Assembly: GCA_031272455.1 (NCBI GenBank)
Contig: JAISTS010000048.1
Span: 1-35,416 of the forward strand
Origin: Tannerella sp.
GTDB lineage: Bacteria; Bacteroidota; Bacteroidia; Bacteroidales; Tannerellaceae
Reading direction: 5' to 3'
Length of the DNA: 35,416 nucleotides
The notes under the pieces are model-generated. The model worked only from the letters and a program-made list of their open reading frames with translations. It did no database searches and had not been told where the DNA came from. Positions 1 through 35,416 of this stretch are shown piece after piece (within the stretch, counting starts at the first letter, position 1; every line of letters starts with the position of its first letter). Position numbers and translations under genes: made by a program.

Positions 1-40
1 TCAAAAAAAATGGAAAAATAATTTTTAGATTTATCAAAAG

Positions 41-718
41 ATGAAAAAAGGATTTAGTTACCAAGATGTTTATGAGCGTCATTATCAGGCGTTTATAAAC
101 GAAATGCGGGAAAAGGAAAGGCAGTATCTCACCGACCGCAAACGACAGCTTGACGCGATTAATAAGCTGCTCGAAATCTGCCAAAAAGAGATTGATTTTC
201 AGCTTGATACGTCCATTTCTTTTATGGATGTGTTGAGCCGCAAACTCGACTCCGACAACGTACAATGGCGGCTCGAAGTTGAAAGGACTATCCGCGCAGC
301 TGTGGCGCAAGCTGGATGTTATGCCTCGACTGTTGAGGCTATACGCCCGATTATGACCGTGTTAAATCGCGGAAACGACCCGTTATCTGTTGCGAGTTGG
401 CGAAGTGGCGACAGCGGCGGAAGTTTGCCGTTTGGCGTGCCTGAACGAAACCGAGTGGGCGACCGTCCCTTGATGCAAAAAATTGTCAAATCAATCAAGA
501 ATGAGCCTAAAATGCTGACTGACACCACATTACAGCTGCATCCGAGTTTGTACCCTGTTTCGTTTTATCAATTCTTGACAGCCGACCGAGACGGCGCAGA
601 TTGGCAGCAAATAGAGACTTACGCGGCTGACAATCTCGAAGCCGCAATTTTGCCCATCAGCCCCGAAAGCGCACAGGTTTTGTTCAGTTGGGCGCAATTC
701 AGGGGATTAGTTAAATAA
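41..718 (+). CDS. Hypothetical protein, unrecognised family
   Basis: A 225-residue open frame with an ATG start and coding-like composition. I do not recognise the family. The first ~75 residues are rich in charged residues (K, R, E, D, Q) and look helical, possibly coiled-coil. The middle (about 110-145) is rich in G, S, P and N and looks like a loop or linker, and the C-terminal ~60 residues look like a second folded part. There is no signal peptide or membrane segment, so it is probably cytoplasmic. It is the first of three small plus-strand genes with short spacers (19 and 34 bases) that end at a strong terminator at 1577-1612, so they may form one unit. The tRNA-Gln next to them would suit a mobile-element remnant, but no integrase or transfer gene is visible. 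Confidence 0.6.
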   Translation: MKKGFSYQDVYERHYQAFINEMREKERQYLTDRKRQLDAINKLLEICQKEIDFQLDTSISFMDVLSRKLDSDNVQWRLEVERTIRAAVAQAGCYASTVEAIRPIMTVLNRGNDPLSVASWRSGDSGGSLPFGVPERNRVGDRPLMQKIVKSIKNEPKMLTDTTLQLHPSLYPVSFYQFLTADRDGADWQQIETYAADNLEAAILPISPESAQVLFSWAQFRGLVK

Positions 719-737
719 CTTACTTAAAATCAAAGAA

Positions 738-1115
738 ATGAGTAATATTAATAGAAAAATTTATGACGCGGTACGGCAGGCGTCGAAAACCGTCCGGATG
801 CCGGAAGCCGTGCCCGTCATTGTTTGCGAGAGGTCAGGCGAACGCGAGAGTGCGCAATTGTCCACAAAAGCGTTGGAAGAGGCGAGAAAATCAATGCCGG
901 CAAGTGTCCGAAATCTCATTGACGCGAGAGCAGCACACCAAGCCGCGATAAGGGCGTATTACGACGTTGGCGGCAGTCCGCAGGTGGACGAACGCGAGTT
1001 GTCGGCTGCACAGCTCCGAGCGTGGAAACTCGTAGAAAAAGCGAAAATGCTGATAACCGACGCTGAACTACAAATGTACATCGAGCAGCGCGAGAACCCT
1101 CGTATCAAAGTTTGA
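738..1115 (+). CDS. Hypothetical protein, small and helical
   Basis: A 125-residue frame starting at ATG, 19 bases after the previous stop. I do not recognise it. It has no signal peptide, membrane segment or metal-binding motif. The composition (many A, R, E, K) suggests an all-helical cytoplasmic protein. The second half (about 55-120) reads as two or three amphipathic helices. An overlapping frame from 763 (62 residues) is shorter and arginine-rich in the way of a shadow frame, so I chose this one. It probably shares a transcript with its neighbours on both sides. Confidence 0.55.
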   Translation: MSNINRKIYDAVRQASKTVRMPEAVPVIVCERSGERESAQLSTKALEEARKSMPASVRNLIDARAAHQAAIRAYYDVGGSPQVDERELSAAQLRAWKLVEKAKMLITDAELQMYIEQRENPRIKV

Positions 1116-1149
1116 ATAACCGTCTGAAATAGACACAAATAGATGAAAT

Positions 1150-1461
1150 ATGAAAGGTGTAAAGACAGGCGGCAGACAGCGAGGAACGCCGAACAAAATC
1201 ACCGCAGACGCGAGAGCCTTTATAGGCAAATTGCTGGATAGTCAGGGCGATACGCTATTTGATGACTTCGCGAAAATAGAACCATATCAGCGTCTAAACT
1301 TGCTCGAACGGCTTCTGCCCTACATTGTCGCAAAGGTTAAAGACCAGCCCGATGCGAAGTTATCGCCGATTGAGGAGTTTTTCGCCAAGCGGCTCGAACA
1401 GGTGAAGCATCCTGTTTATGATGACAGCGACGACAGCGACGACTTCACCGATGCCGACTAA
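1150..1461 (+). CDS. Small protein with GGRxxGTPNK motif, possible mobile-element protein
   Basis: A 103-residue protein. Near the N-terminus (about residues 7-17) it has a GGRQRGTPNK motif. From memory, this motif opens many small phage- or element-encoded proteins of Bacteroidetes and other phyla, some annotated as terminase-small-subunit-like or DUF5681-like. The middle is helical. The C-terminus is very acidic, with a short repeat of Asp-Asp-Ser encoded by a 9-base tandem repeat at about 1425-1442. The gene follows the previous one by 34 bases and ends 116 bases before a rho-independent terminator. Its function is unknown; the mobile-element link is inference from the motif. Confidence 0.6.
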   Translation: MKGVKTGGRQRGTPNKITADARAFIGKLLDSQGDTLFDDFAKIEPYQRLNLLERLLPYIVAKVKDQPDAKLSPIEEFFAKRLEQVKHPVYDDSDDSDDFTDAD

Positions 1462-1465
1462 CGGC

Positions 1466-1523
1466 GGGGGGGGGTAGGGGGTTGATTTTGATTTCAAGAA
1501 ATCGCGTCAAATACCAACCCCCT
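1466..1523 (+). repeat. G-rich tract and long inverted repeat
   Basis: Nine Gs (1466-1474), TA, then five Gs (1477-1481) follow directly after a stop codon. The segment AGGGGGTTG (1476-1484) is matched perfectly by CAACCCCCT (1515-1523), giving a 9-bp stem. The 30-base loop can pair further (ATTTTGA with TCAAAT, and GATTT with AAATC). No T-tract follows on either strand, so it is not a standard terminator. It belongs to the 333-base stretch without a gene between 1462 and 1795. Confidence 0.6.
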
Positions 1524-1576
1524 CAAAAAAACCGCAACGGAATTTTTGGATTTAGTTATTGATAATCAAAATATTA

Positions 1577-1612
1577 AGCGTCTCACAGCTATTGCTGTGG
1601 GGCGTTTTTTTT
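1577..1612 (+). terminator. Rho-independent terminator 1
   Basis: A 13-bp stem (1577-1589 with 1594-1606, including a few G-T pairs) closes on a 4-base loop and runs into eight Ts at 1605-1612. It would end transcription of the three upstream plus-strand genes. Its T-tract plus the following G (TTTG at 1610-1613) also serves as a plausible -33 box of the next promoter. Confidence 0.85.
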
Positions 1613-1640
1613 GTTGTCAAAGAAAAAAATCGTATCTTTG
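1610..1640 (+). promoter_or_regulatory. Bacteroidetes-type promoter of a candidate small RNA
   Basis: TTTG at 1610-1613 (-33) and TATCTTTG at 1633-1640 (-7, consensus TAnnTTTG) are separated by 19 bases, the same spacing as in the tRNA promoter in this window. The start of transcription would be near 1647. No open frame of useful length follows before the next terminator. Confidence 0.6.
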
Positions 1641-1646
1641 CGGCGA

Positions 1647-1713
1647 TGCCGTAAGGTATTGTTTTAAATTCATCGAGCGCCTCACGAAACAACGGTTTCG
1701 GGGGCGCTTTTTT
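1647..1713 (+). ncRNA. Candidate small RNA of about 67 nt
   Basis: The stretch lies between a good promoter (1610-1640) and a good rho-independent terminator (1676-1713), and the only ATG in it (1646-1648) is followed by a stop after two codons. That leaves an unstructured, A/T-rich 5' part of about 30 nt and a GC-rich terminator hairpin, the usual architecture of a short trans-acting RNA. I recognise no known RNA family. It could instead be a remnant of a deleted gene whose promoter and terminator survive. Confidence 0.35.
1676..1713 (+). terminator. Rho-independent terminator 2
   Basis: The left arm AGCGCCTC...CGAAAC (1676-1690) pairs with GTTTCG...GGGCGCT (1695-1708), with one bulged A at 1684 and a 4-base loop. 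Six Ts follow at 1708-1713. It resembles terminator 1 in its outer arm (GCGYCTCAC at the left, GGCG at the right), as if the two arose from a common sequence. Confidence 0.8.
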
Positions 1714-1795
1714 AGTTGAGGGACAAAAAGGGGACAATTTAGAGAAAGCAAAACCGCCAAACTATTGATTTAAAGGGGTTTGTCGGTAAATGAGG

Positions 1796-1866
1796 TTGTC
1801 TCGCCAGGATTCGAACCTGGGCAAACAGAACCAAAACCTGTTGTGCTACCATTACACCACGAGACA
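1796..1866 (-). tRNA. tRNA-Gln (anticodon TTG)
   Basis: On the minus strand the 71-nt sequence folds into a full cloverleaf: a 7-bp acceptor stem (TGTCTCG with CGAGACA, followed by discriminator A), a D-arm containing AATGGTAG, an anticodon stem ACAGG/TCTGT with loop TTTTGGT, and a T-arm CCAGG-TTCGAAT-CCTGG. The anticodon is TTG, which reads CAA/CAG (Gln). CCA is not encoded. A promoter lies just upstream at 1903-1933. Confidence 0.95.
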
Positions 1867-1902
1867 AACTATAATAAGATTTTATTTTTATTTTTAGCGG
1901 CG

Positions 1903-1933
1903 CAAAGGTACGCATTAATTTCTGTCCGGCAAA
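1903..1933 (-). promoter_or_regulatory. Promoter of tRNA-Gln
   Basis: Read on the minus strand, TTTG at 1930-1933 (-33) and TACCTTTG at 1903-1910 (-7) are 19 bases apart and sit about 40 bases upstream of the tRNA 5' end. The element lies downstream of the tyrS stop, so the tRNA need not depend on read-through from tyrS. Confidence 0.75.
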
Positions 1934-1958
1934 AAATTTCGGATAATTTTTTTGCGTT

Positions 1959-3257
1959 TCACCTTGCAATCAGCAAAGTATAGTTTTTCTTGCCGCGCTG
2001 GACGAGTAAATATTTACCGTTCAGCAGTTTATCCGTATTAATGATTTCGTCCTGATTCGACAGTTTTTCTTTATTCAGGCTGATGCCGCCGCTTTGTATG
2101 AGTTTGCGCATCTCGCCTTTCGAGGGGAATATGGCAGCTTTTTCGGTACAGAGGTCGATGGCTTTGATGCCTGCCGAAAGTTCGTCGCGCGAGATTTCAA
2201 ACTGCGGAACACCCTCGAAAACAGCCAGCAGAGTCGGCTCGTCTAATTTTTTCAGCGCTTCGGATGTCGAGTTGCCAAACAGTATTCCCGACGCTTCGAC
2301 AGCCGTATCGTAATCGTCCTGCGAGTGCACCATAACGGTAAGTTCCTGTGCAAGACGTTTTTGCAGAGGACGCAGATGTGGAGCGGCGTCCTGCTCGGCT
2401 ACGAGGGCATTGATTTCATCGCGATCGAGTGCAGTAAATATCTTGATATATTTTGCGGCGTCGGCATCGCTCACGTTCAGCCAGAATTGATAGAAGGCAT
2501 AAGGCGTGGTACGATTGCGATCGAGCCAAACGTTACCCGTTTCCGTTTTCCCGAACTTACCGCCGTCGGCTTTCGTTATCAGCGGACAGGTCAGCGCGAA
2601 CGCTTCGCCGTTCAACTTACGACGTATCAGCTCCGTACCTGTCGTGATATTGCCCCACTGGTCGGAGCCGCCCATCTGCAAACGGCAATTTTCGTTTTCG
2701 TAAAGGAACAGGAAATCGTATCCCTGCATCAGTTGATACGAAAACTCGGTGAATGACAAGCCTGTACCCGAATCGCCTTCGAGGCGTTTCTTTACCGAGT
2801 CTTTTGCCATCATATAGTTGACAGTGATATGTTTACCTATGTCGCGTATGAAGTTGATGAACGAATAATCCTTCATCCAGTCGTAGTTATTGACCATTTT
2901 CGCGGCGTTGGGAGCGTCGGAATCAAAATCCAGAAAGCGCGCCAGCTGTTTTTTGATACAATCCTGATTATGCCTCAGGATAGTCTCGTCGAGCAGGTTG
3001 CGTTCTGCCGATTTCATTGACGGGTCGCCTATCATACCTGTCGCGCCGCCAATAAGGGCTATGGGGCGATGTCCGGCTCGCTGGAAATGCTTAAGCATCA
3101 TAACACCAACGAGATGCCCGATGTGCAACGAATCGGCTGTAGGGTCAATCCCGACATAAGCGGAAGTCATCTCTTTCTGTAACTGTTCTTCTGTGCCCGG
3201 CATCATATCGTGTATCATACCGCGCCAGCGTAATTCTTCAACAAAATTTATTTTCAT
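1959..3257 (-). CDS. tyrS: Tyrosyl-tRNA synthetase
   Basis: This cytoplasmic class I aminoacyl-tRNA synthetase charges tRNA-Tyr with tyrosine using ATP. The 432-residue length is normal for the bacterial TyrRS family. The HIGH signature is at residues 45-48 and the KMSKS equivalent is KFGKT at 234-238. The tyrosine pocket segments [10 protein letters not shown] (about 173-182) and GGSDQWGN (about 196-203) are intact. The last ~65 residues form the S4-like RNA-binding domain. The ATG at 3257 gives a start matching the family, and a TAnnTTTG element lies 23 bases upstream. The gene stands alone on the minus strand; tRNA-Gln follows it with its own promoter. Confidence 0.97.
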
Positions 3258-3279
3258 TCAATCTTCGATTTTGAGGCTG

Positions 3280-3287
3280 CAAAGTTA
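3280..3287 (-). promoter_or_regulatory. -7 element of tyrS
   Basis: TAACTTTG on the minus strand fits TAnnTTTG and leaves a 5' leader of roughly 15 bases before the tyrS ATG. A clear -33 box is not visible. It is back to back with the -7 element of the divergent gene at 3321-3328. Confidence 0.5.
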
Positions 3288-3320
3288 GAAAAAAAATGCA
3301 GGTAATTGAATTATTTCGAG

Positions 3321-3328
3321 TATATTTG
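3321..3328 (+). promoter_or_regulatory. -7 element of the membrane protein gene
   Basis: TATATTTG fits TAnnTTTG and ends 29 bases before the ATG at 3358. No convincing -33 box is visible at the usual distance. It is divergent from the tyrS promoter. Confidence 0.5.
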
Positions 3329-3357
3329 CAGGCTAAACTTAATAAAAATTAACACTT

Positions 3358-3924
3358 ATGAACAAGCGAATAGGAAAATACAACGTGATAGTCAATGCGT
3401 TGGCGATTTTTGCGGTGATAGTGTCGGGGCTGATTGGCTCGGAAGCGCTGGGATATATCGCCTGCATAGTCATCGCGTTGAGTTTCGTGCAGTTAACTTG
3501 CACATTTGCGATGTACGGACGTCAGGGGGCGCGGCTGGCATCCGATGCTGCGAAAATTTTTGCCGGAGTATTTGCGGCGGTCGGTTTGCTCGTTTACACG
3601 GTGCATCTGACGGCGATTTTGCGCAGCGATGTCAATATCCTGCAAGGCTCTTTGCCCGAATTTCTGTACAGCCTCGACCTGCTGGCAAACTGTCTGATGG
3701 GCGTGGCTACATTTTTCAGCTGTATTGGCGTAAAAGTCAGAAGCGTAGCCGATCGAGTGCTGAAACTGATGCTGATGTTGAACATTGTCGTAGCCGCATC
3801 GTGCTATATCGTGCCGCTGTATGCCGAGCCGATTTGGGGCGTAGTGCTCATAAACTTCTGGTGCATTTATTTTATTGCCCTTGATATATTGGCATTTATA
3901 CATTTTTCGGGTCGAAAAGGATAA
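3358..3924 (+). CDS. Six-helix integral membrane protein, unknown function
   Basis: A 188-residue protein with six predicted membrane segments (about residues 9-27, 31-52, 66-88, 103-125, 134-153 and 159-182) and short loops. It has no recognisable catalytic motif, no long soluble domain and no transporter signature that I can name. It is probably an inner-membrane protein. It has its own promoter and is followed by a separate promoter for parA, so it seems to be a single-gene unit. A longer frame from 3306 in another reading frame has cysteine- and arginine-rich shadow composition and was rejected in favour of this one. Confidence 0.75.
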   Translation: MNKRIGKYNVIVNALAIFAVIVSGLIGSEALGYIACIVIALSFVQLTCTFAMYGRQGARLASDAAKIFAGVFAAVGLLVYTVHLTAILRSDVNILQGSLPEFLYSLDLLANCLMGVATFFSCIGVKVRSVADRVLKLMLMLNIVVAASCYIVPLYAEPIWGVVLINFWCIYFIALDILAFIHFSGRKG

Positions 3925-3943
3925 GAATACGAAAAATTATCCG

Positions 3944-3951
3944 TATCTTTG
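3944..3951 (+). promoter_or_regulatory. -7 element of the parAB operon
   Basis: TATCTTTG, identical to the -7 box at 1633-1640, lies 30 bases upstream of the parA ATG. The -33 region has no clear TTTG. Confidence 0.55.
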
Positions 3952-3981
3952 CGGGTTTAAGACAGAACAAAAAGACAAATT

Positions 3982-4746
3982 ATGGGTAAAATAATTTCAA
4001 TAGCAAACCAAAAAGGTGGCGTCGGAAAGACGACTACGGCTATCAATCTGGCGGCGTCGCTGGCGGCGCTCGAAAAGAAAGTGCTCGTTGTTGACGCTGA
4101 CCCACAGGCAAATGCGTCGTCGGGGCTGGGCGTTGACCTTACCAAGACGGACTGTTCGCTCTACGAATGTCTGATCGAAGACGCTGAAGCCGCCCAAGCC
4201 ATCGTGCCCACATCGCTCGACAATCTGAAAGTCCTGCCGTCGCACATCGACCTTGCCGGAGCCGAAGTTGAGCTTTTCTCGATGGAAAACAGGGAAAAAA
4301 TAATGCTCAAAGCCATCGCCCCGCTCAAGAACGATTACGATTTCATCCTGATCGACTGTTCGCCATCGCTTGGACTGATTACGGTAAATGCCCTCACGGC
4401 AGCCGATTCGGTTATTATTCCGGTACAGTGCGAATATTTTGCACTCGAAGGCTTGGGCAAACTGCTGAATACCATCAGGATAATCAAGTCGAAGCTCAAT
4501 CCGGCGCTCGAAATCGAAGGTTTTCTGATGACGATGTACGACTCGCGTTTGCGCGTAGCCAATCAGGTCTATGAAGACGTCAAAAAATCGTTCAACGACC
4601 TGCTGTTCACTACTGTTATTCAGCGCAATGTAGCGCTTGTCGAGGCATCCAGTTTCGGACAGCCGGCGCTGCTTTACGATGCCGATTCAAAAGGCTCGGC
4701 AAACTATATCAAATTAGCTCAGGAATTAATCGAAAAAAACAAATAA
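3982..4746 (+). CDS. parA: Chromosome-partitioning ATPase ParA (Soj)
   Basis: ParA-family P-loop ATPase that binds DNA non-specifically in its ATP form and moves ParB-parS complexes during chromosome segregation. The deviant Walker A motif KGGVGKT is at residues 11-17. The Walker A' segment (VLVVDADPQ) is at about 35-43, and the Walker B segment (FILIDCSPSLG) follows near 121-131. At 254 residues, without an N-terminal DNA-binding extension, it is the short chromosomal Soj type rather than the plasmid P1 type. parB follows after only 6 bases, the usual pairing. The order parA, parB, DUF5683, lytic transglycosylase, Rel is the arrangement I recall as common in Bacteroidetes. Confidence 0.96.
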   Translation: MGKIISIANQKGGVGKTTTAINLAASLAALEKKVLVVDADPQANASSGLGVDLTKTDCSLYECLIEDAEAAQAIVPTSLDNLKVLPSHIDLAGAEVELFSMENREKIMLKAIAPLKNDYDFILIDCSPSLGLITVNALTAADSVIIPVQCEYFALEGLGKLLNTIRIIKSKLNPALEIEGFLMTMYDSRLRVANQVYEDVKKSFNDLLFTTVIQRNVALVEASSFGQPALLYDADSKGSANYIKLAQELIEKNK

Positions 4747-4752
4747 AGCACT

Positions 4753-5652
4753 ATGGCAAAGAAACATACCAACAGACTTGGGCGCGGTCTTGATGCCTTA
4801 ATTTCGACCGAGGGACTGACAACGGGCGGTTCGTCGTCGATCAGCGAAATCGAGCTGAGCAAAATTGAGCCTAATCCCGACCAGCCGCGCTCGGTGTTCG
4901 ACACTGATGCGCTCGAAGACCTTGCCGCTTCGATACGTGCCTACGGCATCATCGTGCCTATCACGCTGAAAGAAGTTTCCGAAGATAAGTATCTGATTAT
5001 CGCGGGCGAACGTCGCTATCGCGCTGCCCTGATGGCAGGATTGGAGCGTGTGCCGGCATATATCAAGACGGCAGCCGACGAAAATGTTGCAGTGATGGCG
5101 CTGATTGAGAATATCCAGCGCGAAGATTTGAACGCAATAGAAATAGCGCTCACGTATCAGAAACTGATTGATTCCAACGATTTTACGCAGGAACAGCTAA
5201 GCGAGCGCGTTGGCAAAAGACGTGCTACTATAGCTAACTACCTGCGCCTGCTCAAACTTCCGGCGGTGATACAGGTCGGACTCAAAGACCGCCAGATAGA
5301 AATGGGACACGCACGCGCCCTGCTGCCCGTCGAAGATCCCGAAGTGCAATTGGCTATATATGAGCAAATTCTCCACGACGGACTGTCGGTACGCAGCGTC
5401 GAAGAGCTTGTTCGCCACGTCGGCGAAACGCCCGAAGAAGAGCCGACACCGACCGTAGCGCCGAAAAAGAGCAAAAAGCAAAGCCTGCCCGACGATTATA
5501 CGAGCTTGCAGGAACATCTGTCGAGCTTCTTCGGAGCCAAAGTCAAACTGACTTACGACAGCGCAAGCGGCAAAGGCAAAATCACAATCCCGTTTCAGAC
5601 GGAAGAAGAGCTTGAAGCCATTATGGGTTTGCTCGACAAGATGAAACAATAA
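4753..5652 (+). CDS. parB: Chromosome-partitioning protein ParB (Spo0J)
   Basis: ParB-family CTPase that loads at parS sites and slides along DNA to build the partition complex. The N-terminal LGRGLDAL segment (residues 9-16) is the ParA-stimulating peptide. The ParB/Srx domain holds the GERRYR box (85-90) and the ENIQREDLN box (119-127), both part of the CTP-binding pocket. A helix-turn-helix lies at about 145-165. A proline/lysine-rich linker (about 225-245) leads to a short C-terminal dimerisation domain. The length of 299 residues is normal. I saw no perfect parS in the window. Confidence 0.96.
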   Translation: MAKKHTNRLGRGLDALISTEGLTTGGSSSISEIELSKIEPNPDQPRSVFDTDALEDLAASIRAYGIIVPITLKEVSEDKYLIIAGERRYRAALMAGLERVPAYIKTAADENVAVMALIENIQREDLNAIEIALTYQKLIDSNDFTQEQLSERVGKRRATIANYLRLLKLPAVIQVGLKDRQIEMGHARALLPVEDPEVQLAIYEQILHDGLSVRSVEELVRHVGETPEEEPTPTVAPKKSKKQSLPDDYTSLQEHLSSFFGAKVKLTYDSASGKGKITIPFQTEEELEAIMGLLDKMKQ

Positions 5653-5664
5653 AACAAGAACGAG

Positions 5665-6366
5665 GTGGGATGTTGTCGCAACATATTGACAATTACGCTC
5701 TTAATGACAACGGGCGGTTTCCTGCACCAAGCGAAGGCGCAGGACGAGTCAACGCGCGACAGTCTGCAAATCATAGCAGACTCGTTAGTTGTCCGCGATA
5801 TGTTGGATAATGCGGCTGCGCGGATGGAAATCGGAGCGACGTCGGATTTTCGTCCTGTACCGAAGCGGGCGGTCATCTGTTCTGCCATTTTCCCCGGACT
5901 GGGGCAGATTTACAATCGCAAATACTGGAAACTGCCTCTCGTTTACGGCGGATTTATGGGCTTTATCTATGCCGTTTCGTGGAACAACAAGAATTACCGC
6001 GATTATGCCGACGCCTACCTGTATATTACCAACGACGCGAAAGAGTTCCCCGACGCGCCGGAGATGTGGGACGATAGCTGGCAGAGCTTTGTACCTGCCG
6101 GACGCGACCCTGCCGACTATCTGAACGACTCCAGTTTTAAGAGCCGTCTGAAAAACGGCAAGGATTTTTACCGTCGATACCGCGACTTGAGCATTATCCT
6201 CACCGTCGCGTGGTATCTGATATGTATGGCTGACTCGTATGTTGACGCCCAGCTGTTCGATTTTGATATTTCGGACAATCTGGCGTTGCGCATCGCACCT
6301 GTCGTCAGCCCCCGTACAGCCTACAGTTCAGGGCTTTACGGCATAAGTTGCAGTTTTAATTTTTAA
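5665..6366 (+). CDS. DUF5683 envelope protein
   Basis: Matches the DUF5683 pattern known from Bacteroidetes: a conserved block beginning FPGLGQIYNRKYWK (about residues 75-88), followed by a hydrophobic segment, a YADAY motif, and a C-terminal stretch with YRRYRDLS and a second hydrophobic segment. The best start is GTG at 5665, 12 bases after parB, giving an N-terminal signal-like segment that ends near AKAQ (residues 23-26). The next in-frame ATG, at 5704, would remove most of it. The likely place is the inner membrane or periplasm with two membrane segments. The molecular function is not known. It is followed after 5 bases by the murein transglycosylase gene, suggesting a link to the cell wall or division. 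Confidence 0.85.
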   Translation: MGCCRNILTITLLMTTGGFLHQAKAQDESTRDSLQIIADSLVVRDMLDNAAARMEIGATSDFRPVPKRAVICSAIFPGLGQIYNRKYWKLPLVYGGFMGFIYAVSWNNKNYRDYADAYLYITNDAKEFPDAPEMWDDSWQSFVPAGRDPADYLNDSSFKSRLKNGKDFYRRYRDLSIILTVAWYLICMADSYVDAQLFDFDISDNLALRIAPVVSPRTAYSSGLYGISCSFNF

Positions 6367-6371
6367 TCGAT

Positions 6372-7976
6372 ATGAGAAAAACGGCATACATATTAATAAT
6401 ATTGTCGGCTTTGTGCCTTGCGTTACCGATAGCGGCGCAGAACGAAGAAATCAGCGAAGAGGAATTTTCGGAGCTGTCTGAAGACACCACTTTCGCTTCC
6501 GTAGGGATGATGCCCGAAGTGCTCGATGAAAACGTGAGTAAGCTGCTCCAGAGCTGGCACGTGCAGCATTTTTCGCAGACAGAAAAATATTGCCTTGACG
6601 ACGAGCAGGACGTTTACTTTGCCGACAGCGTTTTTGAAGAGCGGTTGCAGCGCCTGCCCTGCATTATCCCGATGGACTACAACTCAAACGTACGCAAATG
6701 TATCGACCTGTATGCGGGACGCCGCCGCGAGCTTGTACGCTATATGATGGGAATGGCAGACCTGTATTTTCCTGTATTTGAGCAAATTCTCAACCAGTAT
6801 GACCTTCCTGACGAGCTGAAATATCTTGCTGTTGTCGAGAGCGCCCTCAAGCCCAATGCCCTGTCGCGCGTAGGAGCCGCCGGTCTGTGGCAATTTATGC
6901 TGCCGACCGCCAAGATCTACGGGCTTGAAGTCAACAGCCTTATCGACGAGCGTTTAGACCCGTTCAAAGCCACCCACGCTGCCTGCAAATATTTCAAAGA
7001 GATGTATGACACTTATGGCGACTGGCATCTCGTACTTGCCGCCTACAACAGCGGACCGGGCAATGTCAACAAAGCCATTCGGCGGTCTGGCGGCAAAACC
7101 AATTTCTGGGAGATTTTCAAGTATTTGCCCCGCGAGACGCGCTCGTATGTGCCACTGTTTATAGCTGCCACATACATAATGACTTATCACTGCGAACACA
7201 ATATCTGTCCTATCCAGACCAGCCTTTCGTTAGCATCGGATACGATTATGGTTGACCGTTTGCTGCATCTGCAACAAGTGGCTGACGTACTGAATGTTGA
7301 CATCGAGTTGGTGCGTCTGCTCAATCCCCAGTACAAACGCGAAATCGTGCCGGGCAGCATTATGCCGTCGCCGTTGAAACTGCCTGTCGCTGCGACGCTT
7401 GCCTATATCGACAATGCTGATTCGGTAAGTCTTTATCGCGTTGAGGAGTTGCTGGCGGGATGTTCGCCGGTGAGTCTGTCGGGCGAGATAAGCAACGACC
7501 CGCGCAAAGAAAAAATACGTCATACGGTCGAGGCGGGCGAAAACCTTTACACCATTGCCAATCGCTACGGCGTTACTGCACGCGACATACGGAAATGGAA
7601 CGGGCTTAGCTCAAATCGCGTGCCCAAAGGACGAAAACTGACTATTAATATCGACAACGGCGGACTGACTTATGCCGCACAGACGCCTCAACCGAAAGAA
7701 CAGGACACAAAAACTGCATCGACGACCCAACAAAACGGCGCACAAAAAACGACCACAGCACAAGCGCAACAGCCAAAACAGACGACACAGCCAACGGCAT
7801 CTGCATTACCCTCAAATGGCTCAAAATTAATATCTTATACTGTCAAATCGGGAGATTCGCTCTATTCGATATCGCGAAAATATCCGGGAGTAACGGTAGC
7901 GATGATACAAACAGCCAATAATATGGACGACGACAGGATCAGACCCGGACAGGTATTGAAAATCCCCGTAAGCTAA
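6372..7976 (+). CDS. mltD: MltD-like lytic murein transglycosylase with two LysM domains
   Basis: Cleaves the beta-1,4 bond between MurNAc and GlcNAc in peptidoglycan, forming 1,6-anhydroMurNAc. The signal peptide covers residues 1-22 (cleavage after AAQ). The SLT domain (about 140-260) contains the catalytic Glu in VESALKP (E156), the GLWQFM motif (171-176) and AAYNSGPGNV further on. Two LysM modules bind glycan chains: about residues 385-430 and 487-534. Between them is a Gln/Thr-rich linker (about 435-485). At 534 residues with two LysM repeats it matches the MltD architecture. It has no lipobox, so it is secreted to the periplasm rather than lipid-anchored. It is cotranscribed with the DUF5683 gene (5-base gap). 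Confidence 0.93.
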   Translation: MRKTAYILIILSALCLALPIAAQNEEISEEEFSELSEDTTFASVGMMPEVLDENVSKLLQSWHVQHFSQTEKYCLDDEQDVYFADSVFEERLQRLPCIIPMDYNSNVRKCIDLYAGRRRELVRYMMGMADLYFPVFEQILNQYDLPDELKYLAVVESALKPNALSRVGAAGLWQFMLPTAKIYGLEVNSLIDERLDPFKATHAACKYFKEMYDTYGDWHLVLAAYNSGPGNVNKAIRRSGGKTNFWEIFKYLPRETRSYVPLFIAATYIMTYHCEHNICPIQTSLSLASDTIMVDRLLHLQQVADVLNVDIELVRLLNPQYKREIVPGSIMPSPLKLPVAATLAYIDNADSVSLYRVEELLAGCSPVSLSGEISNDPRKEKIRHTVEAGENLYTIANRYGVTARDIRKWNGLSSNRVPKGRKLTINIDNGGLTYAAQTPQPKEQDTKTASTTQQNGAQKTTTAQAQQPKQTTQPTASALPSNGSKLISYTVKSGDSLYSISRKYPGVTVAMIQTANNMDDDRIRPGQVLKIPVS

Positions 7977-8023
7977 GCTCTTTTTTTTCAAACATAACAT
8001 AAAAACAATTCAATTTTACAGAA

Positions 8024-10330
8024 ATGGAAGCAAAAAACTTTATCCAGCAAGAGGCGGTAAGCGGCGACGAAAGCGATATGCAAAGCCGTGATAATCAGGA
8101 AGAGCTGTACCGCGAACAAATCGAGGCGTCGTTTCAGCGCCTTTTGAGCGACTATATGCAGTCGCATCACAGACAAAACAAGGGGATGATCGAGCAGGCG
8201 TTCCGCTTTGCCGATATTGCGCATGCGGGACAGAAACGCAAATCTGGTGAGCCGTATATTATTCATCCTTTGGCAGTTGCCACTATCGTATGCAACGAGA
8301 TGGGGCTTGGCTCGACGTCAATCTGCGCTGCCATACTCCACGACGTAGCCGAAGATACGGAATTTAAAATCCCGGCTATCAGAAAAGAGTTCAGTAACGA
8401 CCCCAAATTTGCAGACAAACTCTGCGAGATCATTGACGGACTGACGAAACTGTCCGGCGGCAAATTCGCCGAACAGTCCAAACAGTCAGCCGACTTTTTG
8501 CATCTCTTTGTTACGATGAACAAAGACATCCGGGTGGCGCTTATCAAGCTGGCAGACCGCTTGCACAATATGCGCACACTCAACTTTATGCGCTCCGACA
8601 AGCAGATGAAAATTGTCGGCGAAACGACGTATATTTTTATCCCGCTGGCGCACCGCCTCGGACTTTACGCCATCAAAACGGAGCTTGAAAATCTCTGCCT
8701 CAAGTACGAGCATCCGGACGCATACAACGAAATCGACGAAAAGCTTAAAGCCAAAGAACCGTTTATGAGCACGCTGTTCGAGAAGTTCGCCAAGCCCATC
8801 GACGATAAGCTGCAATCGCTTGGCATTAACTATGTTATGACGAAACGTGTCAAGTCGCATTATTCAATCTGGAAAAAGATGACAGGAAAAAATCTGCCGT
8901 TTGAGGAAATATACGATCTATTTGCAGTCAGAATAGTGTTCGATTCGCAGGAAAACGTTACCGATAAGGATATGTGCTTGAGAATTTATTCGGCAATCAC
9001 GGATATATACAAGCACCCACAACGCTTCCGCGATTATGTTTCGTTTCCGAAGACCAATGGCTACCGCTCGCTGCATCTGACAGTTATGGGTCCCGAAGGG
9101 CAATGGTTTGAGATACAAATCCGCAGCCGTATAATGGATGATATTGACGAAAACGGACTTGCGGCGCACTGGAAATACAAACGCTATAACATCGAAGAAG
9201 ATCCGGAGTTGAAACGCTGGCTCGATACCATCAAAAAGCTGCTTGAAAACCCGACGCCGAATATCGGAAAATATTTTGACGGGATAATAATAGCGCCTGA
9301 TGATATAGAAATCTTTACTCCGAAAGGCGACTGTCGCATACTGCCCAAAGGCTCATCGGCGCTCGATTTTGCCTACGATTTGCACTCCAATATCGGCGAC
9401 CACGCCCTTGCCGCCAAAGTCAATCACCGTTCTGTCTCGGTCAATTATAAACTGCGCAGCGGCGATCAGGTTGAGATCATCACATCCAAAAGCCAAAATC
9501 CTGACAAAGAATGGCTTGATTTTGTTGTAACGCCAAAAGCGATTAGCGATATAAACGCTGCGCTGAAACACATTCGCAAGGAAAGCGCTCAGGAAGGGAA
9601 AAAAATCCTGCTCGAAGCCTTTTCAAAAGCAGGAATTGATTCGCCCCAATCGTCGATCCTTGACAAAGTTGCCGCCTTCCACGGCTTTACCGACAGGGAA
9701 GACCTCTATGTAGCAATATCCAAAGGTGATATATCTGATAATCTGGATATTAAGAAAATCCTGCGGACAAAAACCAATTTCCTGAAACTCATTACACGAA
9801 TACGTACTCAGCAAAAAAAGGACAAGGAAAGCCCGTCAAAAAAAGCGCATGTCGAAGAAGAGCCGAAGTTCGACCGTAAGAAACCATTCACGCTGACAGA
9901 CGAGAAGCGCGGCATCGACTACGTTCTTATGGACTGCTGCAACCCCATTCCGGGCGACGAAACGGTTGGCTTCATCGATATGGATAAAAACCAACTGCAA
10001 GTGCACAAGCGCAACTGCAAACTCGCCACGGTGATGAAAGCCACTTATGGCGACTTGATAGTGGCAACGATCTGGGACAAGCGGCAAAGTTTCTCGTTCG
10101 AGGCGACAATCAGCATCACCGGCATCGACGCAGTAGGAATGTTGGGCACTATTTCGCTGATAATATCAGGGTTCAATGTCAACATACTCAAGCTCTCAAT
10201 CGAAACATCCGAAGGCATATTCTCCGGTACAATCAAACTGCGCGTACATAACACCGAAGACGTACAAAAACTCTGCGAAGAACTCTCAAAAGTAGATAAT
10301 ATTATGTCGGTTCATCGCATTTCGGAATAA
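8024..10330 (+). CDS. rel: Bifunctional (p)ppGpp synthetase/hydrolase, Rel/SpoT type
   Basis: Makes and degrades the alarmone (p)ppGpp in response to amino-acid and other starvation. The 768 residues hold the full long-RSH layout. The HD hydrolase domain is at about 60-210, with H106-D107 and the ED pair of HDVAEDT intact, so hydrolysis is expected. The synthetase domain (about 255-375) includes RVKS, the GYRSLH segment and QIRS. A TGS domain starts at about 430. A Cys-rich conserved segment (DCCNPIPGD) lies near 640 and the C-terminal ACT domain at about 690-768. The single-copy bifunctional form is usual in Bacteroidetes. It follows mltD by 47 bases in which I see no clear promoter or terminator. 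Confidence 0.96.
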   Translation: MEAKNFIQQEAVSGDESDMQSRDNQEELYREQIEASFQRLLSDYMQSHHRQNKGMIEQAFRFADIAHAGQKRKSGEPYIIHPLAVATIVCNEMGLGSTSICAAILHDVAEDTEFKIPAIRKEFSNDPKFADKLCEIIDGLTKLSGGKFAEQSKQSADFLHLFVTMNKDIRVALIKLADRLHNMRTLNFMRSDKQMKIVGETTYIFIPLAHRLGLYAIKTELENLCLKYEHPDAYNEIDEKLKAKEPFMSTLFEKFAKPIDDKLQSLGINYVMTKRVKSHYSIWKKMTGKNLPFEEIYDLFAVRIVFDSQENVTDKDMCLRIYSAITDIYKHPQRFRDYVSFPKTNGYRSLHLTVMGPEGQWFEIQIRSRIMDDIDENGLAAHWKYKRYNIEEDPELKRWLDTIKKLLENPTPNIGKYFDGIIIAPDDIEIFTPKGDCRILPKGSSALDFAYDLHSNIGDHALAAKVNHRSVSVNYKLRSGDQVEIITSKSQNPDKEWLDFVVTPKAISDINAALKHIRKESAQEGKKILLEAFSKAGIDSPQSSILDKVAAFHGFTDREDLYVAISKGDISDNLDIKKILRTKTNFLKLITRIRTQQKKDKESPSKKAHVEEEPKFDRKKPFTLTDEKRGIDYVLMDCCNPIPGDETVGFIDMDKNQLQVHKRNCKLATVMKATYGDLIVATIWDKRQSFSFEATISITGIDAVGMLGTISLIISGFNVNILKLSIETSEGIFSGTIKLRVHNTEDVQKLCEELSKVDNIMSVHRISE

Positions 10331-10335
10331 AACAT

Positions 10336-10343
10336 TACCTTTG
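10336..10343 (+). promoter_or_regulatory. -7 element that decides the downstream start
   Basis: TACCTTTG fits TAnnTTTG. It overlaps a TTG codon at 10341 that could open the next frame nine codons early. If this is the promoter, that TTG is upstream of the transcription start, and ATG 10368 is the real start codon. Confidence 0.55.
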
Positions 10344-10367
10344 TATTCAAAAACAGACAAAACGACG

Positions 10368-10946
10368 ATGGCAGATAAGGAAAAATTGGAAACTTTGACG
10401 GCGCATATCAGTCGGTTACTTGCTCTGACCGACGAGATACGGGAGCTGGATATCTATCCTGTGTCGTTCTTCAGCCGTGCCTACGACCTAACAGGCAAAA
10501 TCAACGAGTCGCTCAAGGATATTGAAGCGGCTCAAATCGAGCAGTTTGAGCAGCAAATCAGGGCGCACAGGGAACAAATCGGCACGATAGTCCCGCCTCC
10601 CGTGCCGCCGCCGCCTTTGCCCGTTACCGATACGGAAACGCCACCGACAACGCAGCCGAGCACAGTTACGCCGACTGTGGAAAAGCCATTGCCGCCGCCG
10701 CCGCCCAACGTTACTCCGAGGCATACGACGCCGTTGACGATAACGCTGAACGACCGTTTCCGTTTCAAACGCGAGCTGTTCGACGGCGACGAAACGCTGA
10801 TGAACACGACGATAGCCGAACTGAACGCTCTCGGCGACTACAGCCGCAGTCTGGTATATCTCAAAAAGCATTTCACGTGGAATGTTGACGAAAACGAGAC
10901 AGCCGCCGATTTCCTGTCGCTGATAGAAAAATGTTTTCACGGATAG
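10368..10946 (+). CDS. Conserved hypothetical protein with proline-rich linker
   Basis: A 192-residue protein in two parts. The N-terminal ~65 residues are helical (likely coiled-coil). A Pro/Thr-rich linker with runs of prolines spans about 70-125. The C-terminal ~65 residues (from NDRFRFKRELFDGDE) form a compact domain that I recall at the C-terminus of many Bacteroidetes hypothetical proteins. There is no signal peptide or membrane segment. Eight bases separate it from rsmI, so the two are likely cotranscribed from the promoter at 10336. The function is unknown; a cytoplasmic scaffold or adaptor role would fit the two-domain-plus-linker design but is speculation. Confidence 0.75.
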   Translation: MADKEKLETLTAHISRLLALTDEIRELDIYPVSFFSRAYDLTGKINESLKDIEAAQIEQFEQQIRAHREQIGTIVPPPVPPPPLPVTDTETPPTTQPSTVTPTVEKPLPPPPPNVTPRHTTPLTITLNDRFRFKRELFDGDETLMNTTIAELNALGDYSRSLVYLKKHFTWNVDENETAADFLSLIEKCFHG

Positions 10947-10954
10947 AGACTGAT

Positions 10955-11626
10955 ATGGCAAAACTGACTGTTGTACCCACGCCGATTGGCAATCTCGAAG
11001 ACATCACTTATCGAGCCGTCCGCCTCCTGAAAGAGGCTGACGTGATTTTGGCTGAAGACACGCGCACAACCGGCGTACTGCTGAAACATTACGATATCGC
11101 TACGCCGCTGCTGTCGCATCACAAATTCAACGAGCATCGGCAAGTCGGAAAAATTGCCGAGCGTATTCTGGCGGGCGAAAACATCTGTCTCGTTTCCGAC
11201 GCCGGCACACCATCCATCTCCGATCCGGGATTTCTGCTCGTGCGCGAGTGTGTCCGCAGAGGTGTCGAAGTCGAATGTCTGCCGGGGGCTACGGCGTTCG
11301 TTCCGGCGCTTGTCGTATCGGGATTGCCGACCGACCGTTTCTGTTTCGAGGGCTTCCTGCCGAGAAAAGGCAGGCAGACACGTCTGCGCCAGTTAGCCGA
11401 CGACGAACGCAGCATCGTCATCTACGAATCGCCATATCGCCTGTTGAAAACGCTGGAGCAGCTATCCGAGACGTTCGGACTCGACCGCCGCGCATCGGTA
11501 TCGCGCGAGATCTCTAAAAAGTTTGAAGAAACGCGGCGCGGCACATTTGACGAACTCATCGCCTCGTTTGCCAACGAAGCGCCCAAAGGCGAATTTGTTA
11601 TAGTAATTGAAGGAAAACAAGATTGA
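10955..11626 (+). CDS. rsmI: 16S rRNA (cytidine1402-2'-O)-methyltransferase RsmI
   Basis: Methylates the 2'-O of C1402 in 16S rRNA using S-adenosylmethionine, which helps decoding fidelity at the P site. It belongs to the tetrapyrrole-methylase fold family. Family motifs are present in order: TPIGNLEDIT near the N-terminus, AEDTRTTGVLLKHY, the SDAGTPSISDPG loop, a PGATAF/SGLPTDRFCFEGFLPRK segment, and SREISKKFEE near the C-terminus. The 223-residue length from ATG 10955 puts TPIGN at the usual distance from the start. An ATG eight codons earlier (10931) would overlap the previous gene and is less likely. The C-terminal domain found in some longer homologues is short here. Confidence 0.95.
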   Translation: MAKLTVVPTPIGNLEDITYRAVRLLKEADVILAEDTRTTGVLLKHYDIATPLLSHHKFNEHRQVGKIAERILAGENICLVSDAGTPSISDPGFLLVRECVRRGVEVECLPGATAFVPALVVSGLPTDRFCFEGFLPRKGRQTRLRQLADDERSIVIYESPYRLLKTLEQLSETFGLDRRASVSREISKKFEETRRGTFDELIASFANEAPKGEFVIVIEGKQD

Positions 11627-11665
11627 TTTACAACTAATTATATTTACACTAAAGATTAAAGGAGT

Positions 11666-12532
11666 ATGAAAAAGATTGTATTATTTTGCATTGGAATGGC
11701 GCTGATGGCGTCATCGTGCGTACAGAAAACAAAGTATGAAGAGCTTCAACAGGAAAACGCGCTGTTGAAAGCCGAAAAGGAGAAGTCGGCGTCGGAACTG
11801 AGCGAAGTACTGACTACACTTAACGATGTCGAAGAAAGCATTGCGAGCGTGAAAGATGCGGAGAACTATCTGAATATCAGACGTTCGGGCGAGATCAACG
11901 CGACGACTAAGGAGCAGATTGCGGCGAATGTCAAACTGATAGCAGAGACGCTGAAAGCCAACAAGGAGCAGCTCGCCCAACTGCAGGAAAAACTGAAAAC
12001 GAGCGAACTCAAATCGTCGGCGCTGACGAAAACTATCAACCGTCTGAACGCCGAAATCAACGAAAAAGCCGTGATGATTGCCTCGCTTCAGGAAGAATTA
12101 ATCAAAAAGGACATCCGCATCAGCGAGCTTGACGAGACAGTCGAAGTGCTGACAGCCGACATCGGCGAACTGACGGACGAGAACAAAGAGAAGTCGGATC
12201 AGCTCTACGAACAGGACCGCCAGCTCAACCGCGCATTCTATTGCTATGGCACGCGCAAAGAGCTGAAAGAGCAGAATATCCTGACCGGCGGCGGGCTGTT
12301 CTCGAAACCCAAGGCGCTGCAACAGGCTTTCAACAAAGATTATTTCAAAGCGATTGATATTCGCGACGTTACAGAAATACAGCTGTTCGACCGCAAGGCG
12401 GCTATCCGCACCAACCATCCGACCGACTCATACGAGTTTGTCAAGGACGAAAGCGGCAGCCTGACGCTGCATATTACCGACATCGCAAAATTCTGGTCGT
12501 TAAGCGAATATCTGGTAATCGAGATAGGATGA
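11666..12532 (+). CDS. Coiled-coil lipoprotein (Cbp1-like)
   Basis: A 288-residue lipoprotein. The signal sequence ends in the lipobox MASSC, with the lipidated Cys at residue 18. Residues ~22-195 are almost entirely heptad-like and rich in E, K, L and Q, a long coiled coil. The C-terminal ~90 residues form a separate domain beginning near FYCYGTRKELKEQ. From memory, this layout matches Bacteroidetes proteins annotated as Cbp1-family adhesins; the adhesin function is not evident from the sequence. A Phe-Ser-Lys-rich loop follows GGG near residue 210. The stop overlaps the start of the next gene by 4 bases (ATGA), suggesting translational coupling with the HAD phosphatase. Confidence 0.85.
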   Translation: MKKIVLFCIGMALMASSCVQKTKYEELQQENALLKAEKEKSASELSEVLTTLNDVEESIASVKDAENYLNIRRSGEINATTKEQIAANVKLIAETLKANKEQLAQLQEKLKTSELKSSALTKTINRLNAEINEKAVMIASLQEELIKKDIRISELDETVEVLTADIGELTDENKEKSDQLYEQDRQLNRAFYCYGTRKELKEQNILTGGGLFSKPKALQQAFNKDYFKAIDIRDVTEIQLFDRKAAIRTNHPTDSYEFVKDESGSLTLHITDIAKFWSLSEYLVIEIG

Positions 12533-13227
12533 ACGTCAAGTATAAGGCGCTGTTTTTCGACCTCGACGATACGCTCTGGGACACGACGCGCAACAATCGC
12601 GAATGTCTGCGCGAAGTGTTCCACGATTATCATTTCGATAATCACTACGAAACGTTCGAGGCGTTCTACAACACTTATATGCCTCATAACTTGATGCTTT
12701 GGGAACGTTACCGCAAGGGCGAAATCGACCGTCGGACGCTGATTGTCGAACGGTTGCTCTATGTCCTGCGCCCAATGGGCATTGATGATATCGACTTCAT
12801 TATGAAGCTGAACGACTACTATCTGCAGCTCACGACCAACAAAACGGCGCTTGTGCCCGGCGCTATCGAACTGCTTGAATACCTGAAACCGCGTTATCGG
12901 CTGTTCATCCTGTCGAATGGCTTTCGCGAAATTCAGGCGCTCAAACTGCAAAATTCGGGCTTGGCGCCTTACATAGAGCGGATGATACTGTCGGAAGATG
13001 CCTGCATACAGAAACCAAACAAGGGCATTTTCGACTTTGCGCTCAAGAACACCAACGCACGCCGCAGCGAATCGCTGATGACAGGCGACAGCTGGGATGC
13101 CGACATCATCGGTGCCCACAATGCCCGTATTGACCAGATTTGGTTCAATCCCGAACATCTGCCCGCAGGCGATTTCGTTCCGACGTTCGAGGTCGCCGCC
13201 CTCAGCGAGATTAAGAATTTTCTCTGA
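12529..13227 (+). CDS. HAD-family phosphatase, YjjG-like noncanonical pyrimidine nucleotidase
   Basis: A 232-residue HAD subfamily IA hydrolase. Motif I is DLDDTLWDT with the nucleophile and acid at D11 and D13. Motif II is the Ser in LSNGF (about 124-128). Motif III is the Lys in the CIQKPNKGIF segment (about 162-171). Motif IV is GDSWDADI (about 185-192). A helical cap lies between motifs I and II. The LWDT variant of motif I and the overall length match YjjG, which dephosphorylates noncanonical pyrimidine nucleotides in E. coli, but the substrate here is inference. It overlaps the lipoprotein gene by 4 bases. The downstream region has a new promoter at 13251. Confidence 0.88.
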   Translation: MNVKYKALFFDLDDTLWDTTRNNRECLREVFHDYHFDNHYETFEAFYNTYMPHNLMLWERYRKGEIDRRTLIVERLLYVLRPMGIDDIDFIMKLNDYYLQLTTNKTALVPGAIELLEYLKPRYRLFILSNGFREIQALKLQNSGLAPYIERMILSEDACIQKPNKGIFDFALKNTNARRSESLMTGDSWDADIIGAHNARIDQIWFNPEHLPAGDFVPTFEVAALSEIKNFL

Positions 13228-13250
13228 TAGCATTTTTATCAATAAATGCG

Positions 13251-13258
13251 TATATTTG
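13251..13258 (+). promoter_or_regulatory. -7 element of the secreted MBL-fold gene
   Basis: TATATTTG fits TAnnTTTG and lies 41 bases upstream of the ATG at 13300. The -33 box is not clear. Confidence 0.5.
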
Positions 13259-13299
13259 CATCGCTATTCTATAATTTCTAACATTTAATTTTAAACCTG

Positions 13300-14175
13300 A
13301 TGAAGTATTTATTCTTAACATTGGCAACATTAATTTTGAGCGCCACGACCGCGATGGCGCAGGATCCGCGAACAACGGTAACGTTTCAGGCGGGCGATTT
13401 CACTGTCAGCACCCTTTCCGAAGGCGGCGGACAAGGCAACCTCAACCAGCTGAAAGGCGCAACGCCCGAACAGCTGAAAAAATACCTGCCCGACGGCACT
13501 TTTCCGCTCGAAACGCAGGTGTTTCTCGTGCGTACCCCCAACAGCAACATAATGATTGACGCGGGGCACGGCAGAAATCTATTCAAAAACCTGCAAACGC
13601 TGGGTCTTGACGAAAGCAAAATCAACGTCATCCTGCTCACACACATGCACGGCGACCATATCGGAGGGCTGCTTCGCGAGGGCGTACCGGCGTTTCCCAA
13701 TGCCGAACTGTACCTTGCAAAAAAGGAATACGACTACTGGATGAACCTCGGCGAGCGGGGCGCGTCGCAGCAGAAAGTTTTGGAGGCGTATAAAGCCAAA
13801 CTGCACATTTTTGAGCCGGGAACGGTGGATAATCTCGGCAAAGAACTCGTTGCAGGCATAACTCCGATAGCCGCTTACGGACATACGCCCGGTCATACAG
13901 CATTTTATGTCCGTTCTGCCGATGCTAAATGGCTGATATGGGGCGATTTGACTCACGCAATGCCTATCCAGATGCCCTGTCCGGAAGTGGTGTTGAGCTT
14001 CGACGTCAATCCCGACAATGCCATCAAAGCCCGCAAAGCGCTGCTCGAATTTATCGTCAAAAACGGCATTACGGCAGGCGGAATGCACGTCCAATTCCCA
14101 TCCGTCGGCACAATAAAAAAAGCTGACGAAGGCTATGCATATACTCCAAAATGCCTGTGTGATGAGGTCTATTGA
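13300..14175 (+). CDS. Secreted metallo-beta-lactamase-fold hydrolase
   Basis: A 291-residue periplasmic hydrolase with a signal peptide (residues 1-20, cleavage near AMA-Q). The zinc site is complete: HMHGDH at 115-120, a histidine in the GHTPGHT segment (H199), and an aspartate in IWGDLTHA (D216). A late histidine (GGMHVQFP, near 270) provides the last ligand. The GHTPGHT segment and the long N-terminal part resemble lactonase-type (AHL lactonase, AttM/AiiA-like) or other small-molecule MBL enzymes rather than true beta-lactamases. The substrate cannot be read from the sequence. It has its own promoter and is followed by 141 bases of palindrome-rich DNA, so I treat it as a separate unit. 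Confidence 0.9.
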   Translation: MKYLFLTLATLILSATTAMAQDPRTTVTFQAGDFTVSTLSEGGGQGNLNQLKGATPEQLKKYLPDGTFPLETQVFLVRTPNSNIMIDAGHGRNLFKNLQTLGLDESKINVILLTHMHGDHIGGLLREGVPAFPNAELYLAKKEYDYWMNLGERGASQQKVLEAYKAKLHIFEPGTVDNLGKELVAGITPIAAYGHTPGHTAFYVRSADAKWLIWGDLTHAMPIQMPCPEVVLSFDVNPDNAIKARKALLEFIVKNGITAGGMHVQFPSVGTIKKADEGYAYTPKCLCDEVY

Positions 14176-14185
14176 GCACGATTAG

Positions 14186-14272
14186 ATTGCGATTTTAATA
14201 ATATCGAAAATTCGCAATGAGCTGTGCAGAGCCGCACAGCAAAGCGTATTTGAGCCGTTGGGGAAACCAACG
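14186..14272. promoter_or_regulatory. Three consecutive inverted repeats before the propeller locus
   Basis: Three hairpins stand in a row. ATTGCGATTTT pairs with AAAATTCGCAAT (14186-14218, one bulge). GCTGTGC pairs with GCACAGC (14221-14240, 6-base loop). CGTTGG pairs with CCAACG (14256-14272, 5-base loop). None is followed by a T-tract, so they are not ordinary terminators. They end 17 bases before the -7 element at 14289-14296, a position suitable for an operator or a structured element. Confidence 0.5.
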
Positions 14273-14288
14273 TGCGGAAACGCCAGCG

Positions 14289-14296
14289 TATCTTTG
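14289..14296 (+). promoter_or_regulatory. -7 element of the first propeller gene
   Basis: TATCTTTG, the same octamer as before parA and the candidate small RNA, lies 20 bases upstream of the ATG at 14317. The expected -33 box would lie inside the third inverted repeat and is not TTTG, which would suit a promoter needing an activator. Confidence 0.55.
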
Positions 14297-14316
14297 CAGT
14301 CTTAAAACTGTAAATT

Positions 14317-15651
14317 ATGTTACGAACACTCAGAATTACACTTACGACTGCATTGCTGGCATTGGCAACAACCGCAGTCAATGCTCAGGACTGGACAATG
14401 TTTCTCGGTCCCGACCGCAACAGCAAATCGCCCCAGAAAGGGCTTTTAAGAACATGGGCAGACGGCGAGCCTGCGGCGTTATGGTCTGTCGGTTTGGGCA
14501 GAGGCTATGGCGGTCCTGTAGTCAAAAACGGCAAAGTCTATCTGCTCGACCGTGACGATGAAAAGGGCGATATAATGCGCTGCTTCGACCTTGCAAGCGG
14601 CGATGAACTATGGCAGTTCGCATACGATTCACCCGGCGAAGTTCCTTTTCCCGGCTCGCGAAGCGTCCCTGCGGTCGATGACAGGTATGTCTATTCCTGC
14701 GGTACCTACGGCGACCTGTATTGTTTCGACCTGAACAGCCATCAGCCCGTTTGGAAAAAGAACATCTGGACTGACTTCGGCGGCGGCGAAAGGCTGCCCG
14801 TATGGGCTATCTCGCAATGTCCAACCATTTATGGCGAACTGCTTATCATCTCGTCGCAAGCGCCTGACGCCGGAGTAGTGGCTTACAACCGCAATACCGG
14901 CGAGGTGGTCTGGAAAACGCCAAATCTCGGCAACGAAAACTATGCCAGCCCGACAGTGCTTAAAATTCACGGCGAAGACCAGGTCGTGATGGTCAATTCG
15001 TCCACCAATCCGTTTGCCAACCCCAACGCGCCTGCAACCAAAGGCAAGGTGGTGGGCTTAGACCCCATGACCGGCGCCGAACTGTGGCGATACGACAACT
15101 GGGAATGTCATATTACCTGCGCCCCGCCCACTCTTGCGGATGACAACAAGTTGCTGATAGTAGGCGGTTACGAGCGGGGAGCGACTTTGATACAGATAAA
15201 TAAAGCGGCAGACGGCAAGTTCAGCGTTGCCGAACTGTTCACTACCACCGATTTTGGCGACCAGACCAAATCGGCGCTCTACCACAACGGCTGTTTCTAC
15301 GCTATGTATCGCACCAATCAGAAACGCGACGGCATGGTGTGCATGGATATCAACGGCAAATTGCTGTGGAAAACCGGCAACAATCCTAATTTCGACCGTG
15401 GCAGTATGATTCTTGCCGACGGTTTAATCCTCGCCACCGACGGTATGAAAACCCTCTACCTGATAGAGCCGGACGCGACCGGCTTCAAGCCCATTTCAAA
15501 AGCAAACGTACTGTCGGAAGGCGGCGCTTCGACCGGCGGTATGTCGGCGATGGGCGGCAACACCCAGAACTGGGCGGCAATAGCCCTTGCCGACGGCAAA
15601 CTATTAGTTCGCGACCAGGCTAAAATGGTTTGCGTAAAGGTCGTGAAATGA
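14317..15651 (+). CDS. Secreted PQQ-like beta-propeller protein (propeller 1)
   Basis: A 444-residue secreted protein: signal peptide 1-24 (cleavage after VNAQ), then a PQQ-like (BamB/quinoprotein-type) propeller. The opening MFLGPDRNSKSPQKGLL is the entry motif of this family. Blade motifs of the type x-D-x-x-[TS]G-x-x-x-W recur, for example CFDLASGDELW, AYNRNTGEVVW and GLDPMTGAELW. No haem motif and no quinoprotein alcohol dehydrogenase active site is recognisable, so binding of real PQQ is doubtful. It resembles propellers 2 and 3 downstream (same entry motif and length), so they are probably paralogues. It is separated from them by the GH51 gene. It may bind protein partners or act as a redox or sensory subunit of the locus. 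Confidence 0.88.
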   Translation: MLRTLRITLTTALLALATTAVNAQDWTMFLGPDRNSKSPQKGLLRTWADGEPAALWSVGLGRGYGGPVVKNGKVYLLDRDDEKGDIMRCFDLASGDELWQFAYDSPGEVPFPGSRSVPAVDDRYVYSCGTYGDLYCFDLNSHQPVWKKNIWTDFGGGERLPVWAISQCPTIYGELLIISSQAPDAGVVAYNRNTGEVVWKTPNLGNENYASPTVLKIHGEDQVVMVNSSTNPFANPNAPATKGKVVGLDPMTGAELWRYDNWECHITCAPPTLADDNKLLIVGGYERGATLIQINKAADGKFSVAELFTTTDFGDQTKSALYHNGCFYAMYRTNQKRDGMVCMDINGKLLWKTGNNPNFDRGSMILADGLILATDGMKTLYLIEPDATGFKPISKANVLSEGGASTGGMSAMGGNTQNWAAIALADGKLLVRDQAKMVCVKVVK

Positions 15652-15724
15652 ACGTACCGCAACGTTTTTGATTGCCCTGAAACAAAAATTTATGCTTTCA
15701 TGCTGCTTATTTTAAAACTTTATG

Positions 15725-15732
15725 TAAATTTG
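15725..15732 (+). promoter_or_regulatory. -7 element of the GH51 gene
   Basis: TAAATTTG fits TAnnTTTG, 21 bases upstream of ATG 15754. This position rules out the frame opening at 15700 as the start. A weak hairpin (AACGT/ACGTT, 15651-15666, followed by Ts) just after the preceding stop might be a poor terminator. Confidence 0.55.
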
Positions 15733-15753
15733 CGGCTGAAATGTATCAAAAAA

Positions 15754-17286
15754 ATGAAACGAAATAAGTTAATGGCATTGCTTATTGCAAGCCTCGTATC
15801 GCTGTCGGGCATATCCCTTTTTGCTCAAAACAAGAATGCCCGCATCAAGATTGACATCGAAAGGCAAACAGGTGCGATCGATAAAATGGTTTACGGCAAT
15901 TTTGTCGAGCACCTCGGTCGATGTATCTACGGTGGACTTTACGAACCCGGATCCCCGCTTTCGGATGAAAACGGTTTCAGGAAAGATGTTCTGGAAGCCA
16001 CGAAAGATTTGAATGTCCCGATTGTTCGTTGGCCCGGCGGAAATTTTGTTTCCGGATACCACTGGGAAGACGGCATCGGACCTAAAGAAAACAGGCCTGT
16101 ACGCATCGACTTGGCTTGGGGATATCGTGAAAATAACAGTTTCGGAACGGATGAATTTGTAGAATGGTGTCGAAAAGCCAACACAGAGCCATATTTTTGT
16201 GTGAATATGGGAACGGGAAGCATGGAAGAAGCCCGCAACTGGGTCGAATATTGCAACGTGGAAAAAGGGACTTATTATTCTGATCTGCGGAGGAAAAACG
16301 GCTATGAGAAACCGCATAAAGTCATCTACTGGGGATTAGGAAACGAGATTGACGGCGAATGGCAAATGGGACATAAAAATGCTGAAGATTATGGCAAATT
16401 CGCTCTGGAAACTGCCAAACTGATGAAATGGATCGACCGCGACATCAAACTTGTGGCTTCCGGTTCCAGCAACTACGGCGCCGATTGGACGCATTGGAAC
16501 CGGACCGTGCTGAATTACTTGAAAAATGAAATTGATTACATCTCGCTACACCATTATACGGGCAATCGCAACGACAATTATTACGATTTCCTCGCTTCTA
16601 CCCGCACAGCAGAAAAAGCCATTGAGGTTACTGAAGGTTTGATTCGCGAAGTGATGACCAAAACGCGACGGAATACGCCTATCTATATCGCTTTTGATGA
16701 ATACAATGTGTGGTACCGCGCACAGGGTAATGAAGGTAATGAAGAAGTCTATAATCTTGAGGATGCACTGGTGGTAGCTACTTACCTCAATGCCTTCATC
16801 CGGAACGCGCATATTGTGAAAATGGCTAACCTCGCGCAACTGGTTAATGTAATCGCTCCGATTTTCACTTCGCCCGAAGGATTGTGGTATCAGACGATTT
16901 TCTATCCGTTGCAGCTGTTTGCCGGACATTGTTATGGAACTGCCTTGCAGTCGTTTGTCGATTGCGATACCTATCAGTCGGGGCAGGAAACGATACCCTA
17001 TCTGGATGTCTCCTCTGCCTACAATCAAGAAACAAACGAATTGATTGTCAATGTAGTAAACAGACACAAAGACAATGCCATCAGGACGGACATCCTGAAT
17101 CAGACCGGTCGCTTCAAGGACACTGCTACGATTTATGAAGTCAACAGCGCAAACATCAAGGATGAAAATTCTGCCACCCAACAAGCGGTGAAGACAAAAA
17201 CGAAAACCCTGCAAGTGAAAGGCGACAAGCTGACTTACGACTTTCCGGCACATTCGTTCACGATGATAAAAATTGCTTTGCAGTAA
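15754..17286 (+). CDS. GH51 alpha-L-arabinofuranosidase
   Basis: Retaining glycoside hydrolase that releases terminal alpha-L-arabinofuranose from arabinan or arabinoxylan. The 510-residue protein has a signal peptide (1-25, ending LFAQ), so it is periplasmic or exported. The (beta/alpha)8 barrel carries the acid/base Glu in GLGNEIDGEW (E198) and the nucleophile Glu in FDEYNVWY (E316). The family markers RWPGGNF and GMxxE-type N-terminal segments (VYGNFVEHLGRCIYGG) are clear. The C-terminal ~130 residues form the usual beta domain. No SusC/SusD or regulator lies nearby, which is unusual for a Bacteroidetes polysaccharide-use gene. Its base composition looks lower in GC than the propeller genes on either side, and it has its own promoter, so it may be an insertion. 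Confidence 0.95.
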   Translation: MKRNKLMALLIASLVSLSGISLFAQNKNARIKIDIERQTGAIDKMVYGNFVEHLGRCIYGGLYEPGSPLSDENGFRKDVLEATKDLNVPIVRWPGGNFVSGYHWEDGIGPKENRPVRIDLAWGYRENNSFGTDEFVEWCRKANTEPYFCVNMGTGSMEEARNWVEYCNVEKGTYYSDLRRKNGYEKPHKVIYWGLGNEIDGEWQMGHKNAEDYGKFALETAKLMKWIDRDIKLVASGSSNYGADWTHWNRTVLNYLKNEIDYISLHHYTGNRNDNYYDFLASTRTAEKAIEVTEGLIREVMTKTRRNTPIYIAFDEYNVWYRAQGNEGNEEVYNLEDALVVATYLNAFIRNAHIVKMANLAQLVNVIAPIFTSPEGLWYQTIFYPLQLFAGHCYGTALQSFVDCDTYQSGQETIPYLDVSSAYNQETNELIVNVVNRHKDNAIRTDILNQTGRFKDTATIYEVNSANIKDENSATQQAVKTKTKTLQVKGDKLTYDFPAHSFTMIKIALQ

Positions 17287-17340
17287 AAAACGTAAGGAAA
17301 TGATACTAAATACAATAATTGCTTATTAAAACGGACGAAT

Positions 17341-18549
17341 ATGAAGAATATTTTTGTACTTTTATTGCTTTGCGCAAGTTGCACGCAGGTCGCTATTAAC
17401 GAAAATTCGCAGTGGCGCGGCGCCGACCGTTCGGGGTTTTACAAGGAGACGGGCTTACTGAAAGAGTGGCCAGCTGACGGACCGCAAATGCTGTGGAGCA
17501 TCGACGGGCTGGGCGAAGGCTATACCTCTGTCGCCGCCGCCAACGACAAGATCTACATTACCGGTATGATCGACAGCACCGGCTATCTGTATATCATTGA
17601 TACGCAGGGCAATCTGCTGCAAAAGAAGGAGTATGGCTTTGAGTGGAACACCAACTTCAACGGGGCGCGCTCGACGGTTTGCGTCAACGACGGCAGGCTG
17701 TACATCTTTTCGGGTCGGGGCGTGCTCTACTGCTTCGACGAACCGACGCTCGACCTGCTCTGGTCGAAGGATATACAAACGGACTTCGACGGCACAAACC
17801 TGATGTTCGGGATGACGGAATCGCCTCTTATCGTGGGCGAGACGCTATACCTGACCCCCGGCGGCAAGGAAAACAATATGGTGGCGCTCAACAAAGCTAC
17901 GGGCGAACTGATATGGTCGTCAACGGGCATCGGCAAGCCATCAACCTACTGTTCGCCGCAGTATATCAACGATTTGAAGACCCCGTTAGTGGCTACTTGC
18001 ATCGACAGCAGCCTTGTGGTGTTCAACGCCTCGACGGGCGAGAAGCTGTGGGATGTCGAGCAAAAAAGCCCGCACGGACACAATCCCAACACTCCGATAT
18101 ATGAGAAAGGGCTACTGTTCTGCGTGTCGGGCGGCGGCTTCGGCTCAGTGCAATACCGCCTCAATCAGGACGGTACGATAGCCGAAAAGACATGGACCAA
18201 CGAGATGGACAGCAAGCACGGAGCGGCGGTCAAAGTGGGCGATTACGTTTACGGCTCGGGCGAGAGAAACCGCTACTGGTACTGCATCGACTGGCGCACG
18301 GGCGAGACGAAATATAAGGATAACGCCATAGGCGTGGGCAATATCATCGCCGCCGACGGGATGCTGTATTGTTACAGCGACAAGGGCGAACTCGCTCTCG
18401 TTGAGGCTACTCCCGAAAAGTTCAATATCAAGGGGCAGATGAAAATCACGCTCGGCACCAACCAGCACTGGGCGCATCCCGTGATATATAAGGGCGTGCT
18501 CTACCTGCGTCACGGCGATACCTTGATGGCTTTCGATATTAAGGGATAA
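17341..18549 (+). CDS. PQQ-like beta-propeller lipoprotein (propeller 2)
   Basis: A 402-residue lipoprotein: short signal with lipobox LCASC and the lipidated Cys at residue 14. The mature part starts with the family entry motif WRGADRSGFYKETGLL and is followed by repeated blades such as ALNKATGELIW, VFNASTGEKLW and CIDWRTGET. It is the most planctomycete/verrucomicrobia-like of the propellers in wording of the entry motif (family knowledge from memory). It probably faces the periplasm, or the cell surface if exported by the lipoprotein pathway. It begins the tightly packed part of the locus; no promoter is obvious in the 54 bases before it, so it may be transcribed from the GH51 promoter or from a promoter I cannot see. 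Confidence 0.88.
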   Translation: MKNIFVLLLLCASCTQVAINENSQWRGADRSGFYKETGLLKEWPADGPQMLWSIDGLGEGYTSVAAANDKIYITGMIDSTGYLYIIDTQGNLLQKKEYGFEWNTNFNGARSTVCVNDGRLYIFSGRGVLYCFDEPTLDLLWSKDIQTDFDGTNLMFGMTESPLIVGETLYLTPGGKENNMVALNKATGELIWSSTGIGKPSTYCSPQYINDLKTPLVATCIDSSLVVFNASTGEKLWDVEQKSPHGHNPNTPIYEKGLLFCVSGGGFGSVQYRLNQDGTIAEKTWTNEMDSKHGAAVKVGDYVYGSGERNRYWYCIDWRTGETKYKDNAIGVGNIIAADGMLYCYSDKGELALVEATPEKFNIKGQMKITLGTNQHWAHPVIYKGVLYLRHGDTLMAFDIKG

Positions 18550-18567
18550 AATTAAAATAACAGGATT

Positions 18568-19824
18568 ATGTCAAAAAGATTATTGTTTATTGCGTGCTTT
18601 CTGCTGCCGTTGTTGGTTGAGGCGCAGGACTGGGCACAGTGGGGCGGCGCAAACCGCGATGCCGTCGTCAAAGCAACCAATCTCAATTTGGACTGGACGG
18701 ATTCCAAGCCTGCGCTGTTGTGGACATTCCGTCAAGCCGGCGCTGGCTATTCAAGCCCGTCGATATCCGGCACAACGCTATATTGCCAGGGCGCTGCCAA
18801 CGGCAAGGACTTTGCTTTCGCCATTGACACCAAAACGGGCGCTTTGAAGTGGAAACAGGATCTTGGCGCCGAGTATGTTCAGGATCGCGGCAACGGACCT
18901 CGCGGCGCAGTAACCGTTGATGGCGACAAGCTGTATCTTATTCGCGGCGGCGGTCAGATACACTGCATCCAAGCAGCCGACGGCAAGATGCTGTGGCAAA
19001 AGGATTTCACCTCAGATTTTGGCGGCGAGTTGCAGTCGCGCTGGGGTTTCAGCGAATCGCCTTTGGTTGACGGCAACCTCGTCGTCTGCACCCCCGGCGG
19101 CAACAGCGGCACACTGGCGGCGCTCGACAAAAACACGGGCGCAGTCGTCTGGCGTTCAAAGGAATGGACTGATATTGCCGGATATTCGTCGCCCATAGTG
19201 GCTGTCGTTGACGGCGTGAAGCAGATCATCCAGATAGCCAAAAGCGGCGTGGCGGGAGTGTCGGTCAACGACGGCAAACTGCTGTGGAAAGCCGATGTAG
19301 CAGGCAACAAGACGGCGGTCATCCCTTCCCCGATCTATTCGGATAAGGATCATATCGTATTCGTAACGTCGGGCTATGGCGCAGGTTGTGCGGGAGTGAA
19401 ACTCACCAAGTCGGGCGATGTGTTCAAAGCCGAAACGCTTTACGAGAACAAAAACATGACGAACCATCACGGCGGCGTCGTGCTTGTAGGCGATAATATC
19501 TATGGCTTTTCGGACACGGGCGGCTGGACCTGCCAGAGCCTGAAATCGGGCGAGGTGGTATGGAAAGAACGTCCGCGCGAGCCGGGCAAAGGCGCCGTTA
19601 TCTGCGTCAACAATCGCCTACTCTGCCTGAGCGAACGGACGGGAACGATTACCCTTGCCTCTGCCACAACAGATGGATGGAAAGAGTCGGGTAATTTGGA
19701 AATCCCCGAAAGGACGAAAATTGAGACAACGGATAATATGGTATGGACGCATCCGGTCGTCGCCGACAATAAACTTTATATGCGCGACCACGACTTGCTG
19801 TTCTGCTTCGATTTGAAAAAATAA
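18568..19824 (+). CDS. Secreted PQQ-like beta-propeller protein (propeller 3)
   Basis: A 418-residue protein with a cleavable signal peptide (1-19, ending VEAQ). It has the entry motif WAQWGGANRDAVVK and blades AIDTKTGALKW, ALDKNTGAVVW, SVNDGKLLW and SLKSGEVVW. It has no lipobox, unlike propeller 2, which it follows after 18 bases. It shares more wording with propeller 2 than with propellers 4-6 (FGFSESPLV/WGFSESPLV region, TPGG motif, HHGG/KHGA segment), so these two look like a recent duplication with different anchoring. The likely role is an envelope component of the same complex. Confidence 0.87.
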   Translation: MSKRLLFIACFLLPLLVEAQDWAQWGGANRDAVVKATNLNLDWTDSKPALLWTFRQAGAGYSSPSISGTTLYCQGAANGKDFAFAIDTKTGALKWKQDLGAEYVQDRGNGPRGAVTVDGDKLYLIRGGGQIHCIQAADGKMLWQKDFTSDFGGELQSRWGFSESPLVDGNLVVCTPGGNSGTLAALDKNTGAVVWRSKEWTDIAGYSSPIVAVVDGVKQIIQIAKSGVAGVSVNDGKLLWKADVAGNKTAVIPSPIYSDKDHIVFVTSGYGAGCAGVKLTKSGDVFKAETLYENKNMTNHHGGVVLVGDNIYGFSDTGGWTCQSLKSGEVVWKERPREPGKGAVICVNNRLLCLSERTGTITLASATTDGWKESGNLEIPERTKIETTDNMVWTHPVVADNKLYMRDHDLLFCFDLKK

Positions 19825-19851
19825 ACGTTCGCGAATAGAACGTCAACAGGC

Positions 19852-21270
19852 ATGCGTAAAAAACTTACCATAATAACAGCCTCTGTAATAGTCGTTTACA
19901 CGGCAATTATTGTGGCGTGGCATTTATATGCGCCGTCGCGACAGTTTGCGTTGCAGGTTCCGGGCGCCGATAACCGTCCGCCCGAATCAGCCCGTAAAGC
20001 CGACGATGTGCGTATAGGCGAGTTTTTTATGCGATACGAAACTGAGACAAGCTCATTGACCGGCAAATGGACGTGCTTTCGGGGTAACGATATGTCGAAC
20101 ATCATCCATACGAGCGACAAGATAGCTTACAGCGGCGACGATTATGCCGAAATCTGGGGAGTAACTACGGGCGAAGGGCATGCTGCGCCGGTGATATACA
20201 ACGGAATGGTCTATTTTCTGGATTACGACGAGACGCTCAGTTCGGATATGCTGCGCTGTTTTTCGTTGGAAACGGGCAAGGAGCAGTGGCGACGCTGGTA
20301 TCGCGTCCCGATGAAGCGTAATCACGGCTTTTCGCGTACGGTGCCGGTCGTGTCCGACGATTATATCATCACCCTCGGACCGCAGGGGCATTTGATGTGC
20401 TGTCATCCAGTGACGGGCGACTTGAAATGGACGCACGATCTGCAAAGCGAATACCAAACCGAAGTGCCGTTCTGGTACACCGGTCAGTGTCCGCGCGTTG
20501 ACGACGGGATACTTATTGTCGCTCCGGCAGGCGACGAAACGCTGCTGGCGGGCATCGACTGCAATACCGGCGAGACGGTCTGGCAAACGCCCAACACGCC
20601 GAAGTTCAAGATGTCGCACTCGTCTGTAACGCCAATGACCATTCACGGCAAGAAGACCTACGTCTATGCCGGCATCGGCGGCGTTTGCGGCATATCCGCC
20701 GAACCGTCCGACCGCGGCACGCTGTTATGGCATCAGACCAAATGGCAGCCTTCGGTCATCGCGCCTTCGCCACTGCATCTGTCGGGAGGTAACATCTTCC
20801 TCGTCGCGGGATACGGCGCTGGTGGAGCGTTGATGCGGGTGGATCTCGCAGGCAATAAATGGACGGCGGTGATTGTCGAACAGTATAAGGCAAACGAAGG
20901 CTTGTCGAGCGAACAGCAGACGCCAATACTTTATAATAACTTCATTTATACTGTATTACCGAAGGACGGCGGCAGTCAGCGCGGCAAATTGGTGGTCTAT
21001 GCGCCGACGGATCTGCACAATCCCGTCTGGTCGTCGGGCGCCGATGAAAGGTTTGGTCTGGGACCGTACGTCATCATCAACGACCGCATTTTTGTGCTAA
21101 AAGAAGACGGCGAGCTGTATGTTTATAAAATCGAGAACTCGCGCAGCCTGCTATTGGAGCGCAAACAGCGTATCATGGATGGCGTTGACGCCTGGGGATC
21201 GATGGCTTATGCCGACGGTATGCTCCTCGTGCGCGATGCCAATAACGTTAAATGTTTAAAGATAGGATAA
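19852..21270 (+). CDS. Membrane-anchored PQQ-like beta-propeller protein (propeller 4)
   Basis: A 472-residue protein with one N-terminal membrane anchor (about residues 5-26, no cleavage motif) and a ~40-residue linker before the propeller. Blades include CFSLETGKEQW, CCHPVTGDLKW and GIDCNTGETVW. The neighbouring cysteines (residues 183-184) lie in a blade and not in the adjacent-disulfide context of quinoprotein alcohol dehydrogenases. The propeller faces the periplasm. The gene lies 27 bases after propeller 3 and 17 bases before the Tat-type NHL propeller. Confidence 0.86.
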   Translation: MRKKLTIITASVIVVYTAIIVAWHLYAPSRQFALQVPGADNRPPESARKADDVRIGEFFMRYETETSSLTGKWTCFRGNDMSNIIHTSDKIAYSGDDYAEIWGVTTGEGHAAPVIYNGMVYFLDYDETLSSDMLRCFSLETGKEQWRRWYRVPMKRNHGFSRTVPVVSDDYIITLGPQGHLMCCHPVTGDLKWTHDLQSEYQTEVPFWYTGQCPRVDDGILIVAPAGDETLLAGIDCNTGETVWQTPNTPKFKMSHSSVTPMTIHGKKTYVYAGIGGVCGISAEPSDRGTLLWHQTKWQPSVIAPSPLHLSGGNIFLVAGYGAGGALMRVDLAGNKWTAVIVEQYKANEGLSSEQQTPILYNNFIYTVLPKDGGSQRGKLVVYAPTDLHNPVWSSGADERFGLGPYVIINDRIFVLKEDGELYVYKIENSRSLLLERKQRIMDGVDAWGSMAYADGMLLVRDANNVKCLKIG

Positions 21271-21287
21271 CAAAATAATAAAGCAAA

Positions 21288-22274
21288 ATGGAAAATATCT
21301 CACGTAAAAAGTTTCTGCGTACATTCGGTACGTTGCTTGCAGGCGGAGGTGTTGCCGGTGTAACGGGAGTGGTTGCAAGCAAGGGATTTGCACCCGTCAG
21401 CCACGCCGAAGCTGAGATAGACGAAGCCGCTGCATACATATCGCCTTACCGCCGGATCGCCGATTTTGAAGTCGATGGCGCTATCGAAGCCTTCGACGAA
21501 TACGGGGGTAAACTGTATGTGGCGACTACCGGAATTATCTCGACGACAGACAGTTACGGCAAGTTGCTGTCGTCGTTTGCCTCGACAGATGTCCCTGTTC
21601 GCGATATGGAGGTTGATGAGGCGGGAATTTGGCTCTTGCATCCCAAAGCCGTCAGCCTGTATTCGTTCGACGGCGTTCGCGTTCGCGGATGGGAGGCTTG
21701 CAGCGAGTTGTCGGACTACTGCGCTTTTGCGCTTGCGGGCGATTTTGTCTATGTTACCGATCGGGAACAAAAGAATATCGTCAAATATACCCGCGAGGGC
21801 GGCTTGGTAAAGTTTATCGACAGTCCTAACCGTTTTATCATCCCCAGCCGCACTTTCGGCATCAGTTATGCCGCCGGAATGCTCTACTGTTCCAATTCGG
21901 GCAGGCATCAGATTGAGAAATTCACGCTCGACGGCGAATATGCGGGCTGTTTTGGGGCGCCGGGAAGCAAGCCGGGTGCGTTTTGCGGTTGCTGCAATCC
22001 CGTTCATCTCACCTGCACCGAGACGGGCGAAATCATCACTTCGGAAAAAGGCATCCCGCGCATCAGTTGTTACAGCGCCGATGGCGTCTTTCGCAGTATC
22101 CTTCTCGACGGCAAAGCCTTGGGCGGCGGCTTCACGGCTTACGAAGCCAAAGTGTCGGGCGACAGGATTTTTGCGGCGGGCAAAAACAAGGTAACTTATT
22201 ACAGATACGACTCCCAGCTTGCGGCAGTTGGCGCATGCGCCGATTGCGGGGTCGATTGCGGACTCAGGACTTAA
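21288..22274 (+). CDS. Tat-type NHL-like beta-propeller with CGCCNPVH motif
   Basis: A 328-residue protein. The N-terminus has a Tat-like signal, SRKKFLRTFG (residues 5-14), with the twin-arginine pair replaced by Arg-Lys, then a hydrophobic stretch (15-31). The rest reads as an NHL-type six-bladed propeller rather than a PQQ-like one. A striking CGCCNPVH (C233, C235, C236, H240) and a C-terminal CADCGVDCG (C317, C320, C324) are good candidates for binding a metal or an Fe-S centre, or for a disulfide. From memory, NHL proteins with a GCCNP motif occur next to NosR-like Fe-S genes in Planctomycetes and Verrucomicrobia too. Export through Tat would let it fold with its cofactor first. Function: inferred partner or electron carrier of the two genes that follow. 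Confidence 0.78.
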   Translation: MENISRKKFLRTFGTLLAGGGVAGVTGVVASKGFAPVSHAEAEIDEAAAYISPYRRIADFEVDGAIEAFDEYGGKLYVATTGIISTTDSYGKLLSSFASTDVPVRDMEVDEAGIWLLHPKAVSLYSFDGVRVRGWEACSELSDYCAFALAGDFVYVTDREQKNIVKYTREGGLVKFIDSPNRFIIPSRTFGISYAAGMLYCSNSGRHQIEKFTLDGEYAGCFGAPGSKPGAFCGCCNPVHLTCTETGEIITSEKGIPRISCYSADGVFRSILLDGKALGGGFTAYEAKVSGDRIFAAGKNKVTYYRYDSQLAAVGACADCGVDCGLRT

Positions 22275-22285
22275 CCATATATAAT

Positions 22286-22840
22286 ATGTATAGTAAAATA
22301 GACAGGAAGCGTTTTTTGAAACTGTGCGGCTCGGCGGTGGCGGGAGCGGCGGTGGTGTCGCTGACAGGACTTGCCGCCAAGCGGATGTACGGGCGCAAGG
22401 GCGATGTGTTTTGGCAGATCGACCCGTCGAAATGCACTTTCTGCGGACGCTGCGCCACCGACTGCGTGCTGACCGTCTCGGCTGTAAGATGTATCCACGC
22501 CCATCGCGTATGCGGCTATTGCGACCTGTGCGGAGGCTATTACCGCACTAACGTCAAAGACCTGAACACTGCCGCCGAGAATATGATGTGTCCGACGGGC
22601 GCCATCGAACGCAAGTATGTCGAAGACCCGTATTTTGAATACACCATCGACGAGAGCCTGTGCAACGGCTGCGGCAAATGCGCCAAGGGCTGCAACTCCT
22701 TTGGCAACGGCTCGCTCTACCTGCAAGTCAAGCAGGAGCTGTGCAAGAACTGCAACGAATGTAAAATCTCGAAAGTCTGTCCGTCGGGCGCACTTACGCG
22801 CGTTACGGCAGATCGGGTTTATATGTTGAAAGACGGATGA
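22286..22840 (+). CDS. Tat-type polyferredoxin, about four [4Fe-4S] clusters
   Basis: A 184-residue Fe-S protein. The signal DRKRFLKLCG (residues 6-15) is a Tat motif with Arg-Lys instead of Arg-Arg, followed by a hydrophobic stretch (16-31). Cysteine sets are C50-C53-C56-C60, C69/C76-C79-C82 with C102, C126-C129-C132-C136, and C153-C156-C159-C165. This resembles the FdhB/HybA/NrfC-type electron-transfer subunits with four cubanes, without their usual C-terminal anchor. It should lie on the outer face of the inner membrane. It starts 11 bases after the NHL gene and is followed by the NosR-like membrane protein, its likely electron partner. The ATG at 22286 is chosen because it begins the signal; a longer upstream extension has shadow composition. 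Confidence 0.88.
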   Translation: MYSKIDRKRFLKLCGSAVAGAAVVSLTGLAAKRMYGRKGDVFWQIDPSKCTFCGRCATDCVLTVSAVRCIHAHRVCGYCDLCGGYYRTNVKDLNTAAENMMCPTGAIERKYVEDPYFEYTIDESLCNGCGKCAKGCNSFGNGSLYLQVKQELCKNCNECKISKVCPSGALTRVTADRVYMLKDG

Positions 22841-22845
22841 TGGGG

Positions 22846-22873
22846 AATTAAAAATTAAGAATTGAAAATTAAG
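22846..22873 (+). repeat. Two abutting 14-bp AT-rich repeats before the NosR-like gene
   Basis: AATTAAAAATTAAG (22846-22859) and AATTGAAAATTAAG (22860-22873) match at 13 of 14 positions and end one base before the next ATG (22875). They fill most of the 34-base spacer. Similar AATTAAAAATTAAG repeats are common between Bacteroidetes genes. Confidence 0.7.
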
Positions 22874-22874
22874 A

Positions 22875-24164
22875 ATGAAGAGATTATCCGCTGTACGCCT
22901 GTTTACGATTTTTGCGCTGCTGCCTGTTGTGGCGACGGCTCAAAACCGCTTTCCAAAGCCGGATTTCGAGTCGGGCTACACCTATCCCGAGTTCAGCTAC
23001 TATGTGCCCGGCGAGGCGTGGTGGGATATTGTCGATATCTGTTTGCTGGTTTTGATGATGGGCATAGTCGCCTGGGCTGTGCTGCGTCGGCGGCAACGCG
23101 CACCGGTGTTTATCGTGTCGATCGTATCGGTGCTGTATTTCGGATTTTTCCGCAGCGGTTGCGTATGCAGCATCGGCTCCATTCAGAATGTAGCCCTTGC
23201 CCTTGCCGACAGTTCCTATTCGATGCCGCTCACGGTGTTCCTGTTTTTCATTCTGCCGATAGTGTTCACCCTGCTGTTCGGGCGGGTATTTTGCGCGGGG
23301 GTATGTCCGTTTGGCGCCTTGCAGGAATTGGTGAATATCAGGAATGTACGCATCTCGAAAGCGCTGTCGGCTGTGCTCGGTATCCTGCCGTGGATATATC
23401 TTATTTTTGCCATACTTTATGCCGTAACGCGCAGCCGTTTTATCGTATGCCGCTTCGACCCGTTCATCGGGATATTCCGTTTGAGCGGCGATTTCGGCAT
23501 AGTAACGCTGGGCGCGCTGCTGCTTGCCGCCTCGGTGTTCGTCGGACGCCCATTTTGCCGCTTTTTATGTCCCTACGGAGCGCTGTTGAGCCTGTTTTCG
23601 CGGGTGTCGCTGAAACATCTGACCATCACGCCGAAGTGCATCAACTGCGACCTCTGCCGCAATGCCTGTCCGGTCGGCGCTATCCATCCGCCTTACGAAA
23701 ACAAGGTCAAGGAAAGCCGTGCGACGGGAGTGAAACGGCTGCTGGCATATTTTGTAGTCCTGCCGGTGATGGCGGTTACGGGCGCTTTGCTGATGCGCAC
23801 TTCGAGCGATGCGCTGAGCAGCGTGCACAAGGATATAAAACTCTACGAACTGATAAAGCAAAACGAGGCGCATCCGGCTGATGTTTTGCCGATAGATATT
23901 GAAGTCTTTCTGGCGCAGGGCGGCTCGACGGACGAATTGCAGCAGCGGACGGACAAAATCCGCGATGAATTCGCCCTTTATTCGACCATAGCAGGCGCGC
24001 TGATGGGATTAATCATTGCCATTACGCTGATCAACCTGTCGCTCAAACGCACCCGCAAGACCTACGAGATCGACGACGCAGCCTGCGTAAGTTGCGGGCG
24101 ATGCTTTGCTTACTGCCCGCAGAACACTAATCATAACGACACAGGAGATATAACCAATGAATAA
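22875..24164 (+). CDS. NosR/NapH-type membrane Fe-S protein
   Basis: A 429-residue integral membrane protein of the NosR/NapH/CcoG-like group. It has a cleavable-looking signal (1-23, ending TAQ) and several membrane segments. Family motifs: RSGCVCSIG (C96, C98), the two CxxxCP motifs VFCAGVCPFGALQ (C140, C144) and PFCRFLCPYGALL (C228, C232), a ferredoxin-like CxxCxxCxxxCP at C255-C258-C261-C265, and a second at C404-C407-C410-C414. The family passes electrons between cytoplasm or quinone pool and extracytoplasmic acceptors. NosR-type proteins carry a large FMN-binding domain which is missing here; the N-terminal periplasmic segment is short. The 3' end overlaps propeller 5 by 8 bases. Most likely it is the membrane step between the cytoplasmic NADH module and the exported ferredoxin (inference). 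Confidence 0.9.
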   Translation: MKRLSAVRLFTIFALLPVVATAQNRFPKPDFESGYTYPEFSYYVPGEAWWDIVDICLLVLMMGIVAWAVLRRRQRAPVFIVSIVSVLYFGFFRSGCVCSIGSIQNVALALADSSYSMPLTVFLFFILPIVFTLLFGRVFCAGVCPFGALQELVNIRNVRISKALSAVLGILPWIYLIFAILYAVTRSRFIVCRFDPFIGIFRLSGDFGIVTLGALLLAASVFVGRPFCRFLCPYGALLSLFSRVSLKHLTITPKCINCDLCRNACPVGAIHPPYENKVKESRATGVKRLLAYFVVLPVMAVTGALLMRTSSDALSSVHKDIKLYELIKQNEAHPADVLPIDIEVFLAQGGSTDELQQRTDKIRDEFALYSTIAGALMGLIIAITLINLSLKRTRKTYEIDDAACVSCGRCFAYCPQNTNHNDTGDITNE

Positions 24165-25941
24165 AAAGATTGCAAGAAATATCGCTATTGTTACAGCAAT
24201 TTTCATTGTCGCTTTTGCGATTATGCTGATAACCAATTACTTTCAGGTGCGCGGCTTCAATCCGCTGCAAACCGAAGTCATCGAAACGCTGAAAGAGATC
24301 AACTACGATAACTCGCAGAATATCAAACTGCAAGAGCAGATCAGGCAGCTCGACCTGCTCGCCCGCCGCGCCTATTTCGTGCGGATGGATCATCTGAAAA
24401 CAGGCGTGTATCTGCTTGTCGGTATGCTGTTTATCTTTATCATCACGGCGCGTTACTATTTTGAAGGGCTGAAAGATATTCCCGCCAAGGATATTGACCC
24501 GATCGACGACTGGGCGGAAAAATCTCTGGCGCGCAAGTATGTCAACTGGGTGGCAGGCGGATTGGTTGCGGCGGCGCTGGTCTTCGCCTTCTTGTCGTCG
24601 CCCTTCCTGCAATCGCATAATTCGGACGAAAGTCAAGACGCACAAAATCAGGAAATTGTCGCCGCTGAGGAAGACGCCGACAATGGCGCAAATGAAAATC
24701 CCGACCTCTTAGCCGACAGCGCTGAGGCAGACGAAGACAGCCCTGCCGTCGCTGCGGGCGATTCGACATCGACCCCGGAGCCTGACGTGCCGAAAGTTAC
24801 CCACACCAGTTTTCGAGGCAACAACTCGTCGGGCATTTCTCCGGCAAAAAATATCCCGACGAAATGGGATCTTGCGACTAACGAAAACATAGCATGGAAG
24901 GTAGATATAGCGCGTCGCGGCTATAATTCGCCCGTTATCAGCGGAAGCAGGGTGTTCCTCACCGGCGCCGACGAGCAGGCGCGCGAACTCTATTGCTACG
25001 ACCTGCATACAGGCGCTTTGCTGTGGAAACTTGCTGCCGACAATATCCCCGGCTCGCCTTCGTCGATGCCTGTAACTTCGGAAGATACCGGACTTGCCGC
25101 ATCGACGGTAACGACCAACGGCAGACAGGTATGCGCTGTTTTTGCCACAGGCGACATTATCGGCGCCGATATGGACGGCAAACGGCTTTGGGCTAAAAAC
25201 CTCGGCGTCCCGGTCAACCACTACGGATATGCTTCGTCGCTGCTGGCGTTCGGCAATACGGTTATCGTTCAGTACGATAACACCAATTCGCCGCGTATTC
25301 TTGCGCTCGACATGGCAACCGGCGCAGTGCGCTGGGACAAACCGCGCACGGATAAAATCACTTGGAGCTCGCCGATGATAGCATATATCGACAACAAACC
25401 GCAGCTTATAATTATGGGCAATCCGAGCATTTCGTCATACAATCCCAATAACGGCGAGAAATACTGGAATGTGGAATTTCTGAACGGCGAAGTGGCATCA
25501 AGCCCTTGCAGCGCCGACGGTCTGGTTTTCGGGGCAAGTGAATATTCGTCGCTGATCGCCGTTGACGCCATAAAAGGCGAAAAGCTCTGGGAAGCAAACG
25601 ATTTCCTGCCCGAAGTGTCATCGCCGGTAGCGACAAAAGACAATGTTTTCGTCGCCACAAGTTACGGAGTAGTAGCCTGTTACGATGCCAAAAGCGGTGA
25701 ACTGAAAAATTCTATCGAAACGAGCACCGAATTTTACTCCTCGCCCGTCATTGCCGAAGGCAAGATTTACCTGTTCAGCAACAGCGGCAAGGCTTTTGTG
25801 TATGCGGCAAACAGCGAGATGACGCTGATTAATTCGTTTGAAACCGGACAGCGCACCTTCGCCACGCCTGCATTTACCGACAGCCGTATGGTTGTCCGCA
25901 GCGAGAACCAACTCTATTGCGTGATGAAAAAACAGTTGTGA
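24157..25941 (+). CDS. Three-helix membrane protein fused to PQQ-like propeller (propeller 5)
   Basis: A 594-residue protein of three parts. The N-terminal ~150 residues hold three membrane helices (about 8-27, 83-98 and 131-148); the segment between the first two is charged and helical. An acidic low-complexity linker (about 152-215, rich in D, E, A, N, S) connects to a PQQ-like propeller (about 218-594). Propeller blades include CYDLHTGALLW, ALDMATGAVRW and AVDAIKGEKLW. An odd number of helices makes the propeller periplasmic if the N-terminus is inside. It overlaps the NosR-like gene and almost abuts the NuoEF fusion gene, so it sits exactly between the membrane electron step and the cytoplasmic NADH step. 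The membrane part shows no recognised family. Confidence 0.85.
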   Translation: MNKKIARNIAIVTAIFIVAFAIMLITNYFQVRGFNPLQTEVIETLKEINYDNSQNIKLQEQIRQLDLLARRAYFVRMDHLKTGVYLLVGMLFIFIITARYYFEGLKDIPAKDIDPIDDWAEKSLARKYVNWVAGGLVAAALVFAFLSSPFLQSHNSDESQDAQNQEIVAAEEDADNGANENPDLLADSAEADEDSPAVAAGDSTSTPEPDVPKVTHTSFRGNNSSGISPAKNIPTKWDLATNENIAWKVDIARRGYNSPVISGSRVFLTGADEQARELYCYDLHTGALLWKLAADNIPGSPSSMPVTSEDTGLAASTVTTNGRQVCAVFATGDIIGADMDGKRLWAKNLGVPVNHYGYASSLLAFGNTVIVQYDNTNSPRILALDMATGAVRWDKPRTDKITWSSPMIAYIDNKPQLIIMGNPSISSYNPNNGEKYWNVEFLNGEVASSPCSADGLVFGASEYSSLIAVDAIKGEKLWEANDFLPEVSSPVATKDNVFVATSYGVVACYDAKSGELKNSIETSTEFYSSPVIAEGKIYLFSNSGKAFVYAANSEMTLINSFETGQRTFATPAFTDSRMVVRSENQLYCVMKKQL

Positions 25942-25958
25942 AACGCAATATTAACCGT

Positions 25959-28397
25959 ATGACAAAGAGCTTACATACAGACACTTCCGGCGCTTGCCAA
26001 TGTGCTAATAATAACGAACAGCCTTCGCCTGCCGAGCGCACCGACGCCATTATCGACCGCACAGGGACGGGGCGTTCGGTCATCATTCCGCTGCTTCAAG
26101 CCGTGCAGTCGGAGTTTGGCTACCTGCCTTCGGAGGCTGTGAACAGGATTTATGAGCGTACGGAAATCGACCGCGCCCAACTTATCAGCGTTTCAACGTT
26201 TTACACCCAGTTTCGGCATATCCCGCTCGGCAAGCATCAGATCCGCGTTTGCACGGGTACAGCCTGCCACGTGAAAGGTGCGAGCAACGTTTACGACGCT
26301 TTTATCCGCCAGTTGAAGATCCGCGACGGCAGCGTTACGACCGACGACCGGATGTTTTCGGTCGAAAAAATCGCCTGTCTGGGCTGCTGTACGCTGGCGC
26401 CGGTCGTCCAGATTGACGAGAAAATATACGGACACGTGATGCCCGGACGGGTTGACGAAGTCATCGAAGATTTTATCGAGACGCAGGCTGCCGCCGCAAG
26501 CGAAGAGATGGCGCGCGAGAAGCGACAGGTCGCAGGCGAAGTGCGGCTCGGTATGGGTTCGTGCTGTATGGCGAGCGGTTCAGCCGATATTTACAAGGAA
26601 TTGCAAAAAGCCTCGGCGGAACTGGGTATCGAGGTCAATATCAAGCCGGTAGGATGCGTAGGCGTGTGTAATAAAGTGCCGCTTATCGACATCGTATCCG
26701 CCGACGGCGCTATCGCCCGCTATCCCAATGTCAAAGCCATAGAAATAAAGGAGATACTGCATCATCACTTCAAGCCTGCGGGCTATCTTAAACGTTTACG
26801 AAACAATATTCTCGGACAAATAGACGCCTTCCATACCGACCTGACATGGAACAACGTGGTATGGAAACCCGAACACGAACGCACCGGTCTCATCAGCAGT
26901 TTCCTGTTCAATCAGAAGCATATTTCGACCGAAGGATTCGGCTTTCTTGCGCCGCTGAATATTGATGAATATATCGCCCACGGCGGGTTTGAAGGACTGA
27001 AAAAAGCCCTTTCTATGCCGCGCGAACAGGTTATCGACGCTGTGATGAAAAGCGGACTGCGCGGACGCGGCGGAGGCGGATTCCAGACGGGCAAAAAATG
27101 GGAAATAGTCGCCGCAGCATCGGACGCTGCCGGTAAATATATGATTTGCAACGGCGACGAAGGCGATCCGGGCGCGTTTATGGACCGTATGATGCTCGAA
27201 TCCTATCCTTTCCGCGTCATCGAAGGAATGCTGATAGCGGCGTATGCCGCCGGAGCCGATAAGGGAATTTTCTATATCCGCGCCGAATATCCGCTCGCAG
27301 TAACGCGCATAAAAAAAGCGCTTGAATTGTGCGCAGAGCGAGGTTTTGCGGGCAAACGTGTTGCCGACAGCGATTTTTCGCTCGACATATCCGTTTTTGA
27401 GGGCGCCGGCGCGTTTGTTTGCGGCGAAGAGACGGCGCTTATCGCATCTATCGAAGGCAATCGCGGTTTTCCGCGCCAGCGACCGCCCTACCCTGCCGTT
27501 TGCGGACTGAACGGCTTGCCGACGCTCGTCAACAACGTCGAGACATTGAGCCAGATTGCATATATCATCCGCAACGGCGCAGACGAATATGCCGCCACCG
27601 GAACGGAAAACAGCAAGGGCACGAAAGTGTTTGCACTCGCCGGAAAAATCAACCACGGAGGGCTGATAGAAGTGCCGATGGGCATCACGCTGAACCGTAT
27701 TATCGACGAGATAGGAGGCGGCGTCGAAGGCGGCAAACGACTGAAAGCCGTACAGACAGGCGGACCTTCGGGCGGATGTATTCCGGCGGAACTGTGTGAT
27801 ATTCAGGTTGATTTCGACGCATTTACACGGCTCGGCGCAATGATGGGTTCGGGTGGATTGGTGGTATTGAGCGAAACGGACTGTATGGTTGACGTCGCCC
27901 GATATTTTTTGAGCTTCACCTGCGACCAGTCTTGCGGAAAATGCACTTTCTGCCGTGTCGGGACGCGACGTATGCTTGATCTCCTCGACAAAATTTGCAG
28001 CGGCAACGGCACAATGGCAGATATCGATCTGCTTGAAGAATTGGCAATCAACGTCAAACGGTCGTCGCTGTGCGGACTTGGCAAAACAGCGCCCAATCCG
28101 GTGCTTACGACATTGAAATATTTCCGACAAGAGTATGAAGAGCATGTCAACGGACTGTGCCGAACGGGTGTTTGCAAATCTTTGGTTAAATATGTCATCA
28201 CCGACAATTGCATAGGCTGCACCAAATGCGCCAAAGCCTGCCCTGTTGACGCCATTCCCTATACCCCGTACGAAGTGCACCGCATCGACCTCACAAAATG
28301 CGTCCAATGCGGACTTTGTATCGACGAATGTAGCTATGAAGCCGTCAGGAAGGTGTCGGTAAAAAATAAAGAAAATGACCATAACGATAAACAATAA
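25959..28397 (+). CDS. NuoE-NuoF-ferredoxin fusion, NADH-oxidising flavo-Fe-S protein (HydB/HndC-like)
   Basis: An 812-residue cytoplasmic fusion that oxidises or reduces NAD(P)(H) via FMN and several Fe-S centres. In order: a NuoE-like thioredoxin-fold [2Fe-2S] domain (about 30-175; C98, C103, C140, C144); a second thioredoxin-like [2Fe-2S] domain (about 195-270; C202/C203, C233, C237); a NuoF-type FMN/NADH domain with RGRGGGGFQTGKKW (368-381) and FVCGEETALI (486-495); the 4Fe-4S set C659-C662-C665 and C705; and a C-terminal pair of [4Fe-4S] motifs (C751-C754-C757-C761 and C781-C784-C787-C791). NuoF with a thioredoxin-like and a 2x[4Fe-4S] tail is the layout of HydB in electron-bifurcating [FeFe] hydrogenases. 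Here NuoE is fused too. Start: ATG 25959 (17 bases after propeller 5); a GTG at 25938 overlapping its stop is possible. Confidence 0.93.
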   Translation: MTKSLHTDTSGACQCANNNEQPSPAERTDAIIDRTGTGRSVIIPLLQAVQSEFGYLPSEAVNRIYERTEIDRAQLISVSTFYTQFRHIPLGKHQIRVCTGTACHVKGASNVYDAFIRQLKIRDGSVTTDDRMFSVEKIACLGCCTLAPVVQIDEKIYGHVMPGRVDEVIEDFIETQAAAASEEMAREKRQVAGEVRLGMGSCCMASGSADIYKELQKASAELGIEVNIKPVGCVGVCNKVPLIDIVSADGAIARYPNVKAIEIKEILHHHFKPAGYLKRLRNNILGQIDAFHTDLTWNNVVWKPEHERTGLISSFLFNQKHISTEGFGFLAPLNIDEYIAHGGFEGLKKALSMPREQVIDAVMKSGLRGRGGGGFQTGKKWEIVAAASDAAGKYMICNGDEGDPGAFMDRMMLESYPFRVIEGMLIAAYAAGADKGIFYIRAEYPLAVTRIKKALELCAERGFAGKRVADSDFSLDISVFEGAGAFVCGEETALIASIEGNRGFPRQRPPYPAVCGLNGLPTLVNNVETLSQIAYIIRNGADEYAATGTENSKGTKVFALAGKINHGGLIEVPMGITLNRIIDEIGGGVEGGKRLKAVQTGGPSGGCIPAELCDIQVDFDAFTRLGAMMGSGGLVVLSETDCMVDVARYFLSFTCDQSCGKCTFCRVGTRRMLDLLDKICSGNGTMADIDLLEELAINVKRSSLCGLGKTAPNPVLTTLKYFRQEYEEHVNGLCRTGVCKSLVKYVITDNCIGCTKCAKACPVDAIPYTPYEVHRIDLTKCVQCGLCIDECSYEAVRKVSVKNKENDHNDKQ

Positions 28398-29349
28398 AGC
28401 AATAGAAGCGCACGAGGGCGAAACCCTGATTGAAGTGGCGCGCCGAGCGGGGATTGATATTCCGTCGCTGTGTTATGCACGCGACGCCAAACACAAATCG
28501 TCGTGTATGGTTTGCGCCGTAAAGGATTGTAAATCAGGAAATATAATGCCTTCGTGCACAACTTTGCCGACGGAGGGTATGACGATCGACACCGAAAGCG
28601 AAGAGGTGAAAAAGACGCGCATCCTGTCGCTCGAACTGCTGCTGAGCGACCATCGCGCTGACTGCGAAGCGCCCTGTTCGATGGTATGCCCCGCCGGATT
28701 GGATATTGAGCGGATGTTGGGATTTTACGACGCCGGAGATTATGCTGCGGCGGTCGCGCTTATCGCGTCGGTTTTTGCGCTTCCGGAAATTGCCTGCGAC
28801 GACTGCAAAGCGCCATGCGAAAAAGCCTGCCGACGCGGAACGCTCGATGAGGCTGTTTCTATTCGCGAGATAATCAGGGAAATAGTTCTCAATAACGGCG
28901 AAAAGCCCATTGCCGCAAAGCATTTTGAAAACACGGCAAAGGACAAAAACCTCTTTCAATCGCGCTTGGGAAGATTCACGGACGCGGAAAAAGACGGTCT
29001 GACGGCAGGCGTCGATACCCGTTCGCGCTGCCTGCATTGCGCCTGTTCGGGACGGCAAAAATGCCGTTTGCGGACATTCTCGACGGCGGGAGGCATCAAA
29101 CGTCCGCGCTATCAGGCATCGTCGGTTTTACAGTTGACTAAAACGCATATCAACAGCAACTTATGGTTCGAGCCGGCAAAATGTATCCGTTGCGGACTGT
29201 GCGTTTACAACAGCGATAACGGCTTCACTTTCAAGGGCAGAGGGTTCAATATGGAAGTGATATTGCCGGACGAAAATAAAGCCAACGTCAGCGACAGGCT
29301 TGCGGAGTTGTGTCCTACGGGGGCGATTTATTTACAGAGTAGCAAGTAG
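28375..29349 (+). CDS. NuoG/HydA-N-terminus-like Fe-S protein without catalytic domain
   Basis: A 324-residue cytoplasmic polyferredoxin. An N-terminal plant-type [2Fe-2S] domain has C33, C44, C47 and C61. It is followed by a GltD-like N-terminal Fe-S segment (C97, C101, C105 in CEAPCSMVCPAGLDI, and C141-C144-C148-C152 in the CxxPCE.ACRRG segment). A C-terminal part has CIRCGLC and CPTGAI. NuoG and hydrogenase HydA share such an electron-entry half, but both then carry a catalytic domain. No H-cluster or molybdopterin domain is present here or next door. The start overlaps the fusion gene by 23 bases, so the two are tightly coupled. The likely role is to take electrons from the NADH module and hand them to a membrane or soluble acceptor. 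Confidence 0.88.
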   Translation: MTITINNKAIEAHEGETLIEVARRAGIDIPSLCYARDAKHKSSCMVCAVKDCKSGNIMPSCTTLPTEGMTIDTESEEVKKTRILSLELLLSDHRADCEAPCSMVCPAGLDIERMLGFYDAGDYAAAVALIASVFALPEIACDDCKAPCEKACRRGTLDEAVSIREIIREIVLNNGEKPIAAKHFENTAKDKNLFQSRLGRFTDAEKDGLTAGVDTRSRCLHCACSGRQKCRLRTFSTAGGIKRPRYQASSVLQLTKTHINSNLWFEPAKCIRCGLCVYNSDNGFTFKGRGFNMEVILPDENKANVSDRLAELCPTGAIYLQSSK

Positions 29350-29370
29350 TTAGTAGTAAGTAGATAGTAG
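29338..29370 (+). repeat. AGTAG-type short repeat
   Basis: Seven near-copies of a TAG/AGTAG unit run across the stop codon of the Fe-S gene and into the spacer. The sequence is 33 bases, almost only A, G and T. It resembles the AGTAGTTAGTAG-like simple repeats seen between Bacteroidetes genes and may vary in copy number. Confidence 0.6.
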
Positions 29371-29378
29371 AAAATTAT

Positions 29379-30515
29379 ATGAGACGGTTAGGGATTTGTT
29401 TGTTGGTTTTTATTGGGATGTCCTGCGGGAAAACGGGCGGCGGTTCGGCGGGTAGCGGCGACGATTGGTGCATTTTTCGCGGCGACCCGGGATTGAGCGG
29501 CTACTCGAAAATGAAATTGCCCGACAATCTGCAATTGCTTTGGACTCACAAAAGCGATTCGCGGACATCGTCGTCGCCCATAATTTACAATGGCACAGTC
29601 TATTGGATCGACAAACGCGGGAAAATTTTCGGGGTGAACACAGCAGGCGAACTGACTTTTACTTACGATTTCGCAACTGCGGTCGAGGCAAGTCCAATGA
29701 TTTCGGATTCAACGCTTTACATTGGTCGAATCGACGGATTTATGAGCGCCCTGTCATTAACATCAAAAGACACTTTGTGGAATTTTGAAACTTGGGGACA
29801 AATTTCGGCGTCGCCCAATATCGGCGTTTTTGAAGGCAGGGAAGCCGTAATTTTCGGAAGCTACGACAACTTTCTTTATTGTTTGGACAAAAAGACAGGA
29901 GAATTGATAAATAGTTTTGAATCTGGATATTATATCAACGGCGCTGTGTCGGTTACGGATAATTATTTCGTTTCGGGCGGATGTGACGCCTGGCTGAAAG
30001 TGATCGACGGCGAAACTGGAACAACCACCGACTCGCTTGAATTAGAAACGTATATCCCCGCTTCGCCCGCCATTGTCGGAAACGACTGCTACATCGCCGA
30101 TCATTCGGGAAATATATACGCTATGACGCTGAATAAAGGGAAAATAAGCGATTTCAGGAAGATGATTGCGGCAACCGACGATAGCGGAACATTCGTATCC
30201 GTGCCTGCGGTCTCTTCAACAACGCTTTATATCATTTCGGACGACCGACATCTGTACGCTATCGACCGTAAAACGGGCGAAATCCGCTGGAAATACCTGC
30301 AAAAAGGCGGTTCGGGCGAAAGTTCGCCGCTTGTTTGCCGCGACAAAGTCATCTCCTGCACAAAGTCGGGCGTCGTTTCGGCGCTCTCGGCTGACAGAGG
30401 CGAGCTGCTTACAGAATACGATACCGGAGAACAAATCACCGCCTCGCCCGCAGTTTCCGGCGGTCGTTTCTATATCCTTACTGCTAAGGGGACGCTGTTT
30501 TGTTTTGGCGAATAA
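29379..30515 (+). CDS. PQQ-like beta-propeller lipoprotein (propeller 6)
   Basis: A 378-residue lipoprotein: signal with lipobox GMSC (lipidated Cys at residue 16), a Gly/Ser-rich stretch, and then a PQQ-like propeller. Blades read GVNTAGELTF, CLDKKTGELINS, VIDGETGTTTDS and AIDRKTGEIRW; several have lost the terminal Trp, so this copy is more diverged and closer to BamB than propellers 1-3. BamB itself is part of the outer-membrane protein assembly machine, but no BamA or other Bam gene is near, so I do not assign that role. It sits between the cytoplasmic Fe-S module (29-base gap) and the ABC transporter (14-base gap). Some lines of this gene are visibly AT-richer than the rest. Confidence 0.85.
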   Translation: MRRLGICLLVFIGMSCGKTGGGSAGSGDDWCIFRGDPGLSGYSKMKLPDNLQLLWTHKSDSRTSSSPIIYNGTVYWIDKRGKIFGVNTAGELTFTYDFATAVEASPMISDSTLYIGRIDGFMSALSLTSKDTLWNFETWGQISASPNIGVFEGREAVIFGSYDNFLYCLDKKTGELINSFESGYYINGAVSVTDNYFVSGGCDAWLKVIDGETGTTTDSLELETYIPASPAIVGNDCYIADHSGNIYAMTLNKGKISDFRKMIAATDDSGTFVSVPAVSSTTLYIISDDRHLYAIDRKTGEIRWKYLQKGGSGESSPLVCRDKVISCTKSGVVSALSADRGELLTEYDTGEQITASPAVSGGRFYILTAKGTLFCFGE

Positions 30516-30529
30516 TAAAAACTAAAAAT

Positions 30530-31204
30530 ATGATACAACTCACTGACATAAAAAAATCTTTCCCTGACGGCGAAAACAAACGCAACGAAGTATTGCGAGG
30601 GGTGAATATGACCGTTGCCAAAGGCGAATTTGTCGCCATTACCGGCGAATCGGGATCGGGTAAAACTACGCTGCTGAATATTCTCGGCACGATAATTGTA
30701 CCCGACAGCGGGGCATATATGCTTGATAACAAGACGATTTTCGGCTCAGACAGTAAACCTGTCGATACTGCTGACATCCGCAACCGTCTGATTGGATTTG
30801 TGTTTCAGGAACACCGCCTGATGCCGCAATACACCATCCTGCAAAATATCCTGTTGCCGACGCTTGCCGGTCAGGTGAAAACGACACCGGAACAGGTACA
30901 ATATGCCGAATACCTGATGGATATGACAGAGATCTCGGTGTTGGCTAATCGCCTTCCTGCGACAGTTTCGGGCGGGGAAGCAAGCCGCGCAGCGCTTTGC
31001 AGAGCGCTAATAATGAAGCCGTTAGTCCTGCTTGCCGACGAGCCGACCGGTCAGCTTGACAGTCGCAACGCACATAACACAGTGGCATTGCTGAAAAAAG
31101 TCAGTCGCGAACTTGGAGCTACTGTCCTGATGGTCAGCCATTCGCATGAGACGACAGCCGAAGCGGAACGTATCTTAACCCTCAAAGACGGTTTATTGTC
31201 ATGA
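30530..31204 (+). CDS. ABC transporter ATPase, LolD/MacB type
   Basis: A 224-residue nucleotide-binding subunit with a complete set of motifs: Walker A GESGSGKT (39-46), Q-loop in FVFQEHRLMPQ, signature VSGGE (near 147-151), Walker B LLADEPTG (about 168-175), and the H-loop in MVSHSHET. The sequence class is that of LolD, MacB N-terminal domain and FtsE, which power FtsX-fold permeases that move substances from the inner membrane without a classical channel. The ATG at 30530 is chosen because MIQL begins the family; a frame opening at 30500 would add ten unlikely residues. The stop overlaps the permease start by 4 bases. Confidence 0.92.
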   Translation: MIQLTDIKKSFPDGENKRNEVLRGVNMTVAKGEFVAITGESGSGKTTLLNILGTIIVPDSGAYMLDNKTIFGSDSKPVDTADIRNRLIGFVFQEHRLMPQYTILQNILLPTLAGQVKTTPEQVQYAEYLMDMTEISVLANRLPATVSGGEASRAALCRALIMKPLVLLADEPTGQLDSRNAHNTVALLKKVSRELGATVLMVSHSHETTAEAERILTLKDGLLS

Positions 31205-34140
31205 ATTTCAATAAGTTAATAAGATCGAATATAAAGCACCACAGTCGCTATTACAGACTGATCATGGCGGCTACGGTGATCATGGTCGCCGTCATCACCG
31301 GCAGCCTGATAATCGGCGATTCCGTGCGTAACACGCTTATAAACAGGGTTAAACAGCGACTTGGCGACACCGAAACAATCGTATTTTCAAAAAACGCATT
31401 CTTTTCAGACAGTCTTGCGCAAACATCTGTTTTTCAAGGCAATGCACGAGGAATGCTTCTTACCGACGGCTTCATTTCGGATAACGGCAAATTGATTCCT
31501 GTGATGGTTTGGGGCGTGGATGATGTGCCATTCGGCAGCGCCCGGATCAACAGAACGCTGGCTGATGAACTAACGCTTTCGGATCGAACAGCTGCAAATA
31601 AAGATCTGATACTCAGGCTTCCTGCAACTGGAATGGTGCCATCCGGTTCGCTGTTCGTAACCGACAACTACACAACATCCATTCGCCTCGCCTGCGCAGG
31701 AATTATCGGTACGGACGAGGGAGGCAACATCAGCCTCAAAAACGAACAAATCATCCCCTGCAATATCTTCGTAAATCGCCTCGAATTGGCGTCAACACTG
31801 AAAATCGAAGGGAAAATCAATCTCATACTGACGCAGACAATAATCAGTGAAGATGATATAGAAACGGTCTGGAAGCCCTCATTATCAGGAATTAAAATCA
31901 AAAATAATGAATTGCTGTCCGACAGGGTTTTCCTTCAAAACGATCTCGTCGCGACTGTTTGCCACGACAACAGCGACGTAAACCGCGTGTTTTCTTATAT
32001 GGCTAATAGTCTGACAGTCATCGGAAAGAGCGACACGATCCCCTATTCGTTTATCACAGCAGCCGATAGTTACAGGGGGCAAAAACTTGAAAATAATGAC
32101 GTTATACTGTCTGATTATTCCGCAACGAGATTAACGGCAAAGGTCGGCGACAGCATCAGGATAACGTTTTTCGTTTCCGGCGACCTTAAAACGCTGCACG
32201 AAGAGTCTGTCAATCTGCGTGTTGTCGGCATAGCGCCGATAGGTGAACTGTGTGCCGACCCAACGCTAAGCGCCGACTTTCCCGGACTGTCGGATGTGGA
32301 AAACTGCACCGATTGGGACAGCGATTTGCCGATTGACATGTCGCGCATCACGAAAGAGGACGAAGATTATTGGGATCAATACCGCTCAACGCCCAAAGCG
32401 ATAGTGGCTTACAGCGCCGTAGCGACGAAATGGAGCAATGCCTACGGCTGCGCCACTTCGCTGCGTTTCACACAAGATCCTGATTTAAGCGGACTGAAAC
32501 CGTCAATGACCGGCATTCAAGTCATCCATCCGCGGGAAGCAGGTCTGACGGCAGCGCAAAACAGCATCGACTTCACCTCGCTTTTCCTGTCGCTCGGATT
32601 TTTCATCCTGATCGCTGCCGCGCTGCTAATGCTCGTGCCGCTCTCGGAGATGATTTTCGTCCGCCGAGAGGAACTCTCGCTGCTGTCGGCAACGGGATAC
32701 GGTAAACATAAGATAATAAGTATGTTATGGAGAGAGTCCGTCCTGACTGTCATCGTCGCGTCAATCCTCGGCATCATCGCAGGAATTGCATATACATTGC
32801 TGATAATAACGCTGTTAAATACACTGTGGCAAGGAGCTGTTCATACCGTCGGTTTCACGTTCCATACCAATCTAACTACGCTTATCAGCGGATTGGTTGC
32901 AGGCATAGCTATTGCGCTGATAATATTGAGATTATCCATTGTTAAAGCGGTTAAAAAGATAGATAAACCGCAAAAAATCACGAATCGCGTGCATAAACAG
33001 GCAAGCAATTTCAGTATTAATCAGCTGATAATAGCCGATTTACGCTCAAACTCAAAACGTGCATGGCTGTCGTTTGCGGCGCTGGCGTCGGGTGTGCTGA
33101 TCGTCTTTGCCGTGGGGCTGAACCGCCCCGGCTATACCGACAGTTCGCAGTTGCAGAGCGCGACCGGCGGCTATGCGTTGTGGTGCGAAACGAGCATCCC
33201 CGTCTATCACAACCTCGCGACAACGGAAGGACGTAAAAAACTGTCACTTAGTGATCTACCAGCAAGTACGGAAATACTGCAACTCTTACGTTTCAGTGCC
33301 GATGATGCCAGCTGCTTGAACCTCAATAAAGTAACGCAACCGACAGTGTTGGGCGTCGATATGCAGGCATTGAAATCGGGCAGCCTCAAAGTGAGCCAAA
33401 GCATTTATCCTGAGGATGTCTCGCCGTTCGATATGCTGTGTTCGGAAGCGCATGCCGTTTATCCTGTGATGGTTGACGAGACCGTCCTCCTTTGGGGCTT
33501 GCAGATGAAACTCGGCGACACGTTGAGTTACGAAGCAAGCAACGGGCGAACGGTCAGCCTTCTGCTTGCCGCCACGCTTCATAACTCCATGTTTCAAGGC
33601 AATTTGTTGATGGATAGAAGTTTATTCAAAGACATCTGGAACGAAATCACCGGAAGCGAAATAGCGCTAATCAAAACATCCGGTTCACAGACGGAAATTA
33701 ACGAAGTCAAAACGCTGACGGAAAGGGCATTGAGCGAATATGGCGTGCGCGTCATGCCGACAGTGCAACGACTGCGGGAATTTAATTCCGTTACAGACAC
33801 CTATTTGACTATCTTTCTGGTTCTTGGCGGTTTCGGATTACTCATCGGCATTGCCGGTTTCATCATCGTTGTGCGCAAAGACCTTGCCTCGCGGAGCGCG
33901 CAGATAGCGATGATGAAGGCGCTCGGTTTCAGCGCAGAAAAACTCAAACAGCTGCTTGTAAAAGAAAGTCGTATTGTGCCCCTCGCGGCAATAGCAACCG
34001 GATTTGCCTTGTCGCTCATTGCTGTCATCGGCGGGCTGTCGGGCGTTACTCCGGAGATATGGCTTATGGCGCTGATATTCTTGCTGTTACTTGTTTTCGG
34101 AGTATTGTATTTCATTAATAGAGAAGTTGATAAGATATGA
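31201..34140 (+). CDS. Large FtsX/MacB-type ABC permease
   Basis: A 979-residue integral membrane permease with about eight membrane segments (near 19-38, 456-475, 513-540, 561-578, 622-640, 868-890, 925-945 and 953-972). The long periplasmic part after the first helix (about 40-455) resembles a MacB/LolC periplasmic core. A second periplasmic domain (about 641-867) follows. This makes a fused double FtsX unit on one chain, which fits a mechanotransmitter-type exporter of lipoproteins or lipid-linked molecules. It lacks the ATPase, which is encoded just upstream (4-base overlap). The glycosyltransferase starts at the stop (4-base overlap). Substrate unknown. Confidence 0.88.
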   Translation: MNFNKLIRSNIKHHSRYYRLIMAATVIMVAVITGSLIIGDSVRNTLINRVKQRLGDTETIVFSKNAFFSDSLAQTSVFQGNARGMLLTDGFISDNGKLIPVMVWGVDDVPFGSARINRTLADELTLSDRTAANKDLILRLPATGMVPSGSLFVTDNYTTSIRLACAGIIGTDEGGNISLKNEQIIPCNIFVNRLELASTLKIEGKINLILTQTIISEDDIETVWKPSLSGIKIKNNELLSDRVFLQNDLVATVCHDNSDVNRVFSYMANSLTVIGKSDTIPYSFITAADSYRGQKLENNDVILSDYSATRLTAKVGDSIRITFFVSGDLKTLHEESVNLRVVGIAPIGELCADPTLSADFPGLSDVENCTDWDSDLPIDMSRITKEDEDYWDQYRSTPKAIVAYSAVATKWSNAYGCATSLRFTQDPDLSGLKPSMTGIQVIHPREAGLTAAQNSIDFTSLFLSLGFFILIAAALLMLVPLSEMIFVRREELSLLSATGYGKHKIISMLWRESVLTVIVASILGIIAGIAYTLLIITLLNTLWQGAVHTVGFTFHTNLTTLISGLVAGIAIALIILRLSIVKAVKKIDKPQKITNRVHKQASNFSINQLIIADLRSNSKRAWLSFAALASGVLIVFAVGLNRPGYTDSSQLQSATGGYALWCETSIPVYHNLATTEGRKKLSLSDLPASTEILQLLRFSADDASCLNLNKVTQPTVLGVDMQALKSGSLKVSQSIYPEDVSPFDMLCSEAHAVYPVMVDETVLLWGLQMKLGDTLSYEASNGRTVSLLLAATLHNSMFQGNLLMDRSLFKDIWNEITGSEIALIKTSGSQTEINEVKTLTERALSEYGVRVMPTVQRLREFNSVTDTYLTIFLVLGGFGLLIGIAGFIIVVRKDLASRSAQIAMMKALGFSAEKLKQLLVKESRIVPLAAIATGFALSLIAVIGGLSGVTPEIWLMALIFLLLLVFGVLYFINREVDKI

Positions 34141-35405
34141 AGATATTGTTTATAGTTCCCGGGTCGGGCGACCCTTTCTATTGCGGCAATTGTTTTCGCG
34201 ACAACCTGCAAGCCAATGCTTTACGCAAAGCCGGGCACGAGGTCGTCGTTATGCCGCTTTATCTCCCGCTGAAAGATGAATCGTTTCGCGGCGATACGCC
34301 CTTGTTTTTCCCTGCCGTTTCGCTCTTTGTCGAGCGTAAATACTTCAAGTCGAAAACGATGCCCGTGTGGATGGAAAAACTGCTCAATTCCGACTGGTCG
34401 CTGAATATGGCTGCCTCGTTTTCCGGATCTACCTCGTCCGAAGGGCTGGAAGATATGACGCTGTCGATGATCAACGGCGACGACCGCATTTTCCTAAGAC
34501 ATGTCGCGACGATGATCGATTGGATCAAAAACCACGAACGCCCCGACCTGATACACCTGTCAAGCAGCCTCATCATCGGCATTGCCAAACTGATCAAACA
34601 GCACATCAATATACCTGTGGTCTGTTCGCTGCAAGACGAAGAAGTGTGGATCGACGCACTTGGAGATTTTGCCGACACGGCTTGGCAGAGCATCTGGGAC
34701 AATGCGAACTCCATCGACTGCTTTATCGCGTCCAGCGATTATTACCGGCAGTCGGTCTTGCGGCGCACATCGCAAATCAAGTGCATCGAAGTGGTGTATC
34801 CGGGAGTGAACCGGACGAAATATTTCTCCGAACATTATCCTTCCGAACCTGTCGTGGGCTTCTTTTATCGCATGAACCGGCTTAACGGGCTTCATATCCT
34901 CGCCGAAGCCTTTGTCAAACTGAAAGCCGAAGGACAGATCCCGAAACTCCGCTTGCGTATCGGCGGCGGCTATTCTGATACCGACAAAAAATTCCTGAAA
35001 AAGGTGCGTGCCGTGCTGGCGCCTTACGCCGCTGATGTGGACTGGATTGATGCTTACAGTTTGAGCGAACATGTTGATTTTTACCGAAATGTGTCGGTCG
35101 TTTGCGTGCCGATCACTTTTGACGAAGCCGTCGGGCTGTATGTCTGCGAGGCTTTTGCCGCAGGTCGTCCGGTAGTTGAACCTGCCACGGGTTCGTTTCC
35201 GGAAATCGTGGCTGACGGCGGCGTGCTTTATCAGCATAATGATAGCGACAGTCTTGCCGCCGCTCTACGTGAGATGCTGACAGCGAAAGGACTATGGACG
35301 AAATGCCGCGACAATGCCCTCAGACTGTCTCAGGAGCGATACGACGCTTCTGTTTTGGCGGATAATTTATTGCGAATTTATAATATGATCCTTACAGCAC
35401 AGTAA
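34137..35405 (+). CDS. Family 4 glycosyltransferase with N-terminal YCGNC motif
   Basis: A 422-residue retaining GT-B glycosyltransferase. The C-terminal half has the GT4 EX7E pair in DEAVGLYVCEAF (E330 and E338), the usual nucleotide-sugar binding region, and the GxPVV-type segment that follows. The N-terminus opens with a Rossmann strand, then FYCGNCFRDN (C16, C19), a two-cysteine motif that I recall from GT4 proteins encoded near ABC/FtsX genes in several phyla. There is no signal peptide or membrane segment, so the protein is cytosolic or membrane-associated. It is coupled to the permease gene by ATGA overlap, suggesting that the transferred sugar is attached to something this ABC unit exports. 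The gene ends 11 bases before the window edge. Confidence 0.9.
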   Translation: MKILFIVPGSGDPFYCGNCFRDNLQANALRKAGHEVVVMPLYLPLKDESFRGDTPLFFPAVSLFVERKYFKSKTMPVWMEKLLNSDWSLNMAASFSGSTSSEGLEDMTLSMINGDDRIFLRHVATMIDWIKNHERPDLIHLSSSLIIGIAKLIKQHINIPVVCSLQDEEVWIDALGDFADTAWQSIWDNANSIDCFIASSDYYRQSVLRRTSQIKCIEVVYPGVNRTKYFSEHYPSEPVVGFFYRMNRLNGLHILAEAFVKLKAEGQIPKLRLRIGGGYSDTDKKFLKKVRAVLAPYAADVDWIDAYSLSEHVDFYRNVSVVCVPITFDEAVGLYVCEAFAAGRPVVEPATGSFPEIVADGGVLYQHNDSDSLAAALREMLTAKGLWTKCRDNALRLSQERYDASVLADNLLRIYNMILTAQ

Positions 35406-35416
35406 ATTTGAGCCAT

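What the first reader, a model, noticed from the sequence alone, without database searches (positions are those of the whole stretch)
14317..35405. Undescribed-looking envelope electron-transfer locus built from seven beta-propellers and a NADH-Fe-S module
Six PQQ-like propellers, one NHL-type propeller, a Tat-type polyferredoxin, a NosR-like membrane protein, a NuoEF-like fusion, a catalytic-domain-free NuoG-N protein, an ABC/FtsX exporter and a GT4 are in one direction, with short gaps or overlaps from 17341 onward. I know of no named system with this set. A transmembrane electron-export pathway feeding propeller partners is a reasonable model, but the terminal acceptor and the purpose are unknown.
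Basis: partly seen in the sequence, partly recalled or inferred. Interest (0 to 1): 0.85.

Follow-up and report, generated by a model that had tools for sequence, protein, structure and literature searches.

The report
Bacteroidota envelope electron-relay gene cluster
A block of thirteen bacterial genes, kept in much the same order across many Bacteroidota, looks like a wire that carries electrons between NADH inside the cell and a set of propeller-shaped proteins in the cell envelope, and in a part of its relatives it sits beside genes for making ring-shaped terpene lipids.

Summary
Thirteen same-strand genes (17341-35405, gaps -23 to +34 nt) form a conserved cluster. In 105 related loci (some duplicated) the core genes stand near FER wherever enough contig is held: NHL 92 of 93, NOSR 86 of 87, NUOEF 67 of 71, in much the same order. 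The GH51-type gene (15700) is outside; PQQ1 (14317) is at most accessory.

Three refinements. (1) NUOEF is not a complex I piece but a BfuC-BfuB fusion: ligands of the electron-bifurcating HydBC/Bfu core are kept in 64-68 of 68 sequences. NUOGN is its BfuA-like partner without the catalytic module. (2) FER plus NOSR form a Tat-type, four-[4Fe-4S], NapGH-like relay without the FMN of NosR; no propeller reaches a PQQ-enzyme cut-off. (3) In part of the relatives a radical SAM / DUF116-polyprenyl synthase / squalene-cyclase-like cassette lies upstream. The cyclase is in 6 of 149 order genomes, all six FER-positive.

Best model: a NADH (+ ferredoxin)-linked transmembrane relay serving envelope propellers, perhaps for lipid modification and export. 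Direction, acceptor and substrate are unproven; the cyclase was not found in the window genome. My ten paper searches found no description.

The parts
13300..14175 (+). MBL-fold hydrolase with signal peptide (possible accessory)
   Evidence: Lactamase_B; AidB-lactonase-like, below cut-off. Homologues of 44-46% identity sit inside the cluster, after NUOEF, in 7 of 25 same-family loci; 0 of 105 other loci. Bacteroidota-type TAnnTTTG at 13251 (motif recalled).
14317..15651 (+). PQQ1, secreted PQQ_2 propeller (possible accessory)
   Evidence: PF13360. 71% homologue upstream of PQQ2 in L178 and L179; 58% homologue before the terpenoid cassette in L210. TAnnTTTG at 14289.
17341..18549 (+). PQQ2, lipoprotein-like PQQ_2 propeller
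   Evidence: PF13360; N-terminal ASCTQ, lipobox-like by eye; 1-4 copies of the PQQ1/2/3 type upstream of FER in 57 of 61 loci with more than 8.5 kb before FER.
18568..19824 (+). PQQ3, secreted PQQ_2 propeller
   Evidence: PF13360 E 1.5e-35; relatives often have further copies of the PQQ2/3 type.
19852..21270 (+). PQQ4, membrane-anchored propeller, most conserved of the five propeller types measured
21288..22274 (+). NHL propeller with GCCNP motif; N-terminal RKKFL and C-terminal CxxCxxxC
   Evidence: GCCNP in the window, 73 of 73 named, 22 of 22 order and 26 of 28 family copies over 280 aa; C-terminal Cys motif in the window, G023, G137 and 17 of 28 family copies, 0 of 20 other order and 0 of 73 named copies; fold.
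22286..22840 (+). FER, Tat-type polyferredoxin, four [4Fe-4S] sites
   Evidence: 16 invariant Cys in 22 sequences; [RK]R-x-F-type N-terminus in 100 of 102 orthologues, while the window copy reads RKRFLK and misses that pattern; TatC in own genome and 25 of 26 FER genomes of the order set.
22875..24164 (+). NOSR, polytopic NapH/NosR-like Fe-S membrane protein without FMN domain
   Evidence: Fer4_5 and Fer4 domains; two CxxxCP and two CxxCxxCxxxCP motifs in 90-91 of 91; eight hydrophobic stretches, the first perhaps a signal.
24157..25941 (+). PQQ5, membrane-anchored PQQ_2 propeller
   Evidence: PF13360; three N-terminal hydrophobic stretches; present 79 of 81.
25959..28397 (+). NUOEF, BfuC-BfuB (HydC-HydB) fusion
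   Evidence: NuoE, NuoF, NADH_4Fe-4S and Fer4 domains; best-scoring solved chains include NfnB 9n5u, HydB 7q4v, NiFe-HydB 7t2r; Bfu ligands conserved in 64-68 of 68 sequences.
28375..29349 (+). NUOGN, BfuA-like Fe-S protein, catalytic module absent
   Evidence: Fer2_4, Fer4_20, Fer4_15; residues 3-169 and 177-318 match N- and C-terminal Fe-S parts of 9bov_A; 59 of 67 called copies are at least 480 aa and the two tested keep an FAD domain.
29379..30515 (+). PQQ6, lipoprotein-like propeller
   Evidence: Beta-prop_ACSF4 and PQQ_2; N-terminal MSCGK by eye; 14 of 15 where enough contig.
30530..31204 (+). ABC ATPase (LolD/MacB-like)
   Evidence: ABC_tran; LolD 184.7 bits, below cut-off; 12 of 14.
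31201..34140 (+). FtsX-type permease
   Evidence: PF02687; 8 of 11.
34137..35405 (+). GT4 glycosyltransferase
   Evidence: Glycos_transf_1; 12 of 14; before ABC in most relatives that hold both, after FTSX in the window, G023 and L183.

Best explanation
The locus encodes a transmembrane electron relay between the cytoplasmic NADH (and probably ferredoxin) pool and a membrane-anchored assembly of beta-propellers in the periplasm. NUOEF is a fused electron-bifurcating Bfu/HydBC core and NUOGN its BfuA-like partner, without the usual catalytic or NADP(H) module, so that its electrons must go to another protein. The inferred partner is NOSR, a NapH/NosR-like [4Fe-4S] membrane protein. NOSR passes electrons to FER, a Tat-type four-cluster ferredoxin, and FER to the anchored NHL, PQQ4 and PQQ5 propellers. 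The ABC/FtsX pair, GT4 and lipoprotein-like propellers suggest that the work done outside concerns building or exporting an envelope glycoconjugate or lipid; the recurring squalene-cyclase-like cassette makes an isoprenoid lipid the leading candidate. Shown here: gene order, Fe-S ligand conservation, Tat-type signals, the gap in NUOGN, co-occurrence with the cyclase. Inferred: who touches whom, the direction (I favour export, by confurcation of NADH and ferredoxin electrons), and the substrate.
For: Gene set kept in 105 loci (layouts) and 25 same-family loci. Bfu ligands in 68 NUOEF sequences, including C642, C/T680, H729, C734, C739, which match the B2 site described in PMC9304861 by spacing and by alignment with 9n5u, 9bov and 7q4v chains. 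A fused NuoEF-type frame occurs in 20 of the 20 cluster genomes searched (of 26 known in the order set), split in two frames in G128, and including G145, G085 and G070, where it is not beside FER. L090 NUOGN aligns to 9bov_A 3-287 then 440-671, skipping about 150 residues. FER Tat-type motif 100 of 102, TatC. CYC1: 6 of 149 order genomes, all FER+ (Fisher p 1.7e-5, genomes not independent); 22 of 98 family genomes, 19 FER+. Of the other three, G584 runs through CYC1-PQQ2-PQQ4 into the start of an NHL gene at the contig edge, G615 ends inside PQQ4 after CYC1-PQQ2-PQQ2, and G545 is a weak hit cut by the contig edge. 0 of 395 phylum genomes have CYC1 (the tool warns that an empty answer without a known positive shows nothing).
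Against: No physical contact or activity is shown. Twenty of 26 FER+ order genomes lack CYC1, as does the window genome (85.5% complete), so the terpenoid cannot be an obligatory substrate. In G016 CYC1 stands without the other cassette genes in the 19 kb held (L212). NapH-like proteins can take electrons from quinol (PMC8238504), so NOSR need not be fed by NUOGN. G136 has NHL, FER and NOSR with a PhnD/TAXI-like protein and no Bfu gene on its 5.4 kb contig. GT4, ABC and FtsX could be passengers, and their counts are small.
Confidence: 0.55

Rival explanations
1. Electron import: the propellers (or a partner) oxidise a periplasmic substrate and electrons run inward through FER and NOSR to NUOGN/NUOEF, which bifurcates them to NAD+ and ferredoxin.
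For: Bfu enzymes are described as reversible and as coupling donors such as H2, formate or aldehydes to NAD+ and ferredoxin (PMC9304861). NapH-like clusters with an ethanol oxidase are reported in 172 genomes (PMC8238504). The propellers belong to the PQQ-like superfamily.
Against: The PQQ-dehydrogenase model stays far below its cut-off for the six propellers and no PqqE match reaches its cut-off in 149 genomes (no positive control among its 14 control genomes). The best structural matches of PQQ4 are YxaL, BamB and tetrathionate hydrolase. A donor near -390 mV or lower would be needed (recalled energetics).
Confidence: 0.2
2. Quinol-fed relay: NOSR-FER is a NapGH-type menaquinol dehydrogenase serving the propellers, and NUOEF-NUOGN is a separate soluble NADH:ferredoxin enzyme that merely shares the operon.
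For: NapH is called a putative quinone-binding subunit in PMC8238504. NapG/NapH-like similarity. NOSR-FER-NHL occurs without visible Bfu genes on the short G136 contig.
Against: NOSR has an extra C-terminal ferredoxin site (C404-C414, 90 of 91), and the fused NuoEF is present in all 20 cluster genomes searched even when not beside FER.
Confidence: 0.15
3. Envelope biogenesis or sensing locus: the propellers are BamB-like scaffold proteins, and redox chemistry only keeps thiols such as those of NHL GCCNP reduced.
For: BamB-like fold of PQQ4, lipoprotein-like starts of PQQ2 and PQQ6, ABC/FtsX and GT4, vicinal Cys kept in nearly all NHL copies.
Against: 16 Fe-S cysteines in FER, two ferredoxin sites in NOSR and a full Bfu core are a costly way to reduce a disulfide.
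Confidence: 0.1

Closest known systems
Bfu family (HydABC-like electron-bifurcating enzymes; Nfn-Bfu type)
   Same: BfuB and BfuC domains, conserved cluster ligands including the B2 Cys, Cys/Thr, His, Cys, Cys set; BfuA-like NUOGN resembling the Fe-S parts of NfnA-type subunits.
   Different: BfuC and BfuB are fused; the BfuA-like protein lacks about 150 residues (read as the NADP(H) module) in the relative aligned, and in the window also the FAD domain; the neighbours are a membrane relay and propellers, not a named third-substrate enzyme.
NapGH / MauMN ferredoxin relays
   Same: Tat-type four-cluster ferredoxin next to a polytopic Fe-S membrane protein with CxxxCP motifs.
   Different: Scores far below family cut-offs; no nitrate reductase or methylamine dehydrogenase gene among the window proteins scanned; NADH module in the same operon.
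NapH-like flavinylated extracytosolic systems (PMC8238504)
   Same: PF12801 membrane protein; such systems are described as modular, linked to reductases or oxidases outside the cytosol.
   Different: No FMN-binding domain and no ApbE among the window proteins scanned.
Hopanoid (hpn) biosynthesis and export
   Same: In relatives: squalene-cyclase-like protein, radical SAM protein, polyprenyl synthase; glycosyltransferase and exporter in the cluster.
   Different: HpnH and hopene-cyclase models far below cut-off; DUF116 fusion; envelope electron relay; cyclase not found in the window genome.
BamB lipoprotein
   Same: Propeller fold of PQQ4 and weak profile similarity of the six propellers.
   Different: Below BamB cut-off; Fe-S partners; several paralogues in one operon.

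Membership tests
Bfu (HydABC-like bifurcating enzymes) | BfuB and BfuC domain set (NuoF FMN-binding, NADH_4Fe-4S, SLBB, 4Fe-4S; NuoE) | tested here: met
   Complex1_51K, NADH_4Fe-4S, Fer4 and 2Fe-2S_thioredx above Pfam cut-off; SLBB only at 19.4 bits against 27. The match of the paper's InterPro numbers to these names is recalled.
[quoted passage not shown]
   68 sequences: NuoE Cys, C202, C203, C233, C237, C642, H729, C734, C739 68 of 68; C665 64 of 68; the eight C-terminal Cys 67-68 of 68; position 680 Cys or Thr in the 14 rows printed. Site described in PMC9304861 section 6.
Bfu (HydABC-like bifurcating enzymes) | BfuA homologue with [2Fe-2S] and [4Fe-4S] domains in the operon | tested here: met
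   NUOGN.
Bfu (HydABC-like bifurcating enzymes) | Coupled electron bifurcation or confurcation with ferredoxin | not testable with these tools
   Needs enzymology.
NapGH / MauMN | MauM/NapG and NapH/MauN family scores | tested here: not met
   25.1 of 178.85 bits and 52.6 of 213.05 bits.
NosR | Periplasmic FMN-binding domain and NosR equivalog score | tested here: not met
   no FMN_bind match; 60.5 of 1000 bits.
NapH-like flavinylated systems | FMN-binding domain or ApbE gene in the cluster | tested here: not met
   none among the 17 window proteins scanned with Pfam. The rest of the genome was not searched for ApbE.
PQQ-dependent dehydrogenases | Family score of the PQQ dehydrogenase model | tested here: not met
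   TIGR03075 at 24-56 bits against 480 for the six propellers.
PQQ-dependent dehydrogenases | PQQ made by the genome (PqqE) | tested here: inconclusive
   0 of 149 over cut-off, but none of the 14 control genomes was over it either.
BamB | BamB equivalog score | tested here: not met
   33-91 bits against 285.
Complex I | NuoF equivalog score and membrane subunits in the locus | tested here: not met
   444 of 558.65 bits; no Nuo membrane subunit among the 17 window proteins scanned with Pfam.
Hopanoid pathway (cassette in relatives) | HpnH and squalene-hopene cyclase scores | tested here: not met
   43.3 of 225 and 76 of 431 bits. DxDD motif present in 27 of 27 near-full-length cyclases.
LolD | LolD equivalog score of the ABC ATPase | tested here: not met
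   184.7 of 307.75 bits.

The most novel reading that the evidence does not exclude
An anaerobic envelope lipid-redox machine: a bifurcating-type core drives electrons across the inner membrane into a propeller array that chemically modifies a cyclised isoprenoid (made by the linked radical SAM / polyprenyl synthase / squalene-cyclase-like cassette), which is glycosylated by GT4 and exported by the FtsX transporter. It would be a Bfu enzyme whose third substrate lies outside the cytoplasm and a new class of membrane terpenoid in Bacteroidota.
Probability: 0.22. Interest if true: 0.9.

Novelty: new variant of a known kind. Interest (0 to 1): 0.72.

Why it matters
Bfu enzymes are defined by what they couple NADH and ferredoxin to, and for 17 BfuB clades the authors saw no obvious function (PMC9304861). 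This cluster offers an unusual assignment: a membrane relay to envelope propellers. It would give Bacteroidota, including cultured genera such as Draconibacterium, Mariniphaga, Maribellus and Sunxiuqinia, a way to use cytoplasmic reducing power outside the inner membrane without a visible haem or flavinylated protein in the cluster. The tie to a squalene-cyclase-like cassette makes the unknown substrate testable by lipid analysis.

Tried and rejected
Rejected: NUOEF as a stray complex I fragment (Bfu ligand set). GH51 as part of the system (0 of 105 and 0 of 25 loci). A PQQ cofactor as the default. An anti-phage system (no PADLOC match for 7 proteins scanned). A plasmid-borne element (no FER match in PLSDB at E 1e-12). 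Extra ORFs between core genes that I looked at were mostly unrelated by eye (ORF6N-like, GDSL-like, AsnA-like). A search with the divergent G136 FER gave the same 26 genomes and no further G136-type locus.

Limits: one search scored at most the best 8 candidates per genome, so some phylum genomes could be missed; its 395 genomes hold few of the order. One search (CYC1, same set) found nothing, and the tool says that an empty answer without a known positive shows nothing. ORFs were called by my own script, not a gene finder. In one search GT4 was seen in 1 of 25 because most stretches end before it, and other late genes are undercounted for the same reason. Fisher values treat genomes as independent, which they are not; on a tree of 50 rows CYC1 changes state at least 6 times (quick method, with the long branch G136). 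FER-positive genomes without CYC1 are not all incomplete (G587 is 98% complete). Searches compare folds only. FAD-domain loss was tested by domain scan only for the window copy and by length for others. Paper searches found no description of the cluster, but cover open-licence papers only.
Full report
WHAT IS THERE. The window is the whole of contig C94 (35,416 bases) of a Bacteroidales-like genome of 2.75 Mb in 139 contigs, 85.5% complete (the taxon is my reading of the genes and of named relatives). From 17341 to 35405 thirteen genes run in one direction with gaps of -23 to +34 nt: PQQ2, PQQ3, PQQ4, NHL, FER, NOSR, PQQ5, NUOEF, NUOGN, PQQ6, ABC, FTSX, GT4. Domains were checked with Pfam and NCBIfam. 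Upstream, MBL (13300), PQQ1 (14317) and a GH51-type gene (15700) each have a TAnnTTTG motif (recalled Bacteroidota promoter element) just before or near their start, while none lies between 17286 and 17341. Nine such motifs were found in that strand and stretch against about 4 expected, so this is weak evidence.

IT IS A CONSERVED UNIT. FER was found in 26 of 149 genomes of the order (own included), 26 of 98 of the family (own included) and 1 of 395 of the phylum set, the own genome. The weakest order hit, G136, has E 8.8e-28; the next weakest 3.6e-62. Where a locus held enough sequence, core genes were found at PQQ4 78 of 82, NHL 92 of 93, NOSR 86 of 87, PQQ5 79 of 81, NUOEF 67 of 71, NUOGN 61 of 65, PQQ6 14 of 15, GT4 12 of 14, ABC 12 of 14, FTSX 8 of 11 (duplicates and one dropped locus are told under Tried and rejected). 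These counts are of presence; the order is seen in the listings, where exceptions include L099, G128 and G145. Neighbours of the window cluster did not travel: GH51, MBL and HAD 0 of 105, PQQ1 1 of 105. In 25 same-family loci MBL homologues occur 7 times, inside the cluster after NUOEF.

THE NADH SIDE. NUOEF has a NuoE part, a second thioredoxin-like [2Fe-2S] part, the NuoF flavin part and two C-terminal [4Fe-4S] sites. Its best-scoring solved relatives are NfnB (9n5u), HydB-type chains such as 7q4v and NiFe-HydB (7t2r), ahead of complex I subunits. The paper that defines the Bfu family (PMC9304861: abstract, first parts of sections 4, 5 and 6 and passages seen) gives a B2 cluster bound by Cys, Cys-or-Thr, His, Cys, Cys and says that the His is missing from HydB homologues that do not bifurcate. 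The window has C642, C680, H729, C734 and C739, matched by spacing and by alignment with other solved chains, not with the paper's own enzyme. Across 68 sequences the four fixed residues are 68 of 68, and position 680 is Cys or Thr in the 14 printed rows. NUOGN matches the Fe-S parts of NfnA-type BfuA subunits. In relatives it is mostly 480-541 aa: 59 of 67 called copies are at least 480 aa, and some of the short ones lie at the end of a stretch. The two tested carry an FAD domain. The one aligned (L090) skips about 150 residues of 9bov_A; I read these as the NADP(H)-binding module, which is recalled and not tested. The window copy (324 aa) has no FAD domain hit; G023 (323 aa) and 16 of 18 called same-family copies (317-338 aa) are as short. 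A catalytic end thus seems to have been lost in two steps, which fits a redirected electron path. In the window genome this is the only NuoF-type protein found, and no [FeFe]-hydrogenase was found there, against 15 of the 20 cluster genomes searched.

THE TERPENOID LINK. In 15 of 25 same-family stretches and in G023 a squalene-hopene-cyclase-like protein (CYC1) lies upstream of the propellers. Where the stretch reaches further it is preceded by a small cyclase-like protein (CYC2, 12 of 25), a polyprenyl synthase fused to DUF116 (9 of 25) and a radical SAM protein (5 of 25). Motifs are intact: DxDD in 27 of 27 near-full-length CYC1, HDDxxD in 12 of 12 synthases, CxxxCxxC in 7 of 7 radical SAM proteins (motif meanings recalled). 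CYC1 is in 22 of 98 family genomes, 19 of them FER+. Of the other three, G584 runs through PQQ2 and PQQ4 into an NHL start at the contig edge, G615 ends inside PQQ4, and G545 is a weak hit cut by the contig edge. In the order CYC1 is in 6 of 149, all FER+. In G112 and G100 the cassette lies on another contig than FER, so adjacency alone does not explain it; in G016 CYC1 stands without the rest of the cassette. Three named loci, L069 (Mariniphaga sp.), L080 (uncultured Bacteroidia) and L093 (Maribellus sediminis), have a 39-42% CYC1 within one gene of PQQ2. None of 395 phylum genomes matched (with the tool's warning). Against this: 20 of 26 order genomes and 7 of 26 family genomes with FER lack it, among them the window genome and its nearest kin. 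The lipid is therefore at most one use of the machine.

HOW IT PROBABLY WORKS. NADH, perhaps together with reduced ferredoxin, feeds NUOEF; NUOGN hands the electrons to NOSR; FER receives them outside; anchored propellers (PQQ4, NHL, PQQ5) use them or pass them on, with GT4, ABC and FTSX handling an envelope product. Gene content and ligands are shown; contacts, direction and product are inferred. NapH-like relays are described as serving both reductases and oxidases (PMC8238504, passages), so the reverse direction stays open.

NOVELTY. Each module has known kin, and the cluster meets the sequence tests of the Bfu family but not those of the other systems tested. The searches named under Tried and rejected found no paper on the combination. 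PMC11406978 was only searched for terms (0 occurrences); other papers were seen as listings only. I rate it a new variant of a known kind, a Bfu core wired to a NapGH-like relay and propellers, with a real but smaller chance of something categorically new.

Noticed in passing
L190:48-4220 and other same-family loci: Undescribed-looking cassette of radical SAM, DUF116-polyprenyl synthase fusion, CYC2 and a DxDD squalene-cyclase-like protein in Bacteroidales.
   Followed up: partly
L210:3611-4420, also in L211, L215, L218, L219: A 265-269 aa ferredoxin-type protein with an N-terminal CxC stretch lies next to or near the cassette.
   Followed up: partly
G023 and G137 (L028, L027, L214): Genomes of another family whose cluster sits inside the window family's clade next to G550/G566, which suggests horizontal transfer of the locus.
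   Followed up: partly
L051 (G136): Variant with GCCNP-NHL, a Cys-rich PhnD/TAXI-like binding protein, FER and NOSR, and no Bfu gene on the short contig.
   Followed up: partly
11 loci, for example L090:4071-5844: A LytS/LytR-type two-component pair recurs in stretches around the cluster or the cassette.
   Followed up: partly
L041 (G085), after PQQ5: After PQQ5 come DNA-methylase/restriction-like genes, while NUOEF-NUOGN-PQQ6 lie on another contig (L171).
   Followed up: partly
L177, L178, L179, L184, L188, L191, L194, L196: Two NHL genes in a row; in L178 and L179 one copy lacks GCCNP.
   Followed up: no
window 15700-17286: The GH51 ORF's first ATG lies before a TAAATTTG motif at 15725; a later ATG near 15757 may be the true start.
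   Followed up: no
window 21983-22840 and 22271-22726: Long overlapping ORFs in other frames or strands over FER; they look like artefacts.
   Followed up: no

What the first reader, a model, noticed from the sequence alone, without database searches (positions are those of the whole stretch)
14317..35405. Undescribed-looking envelope electron-transfer locus built from seven beta-propellers and a NADH-Fe-S module
Six PQQ-like propellers, one NHL-type propeller, a Tat-type polyferredoxin, a NosR-like membrane protein, a NuoEF-like fusion, a catalytic-domain-free NuoG-N protein, an ABC/FtsX exporter and a GT4 are in one direction, with short gaps or overlaps from 17341 onward. I know of no named system with this set. 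A transmembrane electron-export pathway feeding propeller partners is a reasonable model, but the terminal acceptor and the purpose are unknown.
Basis: partly seen in the sequence, partly recalled or inferred. Interest (0 to 1): 0.85.

Follow-up and report, generated by a model that had tools for sequence, protein, structure and literature searches.

The report
Conserved Bacteroidales electron-transfer operon with propellers
Gut and marine Bacteroidales share a conserved run of about eleven genes that looks like an undescribed machine for moving electrons between NADH/ferredoxin inside the cell and propeller-shaped proteins outside the inner membrane; what it acts on is still unknown.

Summary
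From 17341 to 35405 thirteen genes run in one direction with gaps of 34 nt or less. The core (PQQ4-NHL-polyferredoxin-NosR/NapH-like-PQQ5-EF-G-PQQ6-ABC-FtsX, plus GT4) keeps its order at most readable junctions of 79 related loci, and largely in 18 loci of a divergent clade.

(2) G is an NfnA/StnC-type alpha subunit; a divergent-clade copy lacks the NAD(P)H domain, the window copy also the FAD domain: apparently an NADPH enzyme turned Fe-S wire beside a NapGH-like pair. (3) In 35 of 79 loci a terpenoid module with a DxDDT cyclase lies alongside; 14 of 15 genomes with a strong cyclase match carry this system, but the window genome shows none.

Best reading: a Bfu-type enzyme wired across the membrane to a periplasmic Fe-S/propeller head. 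Direction and substrate are unknown. GH51 (15700) is a passenger.

The parts
13300..14175 (+). secreted metallo-beta-lactamase-fold hydrolase (AidB-lactonase-like, below that family's cut-off); accessory, probable
   Evidence: Pfam PF00753; AidB 135.8 vs cut-off 360; homologues in 9 of 79 related loci, 7 of them between EF and G, and downstream of GT4 in L190, L196, L197
14317..15651 (+). PQQ1, secreted BamB/PQQ-like propeller; loosely linked accessory
   Evidence: PF13360; best-match PQQ1 homologues in 5 of 79 loci, also L126 and L159
15700..17286 (+). GH51 alpha-L-arabinofuranosidase, probably a passenger
   Evidence: PF06964; NCBIfam ArfA 550.8 bits vs cut-off 625; no homologue labelled in 79 loci
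17341..18549 (+). PQQ2, lipoprotein-like propeller (by eye), variable-number set upstream of core
   Evidence: PF13360; PQQ2-like best matches in 42 of 79 loci
18568..19824 (+). PQQ3, secreted propeller of the same variable set
   Evidence: PF13360; best matches in 5 of 79 loci
19852..21270 (+). PQQ4, membrane-anchored periplasmic 8-bladed BamB-like propeller; most conserved propeller, candidate active head
   Evidence: 97 of 472 positions invariant in both clades; AF2 pLDDT 89.7; BamB, YxaL, tetrathionate hydrolase folds
21288..22274 (+). NHL, Tat-like 6-bladed NHL propeller with 9 conserved Cys (window clade)
22286..22840 (+). FDX, Tat-like periplasmic polyferredoxin, 17 Cys conserved at 0.99 or more in the window clade
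   Evidence: PF12838; NapG-like but far below cut-off
22875..24164 (+). NosR/NapH-like membrane Fe-S protein (8 hydrophobic segments by hydropathy, two CxxxCP, two 4Fe-4S)
   Evidence: PF12801; NCBIfam NosR 60.5 bits, NapH subfamily 52.6
24157..25941 (+). PQQ5, membrane-anchored propeller
   Evidence: PF13360; follows NosR in 59 of 65 loci
25917..28397 (+). EF, BfuC-BfuB (HydC-HydB / StnA-StnB) fusion; start TTG 25917 or, more likely, ATG 25959
   Evidence: ligands of all tested clusters in 60 of 60 aligned rows
28375..29349 (+). G, NfnA/StnC-type alpha subunit without FAD and NAD(P)H domains, Fe-S only
29379..30515 (+). PQQ6, lipoprotein-like propeller (by eye)
   Evidence: PF13570 and PF13360 above cut-off
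30500..31204 (+). ABC ATPase, LolD/MacB-like (ATG start about 30530 more likely)
   Evidence: PF00005; LolD 184.5 bits vs cut-off 307.75
31201..34140 (+). duplicated FtsX-type permease
   Evidence: PF02687, two stretches
34137..35405 (+). GT4 glycosyltransferase
   Evidence: PF00534; a match in 13 of 20 named relatives, directly after FtsX or nearly so in 8 of 9 stretches read; beside PQQ6 in the divergent clade

Best explanation
The locus encodes one conserved transmembrane redox chain. In the cytoplasm EF (fused BfuC-BfuB) with G forms a Bfu-type NADH/ferredoxin core. G has lost the NADPH-reacting part of its NfnA/StnC relatives and acts as an Fe-S wire. The third electron route of the enzyme, instead of NADP, H2 or formate, is the NosR/NapH-like membrane protein, which passes electrons across the inner membrane to the Tat-exported polyferredoxin. 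That serves a periplasmic head made of the anchored propellers PQQ4 and PQQ5 and the Cys-rich NHL propeller, where the unknown substrate reacts. PQQ2/3/6 and the ABC-FtsX/GT4 genes deliver, export or modify that substrate. I think net flow is outward (a periplasmic reductase). Shown: gene identities, order, ligand conservation, domain loss. Inferred: complex formation, electron route, direction, roles of the propellers. In many relatives the substrate is probably linked to a terpenoid made by a neighbouring module; the window genome shows no such cyclase.
For: Order conserved in 79 loci and largely in 18 loci of a second clade at 25-35% NHL identity. EF ligands of BfuC [2Fe-2S], BfuB [2Fe-2S], three [4Fe-4S] and the linker site kept in 60 of 60 aligned rows, window included; best PDB relatives NfnB 9n5u, 9bov_B, HydB 7q4v, StnB 8oh5. 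Clusters B2-B5 separate bifurcating from non-bifurcating homologues (PMC9304861, section 5 part 1); StnABC shows the core accepting another alpha module (PMC10482914, passages). Window G matches 9bov_A 6-172 and then, weakly, 527-671; a divergent-clade G (L119) jumps from 287 to 467. FDX has an R[RK]x[FY] motif near the start of the open frame in 88 of 89 rows; TatC is in the genome. In 5 of 7 genomes whose locus is not followed by PQQ5-EF, an EF orthologue (53% identity or more; in G801 in two frames) lies elsewhere.
Against: No biochemistry, no expression data. Direction cannot be read from sequence. Contact between G and the NosR-like protein rests on gene order. EF is unlinked in several genomes; G167 has no full-length EF orthologue and the small G802 none; L129 (G167) lacks FDX and NosR beside NHL, L116 and L130 stop after NosR. 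Four window-clade loci with over 3 kb of room show no G after EF (L012, L015, L016, L056). A close relative carries an inserted block between EF and G (L189), and promoter-like matches exceed shuffles, so a single transcript is not assured. No terminal enzyme with a known cofactor is seen. The divergent-clade NHL has neither the Tat motif (0 of 19) nor seven of the nine Cys, so an Fe-S NHL is not general. Neither the NosR-like protein nor FDX has a solved relative beyond ferredoxin-type domains.
Confidence: 0.5

Rival explanations
1. Electron import: a periplasmic propeller oxidises a substrate (for example an alcohol or lactol to a lactone, then opened by the metallo-beta-lactamase-fold lactonase), and electrons run inward through polyferredoxin, NosR-like protein and G to make NADH and reduced ferredoxin.
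For: Propellers are PQQ/BamB-type; a secreted lactonase-like hydrolase recurs in the loci; Bfu enzymes are described as reversible (PMC9304861, passages).
Against: No propeller reaches the cut-off of a PQQ dehydrogenase family (TIGR03075: 23.9 to 55.8 bits vs 480.05). The PqqC search is uninformative because its control stayed silent.
Confidence: 0.2
2. Maturation system: the chain supplies reductant for assembling or repairing periplasmic or outer-membrane proteins, with BamB-like propellers as scaffolds and the LolD/FtsX-type transporter for lipoproteins, as NosR with NosDFY serves NosZ (recalled).
For: BamB is among the nearest folds of PQQ4; the ABC ATPase scores best against LolD, below its cut-off; no recognised catalytic cofactor.
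Against: No client enzyme was seen conserved in the loci read; PQQ4 has 97 invariant positions in both clades including RNHG, WY-GQCP and MSH motifs, more like an active site than a scaffold, though residues 157-159 of RNHG lie in a low-confidence loop of the model.
Confidence: 0.17
3. Dedicated terpenoid pathway: the whole operon exists to make, reduce, export and glycosylate a cyclised isoprenoid.
For: 35 of 79 loci hold the cyclase; 14 of 15 genomes with a strong cyclase match carry an NHL match.
Against: 62 of 76 genomes with an NHL match lack a strong cyclase match; 18 loci with 5 kb or more upstream of PQQ4 lack the cyclase in the stretch, though one of them, L031, has other module genes on the opposite strand; the window genome shows none at 85.5% completeness.
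Confidence: 0.1
4. Neighbouring but unrelated genes that happen to lie together.
For: Families such as PQQ_2, ABC and GT4 are common.
Against: Conserved order in two deep clades, the divergent one spanning 13 families of the order in the EF tree, and presence of EF in 5 of 7 genomes where it is unlinked.
Confidence: 0.03

Closest known systems
StnABC / Nfn-Bfu electron-bifurcating transhydrogenase (Sporomusa ovata, PMC10482914, passages seen)
   Same: Same bifurcating core (StnA-StnB equals EF) and an alpha subunit with the same N-terminal 2Fe-2S and GltD-N domains and, weakly matched, the C-terminal Fe-S domain
   Different: G lacks the FAD and NAD(P)H domains, so NADP cannot be the third substrate in the known way; core subunits are fused; membrane and periplasmic genes lie alongside
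Mbh-Bfu and Nuo-Bfu membrane-bound Bfu complexes (PMC9304861, sections and passages seen)
   Same: Bfu core in one gene cluster with membrane subunits
   Different: No proton-pumping subunits in the window; the membrane partner is a NosR/NapH-like Fe-S protein with a Tat-like polyferredoxin
NapGH / MauMN ferredoxin pairs
   Same: Tat-like polyferredoxin encoded next to a CxxxCP membrane Fe-S protein
   Different: Scores far below family cut-offs; donor side is a Bfu core rather than quinol (NapGH role recalled); partners are propellers
NosR
   Same: C-terminal membrane and Fe-S half aligns
   Different: Only positions 411-651 of 680 match; nothing matches the N-terminal part; no NosZ seen in the window
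BamB and quinoprotein (PQQ) propellers
   Same: 8-bladed fold of PQQ4
   Different: Below cut-off of the curated BamB and PQQ dehydrogenase models; inner-membrane anchor on PQQ4 and PQQ5 (hydropathy)
Squalene-hopene cyclase (in relatives only)
   Same: SQHop N and C domains in the one copy scanned, DxDDT motif in 35 of 35 loci
   Different: Hopene cyclase model 100.8 vs cut-off 431.1; encoded with a second short cyclase-like protein and a DUF116-polyprenyl synthase; four cyclase genomes of 96-99% completeness show no squalene synthase match

Membership tests
Bfu (HydABC-type) electron-bifurcating family | BfuB with NuoF domain, N-terminal Trx-like 2Fe-2S, C-terminal two 4Fe-4S; all cluster ligands (B2-B5) | tested here: met
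   60 of 60 aligned rows keep every tested ligand; criterion from PMC9304861
Bfu (HydABC-type) electron-bifurcating family | BfuC (NuoE-like) 2Fe-2S | tested here: met
   PF01257; C112, C117, C154, C158 in 60 of 60 rows; fused to BfuB
Bfu (HydABC-type) electron-bifurcating family | BfuA homologue with at least a 2Fe-2S and a 4Fe-4S domain | tested here: met
   G: PF13510, PF14691, PF13459; InterPro accessions themselves not run
Bfu (HydABC-type) electron-bifurcating family | coupled NADH / ferredoxin / third-substrate reaction | not testable with these tools
   needs purified protein
Stn / Nfn-Bfu transhydrogenase | GltD-like FAD and NAD(P)H domains in the alpha subunit | tested here: not met
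   window G aligns to 9bov_A 6-172 then weakly 527-671; divergent-clade G of L119 lacks about 288-466
NapG/NapH | curated family score | tested here: not met
   NapG 26.7 vs 269; mauM_napG 25.1 vs 178.85; napH subfamily 52.6 vs 213.05
NosR | full-length NosR score | tested here: not met
   60.5 vs 1000 bits, only 411-651 of 680 matched
PQQ-dependent dehydrogenase | curated family score | tested here: not met
   TIGR03075 at most 55.8 vs 480.05; TIGR03074 at most 22.3 vs 832.65
PQQ-dependent dehydrogenase | PQQ synthesis genes in the genome (PqqC) | tested here: inconclusive
   0 of 17 genomes, but no control genome rang
BamB | curated family score | tested here: not met
   TIGR03300 at most 90.9 vs 285.2
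Complex I | proton-pumping membrane subunits in the cluster | tested here: not met
   none among the window genes scanned; rest of genome not searched
Tat-exported protein (NHL, FDX) | twin-arginine motif and a Tat translocase in the genome | tested here: inconclusive
   both window copies carry RK, not RR; relaxed motif in 75 of 77 (NHL) and 73 of 73 (FDX) window-clade rows, strict RR in 24 and 51, FDX of the divergent clade strict RR in 15 of 16; TatC present; export itself not shown
LolD | curated family score | tested here: not met
   184.5 vs 307.75

The most novel reading that the evidence does not exclude
Electron bifurcation is used across a membrane: a Bfu core whose alpha subunit was stripped to an Fe-S wire drives electrons from NADH and ferredoxin through a NosR-like protein to a periplasmic Fe-S/propeller reductase. 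In many Bacteroidales this reductase works on a cyclised isoprenoid lipid made by the neighbouring DUF116-polyprenyl synthase, cyclase and radical SAM module, which is then exported and glycosylated: an unknown envelope lipid pathway powered by bifurcation.
Probability: 0.2. Interest if true: 0.92.

Novelty: new variant of a known kind. Interest (0 to 1): 0.74.

Why it matters
The Bfu enzymes described in the paper sections I saw act on soluble third substrates or are predicted to pump protons (PMC9304861). A Bfu core coupled to a periplasmic polyferredoxin would be a new way to energise redox chemistry outside the inner membrane. It would occur in a major gut order: a PQQ4 homologue, 68% identical, is named from Parabacteroides distasonis (the rest of the locus was not checked there), and the locus is seen in isolates such as Mangrovibacterium marinum DSM 28823 and Parabacteroides sp. 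PF5-6. The link to a terpenoid module offers a concrete chemical handle (a lipid to look for).

Tried and rejected
Plain NuoEF/complex I reading: rejected because EF carries the extra N-terminal 2Fe-2S and C-terminal 4Fe-4S domains of HydB/StnB.

PQQ enzymes: all six propellers score far below the PQQ dehydrogenase models; the genome-wide PqqC test was uninformative. Foldseek and VIA lists for PQQ4 show BamB, YxaL, tetrathionate hydrolase and (Foldseek) PQQ dehydrogenases, which does not settle a function; NHL gave only general NHL and WD-type folds and a few propeller enzymes. No Cys geometry could be measured because I had no model coordinates (one search found none in the box).

Terpenoid as the sole purpose: rejected, since 62 of 76 genomes with an NHL match lack a strong cyclase match. 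In L004, L012 and L016 the HK-LytTR pair sits directly before PQQ2 where other loci (e.g. L035, L055, L061) carry the terpenoid module.

Squalene as cyclase substrate: squalene/phytoene synthase family above cut-off in 9 of 15 cyclase genomes (16 searched with G000, which has neither), some at low scores; no match in G205 (99% complete), G016 (96%), G100 and G112 (98%), G137 (86%); a sub-cut-off match in G337. So not required, not excluded.

Distribution outside the order: at E 1e-50 or better only the own genome matched among 395 genomes of the phylum (of the 21 rows listed 6, own included, are of the same order). One named locus is titled Eubacteriales (L033); its EF groups inside the Bacteroidales rows, so probably a misbinned contig.

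Number of FAD-domain losses in G: unresolved. L080 and L128 have short G but sit on long branches of the divergent clade. The missing NAD(P)H domain was shown by alignment for one divergent G only (L119); 12 divergent G frames of 511-574 aa agree in length. Window-clade exceptions in length: L005 (431 aa frame), L071 and L072 (877-896 aa, no FAD motif found, perhaps fused to the next propeller).

GT4 against my reading: in G793 the match lies on another contig beside sugar genes, and 7 of 20 named genomes gave no match at E 1e-30.

Papers: searches found none describing this locus or the terpenoid module (search listings only, except PMC9304861: section 4 part 1, section 5 part 1 and passages; PMC10482914: abstract and passages; PMC11300592: term search, no hits). 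NosR, NapH, PQQ, propeller and periplasm do not occur in the main text of PMC9304861. The library lacks most subscription papers, so absence in print is not shown.

Rows dropped before counts: in the, 91 alignments one best open frame per locus, frames under 85% of the window protein left out, duplicates of one genome (e.g. L043 and L127) kept; two weak matches (G216, G369) of 17 left out to give 15; loci with under 600 nt of room left out of each junction count, 11 of 79 loci without a plus-strand PQQ4 not classed for the cyclase. In one search the tool kept 80 of 104 relatives (79 distinct loci; a few share a genome). One search did not search L078 (not held); loci L018, L019 and L029, which lack EF after PQQ5, were not followed.
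Full report
What was checked. The window is a contig stretch of a draft genome (2.75 Mb, 85.5% complete). A same-family genome, G205, has a contig of the same length as Parabacteroides sp. PF5-6 (538413 bases), so the host is close to Parabacteroides. The NHL protein has no Pfam hit, but its model is an NHL-type propeller. From 17341 to 35405 the twelve junctions are between -25 and +34 nt. In a scan of 16800-35416, terminator-like sites are no more than in shuffles (23 against 23.9), but promoter-like ones are (33 against 17.7), so inner promoters are possible.

Conservation. A profile of the NHL protein found 79 distinct loci in named records, nearly all titled as Bacteroidales or their families: MAGs from insect gut (record names, partly recalled) and rumen, Parabacteroides, Alistipes, and marine genera. 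Junction counts, among loci with at least 600 nt of room: PQQ4-NHL 68 of 68, NHL-FDX 71 of 75, FDX-NosR 70 of 70, NosR-PQQ5 59 of 65, PQQ5-EF 49 of 52, EF-G 40 of 46, G-PQQ6 30 of 33, PQQ6-ABC 29 of 31, ABC-FtsX 20 of 20. In an even draw of 393 genomes of the order, 76 have an NHL match, 6 of them close (E under 1e-100). I fetched stretches for 20 of the 76. Two belong to the window clade; of the other 18, PQQ4 and NHL are together in 18, FDX is seen in 16, NosR in 17, PQQ5 and EF in 15, G in 14 (once on the other strand). In the ten downstream stretches of that clade the 3' end reads PQQ6-GT4-ABC-FtsX intact in five (L179, L180, L181, L184, L188), with one extra gene in L186 and several in L182, without GT4 in L183, without a recognised FtsX in L187, and is cut off in L185. 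The window clade reads PQQ6-ABC-FtsX-GT4. GT4 was found in 13 of 20 named genomes and follows FtsX in 8 of 9 stretches read; in G793 it lies elsewhere. Among seven genomes whose locus is not followed by PQQ5-EF, five have an EF orthologue elsewhere (in G801 in two frames; G803 has a second copy in its other locus, L056); G167 has only HydB-like matches of 48% or less and the small G802 none. At E 1e-50 no genome outside the order matched PQQ4 in the phylum draw.

The NADH side is a bifurcating-type core. EF is a NuoE-like domain, a second thioredoxin-like 2Fe-2S domain, NuoF and two C-terminal 4Fe-4S clusters, the plan of HydC-HydB or StnA-StnB. The best solved relatives are NfnB 9n5u (682 bits), 9bov_B (644), HydB 7q4v (619) and StnB 8oh5 (608). 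Every ligand position tested, six sets, is kept in 45 of 45 window-clade rows (window included) and 15 of 15 divergent rows. The Bfu paper states that non-bifurcating homologues lack clusters B2-B5 (PMC9304861 section 5 part 1). Bifurcation itself is inferred.

The alpha subunit was stripped. In StnC or NfnA-type subunits the 2Fe-2S and 4Fe-4S N-terminus is followed by FAD and NAD(P)H domains and then a C-terminal Fe-S domain. The divergent-clade G of L119 keeps the FAD-type fold, but its alignment jumps from residue 287 to 467 of 9bov_A (466 of 8oh5_C): the NAD(P)H domain is missing; 12 divergent G frames of 511-574 aa fit this in length. The window G jumps from 172 to 527, with a weak second stretch (E 0.0013): both domains are missing, while the Fe-S cysteines remain. 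The EF tree separates the two clades with 100/100 support. Two long-branched divergent members (L080, L128) also have short G, so the number of losses is open. The simplest reading is that the NADP function was given up and the subunit now relays electrons to another partner. The gene neighbour that could take them is the NosR/NapH-like protein with two CxxxCP motifs and two 4Fe-4S sites, whose fifteen Cys outside C56 are kept at 0.96 or more in both clades. This last step is inference from order.

The periplasmic side. FDX carries an R[RK]x[FY] motif in the first 90 residues of the open frame in 88 of 89 rows and 17 Cys at 0.99 or more in the window clade. The genome has TatC. The NHL protein of the window clade carries such a motif in 75 of 77 rows and nine Cys at 0.97 or more. 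In the divergent clade only the CC pair of CCNP stays and the Tat motif is absent (0 of 19). PQQ4 is the most constrained propeller, 97 of 472 positions invariant in both clades against 75 of 594 (PQQ5), 34 of 378 (PQQ6) and 20 of 328 (NHL). Its fold is BamB-like and also resembles tetrathionate hydrolase and PQQ dehydrogenases. I take PQQ4 as the likely site of chemistry; that is inference.

A terpenoid partner. In 35 of 79 loci a squalene-hopene-cyclase-like protein lies in the locus, with a radical SAM protein, a DUF116-polyprenyl synthase fusion and a short cyclase-like protein all on the plus strand in 28. The cyclase keeps the DxDDT motif in 35 of 35 loci. In 18 loci with at least 5 kb upstream of PQQ4 it is absent from the stretch, 15 are too short to tell, and 11 have no plus-strand PQQ4 and were not classed. 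In the 393-genome draw 15 genomes have a strong cyclase match (two weak ones left out) and 14 of these have an NHL match, where 2.9 are expected (hypergeometric 5e-10, which ignores relatedness). In the divergent clade the five-gene module was read away from the system in several genomes (L154, L155, L156, L158, L159, L160) but next to it in G257. The module therefore depends on, or shares use with, the redox system, while the redox system also lives without it, as in the window genome, where the cyclase searches were empty.

Accessories. A metallo-beta-lactamase-fold protein lies between EF and G in seven loci and next to the operon in others; the window has one at 13300. A major intrinsic protein, a CobW-type GTPase and a TonB receptor follow GT4 in some relatives. 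A histidine kinase and LytTR regulator precede or follow the operon in several loci. The GH51 gene in the window has no counterpart labelled in the 79 loci.

Verdict. A real, conserved, apparently undescribed system. It is best filed as a new variant of the Bfu family, with a periplasmic third-substrate branch. Direction, substrate and the role of the propellers remain to be shown.

Noticed in passing
L189 (G782) 4835-8936: In a close relative three open frames that look like a restriction-modification or DNA-methylase set (recognised by eye) sit between EF and G, interrupting the operon.
   Followed up: no
L181 (G268) 6201-11331: Rnf-type genes (RnfC by Pfam, a multi-4Fe-4S RnfB-like protein) lie directly beyond FtsX, another NADH/ferredoxin machine beside this system.
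   Followed up: partly
L190 8535-9692: A radical SAM protein and an MFS-like transporter (by eye) follow the metallo-beta-lactamase gene downstream of GT4 in a relative.
   Followed up: no
L196, L197, L193: GT4 is followed by a major intrinsic protein (Pfam for L196, by eye in the other two) and a CobW-type GTPase; CobW homologues were labelled in five genomes (L005/L196, L041, L044, L193, L197); meaning unknown.
   Followed up: partly
L034, L046, L053: Several genes of the locus are broken into two or three frames in three MAG contigs; probably sequencing or assembly error.
   Followed up: no
window 41-1461: Three small unassigned frames at the contig end beside tRNA-Gln (1794-1866); one has a weak match to a phage family of unknown function.
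   Followed up: partly
relatives, e.g. L035:4335-5903: DUF116 fused to a polyprenyl synthase, encoded with an HdrA-like Fe-S protein (by eye) and a NirJ/HpnH-like radical SAM protein: an unassigned isoprenoid module in its own right.
   Followed up: partly
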